Shown here in pieces: positions 1 to 64,000 of a DNA stretch of 64,000 nt. The notes below the pieces were generated by a model. The model was not told the origin of the DNA and made no database searches. It saw only the letters and a list, made by a program, of their open reading frames with translations. The DNA comes from Acorus gramineus (Eukaryota > Streptophyta > Magnoliopsida > Acorales > Acoraceae). The position numbers and the translations under genes were made by a program. Where the stretch lies: the NCBI GenBank assembly GCA_030737835.1, contig JAUJYN010000039.1, positions 1-64,000 of the forward strand. The letters run 5' to 3'. Each line of letters opens with the position of its first letter. The first letter of the stretch is position 1.

Positions 1-534
1 GCTAACTTATGGGTTAACTGAATTTAACCATAGATGTAAAATTACATCTATACCTTTCTCCTATCTTAACCTAAAAAGTCTAAATCTTAACATTTCTCTT
101 ATCGTTCATAATAATTGAAGCAATGTGAATGTTGAAAAGGGGACTCCCCACCGGTTGGATGGACAAATACGGATGTTGCAACAGTCGGAAGGGCTACAAC
201 GATAGACTCCCCAACGATTGGGTGAGTCCAAACAATGTTTAAGAAGAGAGAAAACAATGTGGAAGAAGATGAGTTCTAATATAGGAGGGGAAAAATCATC
301 TTCATCACAAGGTCATTCGAATTTTCAGCAGTTTAGAGGGACTTATTTATTCATTTGGACTTATAGTGGGTTTACATAATTGAATATTATGATAATATTC
401 CATTTCTCTCATATTTATTTTAACTCGGGGGTTGTTTATTTGGATTTCACCAAAAAGCAGCGGGTTATGTGGATTTTTTTTCTTTGAAATTTTACTGCAA
501 TACAAAGTTTTGATTACCAATAAAATGAAAAGTT
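1..534. other. 3' flank of the MADS-box gene, no gene seen
   Basis: AT-rich sequence downstream of the minus-strand MADS-box stop codon. No coding frame is supported. On the minus strand there are AATAAA-type hexamers, for example the complement of 346-351, that could serve as poly(A) signals for the gene that ends at 535. A short direct-repeat-like pair (ccccaccggttgg / ccccaacgattggg) lies around 146-222 but I cannot assign it. Confidence 0.5.
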
Positions 535-3500
535 TTAATGATGATATCCATACCACAGCTGCAACGGGTGGCGCTGGAGATTGGCTTCCTGGAGGTTAGG
601 CTGAGTGGGCTGCAGGCGAAAGGTGTGGTTGAACTGAGGAGAGAGTTGAAGAAGGTTCTTCACTTGTTCTTCAGGCGGGTAGAAGTCGTAAGTGATCTGC
701 TCCATCATTGATGGATCCGGCACCATGAACTTGTGTTCCATCACCGCCGCCGCTGCGTGGTGCTCAGAAATCTAACCATGAAGTGTTTTCAATATTAGAA
801 CATAATATATATGTCATTAACACAAAATTATAAAACTCATTGAATTTGACAGGGATATATTGTTACGATGTGGCATAGATGCTTGTTCTGGTCTTCTAAT
901 ATATGTTCCTGTTGATGCAAAAGCAAAAAGAGGTTAATTAGTGGAACAATTTGAAGAACATGAATAGTGATTACTTTGTTATTGTGATATTCTACAACAA
1001 TAAGACTTAAACTACCTTGCGACGTAGATTGGCTAGTTGTTGACCGAGAAGCTCATCCTATATAAATTGCATCAAATAAAAAAAAACTATTATCGAAATT
1101 ATCACATATGGCTTACATACAAATGAACTCGCATTTTAATAATTCTTCTACAACTATTAGAATGCTAAATATTTAGAATTTAGAATTATTAATCAAAATG
1201 ATATTCTTAATTTTAAGTAAAAGAGAGTGACCAAGGACTAAACTCTGAATAATGAAATCAGAATTTTCTTCTTATTGCATGTAACATTAATTCAGGAAGC
1301 TAGTACTTTAATATGTTGTTAACCGTATAGAAGGCCTCTGAAACCAAATTTTTGCAGTGCTTTGAAGCAGCAAAATGAAGAGATTTTTACCTTTCTAGAT
1401 CGAACCTTTGTGACAGACATCTTCAATTGCTGTTCAAGTTGATGCAAGTCATTCATGGTTAGAACACTTAGATCCTCTCCTGTGAGCTGTCGCAAACTTG
1501 CAAGGAGCCTGTCATTCTCATTTTTCATCCTTGTAAGCTCACAGTATATTTTCTGCAGAAAAAATGAGAACCCATTATACATTCAACTCTGTATATTATA
1601 TAGTAAGGTATATATCAAATAAATTGTTGAAAATAATATACCTCTTCGTTGAACTCCTCAACCCTAGTTCCTGAAACCTTCTGATACCGATCAATGATCA
1701 TTTGCATGCTATAATGTCAATGTACATGTGGTGTTAGGCTTTTATTATCTTTCATTCTGTTATAAATTGAAATGATATCGACAGTTTTTTTACAGCAAAA
1801 GTGCTATATAATTGAACAAGGAACTATAAGAAACAGTTTTGATTAATTAATTTTGTGTCAAATGGTTATTAGCACACTCCAATGGCAACATATATAATAT
1901 TGGCAGTATATATCGCGCGCGCACACAAAAACACATTTGCACGTGTGGATGTGCATGTAAATGTATATACATAGGAGATATAGTGTGAATTAGATAGATA
2001 GATACATAGATTGACAGAAAGAGGAAGAGATGAAATTCTTTCTTCTTTTTTTTTTTTTTTTTTTTTTTTTGATATCGGAAAGACCCCCGTGGCTGATCCT
2101 ACAGTCGAGTTGGGAAGGTTACATTCGCTTGTTTGTTCCGATCCCACGAAAAATTCTTTCGAATAATCGCAACAAACAAGTAGGTAAGTCAGCGCCAAGA
2201 CTCGAATCAAGGACCTATCGATAACACTATTAAACCCTGAGCCGTTCTTTCTTTGTTGAATATATATATACTCCTCTTATCGGAGAAATTTTTGTGTCAA
2301 AATTGGATATTGCATATTGGGGCAGCTTATAGGGAAAGAAGCCAAAAAGGTATAAAAGAGCCGAAGTAAGGCATATGTAAATTTTAAATAATCAATAACT
2401 CAATATTTTTAGAAAGAATTGCAAGAATATAATCATTAATGACTCCAGGTGTTATTTAAAAGCATTGGCCAAATGTTATTATGAGAATATAAGCATGATG
2501 ATCTATATATGTTATTCTCAAAACATAACCATGGCATCATTCTCTTCTCATTTTGAAGCTTAACATAATTATAACGTAGTTTAAATATTGTTTACACTAT
2601 TCGTGACCATAAAATTTAATTAATTATCATGTAGTGTATGTACCTTGCAATAAAATTAATCATGAAGATTTATATATGTCTTCTATATATAGAGATATTA
2701 TATGAAGTATTAATTTTTATTTATTTATTTATTGATATCGAAGGAACTCTCCGTGGCTGATCTTACGGTCGAACTGGGACGCCTATTTGTCCCGGTCCCA
2801 CAAAAAAAAATTTTGAATAATCGCCAACGAACAAGTGGATAAGTCAGCGCCAAGACTCAAACCCAGGACCTATCGATAACACCACTAAGCCCTGGGCCAT
2901 TGTGCTATGACCACTGGAACTAAGTAAAGTATTAATTGTTTCCTTAATGCAATAAGTCAAATGTATGTATGTAAAAGCTAGCTATTATATCTCTTCAGCA
3001 ATAAAATTTTGTTGAAGGGTCATCGAATCAATCGGTATTTTACAATTAAAATTGGACATTGCATAATTTTGATTTTTTTTTTTGTCAATTAAACCCCCTA
3101 GAGAACAGTCTAGAGGGAAATGTAAAAATCAGTATGTTAATGTTTTTCTCTTTGCATATTTTGGAGTATAATTGTATCATTCTTGACAAACCAGTAGTTT
3201 CTCTTGAAACTACTTTATCAGCAGTACGACCTCACAGTCTATAAAACTAAGTTTACAGAAATATTCTAGATAAATATTTAATGCATATTTTAATTAATGT
3301 GTTGTTGCAAACTAAAAGTTTAAAATTCATTCCATTGATCAAAAGAAGGATAAAATGAAATATGTTCTTAATTATCTGCAAACCAGTTTTAGATGAATAT
3401 GGATTGTGATTAAATTTATACTTGGACTAGTAATTAATTCCCCAAAATTTCTTCTATATAAAGAACCAAGCACCATTTTGAACCCAGCCAAAAGTGCCAA

Positions 3501-4656
3501 ACGGCCTAACTTCTTCTCTTTCCTGATACAAACATTTTTTCCATTAACCTTATACAAGTAGAAAATTTAAATCATCTTAATGCAAGATATACAACAGAAT
3601 GAACAGATAAATTATCTTCATGACTAGGTTATTAATTATATGGAGATCAAATATATGTTATTGCAAATATTATATGTAACCCATGTGTCAGACGATATCT
3701 ATATCATCTTTCATGCACTAGTACTAGGTGACAATCAATTGGAAGGACAGAATACCAATCATTTCTACTCTTAAAACTCCAAAATTGGATACATAAAGAC
3801 AAATTTTACGTTTTATCAGCAACAAGTAAAGCAAAATGATTAAAAAAAACAGAGAGACTGAGGAAGAATGAGTGCATCAAAACAAATTTTAAATTCTAAA
3901 AAGAGCACTTAATATATACATTCACAGAGTAACAGAGTATTAATTAAATGCACTGACACAATTTTAAATGAGAAAACAAAACAAAACCCAAATGCAACTC
4001 ATGCGAAAAGAACATATGTATCTTGGAAACCTTGAGTTTATCTGAACATTATTATATGAAATTAAATTACCTGTTAATTGAGAAAACAAACCCAAATCAG
4101 GAGAAAAAAAAGGAACAGGAAACCTGAGAATATAACATGTACATACAAATATGACTATCAAGCTGGGTGATTTACAAGAAATTAATAACAATATGAAGAT
4201 GAAACTCTATATCACAAAGTACAAATAAAAATTTATATACACATTTTGCCAATTGAATCATGAAAACCCAGAGTACAAATAAAAATTTACAAGAAGAATA
4301 AGCCTTAATTGCACCCAATACACAAGCCCATTAAAAAAGGTAATATGAAAAAGAGGACATTCTATGATCAGAATTCAAATTTGCACCAGCATAAATACCA
4401 CAATCATCAAAGGCAAAAAAAATAAAACAAACATAAAAATGCAGATGTACAAAAGCTCATATACATACCCGGATGGGGGATTACTATACTCGAACATCTT
4501 CCCAGTGGAGGAGAAGATGATGAGCCCAAGCTGCGCATCACACAAGATGCCGAGCTCATGTGCCTTCTTCAGGAGGCCAGTCCGGCGCTTCGAGAAGGTA
4601 ACTTGTCTGTTCGTCGCGTTCTCTATCCTCCTGATCTGAATCTTCCCACGACCCAT
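535..4656 (-). CDS. TT16-like: B-sister MIKC-type MADS-box transcription factor (TT16/ABS/GGM13-like), six coding exons
   Basis: Sequence-specific nuclear transcription factor. B-sister proteins act in ovule, integument and seed-coat development, usually in complexes with other MADS proteins. Coding exons on the minus strand are 4656-4469 (188 nt), 1708-1642 (67), 1552-1391 (162), 1057-1016 (42), 908-867 (42) and 771-535 (237 with TAA). All junctions are GT-AG and the phases close, giving 245 residues. The MADS domain occupies residues 1-60, starting [13 protein letters not shown] and continuing with a [10 protein letters not shown] core and [11 protein letters not shown]. The I region is about 61-85, the K-box about 86-167 ([25 protein letters not shown]), then a C-terminal domain with [12 protein letters not shown], the PI-derived motif kept by B-sister proteins. 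The 67-nt second exon also fits the B/B-sister clade. The 162-nt exon equals the usual 62 + 100 nt exons without their intron. The start is the canonical MGRGK methionine. It looks intact. A DEF/GLO gene is the main alternative, but the C-terminus and MADS signature favour B-sister. Confidence 0.93.
2045..2244 (-). mobile_element. tRNA-derived SINE, 5'-truncated, in MADS intron
   Basis: On the minus strand this has a tRNA-related head with a B-box-like segment (gattcgagtcttggcgctga), a conserved body ending ..tctttccgatatc and a tail of 25 A (T run at 2046-2070). It is about 190 bp and clearly homologous to the copy at 2716-2936. Flanking ttctttctt occurs at 2036-2044 and 2245-2253 and may be the target duplication, though it is simple sequence. 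The left promoter box seen in the other copy is missing. The body resembles Au-type plant SINEs; the family name needs a library search. Confidence 0.75.
2716..2936 (-). mobile_element. tRNA-derived SINE, full length, in MADS intron
   Basis: Read on the minus strand, this has an A-box-like catagcacaatggcccaggg, a B-box-like ggtttgagtcttgg, a body ending ccttcgatatc and a tail of aata repeats. It is flanked by an 11-bp perfect direct repeat aagtattaatt at 2705-2715 and 2937-2947, the expected mark of LINE-mediated insertion. It is homologous to the copy at 2045-2244 and to the fragment at 5266-5320. It is a non-coding Pol III-type element with no sign of affecting the splice sites of the host intron. 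Confidence 0.85.
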
Positions 4657-4669
4657 CAGCGCGATCGAC

Positions 4670-5022
4670 CTAATAGAAGTAGTACATCTCTTGTTAGGTG
4701 AGAAAATCTGGTGAAAAAACCAGACTGAAACATATATATAAACAAAACAGGAACGGAAGAAATAAACAGTATACAATATATGAAGCACAAAACTTGAGGT
4801 TCTTCAGATTTGGTAAGCAAACTTAATTGGTTCAAGTTTGTTTAAGGGGTTAACACATGGAACTGTCATCAAAAGTAGAAAAAAAAGAAAAGAACTAATG
4901 TTTGGAAGGGCTAGAAATGATGAATTTTTTTCTTCTTCTTTTAAGAGATATAGGTGGAAGAAGGGCTGAAGAAAAAGGAGAGAAAGGAAGGAAGGGAAGG
5001 GAGAGACTGGTTTGTGACTTAC
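4670..5022 (-). other. probable 5' leader intron of the MADS-box gene
   Basis: Reading the minus strand, a noncoding exon from about 5100 ends with ..caactg and a strong GTAAGT donor (complement of 5017-5022). A pyrimidine-rich stretch ending in attag, the acceptor at 4670-4671, lies 14 bp before the ATG. This would place the start codon near the beginning of exon 2 of the transcript. No in-frame upstream start competes. It is inferred from splice signals only. Confidence 0.6.
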
Positions 5023-5121
5023 CAGTTGTTGCTTTTGCTTGCTTGAGGAGATGTGATGAGAATGAGTGTTGCATGAACTGTCTGAGCCTCTCCTCTTTAA
5101 ATGAACCCTAGAAGACTAGAA

Positions 5122-5131
5122 CTATATTAAA
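5122..5131 (-). promoter_or_regulatory. candidate TATA box of the MADS-box gene
   Basis: On the minus strand the sequence reads ttaatatagt, about 30 bp upstream of a plausible transcription start near 5095-5100. It sits just ahead of the inferred noncoding first exon. Position and composition fit a plant TATA element, but there is no independent support. Confidence 0.4.
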
Positions 5132-5139
5132 AAAAACCT

Positions 5140-8100
5140 CCCACAATTGACCCATGTATTGAAACTTTAATTACACATTTGCACTTCCTCGTAGGCCCAG
5201 AAGAAATACAAATAGATTTCATGAACCAAGGTGTCTTAAATATCATAAAATAATTATTTTCATGTCACTGGTCATAGCAAAATGGTTCAGGGCTTATTTG
5301 TGTTAAGGATAGGTCTTGGATACATTTGTCCAACTATATGCTTGTGATATGTGAGAGATTAAAATAAATGCTAATCAAAGTTTTAGGTTTTGGACAGCTA
5401 TGATGAGGGACAATAGGTTTATCCATGTTATTATCTGATGAACATTGCAATGGAATTATTAACTCAAATTACATGTCTGAGACTTTTTTAATTAAATGCA
5501 ATAATATCGTAGGATTCGCTTTTATCTATACATGTTACACACAATGGGGCCTGAGTTTATGCTGGCGGACGCAGTGGAACACTACCTCCGAAACAAACAA
5601 AAAACGCTTTCGCGTTTGACATTCCATTGAATATGTATTTTTTTTTCGTTTCCTTGATGCTTTAAAACATTACTTCTTAAAATTCCTCTTGTTTCCCCCG
5701 ACGCAGTGGCTTCTGATGTCGTCCCAATACTCATTGAGGTGTTTATATGATGCTCCCATCGTACATGCACACATATTATATGTCAATTGTTCAAATATGA
5801 GCACTTGTTAATGACAATAAAAACTGTTAATTTCGGGAACAATTGCAACTTAGAATTTATCTGTAAAAGAAAAAAGAAAAAAAAAAAAGAAATCCTATCT
5901 ATATATTGTCATATATTCAATGTATACTAGTGTACCACAACAAGTACTTAGTTTTATGTGTGTATCCTGACGTGAGTGTGTGTGAGGGTGGTCTCTTAGG
6001 AAATATATCATCATTGACATGTATTGTAGAGCTATGAAGAGAGGACCTAATTACAAGTCATCAATATATAAAAAGCAGAGATGCCTGCTAGTTTTGTGGA
6101 GTCAAGCATGGCATATCAGGTAATATTTCAGGAGTCCTGGACCCCATTAGGAATCCTTTCCAAGGTTGAGAACACTGCATGGGGACTGCTAACCACCCTT
6201 CCTAGCCCCAGCCCTAATATATATGTCCCCACATGCAGTTCCTTGTTTTTGCCTCTTGTAGCCATTTTTGGGAGGTCCAACTGAATTAGGGTTTTGCAAA
6301 AAGAAGGAATTAATAATGTGAGTAACACACTATGAGAAACGACAATTCGTCCACAGCTCTTTGAAAAGAAATATCAACAACGCACACAATGCATATTCAC
6401 CACTCTTTTCTATATTAACCCATTTTAGGGTTGCAGTGGTTTGCTCATTGAACACTTATTTTTCTTTTTTTGGGTGAGGTGGATTAAGTCCATTCAATTG
6501 GCTTTAACCTAATCCTAAAACTCTTTTTTTTTACAAGAAAAGTGAAGCACTAAGTTTCAGGGCCTCTATCTTCAAATTAAATTACCTTTTAATGCCAGTA
6601 TAATTAAGAAAAAAAGTATTTGTGGAGTTTAACCGTACTAACAAGTGTTCTTGTTGTTCCAAGGTTTACCTGTTAAAATGGTAGGTCTTGATATCAGTCT
6701 TATTGTTAACTTACCCTTATGTATTGGCATAAATTGAAAATTTTATGTGGATCGAGATACATAGGTGGGAGCCTATCCAGCTCAGCAAAAGCCAGCTACT
6801 GAAGGTCCCTCCGATATAAAAAAAAAAAAAGTGTTCTTGTTACTACACATTGTTAAGGAACCTATTGCTTCACATGTAGTAAAGTTAGTCATTAAAGAAC
6901 TTCCCTTAAACAATTCGATAAAAATAATGAAGGTTAAAAGTAAAAATATGTGATTGAGAAAGTTTTTTCATTGGAATTATCTTACATGCATGTACAAATA
7001 ATTATTATTAGAATATGTTGCATTTTAAAATGACGCTTTGCATCTATTAAATACCAACATTATATTGAACCAAATAAACTTTTCAAAACCACAATATGAG
7101 TTAATTCCAATTAGTAATTTAGAATCTAAATTTTACAAGGATGATATTTCGAAGCCCTACAAAATAGTATTCTTTTATCTTTATTAGGTTCATATAATTT
7201 AAGTGATTACACGATCCATCAAATGTCGCCCAAAATTTAACATCATTAGTGCAAAGTGGATGAAGAAATTGCCGCAAGTGTGCAATCTAATTAACATAAT
7301 TCCATGGAATCCATCCTTTGGTAAATACATTTAATTTTTTTACATAAAAATACTCTTTTCTAATAAGTAAAATGTATAATATCTGAATTAATTGTGAGAA
7401 AGGATGCCATACATCGTTCATTTTTGTTTTGTTCATGCAAATATAGTTATTGCTTCAATATGAGGTAACTAGAAATTCTTAAACTGATAATATATCCAGA
7501 TATGATTCACATAATTCGAACATCCGTGCTGGGGAATGGTAGTAGCCTTGCCTTATCATCAACCCTAATCTTTTTAGAATTCATCAGTCAGCTCACTATA
7601 TTAGTAGAATTTAGGATTTCCCTAATCAGCTAGACCTAATTATTTTAATTTGAAGAGATATTTAAGGTTTTGGTACTACATCATTTGCCAATAAGATTTA
7701 GGCAACCTTTATTAAATAGAGCTACATAGTTATGAATGAATGAATTAACAATTGTTTTCAGAAAGAGAAAATTAAAACAATGCTGCGGAGATGTTCACCA
7801 TTTGTTGTTAAAGACCCAGAAGCCACGTTAAGGTATATATGTTTCCACTTTGAACACAAGTCTAACTGTAGTTTGGGTGGTTTAGAAACCCATAAGTGAT
7901 GAGTTGGAACTCCCAAACTTCTACTATGGCTTTCCATAAGATCCTAAAGTCTTCCTCAATTAAGGGTTTACAGGATGAGTGCATAGAATGTGAACTCCAA
8001 TTGTCAAATAAATTTATAAAAAAAAATGGAAAGAAGATAATTAATGCAACGTATTGAGAAATCATTGATCCGTGGATTCATAATTGAAATTATGAAAATG

Positions 8101-8340
8101 AAAGAATTATCATAAGAAATTAATAATTCATGCATGGATTCATTTAATTTGGGGTGGGTTGTCTGTTTTGACCAGGCAAGAGCTCAAAGCTCTATGATGT
8201 GTCTTGATGTATAACAGCATTTTTATTTGGGGTGCTGTTACACCCAGATTCATTTTCAGCTCCGATTCTAACCCTATATGCATCGATAGATTTTTATCAA
8301 CGCATATACTCATGTTAACAATGTATATGTTTTGAAAGAA
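5140..8340. other. MADS upstream region and AT-rich intergenic DNA
   Basis: The region contains the SINE fragment at 5266-5320 and a somewhat less AT-rich patch at about 6060-6300 (short leader-like block with ccccattaggaatcc). There is a poly(A)-like run near 6818-6830. No open frame shows family similarity. The MADS promoter must lie in its left part. Nothing else is recognised. Confidence 0.5.
5266..5320 (+). mobile_element. 5' fragment of the same SINE family
   Basis: The sequence ctggtcatagcaaaatggt followed by ttcagggcttatttgtgtt and aggataggtcttgg matches the tRNA-like head of the 2716-2936 SINE in the opposite orientation, about 160 bp upstream of the MADS leader. The body and tail are absent, so it is a truncated or decayed copy. 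Confidence 0.6.
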
Positions 8341-8344
8341 TTTT

Positions 8345-8440
8345 TTTACATTTTTTATAAATGTATCTATGCAATTCATTGGAGTATATGCTTTATTTTT
8401 TATAAAAGCATGTACCTCATTAGATGAGGTATACTATTTT
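8345..8440 (-). repeat. dispersed AT-rich repeat (copy 1, diverged)
   Basis: On the minus strand it carries ctaatgaggtacatgctttt followed by an ataaagcatatactcc stretch. This is the core of a repeat found better preserved at 13977-14127 and 50255-50407. A small palindrome (cctcattagatgagg) sits at its edge. There is no coding capacity. It is probably a MITE remnant, family unknown. Confidence 0.45.
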
Positions 8441-8748
8441 TAAAAAATTCAAAACATATATAGACTGGAATTGAGGTTGGAAATGAGGCTGAATGTAACA
8501 TTATCCTTTTACTTGGTATTATCTTAGAGTTGTACACACATGCAAGTATAAATTATCCTCCTCCTCCATCAGGTGGCAGAGTGATGTGGTCTTCTATCTC
8601 ACCCTCATCCTAAATGAACATATTGTGCTCTTCTTACTATATATAATACAGCACCTCCTTAGTGAGCAACAATGGACGCATCACTCCTCTACAATCCATG
8701 GCTGATCTCACCTAACACAAAGTGAATATGCTCTGATTGGTGTCTCAT

Positions 8749-9402
8749 GTGACACATTGAGGGGATGGTGGATGATGCAAATAAGGCTGATTTATTTAAA
8801 TACATAGAATCACATCCAGATGGTCCAACAGTACTAGAAGACTAAAATCTAAAATTTAACATTCAAATTCAAAATTCAAATCAAGTACAAATTCATATTT
8901 GAATTGGACAGTGTGGAATTGTGCAAGGAGGTTCCTGAAGAGACCCATTAAAACTATTTTCAAATCACTCAACAGAATCTGCATCCAACTCCTCAAAATA
9001 TGAGATCTACAATCACTTGTGAGGCCTATAAATACCTCCCCTCGTTCAATCCAAAAGGATCCAAATTTAAAATATATATTGAATAATTTTGTGTTTGTAT
9101 TGGGGTAAAGCTTGTGATCTCTCCCAATTAAATATATCTAGTTGTTTGTACTTCAATGTTAGATTGAGATGATTCTCAGTTCATTGAGTGTTGTTTCTAG
9201 CAGAATTTCAATTTGCATCAATGGACTAGGCTCACAAATAAGCTAGGTTGATACCATGATTTAATCACATTTAACTTAGCTAATGAGAGAAAATAGTTTA
9301 TAAGCATAACTCTTACACATCAAGACTTATTTAAGTTGTGAGGTCGATCATTAAGAGCTAAACAAATAATAATCATGGGCATTACATTTGGTATCAAAAC
9401 CT
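8749..9402 (+). mobile_element. LTR-retrotransposon remnant (solo LTR plus primer-binding site)
   Basis: A block beginning tgtgacacattgagg has a TATA-like ctataaatacctcc near 9026-9040 and ends ..ggcattaca. It is directly followed by tttggtatcaaaacc, close to the initiator-tRNA-Met primer-binding site tggtatcagagc used by many copia elements. Downstream sequence shows no recognisable polyprotein. It is an old, degraded fossil of which only one LTR and the start of the internal region are visible. The LTR start is a best guess. Confidence 0.42.
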
Positions 9403-11125
9403 GATTATATCATGCAAGTGGGGTTCAGGCTGGTCCTGTTGGCTCAGATAAGATTGTCTAGCGGTAAAGGGTAGACTACTAGACTGTGCTTATATATATC
9501 TAAAAACAATCCTTACAAAAGTCATGTAATTTAAAATACTGAGCTCATTGAGTCAAAGCGAACAACACATCTTTATATGTATACACTAGCGTTACATGTA
9601 AATTATAACATCTGAGTTTTACAATACGTATTTCATTCACTCTTTCTTATTGGTTTGAAAATCAACTACTATTAGCAAATTAGATCCATATGATTTTGAG
9701 GTATCTAGGCATTAATGTGTCAAATTCCATTTAGCTAGACCATCCATTTTTGAGTTACAAGGTCACCCAAGTCTTTATTTTATTTATGGAATATAATCTA
9801 ACATTCTACATTGGCTATAAGTTCAAATATGAGCAAAATATTTTGATCTTCATGAACAAAGGCACCAGATTTCAGCTAAACAAACCATAAATGATGACAA
9901 TATATGTTAATTAAAGCACATGTATGATACCAATCACTTTTTTTCCTTACTCGATGCATGTTGGACTGTTTTATCTCTTCTTTTTTTTTCACATGGGAGG
10001 TGTGTTATGTATTCTTTCCATATATAATTCAATGCTAGGGTTTATAACTGCAACCCCTCCATTTCCTCTTTGAATGCCTGCAAAATAGCTGGTTTAAAGG
10101 CCCCTTGCACACCAGAAATGAGAGCTCTGAGGACGACATGAAACTATCTCTGACCAGCCATTCAGTGGTCCCTCCATTTGTGAGTTATTTAAGGGCCCAT
10201 TTGAGGTTGCTTTTTCCATTTCCCTCTTATTAGTAGGATTTCAGTTAATCATGCGCACTCTGTTAATTGTCATGTGCCATGTAACCTCAAATGCAAGTCT
10301 TATTTCTTATTGGGTTTTTCCTTTTTTTCATTTCTCTCTCTAAACAAGATGCCTGGCTACTTGCATGACATCTTTTGACCATAGCATTCTCTGTTTGTTG
10401 GTTTTAATTTCTATTTGCTCTGCAATATATGGTTGTATCATTGCCCAATTTTAATATTTTGATTGAGAAAGAGGCCCCCTATCTATATTCATTGCATATG
10501 GCAGAGGCTAATGATGGGTATTTTCATCTGTGTGAAAACAATTAGGAAAAGTTTTCTGAAATAATCTTTTCAAATCATGTGATATTCTTGCAAAAAATTT
10601 CTAAGAAAGATAATGTTTTAACATGATATACAGATAATATAATCTGGTGACATATTTTGTATAATTTTTTTTAATTCTTAAACTGAATGTGGGATCAACA
10701 TTCCCGGCCCAGAAAATTCATCTTTGAGCGAAATTCAGGAATTTAGTATAAAATTAAATAGATTTTGAAAAATCATTTGTATAGAGCCCAGATGTGTCAT
10801 GTGTAGAAGTTCTGAAATTCCTATGTGGCATTGATGTTAGAATATAATTTTAGTAAAACAATTGTCTCAATTTATTTTCTTTATAACATCATTTAATAAA
10901 ACGTGCAGTAGGTTTTCTGATTTTTTTTTAATTAGTTTTTTTTTTTTTAGTAATAAAACACACACACATGCATTTGTTTTTTTTTTTATTTACTGGTAAT
11001 CAAACTTTGTATTTCTATACGATAAGTACTTTATAAAAATATAAAGAACTAAAGAAAAAGGAATTCATAGGGAAGATAATTAATTAATAAATGACGGAAG
11101 AATGAATCTTGTCGTTCTGCATCTC
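9403..11125. other. AT-rich intergenic DNA, no gene seen
   Basis: No frame or RNA gene is supported. A patch at about 10050-10240 is less AT-rich (ctagggtttataactgcaac, then gggcccatttgaggttgc). It might be a decayed regulatory or element fragment, but I cannot assign it. Homopolymer T and A runs occur at 10921-10990. Confidence 0.45.
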
Positions 11126-11267
11126 TTCGTAATTAAAGATCCACCCTGAATTCAGTTACATACAGCCCAATGATCAAAGATGGTTAGCCCCTTTCGTTCG
11201 TAATTAAAGATCCACCCCGAATTCAGTTACATACAGCCCAATGATCAAAGATGGTTAGCCCCTTTCG
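11126..11267. repeat. two-copy 71-bp tandem duplication
   Basis: Units 11126-11196 and 11197-11267 each begin ttcgtaattaaagatccacc and end ttagcccctttcg. They differ at about one position, so the duplication is recent. It is noncoding. Confidence 0.9.
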
Positions 11268-11763
11268 TGAATGAATTGAGTCCCTCATTGATCTTGGTGA
11301 ATAGCAGATATCATTTGGGAGAAAAAAATTTCTCCTTATGCAGACTGATAGGCATCAAGGAGATCCTTTGGGACATTGTCTTCCTAGTGAATGTGAGAAA
11401 CCTTCCAGTTGATCAGAATGAAAAGCCCCTGGTGGATAAGGCGCAAACTGCAGATGACAATCCAAGGTGGAGGGGCAAAAATTGACGTACCGGGTTCGGG
11501 TAGTCGGATCCGTCCGCTCCTGTCTCCTCCGACGCACACCGCTTAGTTGCCGGTGATCTTCTTTCCGGAATGGACCGAACTCGAGGGTAGGTCGAACGAT
11601 GAGGGTCTGGGATGGAAGAGATTTTTGGGGTGGATTGGACTGAATCTGGTGTAACCTCTTAAGCTGCCTACGTAATCTTTTTAGGTGGTGGGATTTTGCA
11701 TCGGAAGTGATCATGTGCCAGAGGTCTAGTGGAAAAATATTTTTCTCCTCTAGAATCAATTAT
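11268..11763. other. unassigned GC-richer segment
   Basis: This stretch is noticeably less AT-rich than its surroundings. It has open frames on both strands of up to about 134 codons (minus, 11355-11759), but none resembles a known family to me and both strands are open for similar lengths. It could be a decayed gene or retroelement piece. I do not call a gene. Confidence 0.3.
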
Positions 11764-11799
11764 GGATCCCTCTCCCATCGGACGGATGGAGAGGGATCC
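11764..11799. repeat. short near-perfect hairpin
   Basis: The inverted halves ggatccctctcccatc and gatggagagggatcc are separated by ggacg, a 15-16 bp stem with one bulged base. This is not a Rho-independent terminator context in a plant. It is more likely a relic of an inverted transposon end or a foldback. Confidence 0.6.
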
Positions 11800-11814
11800 C
11801 TCATTTAGATGATC

Positions 11815-12640
11815 ATAAAATGTGTATTTTGGGATTTTCACAATCAGTCATTGATTGTTCTTGATAAATGCACATATTTTGGGATTTGGGAATCAGTCAT
11901 TGATAACTCCAAATCTAATATATATGTTATTAAGATTTTTGGAAATCCTCAATGATGGTCCATAATTAAAAATGAAAAAAATCCATATAACCCCCTGTAA
12001 TCTACCTGATATCCATATAACCCCATGTAATCTCAATATATCCATATAACCCCCTGTAAACACACCATAAATGCAAATAACCCCCCCCCCCCCGCGATTA
12101 ATTTTTTTTTAACAGAATTGAAATATTTCAGACATATTGCATTATCTAAACCATAGTTAACAAATATGTATTATTTTAACCTTCTAAAAGCAGTCAATAC
12201 TTCCAAAAAGAACCGATAAAAAAATGTAAAATTAGAAATATGAGGGTTTTTTTTAAGTATTGGCTGTTTTTCGGGGGTTGAAAGAATACATATTTGTTAA
12301 CCATGGTTTAGCTAACGCAATATGTCCGAAATATTTGAATTCTTTTAAAAACAATTTAATCACGGAAGGTTATTTGCATTTATGGTGTGTTTACAGAGGG
12401 TTATATGGATATATTGAGATTATAGGGGGTTATATGGATATCAGAAATATTATAGGGGGTTATATAGATTTTTCCCATTAAAAATATGTATTGTTGGGAT
12501 TTGAAAATCAGTCTAGGATAATTCCAAATCCAAATATATAATTAGAAATTTGCATGAGATTATGAGATATCTGCATTGATAACACAATAATCATATTTTC
12601 ATATGGGATTTTGTGGATACAGTCAATGATGACTTGATTT
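11815..12640. repeat. degenerate tandem repeats of a gggattt..aatcagtcattgat unit, split by a MITE
   Basis: Diverged units of about 60-70 bp occur at roughly 11819-11877 and 11873-11940, with a further partial unit at 12495-12530. All share tttgggattt, aatcagtcattga and a following aactccaaatc-like tail. The 503-bp MITE at 11974-12476 interrupts the array. Confidence 0.5.
11974..12476. mobile_element. Mutator-type MITE with long inverted repeats (503 bp)
   Basis: The two halves are inverted copies of about 220 bp each. Left end gaaaaaaatccatataaccc pairs with right end gggttatatagatttttccc. Each arm contains three tandem subterminal copies of a ccatataaccccctgtaatct-like motif. Matching inner segments are taaaccatagttaacaaata and its complement tatttgttaaccatggttta. 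It is flanked by a perfect 9-bp duplication attaaaaat (11965-11973 and 12477-12485), the Mutator superfamily hallmark. It has no transposase, so it is a nonautonomous foldback element. Runs of 14 C near 12081 are in the left arm only. Confidence 0.88.
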
Positions 12641-13976
12641 GGCGATATATACTAGCATTGATTGAATTTAAATGTGACAATTAGTTAATGCAATATATAA
12701 TTGGATAAGTACTGACTTGGCCTGTTGTAATCGGTTGGGTGTGGACCCTCGGACTGAGTCTGTTAGAGCTCGGACCGAATGGGCCATTGTTTTGTCGGGT
12801 CGGATCTGATAGAACCCGTGACCCGGCCCGCTCTGAGTAGCCTAAAAATTTGACGCCCACACAAGGGCAACAGTCTCTGCCCATATCAATGGCTTTGAGC
12901 TCCAAAAGATTTAATAGTGGGACTGGGAGAACATTTCTATCAGCGAGAGAGCCATCAGTGTTTAGTTTAAATCATTTGTTATAATGTTTAAAAGACACAT
13001 GCAGGTGTTTGTTAGAGTGGGTGATGATACGTTTCATATGCGTGTTGCCCTAGCCAAAGCTAAAACCTCTACTTCAAGGAAGGCCCCATTCAATGATCTC
13101 CCTCACTTTTGAATTTTGATCCTATCCCTTCTTCATCTGAAGTCTCTCAAACTTCTTCAATTTTTTTAAGAGGAGTAAATTAGGGGTCATCATCATTGAT
13201 ATGATCCACTCAAATACAAAGTGCAGATCTGATGTCCACCATTCGAAAATGCATGTATGTTTTACTAGAGCAACACAAGTCAAAAAGTCTGATGTTAAGG
13301 TTTTGCCTGAATTAGATGGGACAAACACGCAAAGCAGTTCACCAACTCTGCATTTCCATCCAATTCAGAAAAGGAAGATATTCTTTCAGATGTCTGTGTT
13401 TTCAATTTATTTTTGGGTATAGCCTCTTTTTGAACTATGTCTCCAAGACTTGCCCACAAATGGTAAAAACTTAGCATGGATCATGGGAGAAGCGATATCA
13501 ACGCACGGTTCCAAGATTGATCAATATTACACTGACTGAGGTTATGTTTGGCAAAACATTCCACGACGCTGCGCCGGTGAAAGCGGGGTGTAATGCGAGA
13601 AGCGATTTTTTGATGCGTCGGAGAGGCGAGCAAAAATAGGCTTGAATGCAGGAGGAAGAAATCAAATTCGAAAACTCGTTTTTCTATTTGGCTGAGCACT
13701 GGCATCTACCACCACCAATGTGGGTGGGACGCGGATCCAAACGGACGCTAAACAACATAATTTTAGCATTTCTATATCAAATAAATAAGTAACAAAAATT
13801 TTAAGAATCAAAAATATAATTCGATGATGTGATGGCATGTAATTATATCAATTTTTTTTTTGTATTTGTGGGTATAAATTATCCAAAAGTATGCCTGGCT
13901 TGGGTGTAGGCCCAATTAGCAACTGTCTAGGGTCCCACCCAGGGGCCCTAAATGTATAGCCATATGTGTATGGAAA
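12641..13976. other. unassigned intergenic DNA with a possible nonautonomous DNA transposon at 13536-13749
   Basis: Open frames of 68-74 codons on both strands (for example minus 12681-12905) do not resemble known proteins to me. A GC-richer block from ggttatgtttggcaaaac (about 13536) to ccaaacggacgctaaac (about 13749) has weakly inverted ends of the kind seen in hAT or Harbinger MITEs. I could not confirm a target duplication, so this is only a suggestion. Confidence 0.35.
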
Positions 13977-14127
13977 ATGTTAGACTTATAGTTATTTTTA
14001 TAATCCAAACTCAAACCACATATGTTTTTATTTTTTTATAGAATAGTAAACATCTAATGAGGTATATACTTTGATAAAAGTATATATCACTTCATTTCAA
14101 GTTTACTGAATCTATTTTTAGTAAGTG
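13977..14127 (+). repeat. dispersed AT-rich repeat (copy 2)
   Basis: This shares an ordered series of blocks with 50255-50407: atgttagac, ccaaactcaaac, aatagtaaacatc, taatgaggtatat, ctttgataaaa and ccatttttagtaa-like. By eye it is over 80 percent similar along about 150 bp. It is noncoding; termini are not resolved. Confidence 0.7.
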
Positions 14128-14827
14128 CGAACAAAAGAAAAATTAATATGAGAGTAAAAAAGAAATTTTTCAATGGAGGAGTACTAGAGGCAGTTATACA
14201 ATCCCAATTAATGAGGGATTGTTTTTTAGAATGAGAAACTCAAATATAATGAAATTGTAGTATTGTATTTGCTCTTTTTATCTCTTAAAAAAGTCAAACA
14301 AGAAACCAATCAAGTAATGACACCTATTGAGGCTGCTCAATGGGGCTTAAATTTTGGAGCCCATGTAGCAAAACCCATTCAAATTATATGGAACCAAAAG
14401 GACCCTTATTTCCCTTAAATAGTTTTCTTTATGGTCCAGAAAGTGGTTTATTTTAAACATCGCTTGAGATAATTTTCAATGATTTGGACGATAAAAATTA
14501 GGGTATTGACACTGGGGTGGGGTCGTTAGGTGAGGACTTTACCCCTATGCCCAGTGGACTTGGACACTCTTTTATTAAAGATCTGTCCAGCATGGTCTTA
14601 ATTTTAAATTTATATTTATATTCAGATTGTCCCTCACATTGTGCCTAAAAAAATGATTAAAGACATCAAGTGAGAGACAGCAGAGGAGTATTTAGGTTAG
14701 GCATTTTTGAAGTCTTGTTAGTTTAATGAGAATATCTAGCTGAGGTATAGATAGGTTGAGTCAGTTCTGCATGGACAATTTTTGAAAGTCCGGATCCAGT
14801 TAGGCCTATATTTGATAGGTAGCAACA
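14128..14827. other. AT-rich intergenic DNA, no gene seen
   Basis: No supported frame, RNA gene or repeat end. Short open frames only. Confidence 0.5.
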
Positions 14828-14922
14828 CAACCTATGAGTTAAACTGCACAATTAATAGTTGAATACAAGTGTCATTCTCTGTGTGTTCGATTTATATGAT
14901 GTGTAGTTTAATTCATAGGTTG
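14828..14922. repeat. small foldback element
   Basis: The 23-bp segments caacctatgagttaaactgc.. (14828-14850) and its complement (14900-14922) match at 21 of 23 positions, separated by about 50 bp. This is consistent with a short foldback MITE. Outer limits and target duplication are not resolved. Confidence 0.6.
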
Positions 14923-15752
14923 TACAATTCGATATTGATAGTACTGACTAAACACAACACAGACCTGATTGGAGCAGGACTCCTTTTCTGTCTCAATTTT
15001 TACAAGAAAATTACTTAGGATTTCTCTCCCACCTAGATTACTCTCCCCACTCTTCCACACGGACCCCTTCGACTCTGCCCTCCACCACAACCACCCTCCC
15101 CTCACCCCCCCCCCCCCCCCCACGTGTTCAGAGACTCTGTGTAGTCGCCACAGAGAGAGCCTCTGTGTAACCATCGTGGCTTGGCGACACATGTATAACA
15201 CAGATCACGTGAGATCACGTGGTCGACTAACCAAAACAGCAACAACAATTGATGCCATTAGTCTTGGAACCCCATTCGAATACATTTTCACCACATGAGA
15301 TCATCTCTCTCATCTTCCCCCAAAAGGCCTCCCATCGTCACAGAGTCTCCCTCACCGAAGCCCCTGCCATACCCTCGCCGATCCCCGTGGTCCAACAACC
15401 GCCCCGTGAGTTTCACTTCTTGTTATAGTTTCAAGTTTTTTTTAATTTTTGTTTAGGGTTCTGATATGGATTTGAGTAATTTTGATTTGTTTATTGAATG
15501 AGTTTTTTAGTGGATTTGATTTTGTTGTTTGAATGGGTTTGTTTCAGATATGGGTTTGAGTAGATTTGATTTTGTTATTTGAATGGGTTTGTTTAAGATA
15601 TGGGTTTGAGTGGATTTGATTTTGTTATCTGAATGGGTTTGTTTCAGATATGGGTTTGAGTAGATTTGATTTTCAAGACTTTAAAATCCTACAATTTTTT
15701 TTTTTTTTGGTTTTTTTGGATAAAGCCCCTATATGACTTTTTTTTTTCTTTC

Positions 15753-16026
15753 GGTTTTTCATTTTTTAGTCCTTGTAAATTATATGATTTAGTGATCGAT
15801 CTCTCACTTTTTCATATTTCAGTTTAAGTCCCTAGATTTGAAGGGTATGTTTCTTATTAGTCCCTGGGAGGGATCTATCCCTAAATTATTTGGTTTTCTT
15901 TTTAGTCCATGAGAGGGACTAAAATGAACATATTTTTTAAATATGGGGATTTAAACAGAAATATGAAGAAGTGAGGGATTGATCATTAAATCATATAGTT
16001 TACGGGGACTTAAAAATAAAAAACCC
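15753..16026. mobile_element. foldback MITE, family 1 copy a (274 bp)
   Basis: The halves are inverted. Left ggtttttcattttttagtcc..tatatgatttagtgatcgat pairs with right ..attgatcattaaatcata and gggacttaaaaataaaaaac. It is absent from the equivalent place in the right MULE arm (around 41105-41120), which shows it is an insertion. It is homologous to 17392-17645. There is no coding capacity. Confidence 0.8.
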
Positions 16027-17391
16027 TTTTTTTGTGCATCAAACCCATATTTGAAGTCTTGTTAGTCTAATGAGAATGTATATATACTGTATAAAAAAAA
16101 AAAAATTCACTACTAATGATGAGTTCTGCCCTTAACTTAACACAATAATGAAATTAATAAGTTGCACATTGTGTATGATCTCCACCTTCACATTTGTTAG
16201 ACTCTGACAAGTTACACTTTATAAGAGTCGGTTCTAATCCAACAGTCACTAATGCATATATAATAAAATCTTGCATGAAATGGTTTTGGGCAGCGATACT
16301 CCCACCACCTTTTTTGTTTGGGGCACCACCTTTTGAAACTCACCACCTTTAATTTTTTCACTTACTAAGTGCACCACCATATATAAACAACATATGAGAA
16401 ACACCCTTCTCACCACCCACCATATTTCTTCCCATCGACCTCTCTCTTCCCTCTCTTTCTTCTCGTTTTATTTTTTCGATCTAGCCTCTCGAACACCTCT
16501 TTGACACATCCCATACGTTGCACTCATGAGGATCCATTTCAGAATCTACGAGGTTTTTTTTTTGTTTCTATCGACATGTACTTTGTCTATGAAATATAAC
16601 AACGCAGACAATCCATGTGTCTAATCCATTCCAGAACCTACGAGTTATTTTTTATGTTCCTGTCGACAGTTACATTGTCTATGAAATATAACTACGTAGA
16701 CACCTCATGTGTCTAACCCATTCCAGAAACTATGAGTTTTTTTTTTCCGTTTCCATCGACATGTACATTGTCTAGAAAATATAACTACGTAGACAACTTA
16801 TGTGTCTAACCCATTTTCAAACCTACGGGTTTTTTTTTATGTTCCCATCGACAGGTACATTGTCTAAAAAATATAATTACATAGACAATCTTTTGTTTAT
16901 GTTCCCATCGACATGTACATTGTCTAGAAAGTATAATTACATAGACAATTCATGTGTCTAACCCATTTCAAAGCTAACAGTTTTTTTTTTTTTTGCATAA
17001 GAGTCATATGTATTTTAGACTCGGGTGGTGGGCTTGTCCAGGCCAATTTTGTAGGGTGGTGGCACCTATAGGTTGGTGCTCTTAATTATTCTGTGTTGAA
17101 TACTGTATGGATGGTTTCTATGTAAACAAAGGTGGTGCCCTAAGCACATAAGGTAGTGGACATATCGCTACCTTATATGAAATTGCGATGGTTCTTTTGT
17201 CACAAAATGGATTATTAGATAGAATAGTAATACGGTGCGGTCCATGCGAACCGCATATATACATCTGTAACTCTTCGTTTGGGGTGGAGGATAAGTCAAG
17301 AATAAAAGATCTATATGTCTAACACATCCCAGAACTTATGGGTTCATTTTTCTGTTTTCATAGACAGAAGTATTGTCTACAATACTTAAAA

Positions 17392-17645
17392 GGGATTTTT
17401 AGTTTTGAGTCCCTGTAAACTATATGATTTAGTGATCGATCCCTCCCTTCTTCATATTTTGGTTTAAGTCCCCAGATTTCAAGGGTATGTTTCTTTTTAG
17501 TCCCTCTTAGGGACTAAAAAGAAAATCAAATAGGTCCCTGGGAGGAACTAAAAGGAACATATCCTTTAAAGCTGAGGACTTAAATCGAAATATGAAGAAG
17601 TGAGGGATTGATTACTAAATCATATAGTTTAAAACTAAAAATCCC
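17392..17645. mobile_element. foldback MITE, family 1 copy b (254 bp)
   Basis: It has inverted ends gggatttttagttttgagtc and the complement of aaactaaaaatccc, and is strongly similar to 15753-16026. It is flanked by tacttaaaa (17383-17391) and tatttaaaa (17646-17654), a 9-bp duplication with one mismatch. This suggests a Mutator-type MITE. It lies inside the tandem array of the 2.6-kb MULE, so it inserted after that array formed. Confidence 0.8.
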
Positions 17646-18186
17646 TATTTAAAACTTAGATATTTCATGTGTCTAACCCATTTTAGAACCTATGGATTAA
17701 TTTTTCTGTTTTCATAGATAGAAGTATTGTCTAAAATATTTAAAAACTTAGACACTGCATATGTCTAACCCATTCCAGAACCTATTAATGATTTTTCTAT
17801 TTCCATAGACACAAATAATGTGTAGAATTTTTAAAAACTAAGATAGTGCATGTGTTTAACTCATTCCAGAACGTATGGATTGATTTTCTGTTTTCATGGA
17901 CAGAATTATTGTCTACGGTAGGGAATTTAAAACTTAGACATTGCATATGTCTAACTCATGCCAGAACCTTGGTTGATTTTTCTGTTTCCATAGACAGAAG
18001 TATTGTAAATTGATAAACTTAGATAGAGCGTAGCGATGGATTGGATTTCTACTTGCTCCCGGGGAGTTATGATTACAACTGTTGAAAGTGATAGCAAAAG
18101 GATAGTTTTGAGTCAATAGGGTAGCCGCTTATTGTTTACAGTTAGGAAGCGAGGTGACCAACCGAACGAAGGTGCAAGAGTAGAAG

Positions 18187-18537
18187 GTGTGGAAGCTCTT
18201 ACCCTGGGGCTTCCTACCTTTCTCATCAAAGACTGCCTCACTCGGAAGCTCTTACCCTCGTTTCTCCCCATTTTTAAAAGTACATCAAAGTAGCATTCGA
18301 AGATCCAACATTTCAGGTCCAGGACAGTTAGAAAAAAAATTCATAGCCAAAAGTGAAGAAGAAGGTGACCGAAGGTGTGGAAACCAGTCTAAAGCTTCTA
18401 CCGCAGATTTAGGTCTTCCCCATCCTGATCCTGCACCCGTCACTTCTTGGAAGCACAGGGCACGGCTAGGTTCGTCACAAGTTTTTTTTGGTATTATTCC
18501 ATTCCAACTCCTTCTCGATACCTCCCAAGGAAAATGA
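18187..18537 (+). other. unrecognised 116-codon open frame in a GC-richer block of the nonautonomous MULE
   Basis: The frame starts MWKLLPWGFLPFSSKTASLG and ends ..LLLDTSQGK. It lies in the only non-repetitive block of the element. No domain is recognised and no splice structure is visible. It could be a captured gene fragment, as in Pack-MULEs, or chance. The block also contains two copies of ggaagctcttaccct, a short internal duplication. Confidence 0.3.
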
Positions 18538-19157
18538 AAATCCCGCTCTCCGATCTTCGTCGCTCCTATGTTTCCATACTTGTGTGTCTAACCCATTCCA
18601 GATCTTTTGATTGATTTTTTGTTCACCTAGACAGGATTATTGTCTAGAACCTTTAATGACATAGACACTCGAAGTGTATAACCCAAACCAGAACCTACAG
18701 TTTTCATACTGTTAACCTAGACATCTTGATTGTCTAGGTTAAATAAATACATAGACAATACATGTGTCTAACGCGGGAAGAGAGAAAGGGCGGCAGATAG
18801 AAAGGGTGGTGCTCTTAATAATTATACCTTAGAAGTGTTTCAATGCCTCTGGTTAGTTGAGGAGGTGGTGCCTAAAGTAGTTTAGGTGGTGGGAGAATCT
18901 CTCCCCAATGGTTTTCCCAGTTACATTTTAACACTTTATGCCTGTTTTATAAGAAAGAATTACACAAGCTCATGAATTGATGGTAAATGCTCCCAGTTGT
19001 TCAAAAATGTTTTCAATAGAACAACTCATCTATCCTTTACGAAACAAAACAAATAAAAAAAAATAGATAAAAGTAATAAATTAAGAAATTAACAATCAAC
19101 AAGATCAAGGGGCTGGTAATCTCAACCTTCACTAACAGTGGTATTGGAATGGAAAGC

Positions 19158-19352
19158 TCAAATCACATCTAAAAGCCTAAATAAGGATACGTAAGAGAGG
19201 CAATGGCCATTGGAAGTTTCTGCTGCAATATGGTCAGAGCAAGCTATCAAACAGAATGAGACTCCCAAATCAAGAGATATGTAGATAAACCAAGGAGGGT
19301 AGAAATTAAGCTCCCAAGTATCTAGCAACTTTGGAAATATTTTAGATCCCAA
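19158..19352 (-). other. 64-codon open frame in left MULE arm, shared with right arm
   Basis: This encodes a peptide starting [20 protein letters not shown]. The right arm encodes the equivalent frame at 40397-40591 with about 11 differences in 64 residues and no frameshift. It is oriented away from the transposase gene. No known family is recognised. It may be chance preservation of homologous DNA rather than a gene. Confidence 0.3.
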
Positions 19353-19525
19353 CCTACTACAAACTCTACTGCGGTTGGGGAAGTGATATAATAGATTGTA
19401 TATATTCCGAATGGAATATACTGCTTCTATGGGAAATTTTTAAGAGAAATATACATATGTGCACAAAGATCCATACATGTTAGTCATCTTGTGTTGTTGC
19501 TTTTTGAATCATTTCATTCCATCTT

Positions 19526-20222
19526 AATAAAATAGGTTTTTTTTTTTTTTTTCTAACAGCACCATCTTCTTCTTCATGTTATAATCCTACTATTCCAAGC
19601 TGAATTGAAAGCATTGTGCTCTATCACTTAGCAATCAAAGATTTCAATTTTCGCTTTTGAGGCTTCCAAGCAACTATGTCAAAAAGTGTAAGTGTTTACC
19701 TTTTGTATACCAAGTGTTTGATGGAATGTATGAATGAATTTTCTTAGTTAATTTTTCATAAAATGTTAATAGCCTATGTAACTCAACTGTTAAGCCACTT
19801 CCCACGCATATTCGGCCACATGAATGTCATTGTAAAAAAGGCTAATGTCCAATTTTTATTGTTGTCTCTTTAATAGTGTGAGTTAATTGAATTGAATGAT
19901 TTTAAAGTTTTTCATTACTAATGAGTGAGATCTAATAAACATTCTCTTTTTATTTGTCATTTTTTTCCAATGTAGACTCCTCATGACTGTTGAATTTTTT
20001 AATGGATCGATGACAACTAGAAAACCATGAAGAAACATGAAAAAGTATTTGAAGATGATGAACAATAGACTGACAGTGATTATGTGGTGCTTAATTGGTC
20101 TTTTGTTTATTCAATGTATTAAAGCAATATATTAGAGATGAATGCATCTTCAATGATGTTTATGTTGTTGTTGGATGTTCAAATAGCTATGTTTAATCAA
20201 TGAAAATTGTCGTTATTTGGTA
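19526..20222. other. MULE internal 3'-flank, part 1
   Basis: AT-rich sequence between the left arm and the copia insertion. It has no supported frame and presumably belongs to the noncoding 3' side of the MULE. The copia target duplication aattg begins at 20223. Confidence 0.5.
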
Positions 20223-20227
20223 AATTG

Positions 20228-20720
20228 TGTTGGAGATATGGTTGAGTTAATTAAAGATAATGATTGTATCCCACTATTTTGAAAAGTAGTTATTGTGATT
20301 AAAGTTACTTTGACTATTTGTTAGGGAGTGGGACACATTTTGTATTCATCCTAATCGCTCACTTAAAGTGGCCCATACATCACACGGTTGAGAAGTACTG
20401 GATGTGATTGTGATTCTGTTACAGTAATTACCCACATCCCGGGATTAAGTGGGAGGAATCCGTAATAGGTGTGATTCCCTAAAGATCTCATTACTGAGAT
20501 TTGGCCCCTCTCTTAGCATATAAAAGGGATTGGATTCCATTAGATATCCCAAGTCCAGAAAAGCTAAAGAGAGGAAGTCAAATCTTCTTTTACCACTTTT
20601 ATTTTTTCAGGCTCTAAAAGAAAGAAGAAGAAGAATAGAGATAAATCGTGATCAACCTCCAATCATTCAGATTAAATATGTTGATCCGTAAGCCTTCGAT
20701 CATGTGAATCTAGTTTAACA
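20228..20720 (+). repeat. 5' LTR of the copia element
   Basis: It begins tgttggagatatgg and ends tctagtttaaca, with TATA-like gcatataaaaggg near 20517. It is homologous to 28479-28978. It is immediately followed by the tRNA-Met-type primer-binding site tggtatcagagcatggtt at about 20723-20740. Confidence 0.9.
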
Positions 20721-21469
20721 ATTGGTATCAGAGCATGGTTATAAAATTATTTAATAATATATTTTAATGGTGATATATAGTTTTATTCATCATTTATATG
20801 TTAAATAATTCATTTTTTGTTTTTGAATTGTACATGACATGTATATGCTATACGGGTTGATTTGCTGATACGTTGGTTTAATATTTTAGCATATGAATTT
20901 ATTTGATTACATGGCATGTGCATGAAACTGTTCCTATTCACGTATGCATGGACAAATTACATCAAATGCTTACATATATATTATTTTAATGGAAAACGCT
21001 TGACATTAGCATTCAAGGCTTCATTAATTGTGCTTTGATATATGTGTATGCATATAAGATAATCATATATATTTAATGAAATGAACCTTGTTCGTATATT
21101 TATATGATTTACAGTACAGGCCGAATGTGTATGAATTATTTAATCTGTTTAGTCGGCATATGTATATGATGATTTGATATTTATTTATTTAATTTAGTTA
21201 ATCGGCATATGCATATTTCTTCACATTTGCATTTGGTGAATGTTTAATGAAGGTTTAAATGAATGTCAATTAAATAAATAAATTAATTAATTAAGTTTGT
21301 TATGAATGGGTATATAAAAGGATTTAAGATTTACATCTTTTGAATAGAATTGTGGTTTGTTTATTTCCCATAATTCCCAATTAGTGTGTTCTATTATTCT
21401 TGTGGATAATTTATACAGACTACATCTTGATAATTCCCATCAACAATCCCTTTTAACCTTGCATAGAAA

Positions 21470-24238
21470 TGTTGGCACTAAGCGAGGAAGAATAAATTAA
21501 ACATCATCCATGCTTTAGCATAAAAGATTAGGCCATGTCTCAGAAGAGAGAATCCGGAGATTAGTCAAAGAGGGTATACTACCTTCACTTGATTTATCTG
21601 ATTTTGGGACATGTGTGGACTGCATAAAGGGAAAGCAGTCCAAAACCTATAAAAGAAATTCCATAAGGAGTAATGGAACATTAGAATTAATCCATACAGA
21701 TATTTGTGGTCCTTTTCCTCCTTGTATAAGTGGCGAAAGATACTTCATCACATTCACTGATGACCACTCAAGATATGATTATATCTACATGATCTCTGAG
21801 AAATCAGAAGCAATCAATGCCTTTAAAGTTTTCAAGGCAGAGGTAGAGAACCAACAAAATAAAAGAATCAAAGTGGTAAGGTCAGATAGGGGTAGTGAGT
21901 ATTATGATAGAGACACTGAAGCTTGAAGAGCTATAGGTCCATTTGGTAGGTTCCTTGAAGGATGTAGAGTTCAGGCACAATATTCCATGCCAGGTAGACC
22001 TAATCAAAATGGTGTTGCTAAAAGAAAGAACCGCACTCTTTTGGACATGGTTAGGAGTATGATTAGTAATTCTTCACTTCCTTTGTTCTTGTGGAGTGAG
22101 GCCTTAAAGACTGCTATTTATTTATTAAACAGGATTCCTTCGAAGGCTGTACCAAAAACACCTTTTGAAATATGGACAAGAAGGAAACCTAGTTTAAATC
22201 ACCTACATACGTGGGGTTATCAGGCAGAGGCTAGGTTATATAATCCACATGAAATGAAATTAGATTCTAGGACAGTAAGTGCATATTTTATTGGATATCC
22301 AGAAAGATCCAAAGGATATAAATTTTACTGTCCTTCACTCCAAACCAGAATAGCTGAAACTGATGTAGCAAAATTTCTTGAGGATGACTTAATCAGTGGG
22401 AGCATGGAACCTTGAAACATTGTATTCGAGGAGATAATAGAAACGACACCTGATGTTGTTGATAGTTTGATGGTTCCATATCCAGTAATTCAACAACGAA
22501 TTGTGGAACCACAACCTATTGTTCAAGATCCACCTCACCAAGAACCTGAACCGGTAAATGAAATTCCTCCTCCAGTTCAAGAGGAAATTCAAATACCATT
22601 AAGAAGGTCTTCAAGAGAAAGAAGAAAAGCTATATCAGATGAATATGTTGTGTATCTACATGAAGGCCATGATTTAGAAGATCCTATTTCATTTTCACAA
22701 GCCATAAATAGTAGAAATTCATCTAAGTGGTACGATGCTATGAAAGAAGAGTTAAATTCTATGCAAAAGAACAATGTCTGGGATCTTGTTGAATTGCCTG
22801 AAGGAGTTAAACCCGTTGGGTGCAAATGGGTCTACAAGACCAAAAGGGACTCTAAAGGCAACATAGAGAGGCATAAAGCCAGACTTGTAGCAAAAGGTTT
22901 CACTCAAATTGAAGGCATCGACTATACAGAGACCTTCTCTCCAGTCTCTCAGAAGGACGCCCTTAGAATTATTATGGCATTGGTAGCTCATTTTGATTTA
23001 GAGCTTCACCAAATGGATGTGAAAACATCATTTTTAAATGGAGATCTTTATGAGGAGGTATATATGGATCAACCTGAAGGCTTCTCGCAAAAAGACAAGG
23101 AACATCTAGTATGCAAATTAAGGAAGTCGATATATGGACTTAAACAAGCCTCCCGACAGTGGTACCTCAAATTCAATGAGGTAATTATGACCTATGGTTT
23201 TAAGGAAAACATTGTTGATCAATGTATATATCTCAAAGTCTGGTTCTGTATGTCGATGACATCCTGCTTGCTAGTAATGATTTAGGGTTACTTCATGACA
23301 CTAAGAACTTTCTTAGCCAAAATTTTGAGATGAAGGATATGAGTGAAGCCTCCTATGTTTTAGGCATAGAGATTCACAGAGATAGATCTAAGTATTTACT
23401 TGGACTATCTCAAAGGACCTACATCGCTAAAGTGCTTGAGAGGTTTGACATGAGTAACTGTAAACCTTGTGTGGCTCCTATCCAAAAGGGTGACAAATTC
23501 AGTAAAGCTCAATGTCCGAGGAATAAACTTGAAACTTTAGAGATGGAGAAAATTCCTTATGCTTCCGCTGTTGGCAGCCTGATGTATGCTCAAACATGCA
23601 CTCGTCCTGACATTGCCTATGCAGTTGGATTACTTGGAAGGTATCAAAGTAATCCAGGCATGGAGCATTGGAAGGCAGCCAAAAAGGTTATGAGATATCT
23701 TCAAGGGACGAAAGAACACATGCTCACATATAGAAGATCAAATAATCTTGAACTCATTGGGTACTCCGACTCTGATTATGTTGGGTGCTCCGATGACTGT
23801 AAATCAACATCTGGATATGTCTTCATGCTTGGTGGTGGTGTTGTTTCATGGAAGAGTGAGAAGCAAAAGGCGACCGCTTCCTCTACCATGCACGCAGAGT
23901 ATATGGCTTGTCACACAGCCACATCTCAAGCATTAGCACTAAAGAATTTTGTCACAGAACTTCAAGTAGTAGAGTCCATCTCAAGACCAATAAAGATTTA
24001 TTGTGACAACTCAGCTGCTGTCCTTTTCGCTAACAACAGAAAGATATACAAGGGCCTTAAGCACATTAAGGTCAAGTATTATGTTGTTAAAGAAAGGATT
24101 GAGAAGGGCTACATATCGATTGATCATATTAGCACCGACATGATGCTTGCTGATCCTATGATTAAAGGGCTAGCACCTACATTGTATAAGGAACATGTAG
24201 AACATATGGGTCTCATTTCGGATTGGAGCTTGGTGTAA
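21470..24238 (+). pseudogene. copia polyprotein remnant: integrase, reverse transcriptase, RNase H
   Basis: Integrase-type sequence is read around 21480-22390, with a CIKGKQSK zinc-region tail, HTDICGPFP, and a DDHSRYDYIYM core. Reverse transcriptase is read around 22700-23290 (WVYKTKRDSKGN, RLVAKGFTQ, QMDVKTSFLNG, LYVDDIL). RNase H follows around 23700-24240 (YSDSDYVG, SSTMHAEYMA, IYCDNSAAV). This domain order is copia-specific. The region is broken in several places and is not expected to make a working protein. Confidence 0.9.
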
Positions 24239-24673
24239 TTTTCAACATTTTATGGTTGTACTTTGGTTTATTTATGAATAACATTCATTTTGTCTTTTAA
24301 CACATTGTGTTAATCAAGTAAATGTCCATGTGGACAATAAAGAGGGCCGTGTAAAAGGCATTTGGTTATAGCATTTTCATTTGGTAGACATAAAGTTTTG
24401 TCTAAATAAAGGTACTTGGTTTAAAGGATAAAATGATATTGTAATTATGGAAGGGACTACTCTACTATAATGCAGTAGAACCGTCATAGTTCTTGTCATT
24501 GATTCCTTTGAATTGAGTTAAAGATACGGAATTGTTGGAATCTTTTTTCAAAGCGCGCGCATTGATTCCCTTGAATTGAGTTAAAGATACAGAATTATTG
24601 GAATCATTTTTCAAAGTGCGCGCATTCTTATTTTTCAAATTTGTTCAATTCAGTACATCAAGTTTATTATTAT

Positions 24674-27600
24674 TGTCATGCCCCAGGGCGGCCGTCCCCG
24701 AGACGTGGCAATATATAAAGTATCAGCTATCAAGTACAAGAGGTCAACAATGACTCTAATAAATAACACACAAGCTGGCAAAGCAATGATAACTGATAAC
24801 TCAACTGAAAAGCGGAAGCATAAAAATATCAATAAGTCTGTAAACCAAAAATATCATTACAGACTCGAATACACAATCAATGTCATGTGAGAGCCAAGTC
24901 TAGCCAAATAAAATACAACCTGTGCCACATGCACGATTTACAATACATAAAATGACTCTAGGACTGCTGACATCCTCGCACTCGCCAACCGCCGGACGGG
25001 ACACTCCACGCACTCGAACCCTGCCACAGGGAAGCTCCAGCTCCACGCCCAACACTGCCCCTGAAAAAGAAACAGTATGCGAGGGGTGAGCTACAAGCTC
25101 AGTGAGTGGCTGGAAACCAAACACCATTACAACAATTCAATACTAAGGCAAATTCCTTTTAAGGAAGAACATGGGTAGAAACCCAATGGATAACAAGGTC
25201 ACGCGGCAGCGCGACCAATCTCACCCTCACCCTCACTCTCGGAGGGAGACTCTTGGGACTCTTGGGGAGAGACCATACCGTTTGTCGAAGAGACGTGGAA
25301 TTACTAGTCTACACAACACTACTGGATTATCTATATTGAGATAACTGCCCAACGATGTCTTTGAACATCGTTACATAACCGGACCCAATAACTATGGGAA
25401 CGGACGAACAACGAAATGGGTCACGCGGCGACGTGACTTCAACTCATCCTCACCCTAGCCCCTGGAGGGGTGACCCTAGGGACTTTTGGGATAAATCCGC
25501 TTGCTCTACACCCTTCGTCATCCGGTAACCCTCTCCCAGGTAGCCTCTACCTGGTATACTCCCATGATCAGTACATCTTGCCGCATGCATCGATAGTACA
25601 TACAGGTGGGGGCCCTCTGTCAGGACAGCTACAACGCCGGGCAGCATCGACACGGATCCGATGAAGGGGAGAACGATTCCACGCTCGCAATATCATTCGT
25701 TAGCCCTCTCCTGGGTAGCCTCTACCTGGTATACCCCCATGATCAGTACATCTTGCCGCATGCATCGATAGTACCTACAGGTGGGGGCCCTCTGTCAGGA
25801 CAGCTACAACCCGGGCCGCTTCAACACAGACGACATTGGGAGGAAACACTCCATGTTCGCAAAGCAAACCCAATGGAAAAACAACTACTCTCGATAATCG
25901 CCTACCGATGCTATCGAATACATATGAACTCCCACACAGATGTGTTGCTCAGACGCAAGGAGTTACCTCGGCTCTCGCACCAAAAATAAGCCCAAGGCAT
26001 AACCCAATGGGCGGTTCATACACTCGCCTAACATGGGTAAGCCTAGCTTAAACACCATAACCACCGGTTCGAAACACCGGTATAACATCGAATTCTCCTG
26101 AATTCCAACAAGTGCATTACACGGATGCAGGGTGGCAATTACATCATTTGCGCTCTAACTAACTAAGGTACAACCCGACAACGGGTCATACCCACGCCTA
26201 GCACAGTAAGAACAAATAGTCTAACATGCGCAATTTATAATAGGAGAATTCTATCGCAGTTATATATATGGTCCACCTAACATGAATACACATCATAAAC
26301 AACATATCATGCAACAAACATACAAAGCATGACCTGGCAACACATGCATACAAGGAAATTAATCATGCAAGCACGCAATATATAATCTAACATGCGTTGG
26401 ATATCACCAACTTAAAAGGGAAGGGTTAAGCGCGATCTCGCGCACCAACAGGCGCATGCCAGCATTCCCAAGCGAACCTAAGTCAAGCAGGAACCACATC
26501 TACTTACTCAGTTCGTGCAAAGAGAGAGGGCGAGAGAGAGATGAAGCCTCATCATCTCACGAAGGTCATAGCTTTGCCCCCAACAAGATGGGCACAACAA
26601 CTACACCACGCCCTCAAATCTTTATAACAAGGGAACATTAGGCCTGTACCCAAAAATTAACCCAAGCTTGATTATGCTAGATATAATTAATATAAGGGTA
26701 GTATTACAAGACTACCTAAGGCATGCCATATTCTATACATCCATACACCACACATAAAGCAAGCCCAAACCAGAGGGGCGCATGTAACACAATCATTCTT
26801 AAATAACATAGGCAAGTACATGGTAGAATAGGGGGTTCTACGTAATATACGAGCTATACAGTCCTAGCATGCAATATCTAACATAATATGGGTGCCAAGA
26901 TGCACCATGGATGCGCGATACATGACTACGTGCATCGAACGCTTCCCGAAGGGTTGGATCGAACCACTCACCTAACGACCCATTCATTGCGAGTTCCACC
27001 AACGAAGGCTGCAAAACACAACCAATAATGCTCAATTAAAATATGGAACCTCCTGACACACATATAACTCTACTTCATGAAGACCCTAACTCCTGATAGT
27101 TTCCACAACATACATAACAACTCCCTGACACACAATCGAGCAAAACTACTAAACCTACTGCTACCAGCCCTACTATTTGATCTCCAGAACACCAAATACA
27201 TATCTAAAAATTATTAAATAAATCATATACATTCTCTGATATGCTGGGATCATAATCTATGAAGACATTATAACCTAATTTTGCCTGTACAAGCCCAAAT
27301 AAATCACTTCCAGAAGCAGGTCAATTCCTACACGAATCTGGATAGGCCATGCAAAACAGGTTCTAACTTACAACACAGATATCATAATGACCCCAAATTT
27401 CATATATAACATCTAGACACATAGATGATCATATTACATGATTACACAAGCCTCAAAATATGCCTCTAGGTACCTGATTCACAAGGATCTTCACAAGACA
27501 TAAAACTGTCTTACTACAACACAAAGACACCACCATTCACCACCATCTCTTTCACAGCACACCTTCTACCTGGCTGGACCAAAATGGGAGGGAAAAACAG

Positions 27601-28405
27601 GGGATCAGCTAGAGGAGGAGGAGAGGGAGGAGAAACATCATCAACAACAACAACAACATAAGCACACACACACACCATGATCTTCTTCTTCTTGCACTAC
27701 CTCTTCCAAGCACTCCTTCTTCTCCATCTACTTCTGCTTCAACCAACAAAAGGGAAAGCAAAAGAAAAGAAGGGCCAAAGAGGGCTTGGATGGTTTTGAG
27801 AGGGAGAGAGAGAGAGAGAGAGAGAGATATTCCACAACAAAGGGGGCTTTAAATGGGATTAAAGTGAGTTGGTGGGGGGTTGACAAGACCAAATCGTCCC
27901 TGACCAGAAATTCTGGACGGGCTTCACTAGAACAGCCATAACTTCCACGATATAGCTCCGAATTGCACCATTAAAAATCCTTTGGAAAGCCACGAAGATT
28001 ATCTACAACTTTCATGTTTATGCCAAGATCAAATAATCCCTCCAGCTATTCTGAAATGTGAGCTAAACATTGAACAGGGCTGCTGCCAGAATTTTCTCAT
28101 CCCCGGGGTATACTTGGAAAAATACCCATAACTTTTACTACATGAATCCAGTTGATCTAATTCCACTTTTGTATGAAAGCTAACTCAAAACTGAACATCT
28201 CATGATAAAATCCTATTTAAACCTCTTCATCTTGGATAATAACAAAATTAAATCCAAATACCCAATTGGAAATGCATTGCTTTTAGGAGAAAAATTATGC
28301 AGCCAAATTTTCAATCAGAGCACTTCAACTCCCGCAGGTAGCTAAAAGCCAAAATTTTAGCGACTCCGATCGAAAAATAAGACTCCGAATGACACAGGAA
28401 TAACA
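24674..28405 (-). mobile_element. long solo-LTR element, family L, copy A (3.73 kb), inside the copia element
   Basis: It has ends TGTCATGCCCCAGG and ..ACAGGAATAACA with a 5-bp duplication attat (24669-24673 and 28406-28410). The interior has no polyprotein frames. Reading left to right it carries a start block, the block cagtatgcgaggggtgagct, CCCTCACCCTCAC arrays, two 178-bp units (about 25523 and 25701) and a final block shared with the other copies (atctacaactttcatgttta, ccggggtatacttgg). Unlike copies B to E it lacks the GC-rich alternating block; AT-rich sequence occupies that place (about 26990-27560). Strand is inferred from TATA-like sequence in relatives. Confidence 0.8.
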
Positions 28406-28478
28406 ATTATATTATATATATTTTTTATAAAATATTCTTTTCAAAGAGGACGTGTGTTATATGGGCCAAGTGGGAGAA

Positions 28479-28978
28479 TTTGGAGATATGGATGAGTTAA
28501 TTAAAGATAAGGATTGTATCCCACTATTTTGAAAAGTAGTTATTGTGATTAAAGTTACTTTGACTATTTGTTACGGAGTGGGACACATTTTGTATTCATC
28601 CTAATCTCTCACTTAAAGTGGCCCACACATCACACGGTTGAGAAGTACTGGATGTGTTTGTGATTCTAAATTTCTGTTACAGTAACTACCCACATCCCGG
28701 GATTAAGTGGGAGGAATCCGTAATGGGTGTGATTCCATAAAGATCTCATTACTGAGATTTGGCCCCCCTCTTAGCATATAAAAGGGATTGGATCCCATTA
28801 AATATCCTAAATCCAGAAAATCTAAAGAGAGGAAGTCAAATCTTCTTTCACCACTTTTATTTTTTCAGGCTCTAAAAGACAAAAGAAGAATAATAGAGAC
28901 AGATCGTGATCGACCTCCAATCATTCAGATTAAATATGTCGATCTGTAAGTCTTCGATCATGTGAATCTAGTCTAACA
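28479..28978 (+). repeat. 3' LTR of the copia element
   Basis: It aligns with 20228-20720 from ttggagatatgg to tctagtctaaca. It carries a small insertion (aaattt) relative to the 5' LTR. It is followed by the target duplication aattg. Confidence 0.9.
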
Positions 28979-28983
28979 AATTG

Positions 28984-29858
28984 TTGTTATTTGGTGAAAA
29001 TTTAGTGGATTGGGACTACACTGCATTGGTTTGGAATGCCTAGATTGGACTGGGGAGCTTGAAGAAGTTGACTACACTGCATTGCTTGGACTGGACTGGA
29101 TTAGAAACTACATTGAACTACATTTGGGGTTGGGATTTAAATGGACTGGCGTATAATTGTTGCAACTCCATTTTCGCTTTTTACTTTTATTATTATGGGT
29201 GATGAAGGTTGTTGTTGAGTTGCTTGACAGTTGGATCAGATTTTTCATATTTGTAGCTTAATCCTTTCTGAAGAGATATTTATTTGCATCGCAAGTGTTT
29301 TTTTGAGACTAGTAGTGTTATTGGATGAGTATCATGTGTTATGGATTCTTAACTGGGTATTCTTTCCAGATGTGTAGTATGTGTTTATTTCTATGGTTTT
29401 TGTTACTAAAGGTGAGGTGTGTGTCAAAGTCACCATTCATTCATTTTGTCTTGAGCCATACAACATGTATCCTTCTTGTCATATTTGTGTTTCAATTAGT
29501 TAGGTTGTCTCTACTTCGAATCCCTGCTCTATGACTAATTTTGTTGTTCCTCCTCTTCATGATAATTTCTCTAAACATTCAAATTTGTCTACAATCCTTT
29601 TGGTTAGGTCACCTGTCAGAAGGGGAAAAATTTGATTACCCCCCTCATAAAGCATTAATTCATATTGAAATTGAAAACAAGAATTCTAGGAGAATTAGAG
29701 GCCCTTGATATGAGTAGTGCCATCTATGTATCCAGCTCATGGTGCTCAACTAAGATCCTACATAATATAGAAACAAATATAACTGGTTTTACTCAATGAA
29801 CAGAAGGGGTCAGTTACATCATTAAGAATTTAAGATCATATGACAATATTTACATGAT
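28984..29858. other. MULE internal 3'-flank, part 2
   Basis: This continues the MULE sequence beyond the copia element. It contains imperfect repeats of ggactacactgcattg and tggactggactgga-like motifs (29005-29160). No supported gene. Confidence 0.45.
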
Positions 29859-29863
29859 CCTAT

Positions 29864-32800
29864 TGTTGTGCCTGTGTCATTTGGAGCGCTCTGTTTGAAA
29901 ATTTGGGTACATAATTCTTCCTAGAAGTTATGTATTCCTGATTTGGTATTTGGATTTGATTTTGTTAAAATCCAAGATGAAGAGGTTTAAATATGATTTT
30001 ATTATGAGATATCCAGTTTTGAGTTAGCTTTCGTACAGAAGTGGAATTAGATCAACTGGATTCTTGTAGTAAAAGTTATGGGTATTTTTCCAAGTATACC
30101 CCGGGGATGGAAATTCTGGCAGCATCCCTGTTCTATGTTTAGCTCTAATTTCAGAATAGCTGGAGAGATTATTTGATCTTGGCATGAACATGAAAGTTGT
30201 AGATAATCTTCTTGGCTTTCCAACGGAATTGGAATTGTGCAATTCGGAGCTATATTGAGGAAGTTATGGCTATTCCAGTGAAGCATGCGCAGAATTTCTG
30301 GTCAAAGGGCGACTTAGTCATTTCATTCCCCTTAGATATTTGTTGCATAAATATCTTCTCTTTCTCTCTCTCTCCCCTCCCAAACCCCCACGTCTACCTT
30401 CTTTGCTCTCCTTCTCTCTTTTCAAACCCCCCCCCCCCCAAGTGTTTGATTAATTTCCCCAAAGAGAAGGTGGAGGAGGAAGAAATGGTGAGGGTTGTTC
30501 TTGTGTTGTGTTGTTGTTGTTTGTTCCCCTCTCTCTCAAGCACCTTTACATGGATTCCCCCCCCCCCTGATTTGCAGCCATAGGAGGGCTGAGGTGGTGG
30601 TGGTGGTTGAGGTGGTCGCGGGTGCGTCGAGGGCCCCCGAACCTCCCCCTTTCGTTCCCCCTCCCAAGGTGAGCTCTTCCTCTTCTTTTCTTGGTTTTCA
30701 TGGCTTAAGGGGCTGTTGGGGAAGTCATGCATGCTATGCATAGGGGTTAGGGTGTGTGTGAGGGGTTGGGGAGGGTTAAAAAGGGGTTAGGGCAAGGTGG
30801 GCACGCGTTGGGGGCAGTCTGCGCGCGTGCGCGCGCAGGCGCGCGCTGGCAGGCGCTGGCGGGCGTGCAGACGCGCACGAGTGCGTGCGCGTGAGTGCGC
30901 GGGTGCGCGCGGACGCGCGCGAGCGGGGCAGTGCGCCTGGGCATGCGCCTGGGCGCGGGGCTGGGGACCAGTGCGCGTGCGCGCGTGCGTGGGCGTGCTG
31001 GGGCGTGCGAGCAGGGTGTTGCGCGGGGGACGCAGTGCGCAGGGTGCTGCGCGAGGGCGTGGGCTGGACGTGCAGTGCGCGCGGGAGCGCGCGAGCGTGT
31101 GCGCGGGTGCGGCAGCGTGTCTGGGCACGCGGGTAGGCGCGCGACAATGCGCTGATGGTGCTGGGGTGCGTGCGTGCGTGCGCATTCGTGCATGCGCGTG
31201 CGGGGGGGCATGCGTGTGGCTGCCCGAGGGTTCGGGTAGGTGTCGGGGCACTCGGACTCGCGTGCGTACGTGCGTGCGAGCCCGTATGCATGCTTGTCCG
31301 AGTATTGGGTATTTCTAATGTTTTCTATGTGTAAATTGTGTTGTTTCTCACCAGTTGGATGCCCCTACCTTGCAGATCTCGTCGGATGGGATGCACGAGG
31401 TCCCGGGTCGTAAGGTGAGTGGTTTGATTCCAATCCCCCCCCCCCTCTCTAGGGATGCGCTCGACCCGCATAGACGCGCATCGCGCATCGATGGGGCCCC
31501 CTAGCTATAATATGTAAAAGCTATGCATGCATGATTAATATGATATATCCATGCCACCTTAGACTTTGTATGCTAGGGATACGCACCCTTATATCATGTA
31601 TAGCGGCCTATGCATGTTTAGTCACCATGTTTCATGCTAGGAAAGCCTTGACCTATGCATGTTCCCATTTAGTTTAATTTATTTAAATCAAGATGGGATT
31701 ATGTGATTATATTGTTGTAAGCATGCCTTAGAGAATATTATAACCTTGTTGTTATAATATATGTTTCCCCGCATCTTAGTTATGCGCCCTGGAGGAATTC
31801 TTGAGAATTCATGACATTAGAAATGTTAGGAAGCGTTGTCGACGGATCCAAGAGGATCGCATGCGTGTGAGTAGGCTGTTCTCTTCCCTTCGTCGGATCC
31901 GTGTAGGGACTCCCCGGCGTTAGACAGGCTATCCTGACAGAGGGCTCCCATCTGTAGGTACCTCCGATGTGTTCGGACAGTGCTGATCGTGGGAGTATAC
32001 CAGGTAAGCTACGGAGCGGGGTCGTGCTCCCGGTGAACCAAGGGTGAATAGCAGTCTAGTCAGTCCCAAAAGGCCCATGTCACCCCCTAAAGGGTGAGGG
32101 TGAGGGTGGGGTGGGTCGGCAATGTTATGACCCACTAGCTTGTGTAGTTACTCCCGTTTAGGGACTATGACTACTTTAAGGTTAATATGAGTGTGTTGGT
32201 TGTTGTTATGCATGTGTGTGATATCTCGATAAGCGAGTATCGAGAGTGGTTGTTTTTCATTGGGTTTCGCTTTGCGAACATGGGATCGTTCTCCCCTTCA
32301 TTGGATCCGATGTAGGAACTCCCCAGCGTTGGCTGTACCTGACAGAGGGCTCCCGTCCGTAGGTACCTCCAATGTGTCGGACAGTACGGATGGTGGGAGT
32401 GGACTAGGTGGAGGCCACGAGGGTGGGAAAGGGCTACTGGCGGACCAAGGGTGTAGAGCGGTGAGTTGAGGAGATCGGGTTGTAGATACTACCCGGGAGA
32501 GGGTTAATGAATGATGTCGCGAGCGTGGAATCGTTCTCCCCTTCGTTGGATCCGATGTAGGAACTCCCCGGCGTTGGCTATACCTGTCAGAGGACTAGGC
32601 GGAGGCCACGAGGGTGGGAGAGGCTACCGGTGGACCAGGGGTGTAGAGTAGTCTAAGTCTCTTCCCAAAGTCCCAAGATGTCTCCTTTCAGGAGTGAGGG
32701 TGTGGATGAGGCGAAGACACGTCGCCTCGTGACCCATTCGTTGTTCGACCATTCCCATAGTTGTTGGGTCCGGTCTCGTGATCAATGTTGAAGGACATCG

Positions 32801-33511
32801 TTGGGCGATTGTCTAGATGTAGATGATCCAGTAGTGTTGAATAGACCAGTAAATCCGGGTCTCTTCGACCGACGGTATGGTCTCTAGACCAGTAAATCCG
32901 GGTCTCTTCGACCGACGGTATGGTCTCTCCCCTTAAGTCCCAAAAGACTCCCTCCGGGAGTGAGGGTGGGGGTGAGGTTGGTCGCGCCGCCGCGTGACCC
33001 AGTTATCCATGGGTTTCTACCCATGTTTTCCTTGAAAGGAAATTGATTATGTGTTGAACTGTAGAATGGTGATTGGTTTCCAGCCACTCACTGAGCTTGT
33101 AGCTCACCCCTCGCATACTGTTTCTTTTCAGGGGAAGTGTTGGGCGTGGAGCTGGAGCTTTCCTGTGGCGTGGTCTTATGGGCGTGGAGCGTTCTGCCGG
33201 GGGGTGGCGAGTGCGAGGCTGTCAGCATTCCTAGAGTCATTTTATGCTTTGTAAATCGTGCATGTGGCACAGGTTGTATTTTCTTTGGTCTAGACTTGGC
33301 TTTCACAGGACATTGATTGTGTATTCGAGTCTGTAATAATGTTTTTGATTTACAGACATTGTTATATATTATGCTTCCGCTTTTCAGTCAGTTATCATTA
33401 TCTTGCTTTGCCACCTTGTGTATTGTCGTTGGTGTCCTTATTGTCCTCAGGTATTGATAGCTGATATTTATCATTGTCACGTCTCGGGTACGGCCGCCCT
33501 GGGGCGTGACA
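29864..33511 (+). mobile_element. long solo-LTR element, family L, copy B (3.65 kb)
   Basis: Ends are TGTTGTGCCTGTGTC and ..CTGGGGCGTGACA, flanked by the 5-bp duplication cctat (29859-29863 and 33512-33516). In this orientation a TATA-like gcataaatatc lies near 30345-30356, followed by a CT-rich leader, which suggests transcription to the right. Next come a GC-rich block (30797-31300), splice-like signals around 31330-31420, tandem promoter-distal units (about 31910-32640) and the conserved cactgagcttgtagctcacc block at 33089. There are no retroviral-type genes. By structure it is a solo LTR of an element with unusually long LTRs, or a LARD-like element. Confidence 0.8.
30797..31300. repeat. 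GC/CpG-rich alternating purine-pyrimidine block in copy B
   Basis: About 500 bp dominated by gcgcgcgtgcgcgcgcaggc-like runs. Low complexity keeps all six frames open for up to about 170 codons, but the translations are Ala/Arg/Gly/Pro-rich and not protein-like. Alternating GC/GT steps are the classical Z-DNA-prone composition. The same block is in copies C, D and E. Confidence 0.85.
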
Positions 33512-33516
33512 CCTAT

Positions 33517-34305
33517 GACTTACAACACGCTATAAAAAATGTCATCCTATCACTTTTATTATGAGTGTTATTACATTTAGAATTAAGCCAAGTTAGTTCA
33601 GGTAATTTTATAGGTTAATTTTGTTTTGGGAAATGTTAAAATGAGTCATTTTTTACAGTCACAAATGCAATCCTTATGACCTGACATCAAAATACCAATA
33701 GAAATGCACACTTCAAATAACAAACTACTAGTAGAAATGCATTTTTTCAAACATAACATAACAAGTGCATCATTCAGTTTTGAATACTTAAAAATCAAGT
33801 AGAACTTGAAAGTATTCAACACACACTATAATGTTTGATTAAAAACTCCACAACACCACTCTACTCTACTCCATTGAATATGTAAATGGATGCAACTCCA
33901 ACGAACAAAAGCAGTCTAGACAACCCTGAATTGTGTAAAACTTCAAACTCCATCTAGCACTTATGATATAAATTGATATATGTTAATGTTTATAATGAAC
34001 TCATTTATATGAAAATCAAGTAGACTAGTATATACTTACATTTGCTTTATTTTTTATTACCCTGAGTGCCAGTAATGTTAATCTGTGCTCCTCCATTCTT
34101 TAGAAGAATTTGACGCTTTACTCATTTGAGTAGGATAAAAAAGGGATTCTTGATTCTACATATATTAATGCATATATATTAATGGCCATTTGGGAAAGTA
34201 AAAATATACGAAATGTATTTTCCATCTATATATATACTCGAAGCAATTGAGTCATTGAAGTCATATTTGACTACTATCGTAGTTCCCAACCATTGGCGCA
34301 AAGGG
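33517..34305. other. MULE internal 3'-flank, part 3, and transposase 3' region
   Basis: AT-rich sequence between copy B and the end of the transposase gene, which reads leftwards. The end of the transposase frame is at 34306. No other gene. Confidence 0.5.
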
Positions 34306-35825
34306 TTAAAGGCTCTCAATTGCATTATGGGATGCAAATTGAGTTTGAGAGCTTTGACCTCGTGATCTCTTCTCCAATACGTCGATCCATCTTTTTTGAG
34401 GCTTCCCTCCCACATTCTTCTTTCCTCTTCTTTTGAAGCCTTTAGCAGCCTTGACATTCGAAATGCTATCCACCTCATCTTGCACATTATCATCTTGAAA
34501 ATTTTGAGATGATTTCCTCAAATTTTTATCAACCTCTTTCATTATCTCATTTGTGCGGCGTTTAAGTAGGTCCGTTGAATGGTGTGTTTCGACGCCCTTG
34601 GATGCCACTTGAATGAGACCATGACTTAATTATTAAAAATGCCTTCCCAATTCAAAAATAGGGTCAACCTGTAATGAAGAAGAACACATAACTTTACAAT
34701 AAAACCCTACAATCAACTCATAACATTTTCAATTAATATAATAAACACATATCAACCTGTATTGAAGAAGAACAAATGTCATGCACCACATCAAATTTTG
34801 CATCTCTTGTCCACCTCGTCAAGATATATTGTGGTGGAAGAAATTTGATGTTTCTGTGATCAAGAACTTTTAGAACATGGCAACACTGGATACCCATAAA
34901 TTCAAATTTTTTGGAAATACAAGTAACCATTTCAGTAGCTGAATCAAACAAAATGGTTCTTTCATTGCTACGATCTCTGTGAATTTTGTACTCTATCACA
35001 TGCCCCACCTTCCCATGAATGTAGATAAAACAATTAAGAGATTTTTCATACTCCGCTTGAAACAACTCAAGGATCTCTGGCGTGTAAACCTTTGCAACAC
35101 ATGAAACCATCAAAGTATGATATGGAATTACCGTTACAATATTCATCATCTGAAATCAACACTTAATTCACTTTCACGATGATCATCCATAACCCTATCA
35201 AAATGCTAAAAGAAATGTAACTGGTCATGCTTTGAGTTCATGTAGCGTCTCAAAAGAGCATTGAAGCTTTCACTTCGTTGTGTACTCTTCATGTTCGTAC
35301 AAAATGTGTCTCTCCCATACACTAGAGTCCATTTCTCCTTTTCAACAAAAGTTTGTTGTAGCCATTTATTACCTTCAAGATTGTATTTATCAAGCATGTT
35401 AGTCCAAGCATCTAGGAAATTTTCCTCCATCTCATACCCAAAAATACAAGCATACAAGGAACTTCTGAAACCTTCGATAGCATAAAGATGTCTAAAATGC
35501 TTTGTTGCATTTTGGGTCAAGTGCCACACACATAACCGATGACGAGCATCTAGTAGAGCAATTGTAATAGCTTTGGTCATCGCCCCTAATTGATCTGTTA
35601 GAATAATCTTTGGATGTCTCCCAGACATTGCTTGAAGAAAAGATTCAAACAACCAAATAAATGAGTCGGGTAGTCTTGTCATAAAATAATGCACCACCAA
35701 AAATAATTGTTTGCCTATGATTATTCACTCCAACGAATGGTGCAAATGGTCTTTCATGATTATTTGTACGATAGGTCGTGTCGAAGCAAATTTCATCACT
35801 ATAATATGCATAATCAACAATAGAC
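34306..35825 (-). pseudogene. FAR1/MULE transposase, central and C-terminal part
   Basis: The minus strand encodes the MULE transposase core: CFDTTYRTNNHERPFAPFVG near 35690-35825, then SFLQAMSGRHPKIILTDQ and HRLCVWHLTQNA (35206-35700). A SWIM-type zinc region follows at 34733-35149 (CISKKFEFMGIQCCHVLKVL), then a basic tail KGFKRRGKKNVGGKPQKRW (34306-34608). A probable intron lies near 34620-34745. The order and motifs match FAR1/FHY3-related MULE transposases. The N-terminal part lies beyond the copy E insertion at 39467-40136. The gene is split by that insertion and also carries smaller frame disruptions, so it is inactive. Confidence 0.85.
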
Positions 35826-36439
35826 CTAGCTGTTATACTTGTGTCACTTTTAGCCTGCTGGTAACCGTTGGAGCGTTCTGGCAGTTTTTAAAATTTTTAG
35901 GGTTTTCGATCGGAACCGCTAATTTTTGGACTGTTAGCTATCGTCCTGAGTTAGAGGACTTCGATTGGAAATCTAACTGCATATTTGGTGTCCTGGTGCC
36001 ATTTTAGGCCTCTCACGAAAATTTCATCAAATTCCGGTAACATTTCTGAAATTTTGCAGTTTCAGGGCGTATCTGGGTTTTTAAGTCGCTCGCTATATAA
36101 GTGAAAGCATAAAATATCCTGGCACTATTCATCATCCCCTACCTTGAGCCCTCTCTCTCCTCTCCTCCGTTTTTCTTCCGTTTGAGGCCCTTAGACCCCT
36201 CAAAACTTAAAAGTTAAAACCTAGGAAGTGTAGATCGGATCTACACCCCGGTGGTTTCAAATCCCAATTCCGGCAAGTTTTGGCCGTCCGTCCGCCCTCT
36301 CTTCGCCTCTGTTTTGAGCCATCTCGGTGGTGGAGGTAGATCCGGGCGTTGGAAACCCTTTGGGAGAGGTTTCGGCGCGCGGAGAGCAACCGGACTTCGC
36401 TTCCTCCCCTTGGTAAGCCTCTTTTTCCTCTCTTTCTTG

Positions 36440-37690
36440 CCTAGATGTATGCTAGGAGGGTGGAAATGGGGTTGGGTGGAGGTTGGCGGCGGTGGGTGGC
36501 CGTCGGAGGGCTGTGGGAGGCGGTCGGAGGCTGTGGGGTGGTCGGAGGTGGGTGGTAGGGGAGCTCGGGCTGGCTGGCTGCTGTCTCGGGCAGGGCAGCA
36601 GCGCAGGGCAGCAGGCGCAGTGGTTGGCGCGGGCGTGCGCGCGTGCGTGCGCTCGGGCGGTGCTGGGGGCCAGCAGGGCTGGGCGTGCGGGCGCTCGGCT
36701 GGCGCTGGAGGCCAGCAGGGCTGGGCGTGCGCGCTGGGCAGGCTGGCAGGGCTAGCTCGGGTAGGCTGGGAGCAGGTGCACCAGTTTGCTGGGCGCGCGA
36801 GCGTGTGCGCGTGGGTGCGCGCGCGGGCGTGCCCTCGGGGGGTGCAGAGGGAAGCGTGTGGTGCAGGCTGGCTGCGGGTAGTGGCTGTGCGCGCTGGCAG
36901 GCCGGGCTGGCAGGCTGGGCACGCAGGCGTGCAGGGCAGGGGCGCTCGGGCATCAGGCGGGCAGTGCCCCGGGGGTACAGGCGAGCGGTGCTCGGGCCAC
37001 TCGGCGACGCGCGCAGGCAGGCAACTCGGGCAGCAGCGCGGGCAGGCTGGCAGGCGCGGGGGGCGCGTGCTGCCAGGCGCGCTGGGCGCGTGTTGCGCGG
37101 GCGTGCGCGTGGACGCTGGGTGAGGGTCCCGGGTGCTGGGCGCTGAGCGCTGGGCGCTGGGTCGCGGGTACCGGGTGCTGGCTGAGGGTGCTGGGCGCTG
37201 GGGCCCTGGGCGCTGGGCATCGCTGCGGGGCGTCGTGCAGGGTGCGCGCGGGGCGCGGCAAGGCGGCTGGTGGTGTGCGCGGGGTGCGCGCGGGGCGGAG
37301 TTGGCGGTGCGCGCGGTGTGCGCGCGGGGGCGGAGCTGGCGGTGCGCGCGTGGTGCGTGCGGGTAGAGGCAGGTGGTGCGCGCGGGGTGCGCGCGGAGCG
37401 AGGTGGTGCGCGCGGGGCGAGGCGCTGCGCGCGAGGCGTGCGGGGTGCTCGCGGGCCAGCGCGAGGCGTGCGGGGTGCGCGCGGGCGGCTGCGCTGGGGC
37501 GCAGGGGTCGCGCGGTGCACCCGGGAGGTTCGGCGGTGCGCGGGGTGCGTTGGATGAGGCGCGGCGGTGTACCCGGGCGGTCGAGCGGCCGTGCGGGTGG
37601 TTGCCGGCCGTGCGGGTGGTTGCCGGCTGTGCGGGTGGTAGCCGGAGTGCTCGGGTTAGCGTGCGTGCGGGTCGTATGCACGTTTGCCCG
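36440..37690. repeat. 1.25-kb GC-extreme block in copy E
   Basis: Almost entirely G and C with short repeating modules such as ggcgctgggcgctggg and gcgcgcggggtgcgcgcggg. Long open frames on both strands (up to 359 codons) are a by-product of stop-codon-poor composition. Translations are Ala/Arg/Pro-rich with no domain. Confidence 0.85.
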
Positions 37691-38599
37691 AGTGTTAGGT
37701 GTTTAGTTGTGGGTTTTGTGTGTTTGGGGTATTTTAGAGTATTTATGTATTGTTCTCACCATATTGAATGTCTGTCTTGCAGATCTAAATGGACGGTCGC
37801 GCGACGACCCCGATCTCTGGTGAGTGGGACAATCCAACCCAGTAGAGAGGTGTTATACGCACTTGGGCGTATACCGACCTCTCCTGGGGCACCATGGATA
37901 GATATTGACATGTGTAATATGTATATCATGCGAGCATGATTTAATTGTAGAATGCATGTTACCCTAGGCTTTGCATGTTAGGGACTTGCACCCTTAGGAT
38001 ATGTATATGAGCCATGCAGCATGTTCCCTGGTTCCATGTTAGGAAGCCCGGCCGATGCATGTGCCCTACTAGTTTATTTATTTAATTAAATGCTAGTATT
38101 TGTTAAATTGCATGTTATAGTGAATATTATAGGGGAGGGGCCTTGCGAGGACAGCGATGAGACCCGGGTTAGGGTACACCGTGTTCCTTGTTTGGTTGTC
38201 GGGGTGTCCTATAACGGGAACTCACGCTGCCCTCCCGAGTTTCTTTCCCCAACGATATTCCACCTTGTTATAACCTTATGCATGTTCCCCGCATCGTAGT
38301 TATGCGCCCTGGTGGGTTCTGAGGAATTCAGAACATTAGTGTTGTTATGATGTGTTGTCTGCGGATCCGAGTGGATCATATGCGATGGATAGGCTGTTCT
38401 GTTCCCTTCGTTGGATCCTTTAGAGACTACCTCAGCGTTAGACAGGTTGTCCCGTGCAGGGGCTCCCAGTAGTAGGCGCCTCCTGATTTGGTGAAGGACT
38501 GTGCTGAACGTGGGAGTGGCCAAACGACCTACGGAGTGAGGAGAGACTATCGGTGGACCAAGGGTGACCAACAGCCTAGTCAGTCCCAAGAGCCTATGT

Positions 38600-38915
38600 C
38601 ACCCGTTGTAGGGTGAGGGTGAGGGTGTAGTGGGTTGGCGATGAGCGACCCGGTGGATTTGTCTATGGATGATTGTCAGTCCCAATATCCTATGTCACTC
38701 CTGTTGAGGGGTGAGGGTGAGGGTGTAGTAGGTTGGCGATAGCGACCTGCTGGATTGGTGTAGTAAGTCCCAATATCCTTGGTCACCCATTGAGGGTGAG
38801 GGTGAGGGTGTAGCGGGTTGGCGGAAGCGACCCGTTGGTTTGGTGTTGATTAGTCCCAATATCCTTGGTCACCCATTGAGGGTGAGGGTGAGGGTGTAGT
38901 GGGTTGGCAGTAGCG
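38600..38915. repeat. G-rich tandem array in copy E
   Basis: At least four units of about 75-80 bp, each with gggtgagggtgagggtgtag followed by a ggttggc..gacc segment (around 38611, 38706, 38795 and 38879). The four G-tracts per unit are compatible with G-quadruplex formation. Related CCCTCACCCTCAC stretches occur in copies A, C and D on the plus strand. Confidence 0.8.
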
Positions 38916-39466
38916 ACCCACTAGTTGAGGAATTGTTGATTATTGGTGGCTATGGTAAATGTGGTTGTGGATGTTAAAAATTATCTGGTCGTGGTCAATA
39001 TTGTCTGTGATGCATGGGTTGTGCCGTTCACTGAGCGTGTGGCTCACCCCTCGCATAATATTTTCTACAGTGTCATCTGAGTCGGATCTGGAGGAGGAGC
39101 TCCCCGAGCGACTTCATCAGTAGCGGAGTAGCGCCACGTCCCGCGAGTTTCTGAGACTATCAGCATCCCTTGTACCAGTATGTATTATTTTCCGTGCTTG
39201 GGCACGCGTTTGGTTGTATTTGGATGTCTTTGTATGTATATTGGCTCTCACAGGACATGTGATTATGTATGGAGTCTGTAGTGTGTTTTGATTACAGATT
39301 CAGTCTTTAGTTATCCGCATTTGGTGTATATATCCTATCAGCCCTGCTTTTGTTGTCTGTGTGTCATTTTGGCTGCTTGTGTATGATATTATTGACCTCT
39401 TGTGTAGATTCTGATATTATATATACACTTGTCGCATCCCGGGGATGCCTGGGGCGTGACACTAGC

Positions 39467-40136
39467 ATTGGCCCAAAACACATTAGTTATTTGTTCATCT
39501 GCATCAAGTTGCATTGAGTGAAAAGAAAAATGGATTTTGCTTTTGCTTGTTATTGAAATACTGAATAAGAGCACCCGCAATTCCATTCTCCATTCTTCTT
39601 TCCCTTTTGGTGCGCAGGTAAGACTTCACATCATTCAAATAACACTAAGATTTCTTCTCCCTCCAACTTGTCCACTCATCAAATCCATAACTGCTTTTGG
39701 TGCTAATCCTGAACCGTTTATGATGTCAACCTGAGCAACTTGAGCATTTTCTATTTTTCTATGTGACCTCAAATTATGGAGCAATGGGGTTGATACAAAA
39801 TCATGATTGTAGTTTTGTTCAAATTTAGTGACATGATAAGCTCCAGAAGATTGATAAGTGATAATCATATGTGCCTCACATCCTGTTCTTGTATCGGGTT
39901 GTGGGTACAAGACTTTTCGCTTATCAACCCCTTTCTTCCCTTCTTTAGAACAACGAAATTTTCTCTCTCACTATGCTATTGGACTTAAATGCATCACTTT
40001 TTTCTGATGTTAAATCCAATTGATCTTGCATATGTGTTGTGAATTGATGTGCACTATCTTCGGAATCAAATGCCATACCAACTTCAGGTATACCATTATA
40101 GCTACATTCTCCAACAATCTCATTGTCTCCTTCCAT
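39467..40136 (-). pseudogene. FAR1/MULE transposase, N-terminal part
   Basis: Starting at the ATG at 40136, the minus strand encodes an acidic leader and IPEVGMAFDSEDSAHQF, the usual start of FAR1 domains. The zinc-binding/WRKY-like FAR1 DNA-binding region follows (PDTRTGCEAHMIITYQSSG, TKFEQNYNHDFVS, LRSHRKIENAQVAQVD; 39635-39910). A one-base frame change lies between the leader and this region. A further decayed linker leads to DADEQITNVFWANA, where copy E has inserted. It is the same gene as 34306-35825. Confidence 0.82.
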
Positions 40137-40202
40137 AACAACTCAATGTTCACCTATAAGAAAAAAACATAATTTAGAACATTTAACAAGAAGATGGAAT
40201 GA

Positions 40203-41640
40203 AAGGATTCAAAAAGCAACAACACAAGATGACTAAACATGTATGGATCATATGCAACTTATCATGGTTTTAAAAATTTGTGCACATATGCATATTTCCC
40301 TTAAAAATTTCCCATAGAAACAATATATTCCATTTGGAATATATATAATCCATTATATCACTTCCCCCACCGCAGTAGAGTTTGTAGTAGGTCAGTATGG
40401 GATTTAAAAAATTTCCAGAGTTGCAAGATACTTGGGAGCTTAATTTCTACCCTCCTTGGTTTATCTACACTTCTCTTGGTTTGGGGCTCTCATTCTGTTT
40501 AATAACCTGCTCTTGCCATATTGCTGCAGAAACTTCCAATGGCCATTGCCTCTCTTGTGTATCCTTATTTAGGATTTTAGATGTGATTTGAGCTTTCCAT
40601 TCTAATATCATTGTTAGTGAAGGTTGAGATTACTACCCCCTTGATCTTGTTGATTGTTAATTTCTTAATTTATTACTTTTATTTGTTTTTTTTTATTTGT
40701 TTTGTTTCGTAAAGGATAGATGAGTGGTTCCATTGAAAACATTTTTGAATAACTGGGAAGCATTTACCATCAATTCACGAGTTTGTGTAATTCTTTCTTA
40801 TAAAACAGGCATAAAGTTTTAAAATGTAACTGAGAAAACTATTTCATGCAAGATTTTATTATATATGCATTAGTGACTGTTGGATTAGAACCAACTCTTA
40901 TAAAGTGTAACTTGTCAGAGTCTAACAAATGTGAAGGTGGAGATCATACGTAATGTGTAACTTATGAATTTCATTATTATGTTGAGTTAAAGGCAGAACT
41001 CATCATCAATAGTGAAATTTTTTTATACAGTATATATACATTCTCATTAAACTAATAAGACTTCAAATATAGGTTTGCTGCAAAAAAAAGAAAAGAAAAA
41101 AAGTTATACAAGGGCTTTATCCAAAAAACCAAAAAAAAAGTAGGATTTTGAAGTCTTGAAAATCAAATCCACTTAAACCCATATCTGAAACAAACCCATT
41201 CACATAACAAAATCAATTCCACTCAAACCCATATATGAAACAAACCCATTCAAACAACACAATCAAATCCACTAAAAAACTCATTCAATAAACAAATCAA
41301 AACCACTCAAATCCATATTAGAACCCTAAACACCAATTAAAAAAAAAATTAAAACTGTAACTAGAAGTGAAACTCATGGGGCGGTTGTAGGACCACGTGG
41401 ATCAACGAGGGTGCAGCGGGGGCTTCGGTAAGGGAGACTTTGTGACGATGGGAGACCTTTTGGGGGAAGATGAGTGAGATGATCTCACGGGCTAAAAATG
41501 TATTCGAATGGGGGTGGACTAACAGCGTCAATTGTTGTTGCTATTTTGGTTAGTCGACCACTTGATCTGTGTTATACACGTGTCATTGAGCCACGAGGGT
41601 TACACAGAGGCTCTCTGTGGCGACTACAGAGTCTCCGAAC
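40203..41640 (-). repeat. right terminal inverted repeat of the composite MULE (uninterrupted)
   Basis: An uninterrupted 1.44-kb arm whose reverse complement aligns with the three host pieces of the left arm. It lacks both insertions found there and so provides the empty-site reference. The transposase start codon lies 67 bp inside it, so the arm should contain the transposase promoter. Confidence 0.8.
40397..40591 (+). other. 64-codon open frame in right MULE arm, counterpart of 19158-19352
   Basis: This encodes a peptide starting [20 protein letters not shown] and ending FRILDVI. It is equal in length to the left-arm frame. Function unknown; see the left-arm entry. Confidence 0.3.
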
Positions 41641-42085
41641 CCCCCTACCCCCCCTTGACCCCTTTCATAAACCTTATGTCCTATTTGGATAGAGGGTCCG
41701 TGTTGGAATATACTTGAAGAAACTGAAGTAAGATCAAGAAACCTGTTTGGATTGATGGAATAAGCTAGTATTTGAATGCTAGCTTAAGCTGGAATTAGGT
41801 GTTATTGCTATTCCCACCTCCCCCTAGAATTATGTTATTTCAGACAATAGGATAAATAGATCTACTATCAAATCAACTATCATTATCTCTTATCAATCAA
41901 GGAATCCACATGTTAAATCATTTTTTCACATTTTATAAATCCATATTCACACCTTCACATAATCTACAACTTATTTATTATAGTCAACTGAATAACAGAA
42001 AAATTCATTATTATATTTTTCAACCAGAATAATTTAAAATACAATAAAATATAAAACCAATTATTTCACTTATTTATTCATAGAA
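41641..42085. other. region between the MULE and the p31comet gene
   Basis: AT-rich, no supported frame. It contains an imperfect palindrome (aagctagtatttgaatgctagctt) near 41763-41786 and presumably the promoter of the following gene. No clear TATA box can be chosen. Confidence 0.4.
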
Positions 42086-42330
42086 TAGTCACGTGCCCTG
42101 TAATCGGCACTTAAGGGCACAGATGCCCCTTCTCCACTCTATCAATCTCTCCGTCTCAGGAGAACGACGTGGATGCGTTCTGCGAGAGGCTTCTGTCGCG
42201 GGTGGGCAAGATCGGCCCGATCGATTGATTCGACACTCATAGTTCCCGACGAGGTTCGCGGGGCAGATCATCGACGGGAAGAAGGCCGTCGAGAGCGTTG
42301 GCCTCTGCCGATCCAATACTGAAAAGGTCG
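42086..42330 (+). other. probable noncoding first exon of the p31comet gene
   Basis: A 245-bp GC-richer island in AT-rich DNA ends in a strong donor (cg then GTGAGT at 42331). No start codon here reads in frame into the downstream coding exon through the acceptor at 43808. A leader exon is therefore the simplest reading, with an intron 42331-43808. The exact transcription start is not visible. It could instead belong to an unrelated small transcript. Confidence 0.5.
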
Positions 42331-43816
42331 GTGAGTCGGTCTTCAACCCCCTTCATTTGTGTTCTATGATTGATTTGTCTGATATGTTGGAGATTCGATT
42401 CTTTTTTGTGGGAGTACATTAACCGATTGAATCGTTAATCTTTAGATTTATATGAATGTTCGTTGTTTGTGAGAATGCATTCTTTGTCAGCTTCCTTGCC
42501 TTTGTGAAATTAGTATAGAAGATCATGTAATTGGTATTGATAAAGTGTGAAACTTGCACCTGGAACTGTAATTTTCTGTTTGACTCCAATGCATCTGAAT
42601 TCACTTAATGACACTATCAAATGGTGTTTCTTTTTTCATTCCTAGTCTTCGTCTTGCGTCATTAGTAACTTTGCGATAATACATCGGGTGTGTTGAGACT
42701 GGGGCAAAGCACGCTGGAGTCTGGGAAGGTTAGGGGGAGGACGCCGGAAGCTGGCTGAGGTGAGGTGCAGTGAATAATGAGAGTGGAGTAGAAGAAATAT
42801 AAGAGAGCTATAATGGCAATTCGGTCTTTTGCAGGTATTAATACGATTTTATAGTGTAGTAACATTAGGATGAAATATTTTGGGAACATACCGTCAATTT
42901 GTTTGATGAAGGATGGTATTGACTGACTAAACCAGTTTTAGTAACTTGTATGTCTACCCCAACCAATTTTATCAGCGATGTAGATGGGATTTCAAGGGTT
43001 TACAGGAATGTAGATGTCTTTAACCATTATAGAAAAATCAATGTATCAGACCCTTAGACTCGTCATACCATCTAAGGAATTTTCATTAGTGAACATAGAG
43101 TTTTCATTTGTGAACACAGAGTTTCTACTTGTGTGGAAAAAAAGGGATCAAAATCAGGGCTCAAACGTCGTGGAGAACCGTTGCTGTTGTTCCATATGCA
43201 CGAAATCCCCTCTCTCAAGCATCTAAAACCGTCCATCAACTAATTTTCTCCCACGGTGAATCTCCAGCTCTTTTAATTTTCATTTTCATCCATATTCGTC
43301 AGTTTCTGTTACTCGGTTTAGTTATCCATTTTGAGAAAAAAAAATTGCACGGAAATCATGGTTTCCTTTCTCTCTCAGTATATGATCCTTTTTTTTGGGT
43401 CTGCATTATATGCACACATCAGTTATGGGTCTCTACATGTTCGTGAGAATGCCTAAATGAATATCCTTTGAAGCCTAGAACATGTTTTTGAAATCACTAG
43501 CAAGGGAATGGCAACTTAGCATTTCTACTAACTGATGCATTCAATTGAAACTTCTTGAAAAGCTTTATATGAGATTTTACTTAACATAAAGGGAGGTCTT
43601 GTGGGCACTGGTAAGATGGATTCGGAATTGACAGGTTTGGTTGAATTTTGGGTTTCCTTTTTCTATACTATTTGAGACATTTATTATCCACCATTTCAAG
43701 CATTACATATTTGAATTCAATGAGAATCATATTTGCATTTACAAGAACTATGGGTGTAAGGCAGAATCATGCTGAAGAAGGTCCATTTGCTTACATCGTT
43801 ATCTACAGATATAGCA

Positions 43817-46800
43817 ATGGAAACTGACAGAAAAGGAGGAGGAGGGTTTATAGAGATGGAGACAACTGATGGATTGGAAAACTCAGTGGTCTTCCATGTT
43901 GTCAAGGAGATAATCGGATTCATCCTTTACATGCATCATCAGATTCCTTCGTAAGATTTTGTTTTTCCTTTTTGAAGTTGGACAACATAATCAAATATAG
44001 CATATGATGAATACAAGTTTTTAAATTCATTACTTTTTCTTGGTGATGGACATGTTGAATTTATGTTTTGGCATGTTCCCCTTGCTTCTATCATTGTTAT
44101 AAAGGTAACATTAAAATTCTACGTGACTTCATTTGACTTTCTTCTTGCTTACACTCATGTTGGATTTTGTTGCTCATCTGACTAGTTATATGCAAGCTCT
44201 CTCCACGGGGGGGGGGGGGGGCATAGAGCCATCTTTGTTATACTTGAATGCATGATATTATGGGCTAGTTTGGCTAGGGGATAAGTGGTGGAATAAGAGG
44301 TAATTAGGGGGATAAGTGAATGGGAGGACAACTTATTCCTGTTTGGTATAAAAATAATCAGGATAAACTGTGAACAGTTATCCCAATTTTGAAATGAAAA
44401 TAAGGATATTTTATTTCACCTAAAGGTTGGGATGGCGTTTATCCCTATTTTGACAAATGTAAATGTGAGCAGATTTGATGGATTTTTTACCATTTAAAAT
44501 TATGATAACTTATCCCCAAAACCTTAACCCGTTACCAAACCAGCCCTATAGGTTTGGAGTTTGGACTATCGAGAATATGTGATAAGCAAAGTATTTTTTG
44601 TTAAACCATCTGAGAAGCTCCATTTGTGTTGTAACTTAGGGTTGGGTGGATTCTCCTTACCCAATTGGAAGATATCCATCGTAGATTTTTTTAAAATCCA
44701 AATTAAAACTCTTGGTACCTTTTTTCTTTGCTAAGTTATTTTATTCATACAATCCTGTAAGTTTTGGAAACTTTTAAGTCACTGAAAACAAATTATTCTA
44801 TGGCTCTGTACCTTTTCTTTTTTGAAAAGCTATGGCTCTGCACCTTGGTTCTGTGGGTTTACAAACCATGCAAGGTTTGTACCTGGATAAGGATTTTGGA
44901 TTTTTGATTAGTTTTAATATTAAGATTTGGACTCTGTATAAAACAAAGTGTAAGTCACTATGCTCGTGGTGAAATTTTACCTCTACCAGATCTGCCTGTA
45001 AATGCACTATTTAGAACTAAAATATATTAGCAATTGTTTTTTGGCTTCTGAGTTGAGACCCAAGCTTCATTCTTTGCCCTTGTACCGTATAATCCTCATC
45101 CATGATCAGTATTGCACCTTTGTTATGTTTATTTCAATACTGGATGTTTGGTAGGTTTTATGCTTGGAGTAACTGTTCAGTAGTGTGGCATATAGCATAT
45201 GCCAGTGACATGTCATGGTTCAATCATGAAAAATTTTGACTTTTACATCTCTATCCCTAAATGATTGAATAATTTTTTTTTTCAATTTTGAAATGCATCC
45301 TATCCTTCTACTTGTGCATGTTACAGTAAGATACTTCTCCCTGCTAATTTTAGTTGATGACCTTTGATTTATAAAGTACTCTCTCTCATGCACGCATCCA
45401 CAGTCTTTTGTTCATCAATTTGCTTTAATGATTTGCCTCTGTGATCAGAATTAAGTAAAGAAAATGTCATGAGAATCATCTGATATTAGATACTGACCTA
45501 ATCTCTGATATCTTTGCTTTCGAAAAATATTGTCTGCTACCCACCAAGTGTGCATTCTTTTCTCCCATATTTGATGAGGGAGAGGATGAGTGGGGAGGAG
45601 AGTGGATGACCCGGATTACCCATACTCGAACTCCCCTCATCAATTTTGCTGGTTTCATTTTATCCAGTTTTCTTTGTATCAGGCCTATTCACACGTATCC
45701 ATATTTTAAGGATCATCGCCATGGTACAATTTCGTGGAAAGCATGGGAAGCCAAACTAGTTTGACCTTTTTTTTATTGGAGAAAAATTGCAAAACCAACT
45801 GGAGGTGGAGGGCTATTGGAGGTGAGCAAAACACAAAATTATATCAATAAACATGCAAAATAATACATATACTGTTTTCCTATAGATCTTGAATATTCTC
45901 ACATGTTCCCAAATGAAAGAGGACACATTTCATCGTCATCTCAAGACTTCCTGAGAAATCTGTAACACACGGGAAGGGGTTTGATCCCCATTTTCCCCCT
46001 TCCTCCAATTCCAAAATCCCAATGTTATACTCATGGGTTTCTTAACTAAAAATGGAAAATAATGCCCTCTAGGGTGACGTCTAGGAGACCCATGCAGGCC
46101 TAGGGGACCAACCGGCTAAGTAGCTTGTTCAATAGGTGAGTGCCTAGGCCTATATACTGGCCTAGACGTCGCTCAACCCATTTATTATTAATGGTTGAAT
46201 TTGAAAGAAATGAATAGTTAGGATTTAAGAAGTATAAAACAATTAACTTTTCCATTACATCATTCATTCCCTCATGACAAGGAAAGTTAAAATGTCCTTT
46301 TAAAATACCTTGATCAAATAATTTTAATAATAATATATATAGGTCATGATCATCAAGGTATTGATTTTCACTTCTTTTTTTTTTGTGTTCAACAAGAATG
46401 ACAAATAGAGGAAGCAACATCATGTAGAAGTAGTAGCTCTCCATATAGGTTTAACCCCCTCATGAACCCTCTGAATTGTATTCCAACCTTAAGTTTTTCA
46501 TTTACAAATATGGTACTTTCATCTCATATTCTCTTGTAGAAAAAATAAAGCATGAATTATTATAAAATTAAAATAATAAAATCACTATCTTAGAAAACAT
46601 GTGTAATTAAGCATTGCCTAAGCACACTTAGGTGGCTAGGCACATAGCCACTGCTTAGGCTCGCGGCATCCTAGACAACTATATCCAAGATGAAAACGGG
46701 CATTTATGAGATTTTGTTGTGACTAGTGCTTGATTCTGTTGCTTGCTGGTTGTTTGTGTTCCTTTTTCAGCTCTGGGAATGTCTAGTGGCTTAGATAGGG

Positions 46801-49072
46801 TGGATAAATGAAATAATATCATCAGTAGCAACTTTGATGCTTCCCTGCAGGGTGTTGCAGCATTTGGAATGCGAATTTGATAATTTAAAGAATGAGCATA
46901 AAGAACTGGTATATCTTCAGAAGCCAATTAACTTTTACATCTTTAAGTTTTTCATCCATCTTTTGGATATTCGAAGAACTTCCATTTTCAGGAAAAAGTT
47001 GTTTTACCACCAGCAGAACAAAAGGCGTCTTTTCAGAGAAAGCACAATTTAAAGATAAGAGAGGTGAAACAGGGGATCAAGAAATTGGAAAAGTTGATGC
47101 ATGCCATCTCCACTTTCCTTTCAGCGTTTCAAGTGATTCTTGATCAGATCCCTGATGCCGACGGAGTTATTTTGGTCCTTGGGGGAAGCCTTATTCGGCC
47201 TCAGCATGTCTATGAGTTGACATTTTCACGTAGTGGAATTGCTTGTAGAAGTGAATATGGCCTCAATAGAGATAGGGTCGCAGAAATTCTTTCTAAAAAG
47301 GTTCGTATTATCTCATCGCTTTATTTTTGTACTTTTTTTTATTTGTACCAATTCATATAAGCACTTTCCTCTGCCCTAAACCAGATCTTTTCTTTCTCCA
47401 GGCTATTCGTGCACTGATATCAACTGGTGCTGGGGGTGCTACCTATGCAGGTCAATTGCAAGAAAATTCTAGCAAACGAAGGTCATTGTAAATCAATTAA
47501 TTTGTTCCATTTTATAGTTGTTTTTACTTTTTACTCTGTAGGTCCTATGAAGTTATTTCTTCTGGTCAAAGCTCCTGTTACTTTCAATCTGCCCATGCAT
47601 TTTCTTCCCAAACGTGACTTCACATACAGCAAAAAGGTGACGATTCTTCTTTGCTTCCAATATATAATTCACTATTTTTTTTTATTTTTTTGACAGCTAG
47701 ATTGTAGAGAAAGGAATGGTTGATTATGGTTTTTCCCGTTACATGTCAATCCAAATTATACAGGTCTGACTTCAACTTGAGTTTCTTTCAATAGATAACG
47801 CCTCTCAAATTACTCTTCAAATCTAGGGTCGGACAAGACATGGATGATGCAAAATGCAATCATCAAACTGGTAGCTCAACTGGAAGGTTGCATTCCATCT
47901 CTGATGATATGATCTGGTATGTGCAACAACTTTTTAGCATTGGCTATTTGGCTATGCCATCTGGAAGATGAATAAAAATTTTTAGAGTTAGTACCTGTTC
48001 TGTATCATAAAGCCTCAAAGAGCTCTGCAATGATTTACTCTCTTATGTAGAGCAATTCATTTTGATAGTTCAGCATTTTTGAGGGAGAATGTTCACCATA
48101 GTATGAGAGCTTTTCTTTCTTTTCAAGTCTAATTTGATGAGTTTTCACCAATGCCAATGCCAAGTAGTGCCAGAAAATTTATCCATTAGCCTGCCATTAG
48201 AGATGTTGATGGCTTTTCAAAGAACTTTCTCATCACTTATTGATTTCTTTCTATTAAACGAGGCTATGCTGATTGTAATTAAAAAAAAAAGAAAAAAGAA
48301 AAAAGAAAAAGAAAAAAGAAAAGAAAGAATAGGCTATGCTGTTGTTTCATATAATTTGTGGCAACATCCATATTAGGAATTTGACGAAATATGTGAATGG
48401 GTGAAATTTATATGCTTCCATGTATTGGAATTGTCGTGTTTGGTACATGCATATTCTTCTAGTCTATTAATAACAATCAATAATGAATACGAATTGGGCT
48501 ACAACTTATTCTGGCATATACATAACATAAATGTGAACACAAATAAAAAATAAAAATGGTGTAGGCATATTTCCATAGTTCCATTCAGTGGGTTTTTGTT
48601 TTGATTGTAATGCTTCAATTGTGATTTTTTTTTTGTCTATGATGGATAAAACATGCTTTTCTTCTCATTGATTTGTCTTGCATGCCAGAAATCTGAAATT
48701 GATACTCTCTTGTAATCCTAACAATTTCTTATTAAAATCTGGTACTTTTTCCCATCATCGTGGGCTTGTGCAAGATTTCCTTATCTGCAGTTCTGTCCAG
48801 CAACTGATTTAATCTTATGCAGCAGTTGCACTTAACTGAGTGCAGTTCAATTTTCACTAGGCTGGTGCTGAGTGCCTATTTATCACAAAAGTCCCACAAT
48901 GTAGTATGCTAATGTGCACAGAGATAAACCTTTGTTTCTATACTAAAATAGTCCAGATTTTTAACTATATAGACAATCTGTAATAGCTTAACTGATTTAT
49001 TCGTGGTACAGGTTCCAATGCAGACATACAATTAAGGGACTGCCTTCTAAGACACCAGTGGAAGAATGTTGA
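43817..49072 (+). CDS. MAD2L1BP-like: p31comet / MAD2L1BP homologue (COMET), seven coding exons
   Basis: HORMA-fold adaptor that binds closed MAD2 and hands it to the AAA+ remodeller TRIP13/PCH2. Plant COMET proteins also serve PCH2-dependent handling of the meiotic axis protein ASY1/PAIR2. Exons are 43817-43950, 46851-46908, 46992-47300, 47402-47450, 47542-47636, 47795-47916 and 49012-49072. All introns are GT-AG and the phases close, giving 275 residues. Visible family signatures are VVKEIIGFILYMHHQIP (residues about 28-44), ILVLGGSLIRPQHVYELTF in the middle, KLFLLVKAPVTFNLP, and a C-terminal DDMIWFQCRHTIKGLPSK. The human protein has IMYQRQQLPLPYEQL, VLILLGGNALSPKEFYELDL and DYIWFQAPVTFKGF at the equivalent places. 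The start is METDRKGG, nine bases after an acceptor. An in-frame ATG at 43769 would add 16 residues if that acceptor is not used. It looks intact. Confidence 0.88.
44262..44546. mobile_element. MITE, Harbinger/PIF-like (285 bp), in intron of the p31comet gene
   Basis: It has inverted ends gggctagtttggctagggg and the complement of gttaccaaaccagccc. A 3-bp TAT lies on both sides (44259-44261 and 44547-44549). Size, GGGCTGGTTTGG-type ends and a 3-bp duplication fit Harbinger-type MITEs, although TAT is not the usual TTA/TAA. The run of 17 G at 44205-44221 lies just outside. Confidence 0.6.
46070..46682. mobile_element. probable nonautonomous DNA transposon in intron of the p31comet gene
   Basis: A block rich in cctaggc / gcctagg motifs at both edges is bounded by tctagggtgacg and the complement of cgcggcatcctaga. 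These match at about 10 of 12 positions as inverted ends. It contains a minus-strand open frame of 114 codons (46100-46444) with no recognised family. The target duplication was not established. It lies about 170 bp upstream of the second coding exon. Confidence 0.5.
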
Positions 49073-49420
49073 TGGATGCCTGAGGCTGCAATGGTATCCG
49101 GGTTGCTGCATGTTCGGGCACTAGAAACTGACACATTGTTTTGGAGGTTTAGAATTACATTAATCTCACAGTATGAATTTGAGCGATCTCAGTTCCATCA
49201 CCGAATATATAGAATGTGTGGCATTGAGTAATAGAGAGGATTTAGTTTTCTGGGAGTAGTCAATGTGTACTTTTGCACATTGTTCTTGATATACTTCTAT
49301 GAAAACTTGGTGGCTTGTATCAATGTAACACAGCAGCCTAGAATTCTAACCATGGGGAGTACCATATGTACAATATATAATCTGAATTTCTCATTCCATG
49401 TAAGAGAAGGATTATTAAGA
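49073..49420 (+). other. 3' untranslated region of the p31comet gene
   Basis: Sequence after the TGA at 49070-49072 is T-rich with far-upstream-type ttgta motifs (49270-49330). A plausible 3' end lies within about 350 bp. No canonical AATAAA stands out. Confidence 0.4.
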
Positions 49421-51751
49421 AGATAAAGGAAATGTGTGAATCGCCTTCAAACCCACACATAAAGTCCAGGTTAGTAAGAAGAGAAAGGAATCCATCAAGC
49501 TCAGGTTTCTGTCTGTATTTTCTATCTGTATATCTGAAAGCTGAACCTTGTCCTCTTCTCGATCAAATTTTGACATTCTTCTCCATCAACATTGAAGCAT
49601 AAACAGATCAGGTGGTGTCCACTGGTAGGATAGTCCAAGCTTAACCCTGAAGGTCTTATGAGAACATACCATCTATCAACCTTATGGAGCTTAAGCCCCC
49701 ACCTCGGGTGTGATATAGATTTATTTGCCTTGATAGCTATACCGGATGGATAACAAGTCAGAGAATAAATAAATTTTTGTTTGGTTGACTGTTCTGTTAT
49801 TTTCGTTAAGAAATGTAAAAATGGTTTTTTTGTTGTTTGATTTATCTGGATAAAGTGATAACAAATAATGGATAAGAGATAGATACGTGATCTTTTTATT
49901 GTTTAGTTAACCTTCTAATGTTTGAGAGTCGAGTTACTTCAAGTTTGTTTTGATATATGATGAGAATGTTTGAATGTGTAGTTCATTCGCTAGATTTTAA
50001 AAATCTTGTCAGTTTAAAATTTTTGTGAAAAACATTGTTTTAAGAGTTTTTGAATATGTAAGGAGAATTAACAAAGCAAACATACAGAAGATGATGTTTG
50101 CAGCATTTGCCAAAAAAAAAAAAAAAAAGTGGATGCGTGCGTGTTTGGTCTTAAAGCCTACAAAATCCGTTCAAACACGGGCCCAAACAGTGGGTCCTAA
50201 TTTTTACTCTTATAGTGACAATTTTTATTTTGATTGTGCTTTTGTTTTAGAAAAATGTTAGACTCAATCACATTCACAAATCAAAACTCAAACTTCAACT
50301 ATTTTTATTTTTTTTAAAATAGTAAACATCATCTAATGAGGTATATGCTTTGATAAAAAATGTATATGACTCCATTTCGAGTTGAATGAATCCATTTTTA
50401 GTAAATGTAAAAAAATATTTAATATGATATATGCAAAATCTAACGAGGTATATACTTTATTGAATTTCTAAGGTGGTATATAGGATTCTGTTTTGAACTG
50501 AGAAAAAAACTAAGAGTAACAACACTCTTTGTTTCATCGTGGGATCGCCACGTATCATGCAATACAGTAAACGAATGAAAACTATTTTTACTTGTGCGGT
50601 GGATCCCACGTTTTGTTTTTTCTTTAATGCACACAAGTACAATAGAATGAAGAGCGTTGATACACGCAGTCTTTTTTGTAGCTCGTTTTGCAGTCTTATA
50701 TGTTATGATAACGTAGTATATACTGCGTTATCATAGTGTATGGGTCCTATCATAGTATATGACTCAATTTTTTTTTTTTATTATGAAAAAAATACATTAA
50801 TGTATTTCAATATATACTTCATTTTATATAATATCATACACTTCAAAAGATGAATGTATGATTTAAAAAAATAAAATATGATAGACGGTAATTGGGGCTA
50901 GTTGTGTGTATCTTTTTCCTAGAATAAAGCCCATACAAACCTTTTATTTATCTGCTTTTTGTTTGTACTTGAATCCAAGCCGTGGGCCCCACAATTTTAT
51001 TTTCTTTTATTTCACCCGTGACTTATTTTGTTTACGCGACCCTTCATTTTGTAGTGTTTATGGTTTCTCGCACAAGGTTATTGCAGGGTTATTTGTTTGT
51101 TTTTTGTACCAAATTTTTTGTTAAAGAAACCATTCCGAACTCCAGCTTTAAATCTCAGAATGATCCATTTCATTTTGTAACAAAAAATTGAGTTATGTTA
51201 CACTCAACTTATAACACGAACATTTCTCAGACTCTACGTCAGACTGTTCACGTGGATTTTTTTTAAATGCAGCGTTAGCTCTCAAAAAAGGCACTAAAAA
51301 TTTTTTCCCTAAAAATTCTCGCCCATTTTTTGGATCCATTATTTTGATCCGGTCATCCCTCCTTTTTGAGCCATTAAAAGCTTTTCATTTACTGTTTTTT
51401 TCTGTCTCTCAAACTCTGCGTCAACCACCATAGCCTAGTAGCAGCAGCTCCATGAAAATGTACTAAATATTCCTCATTTGCAGTTTAGAGAAAAAAGGTA
51501 TACGCATTGTTTGTAGAAGATTCCAACATTTATTCATCTCTTGTGTCGTATGTTTTATCGTCGTTCGTGACAGCCTTTTCGTCGAAGGTTGTTTTGTTGT
51601 AAAGTTTTAGAAGATGACAAATTTAACTATGTTCACCATTGTTCATCCATGGACAACCTACGTTTTTACTTTCTTTCTTTAATACATATATACAGATGTT
51701 TATAACATGTATAACTACTTAAATATCGCATGTAAATCACAGGTGGTTGTC
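49421..51751. other. intergenic DNA between the p31comet gene and the second FAR1-like locus
   Basis: AT-rich with no supported frame apart from the dispersed repeat at 50255-50407. A poly(A) run of 16 lies near 50112-50127. Small imperfect inverted repeats around 50700-50745 (tatgataacgtagtatatac and its near-complement) suggest a short foldback. Confidence 0.45.
50255..50407 (+). repeat. dispersed AT-rich repeat (copy 3)
   Basis: Best-matching partner of 13977-14127, with the same block order from atgttagac to catttttagtaa. A second partial gaggtatatact motif follows at about 50441-50455. Noncoding. Confidence 0.7.
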
Positions 51752-53583
51752 ATGGACCAAATTAAGATGAATGATTTGGATCAAATTGGAGAGAGCATTG
51801 AAGCTGAACACCGAGCTGAAGGAAACCGCGATGAAGAAGCTGAAGACATTAGACATCATGAAGAATAAGAGTTGATGACTGGGATGGAGTTTAATATTAT
51901 CGAGGAAACATTTTCTTGGTACAAGGCTTGCTTTTCGTTGTCGTTTTGGTGTCATGAGGAGTGGAAGAAGATTCATTCCCGATAGTGACTTGAAGGTAAT
52001 TATTTTTGCATGTTCAAATGAGGGAAAACTGAGAAAGAAAAATGACAAAATTAGCCCAATCACGAGCATGTCTCAAGCCCGGTACAAACTCACTTGCAAA
52101 ACCAATTGCAAAGCTATGATGCAAATCAGAACATTCGACGAGGGAAAATGGGTATTAGATCTTATTCTTAAACACAATCATGAGGTGGACCTAAAACTTT
52201 CACAATTTCACTGATGTCATCACACTCTGACCGCACACGCCATGAAACAATTGGCTATTAATGATGCTACCAGACTTCCTCTGTGGAAGACATTTGATGC
52301 ATGGGGGAGGTTACAACAATCTTCCATACACTGAACAAGACCATCAGAATTATCCTTAAAAAGTGAGACGCCTACAACTGCTCGGGGAGAGAGACATTGA
52401 AGCTCTACTGCATTATTTCAGCAAGCAGCAAGAGTTGAATACCTGTTTCTTTCATAAGAATGATTTGGACGAAGAGGGTAAGCTGAAAAATGTATCTTGG
52501 GTAGATGCACGTTATCAAGCTGTGTATCAGTATTTCGGAGATGTGACATTTGACACAACATATCCGACTAACAGGTACATAATGCCATTTGCACCCTTCG
52601 TAGGAGTGAACCATCATGGGAAGTCAATTTTATTAGGTTGTGGATTGCTTACTAATGAAATGATAGAAACATATGTATGATTATTCAAGTCTTGGTGAGC
52701 TTGTATGGGTAACCTTCCGCCTACTGCAATAATAACAGACCAATGCAAGTCGATTGGATGTGCCATCAAAGAAGTGTTTCCCATGTCTAAGTCTCTAGCA
52801 CATCTTTAAAAAAGTTTTAGAAAAGCTCTATAATGTGATTTATATTTTACTTTACGTAATTGGCTACTTGTTTTAATCATGTAAAAGTATTTAATATGTT
52901 TTCACTAGTACATGCATCTTTTGATCGAGTATAAACATGATAGGTTCCTGTTTGCATGTAGATCAAATGTTGAACTTACGAAGGCACATGACCTATTAAT
53001 ATTGTACACGCATTTTTATAATTGTACATACCATGCAGGTTGAACGACAAAAAAAATTGAAAGACAACCTTGGCACCTCGTCTACGATTGTTTGACCAAT
53101 GATGAATTTGAAGTTGGGTGGCAGAATATGATTGAGGATCATCACATGGAGGACAATGCATGATTGAACTTCTTGTATGAGGATCGTCATTGGTGGGTGT
53201 CGGTTTTGTGAAGGACATGTTTTGGGCTGGCATGTCCACTATCCAGCGTAGTGAAAGCATGAATGCTTACTTTGATGATTATTTAACATCGAAGACAACG
53301 CTGAAATAGTTTGTCCAATAATACGAGAATGCGCTTAGGAATAAACACGAGAAAGAGACCCTTGAGGACTTCCATTCCTTTCATTCTACCGTGCAACTTA
53401 TTTCTCCATTGAAGATGGAAGAACAGTTAGCCGATGCATATACTATTAACATGTTTAGAAAATTTCAGGATGAGTTGAGGCAACTAATCCAGCTCAATCA
53501 CATATGCATTGGAGATGAAGACGGTTGCAAAATATTTCAAGTGATTGAGATAGTGAAAACAAATGGTGGAGAGAATAAGTAGT
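51752..53583 (+). pseudogene. second FAR1-related transposase-like locus, broken
   Basis: Pieces in order on the plus strand are an acidic leader from ATG 51752 and the start of a FAR1 domain (LMTGMEFNIIEETFSWYK). A FAR1 DNA-binding part follows at 51954-52214 (CKTNCKAMMQIRTFDEGKWV, LILKHNHEV). The MULE-domain start is at 52363-52680 (FFHKNDLDEEGKLKNVSW, FDTTYPTNRYIMPFAPFVGV, LLGCGLL). PTAIITDQCKSIGCAI lies near 52715-52760, and later STIQRSESMNAYFDDY and a final KMEEQLADAYTINMFRKFQ..CKIFQV segment (53391-53582). Several stops and frame changes separate these and the central HLxxWH part is poorly preserved, so it is a pseudogene. It may be a MULE remnant or a dead FRS gene. No terminal inverted repeats were found. 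Confidence 0.8.
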
Positions 53584-53639
53584 TGAGATTTGATGTTTTG
53601 TATAAAGAAGCAACCAAAGAGGTGTGACACATAGCCTAG

Positions 53640-53753
53640 GCCCATGCCCCAGAGTCCCAAGAGGCCCATGGATTGGGTGAGGGTGTTTAGTCCCACATCG
53701 CCTAATGGGAGGAGATAGTCTGTGCTTATATGTGAGCACAACTCTTACACACC
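53640..53753. mobile_element. LTR-like fragment truncated by the gypsy insertion
   Basis: It contains tgggtgagggtgtttagtcc and cacatcgcctaatggga followed by a cttatatgtgagcacaact block. This arrangement is common at the ends of plant LTR/TRIM-type elements and adjacent fusions. It ends exactly where the gypsy LTR starts. Identity is uncertain. Confidence 0.3.
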
Positions 53754-53904
53754 TGTAGATACCCTAATTTTGACCGTCTAAAGAAGAGAAATCTACTTCA
53801 AGAAATATTAGAAAATGAACAGAAGGAGAAACCCTAGCCCCAAACACTTAGAAAATTTAATGGCCAGAAATAGGTCGGCTATTCCAAAGTAGCCGCCCCT
53901 CCTC

Positions 53905-56900
53905 TGTCACGCCCCAGGGCGGCCGTCCCCGAGACGTGGCAATAATAAATATCAGCTATCAATACCTGAGGTCAATAAAGACTCCAACAATAGCACACAA
54001 GGTGGCAAAATAAGGATAATGATAACTGACTGAAAAGCGGAAGCATAATATATAAACAATGTCTGTAAACCAAAAACATTATTACAGACTCGAATACACA
54101 ATCACTGTCCTGTGAGAGCCAAGTCTAAACCAAAGAAAATACAACTTGTGCCACATGCACGATTTACGATACATACAATGACTCTAGGACTGCTGACAGC
54201 CTCGCACTCGTCACCCGCCGGAAGAACTCTCCACACCCATAAGACCACGCCACAGGAAAGCTCCAGCTCCATGCCTAACACTGCCCTTGAAAAGAAACAG
54301 TATGCGAGGGGTGAGCTACAAGCTCAGTGAGTGGCTGGAAACCAATCACCATACAACAGTTCAATACATAAGCACTTTCCTTTCAAGGAAAACATGGGTG
54401 AAAACCCATGGATAACAGGGTCACGCGGCAGCGCGACCAACCTCACCCTCACCCTCACTCCCGGAGGGAGACTCTTGGAACTTTTGGGGAGAGACCATAC
54501 CGTTGGTCGAGGAGACCCGGGATTACTGGTCTACACAACACTACTGGATCATCTACATCGGGATAACTGACCCACGATGTCTTTGAACATCGATACGAGA
54601 CCAGACCCAACAACTATGGGAATGGACGAACAACGAATGGGTCACGAGGCGACGTGTCTTCACCTCATCCTCACCCTCACTCCCGGAGGGAGACTCTTGG
54701 GACTTTTGGAAGAGACTTAGACTGCTCTACACCCTTGGTCCACCGGTAGCCCTTTCCCCCGCGTAGCCTCTACCTGGTATACTCCCACGATCAGTACCTT
54801 CCGAACGCATCGGTGGTACCTACGGATGGGAGCCCTCTGTCAGGACAGCTTTTCCAATGCCGGGGAGTTCCTACATCGGATCCAACGAAGGGGAGAACGA
54901 TTCCACGCTCGCAATATCATTCGTTAGCCCTCTCCCGGGTAGCCTCTACCTGGTACACTCCCATGATCAGTACGCTCCTGAACGCATCGGTGGTACCTAC
55001 GGATGGGAGCCCTCTGTCAGGACAGCTACAACCCGGGCCTCTTCATCACGGACGACATTGGGAGTAAACATTCCATGTTCGCAAAGTGAACCCAATGGAA
55101 AAACAACTGCTCTCGATAATCACTTATCGATATATCGAATACTACTGTACTCCCACACCGTTGCGTCGCTCAGACACAAAGGGGGTTGCCTCTGCTCTCA
55201 CATAGAAATAATCCCATAAGCTAATGAATTCTCCTGAATTCCAAATGAGTGCATCGCTCGGATGCACGGGGCGATTACATCGCTAGCGCTCTAACTAATA
55301 AGGTACAACCCGACAGCGGGTCATACCCACGCCTATTTCAGATAGGCCTATCAGTTTTTAACATGCGCATATAAATATATCCAGCTATGTGCATGAACCA
55401 TATGCACAATCATCTAATAATTATAGGGACACTCCCTAACATGGATTTACATCATAATAAATCTTACAACATGCATACATGGTCATTAATCACATAAAGA
55501 TACACAATATACTCTAACATCCGTTGGATATCGCCAACTTAAAAGAAAGGGGCAAGCGCGATCTCGCGCACTAACAGGTGCATGCCAATATTTCAAACGA
55601 ACCTGAGTCGAGTAGGAAATCGTATCTACTTACTCAGTTCGTTCAGAGGGAGAGGGCGGGGGAGATCATCATCTCATGAAGCTGGTCATAGCTTTGCCCC
55701 ATTAGCATGGGTGCAAACAACTACACCACGCCCTCGAGTCTTATCGCAAGGGAATATTAGGCAGGTGCCCGTTATTAACCCAGGCTTAATCATATTCGAT
55801 ATTCCAATTAATATGGTGGGAGTAGTATTGTCACGCCCCAGGGCGGCTGTCCCCGAGACGTGGCAATAATAAAATATCAGCTATCAATACCTGAGGTCAA
55901 TAAAGACTCCAACAACAACACACAAGGTGGCAAAGCAAGGATAATGATAACTGACTGAAAAGCGGAAGCATAATATATAAACAATGTATGTAAACCAAAA
56001 ACATTATTACAGACTCGAATACACAATCACTGTCCTGTGAGAGCCAAGCCTAGACCAAAGAAAATACAACCTGTGCCACATGCACGATTTACAATACATA
56101 CAATGACTCTAGGACTGCTGACAGCCTCGCACTCGCCACCCGCCGGAAGAACGCTCCACGCCCATAAGACCACGCCACGGGAAAGCTCCAGCTCCACGCC
56201 CAACACTGCCCTTGAAAAGAAACAGTATGCGAGGGGTGAGCTACAAGCTTAGTGAGTGGCTGAAAACCAATCACCATACAACAGTTCAATACATAAGCAC
56301 TTTCCTTTCAAGGAAAACATGGGTGGAAACCCATGGTTAACAGGGTCACGCGGCAGCGCGACCAACCTCACCCTCACCCTCACTCCTGGAGGGAGACTCT
56401 TGGGACTTTTGGGGAGAGACCATACCGTTGGTCGAGGAGACCCGGGATTACTGGTCCACACAACACTACTGGATCATCTCCATCGAGGTAACTACCCAAC
56501 GATGTCTTTGAACATCGACACGAGACCGGACCCAACAACTATGGGAACGGACGAACAACGAATGGGTCACGCAGCGATGTGTCTTCACCTCATCCTCACC
56601 CTCACCCCTTAGAGGTGACATAGGACTTTTGGAAGAGACTTAGACTGCTCTACACCCTTGGTCCACCGGTAGCCCTTCCCCACGTAGCCTCTGCCTGGTA
56701 TACTCCCACAATCAGTATGCTTCCGAACGCATCGGTGGTACCTACGGATGGGAGCCCTCTGTCAGGACAACTTTAACGCCGGGCAGTTCCTACATCGGAT
56801 CCAACGAAGGGGAGAACGATTCCACGCTCGCAATATCATTCGTTAACCCTCTCCCGGGTAGCCTCTACCTGGTATACTCCCACGATCAGTACGCTCTCGA

Positions 56901-59900
56901 ACGCATCGGTGGTACCTACGGATGGGAGCCCTCTTTCAGGACAGCTACAACCCGGGCCTCTTCAACACAGACGACATTGGGAGTAAACATTCCATGTTCG
57001 CAAAGCGAACCCAATAGAAAAAAACTACACTCGATAATCACATATCGATGATAGCGAACACTATTGTACTCCCACACGGTTGCATCGCTCGGACACAGGG
57101 GGTGTCACGCCCCAACTACCGGCTTAACAATCTGATAAGATAATGAATTCTCCTGAATTCCAAATGAGTGCATCGCTCGGATGCACGGGGCGATTACATC
57201 GCTAGCGCTCTAACTAATAAGGTACAACCCGATAGCGGGTCATACCCACGCCTATGTCAGATAGGCCTCTCAGTTTTTAACATGCGCATATAAATATATC
57301 CAGCTATGTGCATGAACCATATGCACAATCATCTAATAATTATAGGGACACTCCCTATCATGGATTTACATCATAATAATTCATACAATATGCATACGTG
57401 GTCATTAATCACAAGGCCTAACTTAAGCATGCGTTGGATATCACCAACTTAAAAGAAAGGGTTAAGCGCAATCTCGCGCAATAACAGGTGCATGCCAATA
57501 TTTCAAACGAACCTGAGTCGAGTAGGAAATCGCGTCTACTTACTCCGTTTTTTCAGAGGGAGAGGACAAGAGAGATCATCATCTCATGAAGCTGGTCATA
57601 GCTTTGCCCCATTAGCATGGGCACAACAGCTACACCACGCCCTCGAGTCTTATCGCAAGGGAATATGTGCCCGTTATTAACCCAGACTTAATCATACTAT
57701 ATATTCCCATTAATATGGTGGGAGTAGTATTACAATACTACCTAAGACATGCCATATTCTATACATCCATACACATTTACAACATACATGCCCATACTAG
57801 AGGGCGCATGCAACACAATCATTCATACATGGATACAATACATGTATATAAGCCTAGCATACAAGATACCTACATATTATAGCTTAAGCATGGCTATACT
57901 ACTTATCTACACAAGCAGTATAGCTAGGGGGGGGGGCATCGATGCGCGACGCGCGACTACGCGCGTCGAGCGCATCCCGAGAGGGGGGGAGGGATTGGAA
58001 TCGAACCACTCACCATTACCTGGGACCTCGCGCATCCCATCCGACGAGATCTGCAGGGTAGGGGCATCAAATTTGGTGAGTAACATCACAATTTAACACT
58101 TAGAAATCATTAGAAATACCAAAGACTTAGACATGCACGCATACGGGATCGCACGCATGCGAGCACGCGCGTACGCACGCATGCTCGGGTGCCCCAGCAC
58201 CTACCCGAGACCTTGGGCAGCCCCACGCATGCCCCAGCACGCGCACGCTCGCGCGCGCGCGCACTGGCGCCCAGCCGCGCGCCCAGGCGCACTGCCCCGC
58301 GCGCACCCCCGCGCACACCCGAGCGCCCGCGCGCGTCTGCGCGACCGCCTGCACCTGCCAGCGCCCTTCTGCGCGCGCGCCTGCGCGCGCACGCGCGCAG
58401 ACAACCCCCTGCGCACGCCCAACCTTCCCTAACCCCTTTTTAACCCCTTTTAACCCCTCCTCCACACTTCTCACTCACCCTAAACCAATTACCTAGCATG
58501 CATGACCTCCCCACAACCCCCTAAGCCATGAAAAACCAAGAAAAGAAGGGGAAGAGCTCACCTTGGGAGGGGGAATGAAAGGGGGAGATTCGGGGGCCCT
58601 CAATGCACCCGCGACCACCTCAACCACCACCACCACTACCACCACCTCCACAGCCCTCCTCAGCCTCCTTCTTGGCTGAAAATCAGGGGGGGGGGGGAAG
58701 GGCATGAGAGGGAGCTTGAGAGAAGAGAATCAACAACAACAACAACTACTTGCACAAACACTCACCATCACTTCCTCCTCCACCTTCTCCTTCTCTTTGA
58801 GGAAATAACACAAACACCTTGGGGGAGTGAAAAGAGAGGAAGAGAGACCCAAGAATCCCACGTGGGGAGTGGGAGGGAGAGAGAGAGATATTTTTGGCCA
58901 AATAAATATCCAAAGGAGGGATACAAATGACCAATTCATCCCTGACTAGAAATTATGTACATGCTTCACTAGAACAGCCATAACTTCCTCAATATAGCTT
59001 CGAATTGCACAATTCAAAGTCCGTTGGAAAGCCAAGAAGATTATCTACAACTTTCATGTTTATGCCAAGATCAAATAATCCCTCCAGCTATTCCGAAATG
59101 AGAGCTAAACATTGAATAGGGCTGCTGCCAGAATTTTTCATCCCCAGGGTATACTTGAAAAAATACCCATAACTTTTACTACATGAATCCAGTTGATCTA
59201 ATTCCACTTTTGTACGAAAGCTAACTCAAAACTGAGCATCTCATAATAAAATCATATTTAAACCTCTTCATCTTGGATTTTAACAAAATTAAATCCAAAT
59301 ACCAAATCGGAAATACATAACTTCTAGGAGAAAAATTATGTAGCCAAATTTTCAATCAGAGCGCTCCAAATGACACAGGCATAACAATTACAATACTACC
59401 TAAGGCATGCCATATTCTATACATCCATACACATTACCAAAAATACATGCCCATGCTCGAGGGGCGCATGCAACAAAATCATTCATACATGAATACATTA
59501 CATGTATATAAGCCTAGCATGCAAGATATCTACATATTATAGCTTAAACATGGCCATACTACTTATCTACATAAGTAGTATAGCTAGGGGCCATCCTGAG
59601 ATGGGGGGGGGGGGGGGGGGGGGGAATTGGATCGAACCACTCACCATACAACCCGGGACCTCTCGCATCCCATCCGACGAGATCTGCAGGGTAGGGGCAT
59701 CAAATTTGATGAGTAACATCACAATTTAACACTTAGAATTCACTAGAATTACCAAAGACTTAGACATGCACGCATACAGGCTCGCACGCATGCGAGAACG
59801 CGTGTACGCACGCATGCCCGGGTGCCCCAGCACCTACCCGAGCCCCTGGGCAAGCCCGCGCATGCCCTAGCACGCGCACGCACGAGCGCGCGCGCACTGG

Positions 59901-60159
59901 TGCCCAACCGTGCGCCAGACGCATGCCCAGACTCATGCCCCGCGCGCGCGCACGCCCCTCTCGCACCCCTGCTCGCACCCGTGCCCCGCGCGCGTCTCCG
60001 TGCCCGCCTGCGCCTGCCAGCACCCTCCTACGCGCGCACGCGCGCGCAAGCTCGCAGACAGCCCCCTAGCGCACGCCCAGCCGATCTTAACCCCTTTTTA
60101 ACCCTCCCCAACCCCTCACACACACTCTAACCCATCTAAGAGAGACCCAAGAGAGTAGA

Positions 60160-60213
<54 letters not shown>

Positions 60214-60769
60214 TTTCTTTGGGCAAATAAATATCCAAAAGAGGGATACAAATGACCAATTCATCCCTGACTAGAAATTCTGTGCATGCTTCACTATAAC
60301 AGCCATAACTTCCTCAATATAGCTCCGAATTGCACAATTCAAAAGTCCACTGGAAAGCCAAGAAGATTCTACAACTTTCATGTTTATGCTCAGATTAAAT
60401 AATTCCTCTAGTTATTCCGAAATGAGAGCTAAACATTGAACAGGGCTGCTGCCAGAATTTTTCATCCCCGGGGTATACTTGGAAAAATACCCATAACTTT
60501 TACTACATGAATCCAGTTGATCTAATTCCACTTTTGTATGAAAGCTAACTCAAAACTGAGCATCTCATGATAAAATCATATTTAAACCTCTTCATCTTGG
60601 ATTTTAACAAAATTAAATCCAAATACCAATTCGGAAATACATAACTTCTAGGAGAAAAATTATGTAGCTTAATTTTAATCAGAGCGCTCTAACTCCTGTA
60701 GGTGGCTAAAAGTCAAAATTTTAACGACTCCGATCAAAAAATAAGGCTCCAAATGACACAAGCATAACA
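53905..60769 (-). mobile_element. long solo-LTR element, family L, copy C, interrupted by copy D
   Basis: Ends are TGTCACGCCCCAGG and ..ACAAGCATAACA, flanked by ctcctc at 53899-53904 and 60770-60775 (5-6 bp duplication). Own sequence is 53905-55828 and 59387-60769, about 3.3 kb. The right part includes a GC block (59765-60080) and a (GA)n tract of about 50 bp near 60162-60212. Inserted in the 5' LTR of the gypsy element. No coding genes. Confidence 0.8.
55829..59386 (-). mobile_element. long solo-LTR element, family L, copy D (3.56 kb), nested in copy C
   Basis: It has the same ends (TGTCACGCCCCAGG, ..GGCATAACA) and the same internal order, including the GC block at 58130-58430 and two tandem units near 56690 and 56860. 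It shares very high similarity with the first part of copy C. The flanks (agtat / attac) do not form a clean 5-bp duplication. The nesting may therefore have come from recombination between copies rather than simple insertion. A secondary gtgtcacgccccaact piece at 57103 marks an internal rearrangement. Confidence 0.72.
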
Positions 60770-61659
60770 CTCCTCCGACGGCTAAATACAACTAGCCGGC
60801 CCTTAAACCGCCCCCAACCGCTTCCCTTAGATGGGACATAAAGCAGCATTCAATGCTGATGATTGCGGCATTTTTTTCCCAATTAGCCACCCCTTCTCTG
60901 ACGGTTCAACCTTAGTAACCGCCTCAAGCCATCGCTTGTCAGAAATTGGACGTTTGGCAAGTCATCATACCTGCGGCATCTCTTAACTAGCCGCCCCTCC
61001 CTGGGCGGCTAATTAAAACTAGTTGGCCCTGCCCGGACGACTGAATTAGGGTAACCGGCTCTCACCTGGACACATCCATAAAGTATGAAGTAACTTTACT
61101 TAGGTGTGAAGTTACTTAGCCTCACCCTCTTGTCCAACCCATGCTATTACCCAATGGGCCATTGAGTGCATGCAATCACAGTTACTTAGCCACACTCTCT
61201 TACCCAACCCATTCTACTGCCCAAAGGATACTCCTATGATTCCTTTTCTACTATAAAAGGAGGGGTAGGGGTGAGAATCAAAAGCTGGACAAGTTCATTT
61301 GAAAATTGTGTTGGAGAGAAAGAGAGAGGGAGAGAGCCTTAGTTGAGAGAGAAGAAAAATCATTCTCCACCAAATTCCACACTCCATAAACCCCCCTCTA
61401 ACCATTGTCTTAAACCTCTCTTAGCCCTAGCCAAACAAATCCAAATTCCTACCTAGGTGCTGCCCAAATCTAGAAGAAGAAACCACCAACACCACTTTCA
61501 ATCCACACTACCACCACCCTAGCCAAACCAGAACACTTCCCTACCTAGGTTCTACCCAAATCCAGAAAACCAAGAACCAAGTACCAGGCGGCTAGTCCAA
61601 ACTAGCCGTCGGACCCAGACGGCTAGGTTCAAGTAACCGGCGGTTTACTGTTATTTCTA

Positions 61660-62130
61660 TATTTATAATTACTTGCTTTATTTATCCGCTTTACTCATAT
61701 ATCTGCTTTTCGACCAATACTCAACGTTTCAACTAGAGGCGGCTAACACCCCCTGGTTGAATTCTGTACGGTGGTCACTTTCTTCTTTTTACAACTTTTA
61801 TTTACTTCCGCTATATATCTGCTTTTCGACCAATACTCGACGTTTCAACTAGAGGCGGCTAACACCCCCTGGTTGAATTCTGTACGGTGGTCACTTTCTT
61901 CTTTTTACAACTTTTATTTACTTCTGCTATATATATGCTTTTTGACCAATACTCGACGTTTCAACTAGAGGTGGCTAACACCCCCTGGTTGAATTCTGTA
62001 CGGTGGTCACTTTCTTCATTTTACAACTTTTATTTACTTTTGCTATATATTTGTTTTTTTACCAATACTTGACGTTTCAACTAGAGGCGGCTAACAGCCC
62101 CTAGTTAAATTATGTACAGTGATCAGATTT
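61660..62130 (+). repeat. 116-bp tandem repeat, four units, in gypsy LTR
   Basis: The anchor aactagaggcggct recurs at 61731, 61847, 61963 (as aactagaggtggct) and 62079, an exact 116-bp period. Units contain ttctgtacggtggtcacttt and ttttcgaccaatactcgacg. The last unit is the most diverged. The repetition makes overlapping 61-65 codon open frames that are not genes. Confidence 0.92.
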
Positions 62131-62674
62131 ACATTAACTCCCACGTGTCAGCAGCCCCTTTTTCAAGTTTTAATCTAGCAGAAAGGATTCCCCGTTTTCA
62201 CCTATGTGTGCAGCAAGCCTGTAGCTCAGAGAGGAGAACCCACACAGTTTCCCCGCGAGGCGATCAACAGTAACACCTACCTTTTCCTGCTTTTTGAGAA
62301 AGTAGGTGGTGATCACAACAAACCCCGTCTTTCTGAGAAGCTGTCAGGTGGCTCAGAAAAGACTCTCCGGGCGGTTATCTAATCAGTCATGAGACAGACC
62401 AGGACCAAGTTCACAGAACCCCCAAGTTTTACATTTTGACAAATTGGCGATCACGGTGGGACCTCCTTCGTGAAAAACGTCAAATTTTAATCCTTTTCTG
62501 CATCCTAAAAACTTGATAAAACTGCTATTTCTGGGAAGTTCCAGTTGGCCCCAAGTGGCCCCCAAGCTTACTGCTTTGTCTATTGCTTTACATTTGGTTG
62601 CACTAAGTTGCTTTAATTATCGCTTTATTTATTTCTTTTGAGACACCCATCAAAATTACTTTATCTGTCTCAAA

Positions 62675-64000
62675 ATGGCTCAATTCAATAGCGATAATGC
62701 CTTCAATAGCAAAGCACAATAGTTAAACTATGAGAAGCAGGTTCTAGGTCAATTAGAGGAACATATGAATGCATTAGGGTATCTTTCAGTGGAAAACATG
62801 CTAAATGCCTTGGCCAACCACCACCAACAGACCAAGACATCCTCTTTAAACCAAGGGACCCCTGTTACTGACCTAGTGACCCCACAAAATGCTCAACCAA
62901 TTACTCCACCAAGGGCTTATCCAGGTGCTCCTATTTATCCAGTTACCCCTACTTATCCAATTGCTTATACCTATCCAAATACTCCTACTTATCCAGTCTC
63001 CCATATAGCTCCAATAGACCCCATAACCACACAGGGTCCTTACCCAACTATACCAAATCCAAGACCGCTAACCTATTCACCCAGGGCCGAAAGTCTCGAT
63101 GACACCATCCGGAGAATCCTCTCTGAGACAAACCCGTCCACCCCCAAGCACACATCCTTACACCACCTACAACAAATCCCTTCCCTCAGTCTCCCGGCAA
63201 ATTTCAAAATTCCAAAATATCCCGATACAATGGCCGCGGAGACCCGGATGTCCACCTAAAAGCTTTTTTATCTTGACTCTCGTCCCTTCTTGGACAATGA
63301 ATCTCTCCTTGTATACCTATTCCAAAAGTCCTTAGAAGGAGAGGCTATCCAATGGTTTTCTACCCTGCCAGTAGACCATTTATCCAATTTTTCAGCCGTG
63401 AGTGACAAATTCCTGAGTCGCTACGGTTACCAAAGAACCAGGATCCCCTCTATCTCAGACCTCACAGCTGAACGAATGGAGCATGGAGAGGACTTTGAAT
63501 CCTACGTGTCTAGGTGGCGCACCCTTGTGCACCAAACTGGCCTGCAATTAACAAAGTGTCAAGAAATTGACATGATGTTACTAAGCCTGACCCCAGAACT
63601 GTGTACGAGCCTTTCATACTGAGATTGCATCACCTATCAACTCCTAATAGATAGACACGACCGGATTCAACGCTGTGCTAGACCCCCTACCCCATTTAAT
63701 CCCAACAACTGGTCAGGATCCTTTAGGAAAAACCCCATGACAACCCCCACGGTGGAGGGGATTACAAGACAAGTTTCAGCACTCTACCTTAATGAACCAC
63801 TAGGCAAAAATCGAGAGCCAGCTCTGAGACCGTATGCACCTGAACAATCCGGATATATACTGCCTCAGCAGGCAACCTATCCTAATAATTTTTACTCTCA
63901 ATCACCCGTGTCTGTGTCGTCACTGCCAAACCCTGCAGTCCAAAATCATGCAATCCAAAACATTGCAGTCGAAAACCCTATAGACCAAAATAAATTCTCC
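62675..64000 (+). pseudogene. gypsy gag remnant (partial, leaves window)
   Basis: From about 62675 the region encodes a Pro/Thr/Tyr-rich N-terminal part with repeated AYPGAPIYPVTPTYP-like motifs (62765-63259). A retrotransposon gag capsid-type core follows at 63290-63622 (YLFQKSLEGEAIQWFSTLP, YGYQRTRIPSISDLT, EDFESYVSRWRTLVHQ). The linker beyond is Asn/Pro/Gln-rich. It is typical of Ty3/gypsy gag. Broken, with no continuous frame across the visible part. Confidence 0.85.

Follow-up and report, generated by a model that had tools for sequence, protein, structure and literature searches.

The DNA analysed here (the window, 64,000 nucleotides from Acorus gramineus) is positions 1-64000 of contig C77, and the genome searched comprises 398,581,865 bases in 137 contigs. 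The stretch 15124-41642 is a single FAR1-type MULE of ~7.57 kb that has been opened by six insertions (Table 1); once their lengths are subtracted, 7570 of 26519 bases remain, in agreement with the 7.5-kb element, interrupted by at least six nested insertions, that an earlier note had reconstructed. When the right arm (40191-41640) is compared by BLASTN as its reverse complement with the left side, it matches in collinear pieces at 15126-15623 (87.0%), 15663-15751 (84.6%), 16028-16287 (91.5%) and 18907-19525 (88.4%). The proposal of matching inverted arms that bracket a FAR1/MULE gene is borne out by these pieces and by the MULE domain PF10551 at 35206-35724 (- strand) and pieces of transposase protein between them, and the right arm indeed provides an empty-site control for both insertions in the left arm.

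Table 1. Features of the interrupted MULE, in window coordinates (TSD, target duplication)
Feature	Position	Strand	Basis or remark
Left arm, outer piece	15124..15751	+	end reads GTGTTC, versus GGGTTC in family copies
276-bp insertion, left arm	15752..16027		absent from right arm; present at C2
Left arm, middle piece	16028..16287	+	BLASTN; final 9 bases are the duplication AATGGTTTT
Captured tetraspanin fragment, left arm, part one	16157..16287	gene sense on -	sequence match
2.6-kb element, MULE-like, GGG...CCC ends	16288..18906		9-bp TSD AATGGTTTT (second copy 18907-18915); absent at C2
Captured tetraspanin fragment, left arm, part two	18907..19301	-	sequence match; 18907-18915 is the duplication
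Left arm, inner piece	19302..19525	+	BLASTN
Copia element (RVT_2)	20228..28978	+	LTRs ~20228-20721 and 28480-28978; TSD AATTG
Older relative of insertion A, within copia	~24674..28328	-	borders approximate
Insertion A, TG...CA ends, solo-LTR-like	29864..33511	+	5-bp TSD CCTAT; absent at C2
Transposase remains, C-terminal part (MULE, SWIM region), broken frames	34736..35857	-	protein match
Insertion B, TG...CA ends, solo-LTR-like	35831..39461	+	5-bp TSD CTAGC; absent at C2
Transposase remains, N-terminal part (FAR1 region), broken frames	39437..40142	-	protein match
Right arm, no later insertions	40191..41642	-	BLASTN
Captured tetraspanin fragment, right arm	40448..40966	+	40448-40458 resembles end of exon 1; 40459-40558 exon 2; 40559-40966 part of intron 2

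Because copies of the family terminate in GGGTTC(A/G)GAG, we set the ends of the element at 15124 and 41642, which keeps the location proposed earlier and corrects the exact borders. On the + strand both flanks are C runs, in the window and in a second assembled copy of the locus on contig C2 alike, so that the element probably inserted into a C tract and its own 9-bp duplication, previously taken to be readable, is not.

The window element is probably a dead copy. Its remains align with the transposase protein of L041, a family copy on contig C3, in five main matching pieces, two of which are separated by insertion B. The L041 frame contains the domains PF03101 (2.8e-23), PF10551 (3.6e-30) and PF04434 (4.1e-07), and the combination of FAR1, MULE and SWIM domains with inverted ends around the gene identifies the family as a FAR1 (Jittery-type) MULE, where the name Jittery rests on domain make-up. 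Window 52294-52791 contains part of a second, distant MULE transposase that shares 38% identity with the L041 protein.

The second assembled copy lies at C2:7412500-7438300 and corresponds, in opposite orientation, to window 13320-42835, and tested stretches of window 6000-50000 match C2 at 94-99.6%; it may be the other haplotype or a recent duplicate. Common to both versions are the 276-bp insertion, the copia element and the older LTR-like copy inside it. The copia element, which had been credited with a solo LTR, has two, separated by a K2P distance of 0.061. Since C2 shows the empty sites of the 2.6-kb element (9-bp TSD) and of A and B (5-bp TSDs), these three are later than the split of the locus copies. 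C2 in turn carries two insertions that the window does not have, whose ends are the same as those of A and B; its left arm is without 88 bp that are kept by the window and by the right arm. In all, at least five mobile-element insertions distinguish the two loci, yet their arm segments are only 0-2% apart. The LTR-like family to which A and B belong has further copies, with 79-86% identity, on the opposite strand at window 53905-60692.

About a third of each arm, 519 bp, is a piece of a host tetraspanin gene that lies on contig C11, a capture that the earlier note had missed. The fragment has identical borders, site and orientation within the arm in all four arms of the window and C2. It is missing from 13 of 13 arms of other copies that match on either side of the site (L017-L022, L028, L031-L033, L035, L037 and L038), and from an extra inner arm copy in the C2b element; the right arm of the C8 copy (L029), which is without that part of the arm, and the L041 subfamily, which has other sequence there, were not counted. 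When the genome was searched with the block, it matched the four arms of the locus, two places on C11 (87%) and 116 bp at C7 (85%). The exons of the C11 gene were read from L045, with splice sites taken from GT/AG and the protein and exon 3 placed by eye; joined, they give a protein that reaches 38.9 bits for tetraspanin PF00335, above the cut-off of 32.1 (E 9.9e-10). When three minus-strand frames of L013 were scanned against Pfam with stop codons written as X, no domain emerged. The sense strand of the tetraspanin piece in the right arm runs outward from the element, against the transposase gene, and the piece lies upstream of that gene; judging from this arrangement, transcription started in the outer arm would yield RNA antisense to tetraspanin. 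The tetraspanin gene region itself occurs twice on C11 (C11:11144857-11145342 and C11:11405514-11405999), ~260 kb apart, inverted and 99.5% alike over 3.5 kb.

We considered whether the 519-bp block could be a small transposon and dropped the idea: it has no self-inverted match besides one 12-base and one 8-base palindrome, and its sole other full-length matches, the two places on C11, are inside the tetraspanin gene. A flanking GAAATT repeat looked at first like a target duplication; short matches at the joins may explain it instead, as AATT at one join is present in the C11 gene and GAAA at the other is found only in the exon end of a C7 paralogue, not in C11.

On the + strand of the window, the block opens with 11 nt resembling the close of exon 1, passes through the 100 nt of exon 2 and takes in ~400 nt of intron 2. 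It seems to join exon 1 to exon 2 without the 1.5-kb intron 1 (1509 bp in the C11 gene) and to continue into intron 2, a layout that suggests derivation from a partly spliced transcript. The 11 nt lack one base relative to the C7 exon end and differ by two edits from the C11 end, levels equalled by 9 (C7) and 103 (C11) of 200000 random 11-mers of the window. A genome-wide search allowing up to 3 mismatches finds the joint between exon 1 and exon 2 nowhere but in these four arms. Such a transcript, with intron 1 spliced out and intron 2 kept, could have filled an arm of the MULE, after which copying from arm to arm would have put the RNA-derived piece in both ends (+519 bp), and repeated rounds may have grown the long arms of the family; we hold this reading tentatively and give it somewhat less than an even chance. 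Very nearly an even chance, in our estimate, goes to a genomic DNA source, either the C11 gene or a lost relative, from which intron 1 was deleted before or after capture. The edges of exon 1 and exon 2 share GGT, so the intron may have been lost precisely at the DNA level, and the retained sequence of intron 2 fits a DNA source as well; capture via DNA rather than mRNA has also been argued for Ds, in passages that extend the argument to other DNA transposons (PMC3260210). However, the deletion would have to coincide with the splice sites, and the genome search found no donor without intron 1, which is present in the C7 paralogue too.

Whichever the donor, sequence beyond the fragment also places the two arms of the locus closest to each other. 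In a tree built without the block (857 of 1722 columns kept; 4 of 22 arms, from the C3 and C7 copies, were left out because they have no comparable middle part), the left and right arms of the window and C2 form one clade (support 1.000), apart from the 14 arms of eight other copies, and one arm has therefore probably been copied onto the other. The two arms of a copy group together in C9a (0.995), C4 (0.867) and C5a (0.740) too; they do not in C5b, C8 and C2b in the same tree, so that copying between arms is not universal. The K2P distances between the arms (substitutions only) are 0.108 for the outer part, 0.069-0.070 for the captured block and 0.061 for the inner part; an arm divergence of 10-13%, as estimated previously, thus holds for the outer part and is too high elsewhere (0.069, 0.061). 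The outer arm differs weakly from the block (p 0.046 and 0.015). Later conversion of the block alone was rejected, as block and inner arm show no difference (p 0.87 and 0.37). Given the values for the block (0.070), the inner arm (0.061) and the copia LTRs (0.061), capture, copying and copia insertion appear to have been close in time, before the locus copies split.

Independent capture of the fragment by each arm is most improbable. Each block is nearly as distant from the C11 gene (K2P 0.081 for the left, 0.076 for the right) as from the other block, as two events might leave them; yet the borders and the orientation within the arm are identical, a single gap run separates the left and right blocks as against seven and eight to C11, and the arms are closest relatives beyond the fragment.

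A genome search with the right arm gave at least 101 matches, 40 of its 62 candidates having been scored, and five other places have both arms with the FAR1/MULE gene or its remains between them. In L041 (C3) the arms are 99.1% identical over 1157 bp, and the FAR1, MULE and SWIM domains lie in an open frame of 591 aa. The 591-aa frame is also open in L047 (C7; arms 98.1% identical over 1369 bp, outermost end of the left arm missing) and in L048 (C11; 97.1% over 1185 bp, right end beyond the sequence examined). L040 (C9) has arms of ~1.0 kb with 92.3% identity and no frame of at least 120 aa; in L044 (C54) the arms are broken and a frame of 516 aa is present. As the young copies combine arms of 1.15-1.37 kb (97-99% identity) with an open 591-aa frame, long arms are a trait of the family.

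Matching 9-bp target duplications were found in four of the eight copies checked (one 9/9, two 8/9 and one with a 2-bp slip): C2b has AAGTGTTTT (9/9, read from the end motifs), C9a and C5b match at 8/9 each, and C3 has GCATATAAC versus GCATATATAAC. At C4, where two arms lie 50 kb apart, the compared flanks do not match, and these arms may belong to two separate elements; in C8, C5a and C54, one end each was not located. It is scarcely credible that the arms are a dispersed repeat flanking FAR1 sequence merely by chance, a reading that the earlier note had itself raised and to which the short elements C2b (~3.35 kb) and C1:21.25 Mb (~3.5 kb), with arms too close to hold the gene, lend some colour, because the five copies have arms plus gene, the target duplications are located outside the arms and the short elements are consistent with internal deletion.

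Overall, we think it quite likely that the locus is a dead copy of a Jittery-type MULE in which a tetraspanin piece filled one arm, that arm templated the other, and the insertions followed. The intact form of the family would be a cut-and-paste transposon with a FAR1/MULE/SWIM gene, inverted ends of 1.0-1.45 kb and 9-bp duplications. A break or gap in one arm of this lineage may have been repaired with the host sequence, with short matches at both joins, and the filled arm would then have served as template for its partner, leaving the piece in both ends. The copia element would have inserted thereafter, to be followed, once the two assembled versions of the locus had split, by the second MULE-like element and the two solo-LTR-like insertions.

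Pack-MULEs are non-autonomous elements that contain a host gene fragment and no transposase sequence. The window element has the host gene fragment and also has transposase remains between its arms; it works like Pack-MULE capture and is not filed as a Pack-MULE. Acquired sequence within extended MULE TIRs is already known (PMC3310237), and the Pack-MULEs and MULEs with extended or tandem TIRs described there are alike in having a host gene fragment inside and in counting acquired sequence as TIR; unlike those in the parts of that source consulted, our element has transposase remains and an apparent splice junction in the fragment. Possible short matches at the joins of captured DNA would be shared with animal Pack-TIRs, for which gap filling with template switching has been described (PMC8277862), whereas here the element is a plant MULE and the fragment is inside the inverted end and in both ends.

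With respect to the ends, the Jittery sub-group (PMC6446971) and CitMule (PMC4334395) resemble this family in carrying FAR1, MULE and SWIM in one transposase, and CitMule also in its 9-bp duplications. However, CitMule is called non-TIR, and plant Jittery sub-group TIRs are given as 39-292 bp or none, compared with 1.0-1.45 kb here; for MULEs the same survey gives TIRs of 14-500 bp in its text and up to 640 bp in a table (PMC6446971). Grapevine Mutavine-7 shares long TIRs and a 9-bp duplication with this family but is MuDR-type, with 710-bp TIRs of half the length, and the consulted part of that study lists no TIRs for two Jittery-like multi-copy families (PMC2528002). A partial search of the openly licensed literature found no report of FAR1 MULEs with TIRs >1 kb or of a splice junction in a MULE-captured fragment. 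As far as the consulted parts of these sources go, the finding is of a known kind, with arms longer than they list and a new detail, the apparent splice junction, inside.

What the often very long and variable ends of MULEs mean is a question posed in the survey (PMC6446971). The element illustrates one way in which such ends can lengthen, and the locus offers a readable case of end growth, a host fragment going into one end and then being in the other too, for which comparison can be made with the donor gene, with arms that lack the fragment and with the C2 version of the locus. The splice junction, if true, bears on whether DNA transposons capture gene pieces solely from DNA.

The L041 subfamily has ~600 bp of other sequence in its arms (L041 1130-1730), for which no host source was seen among 28 matches, none of which was screened for host genes. 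This sequence is whole in both arms at C1:27.8 Mb and C7:0.1 Mb, and in the C3, C6, C11 and C67 copies one arm retains just 405 bp of it.
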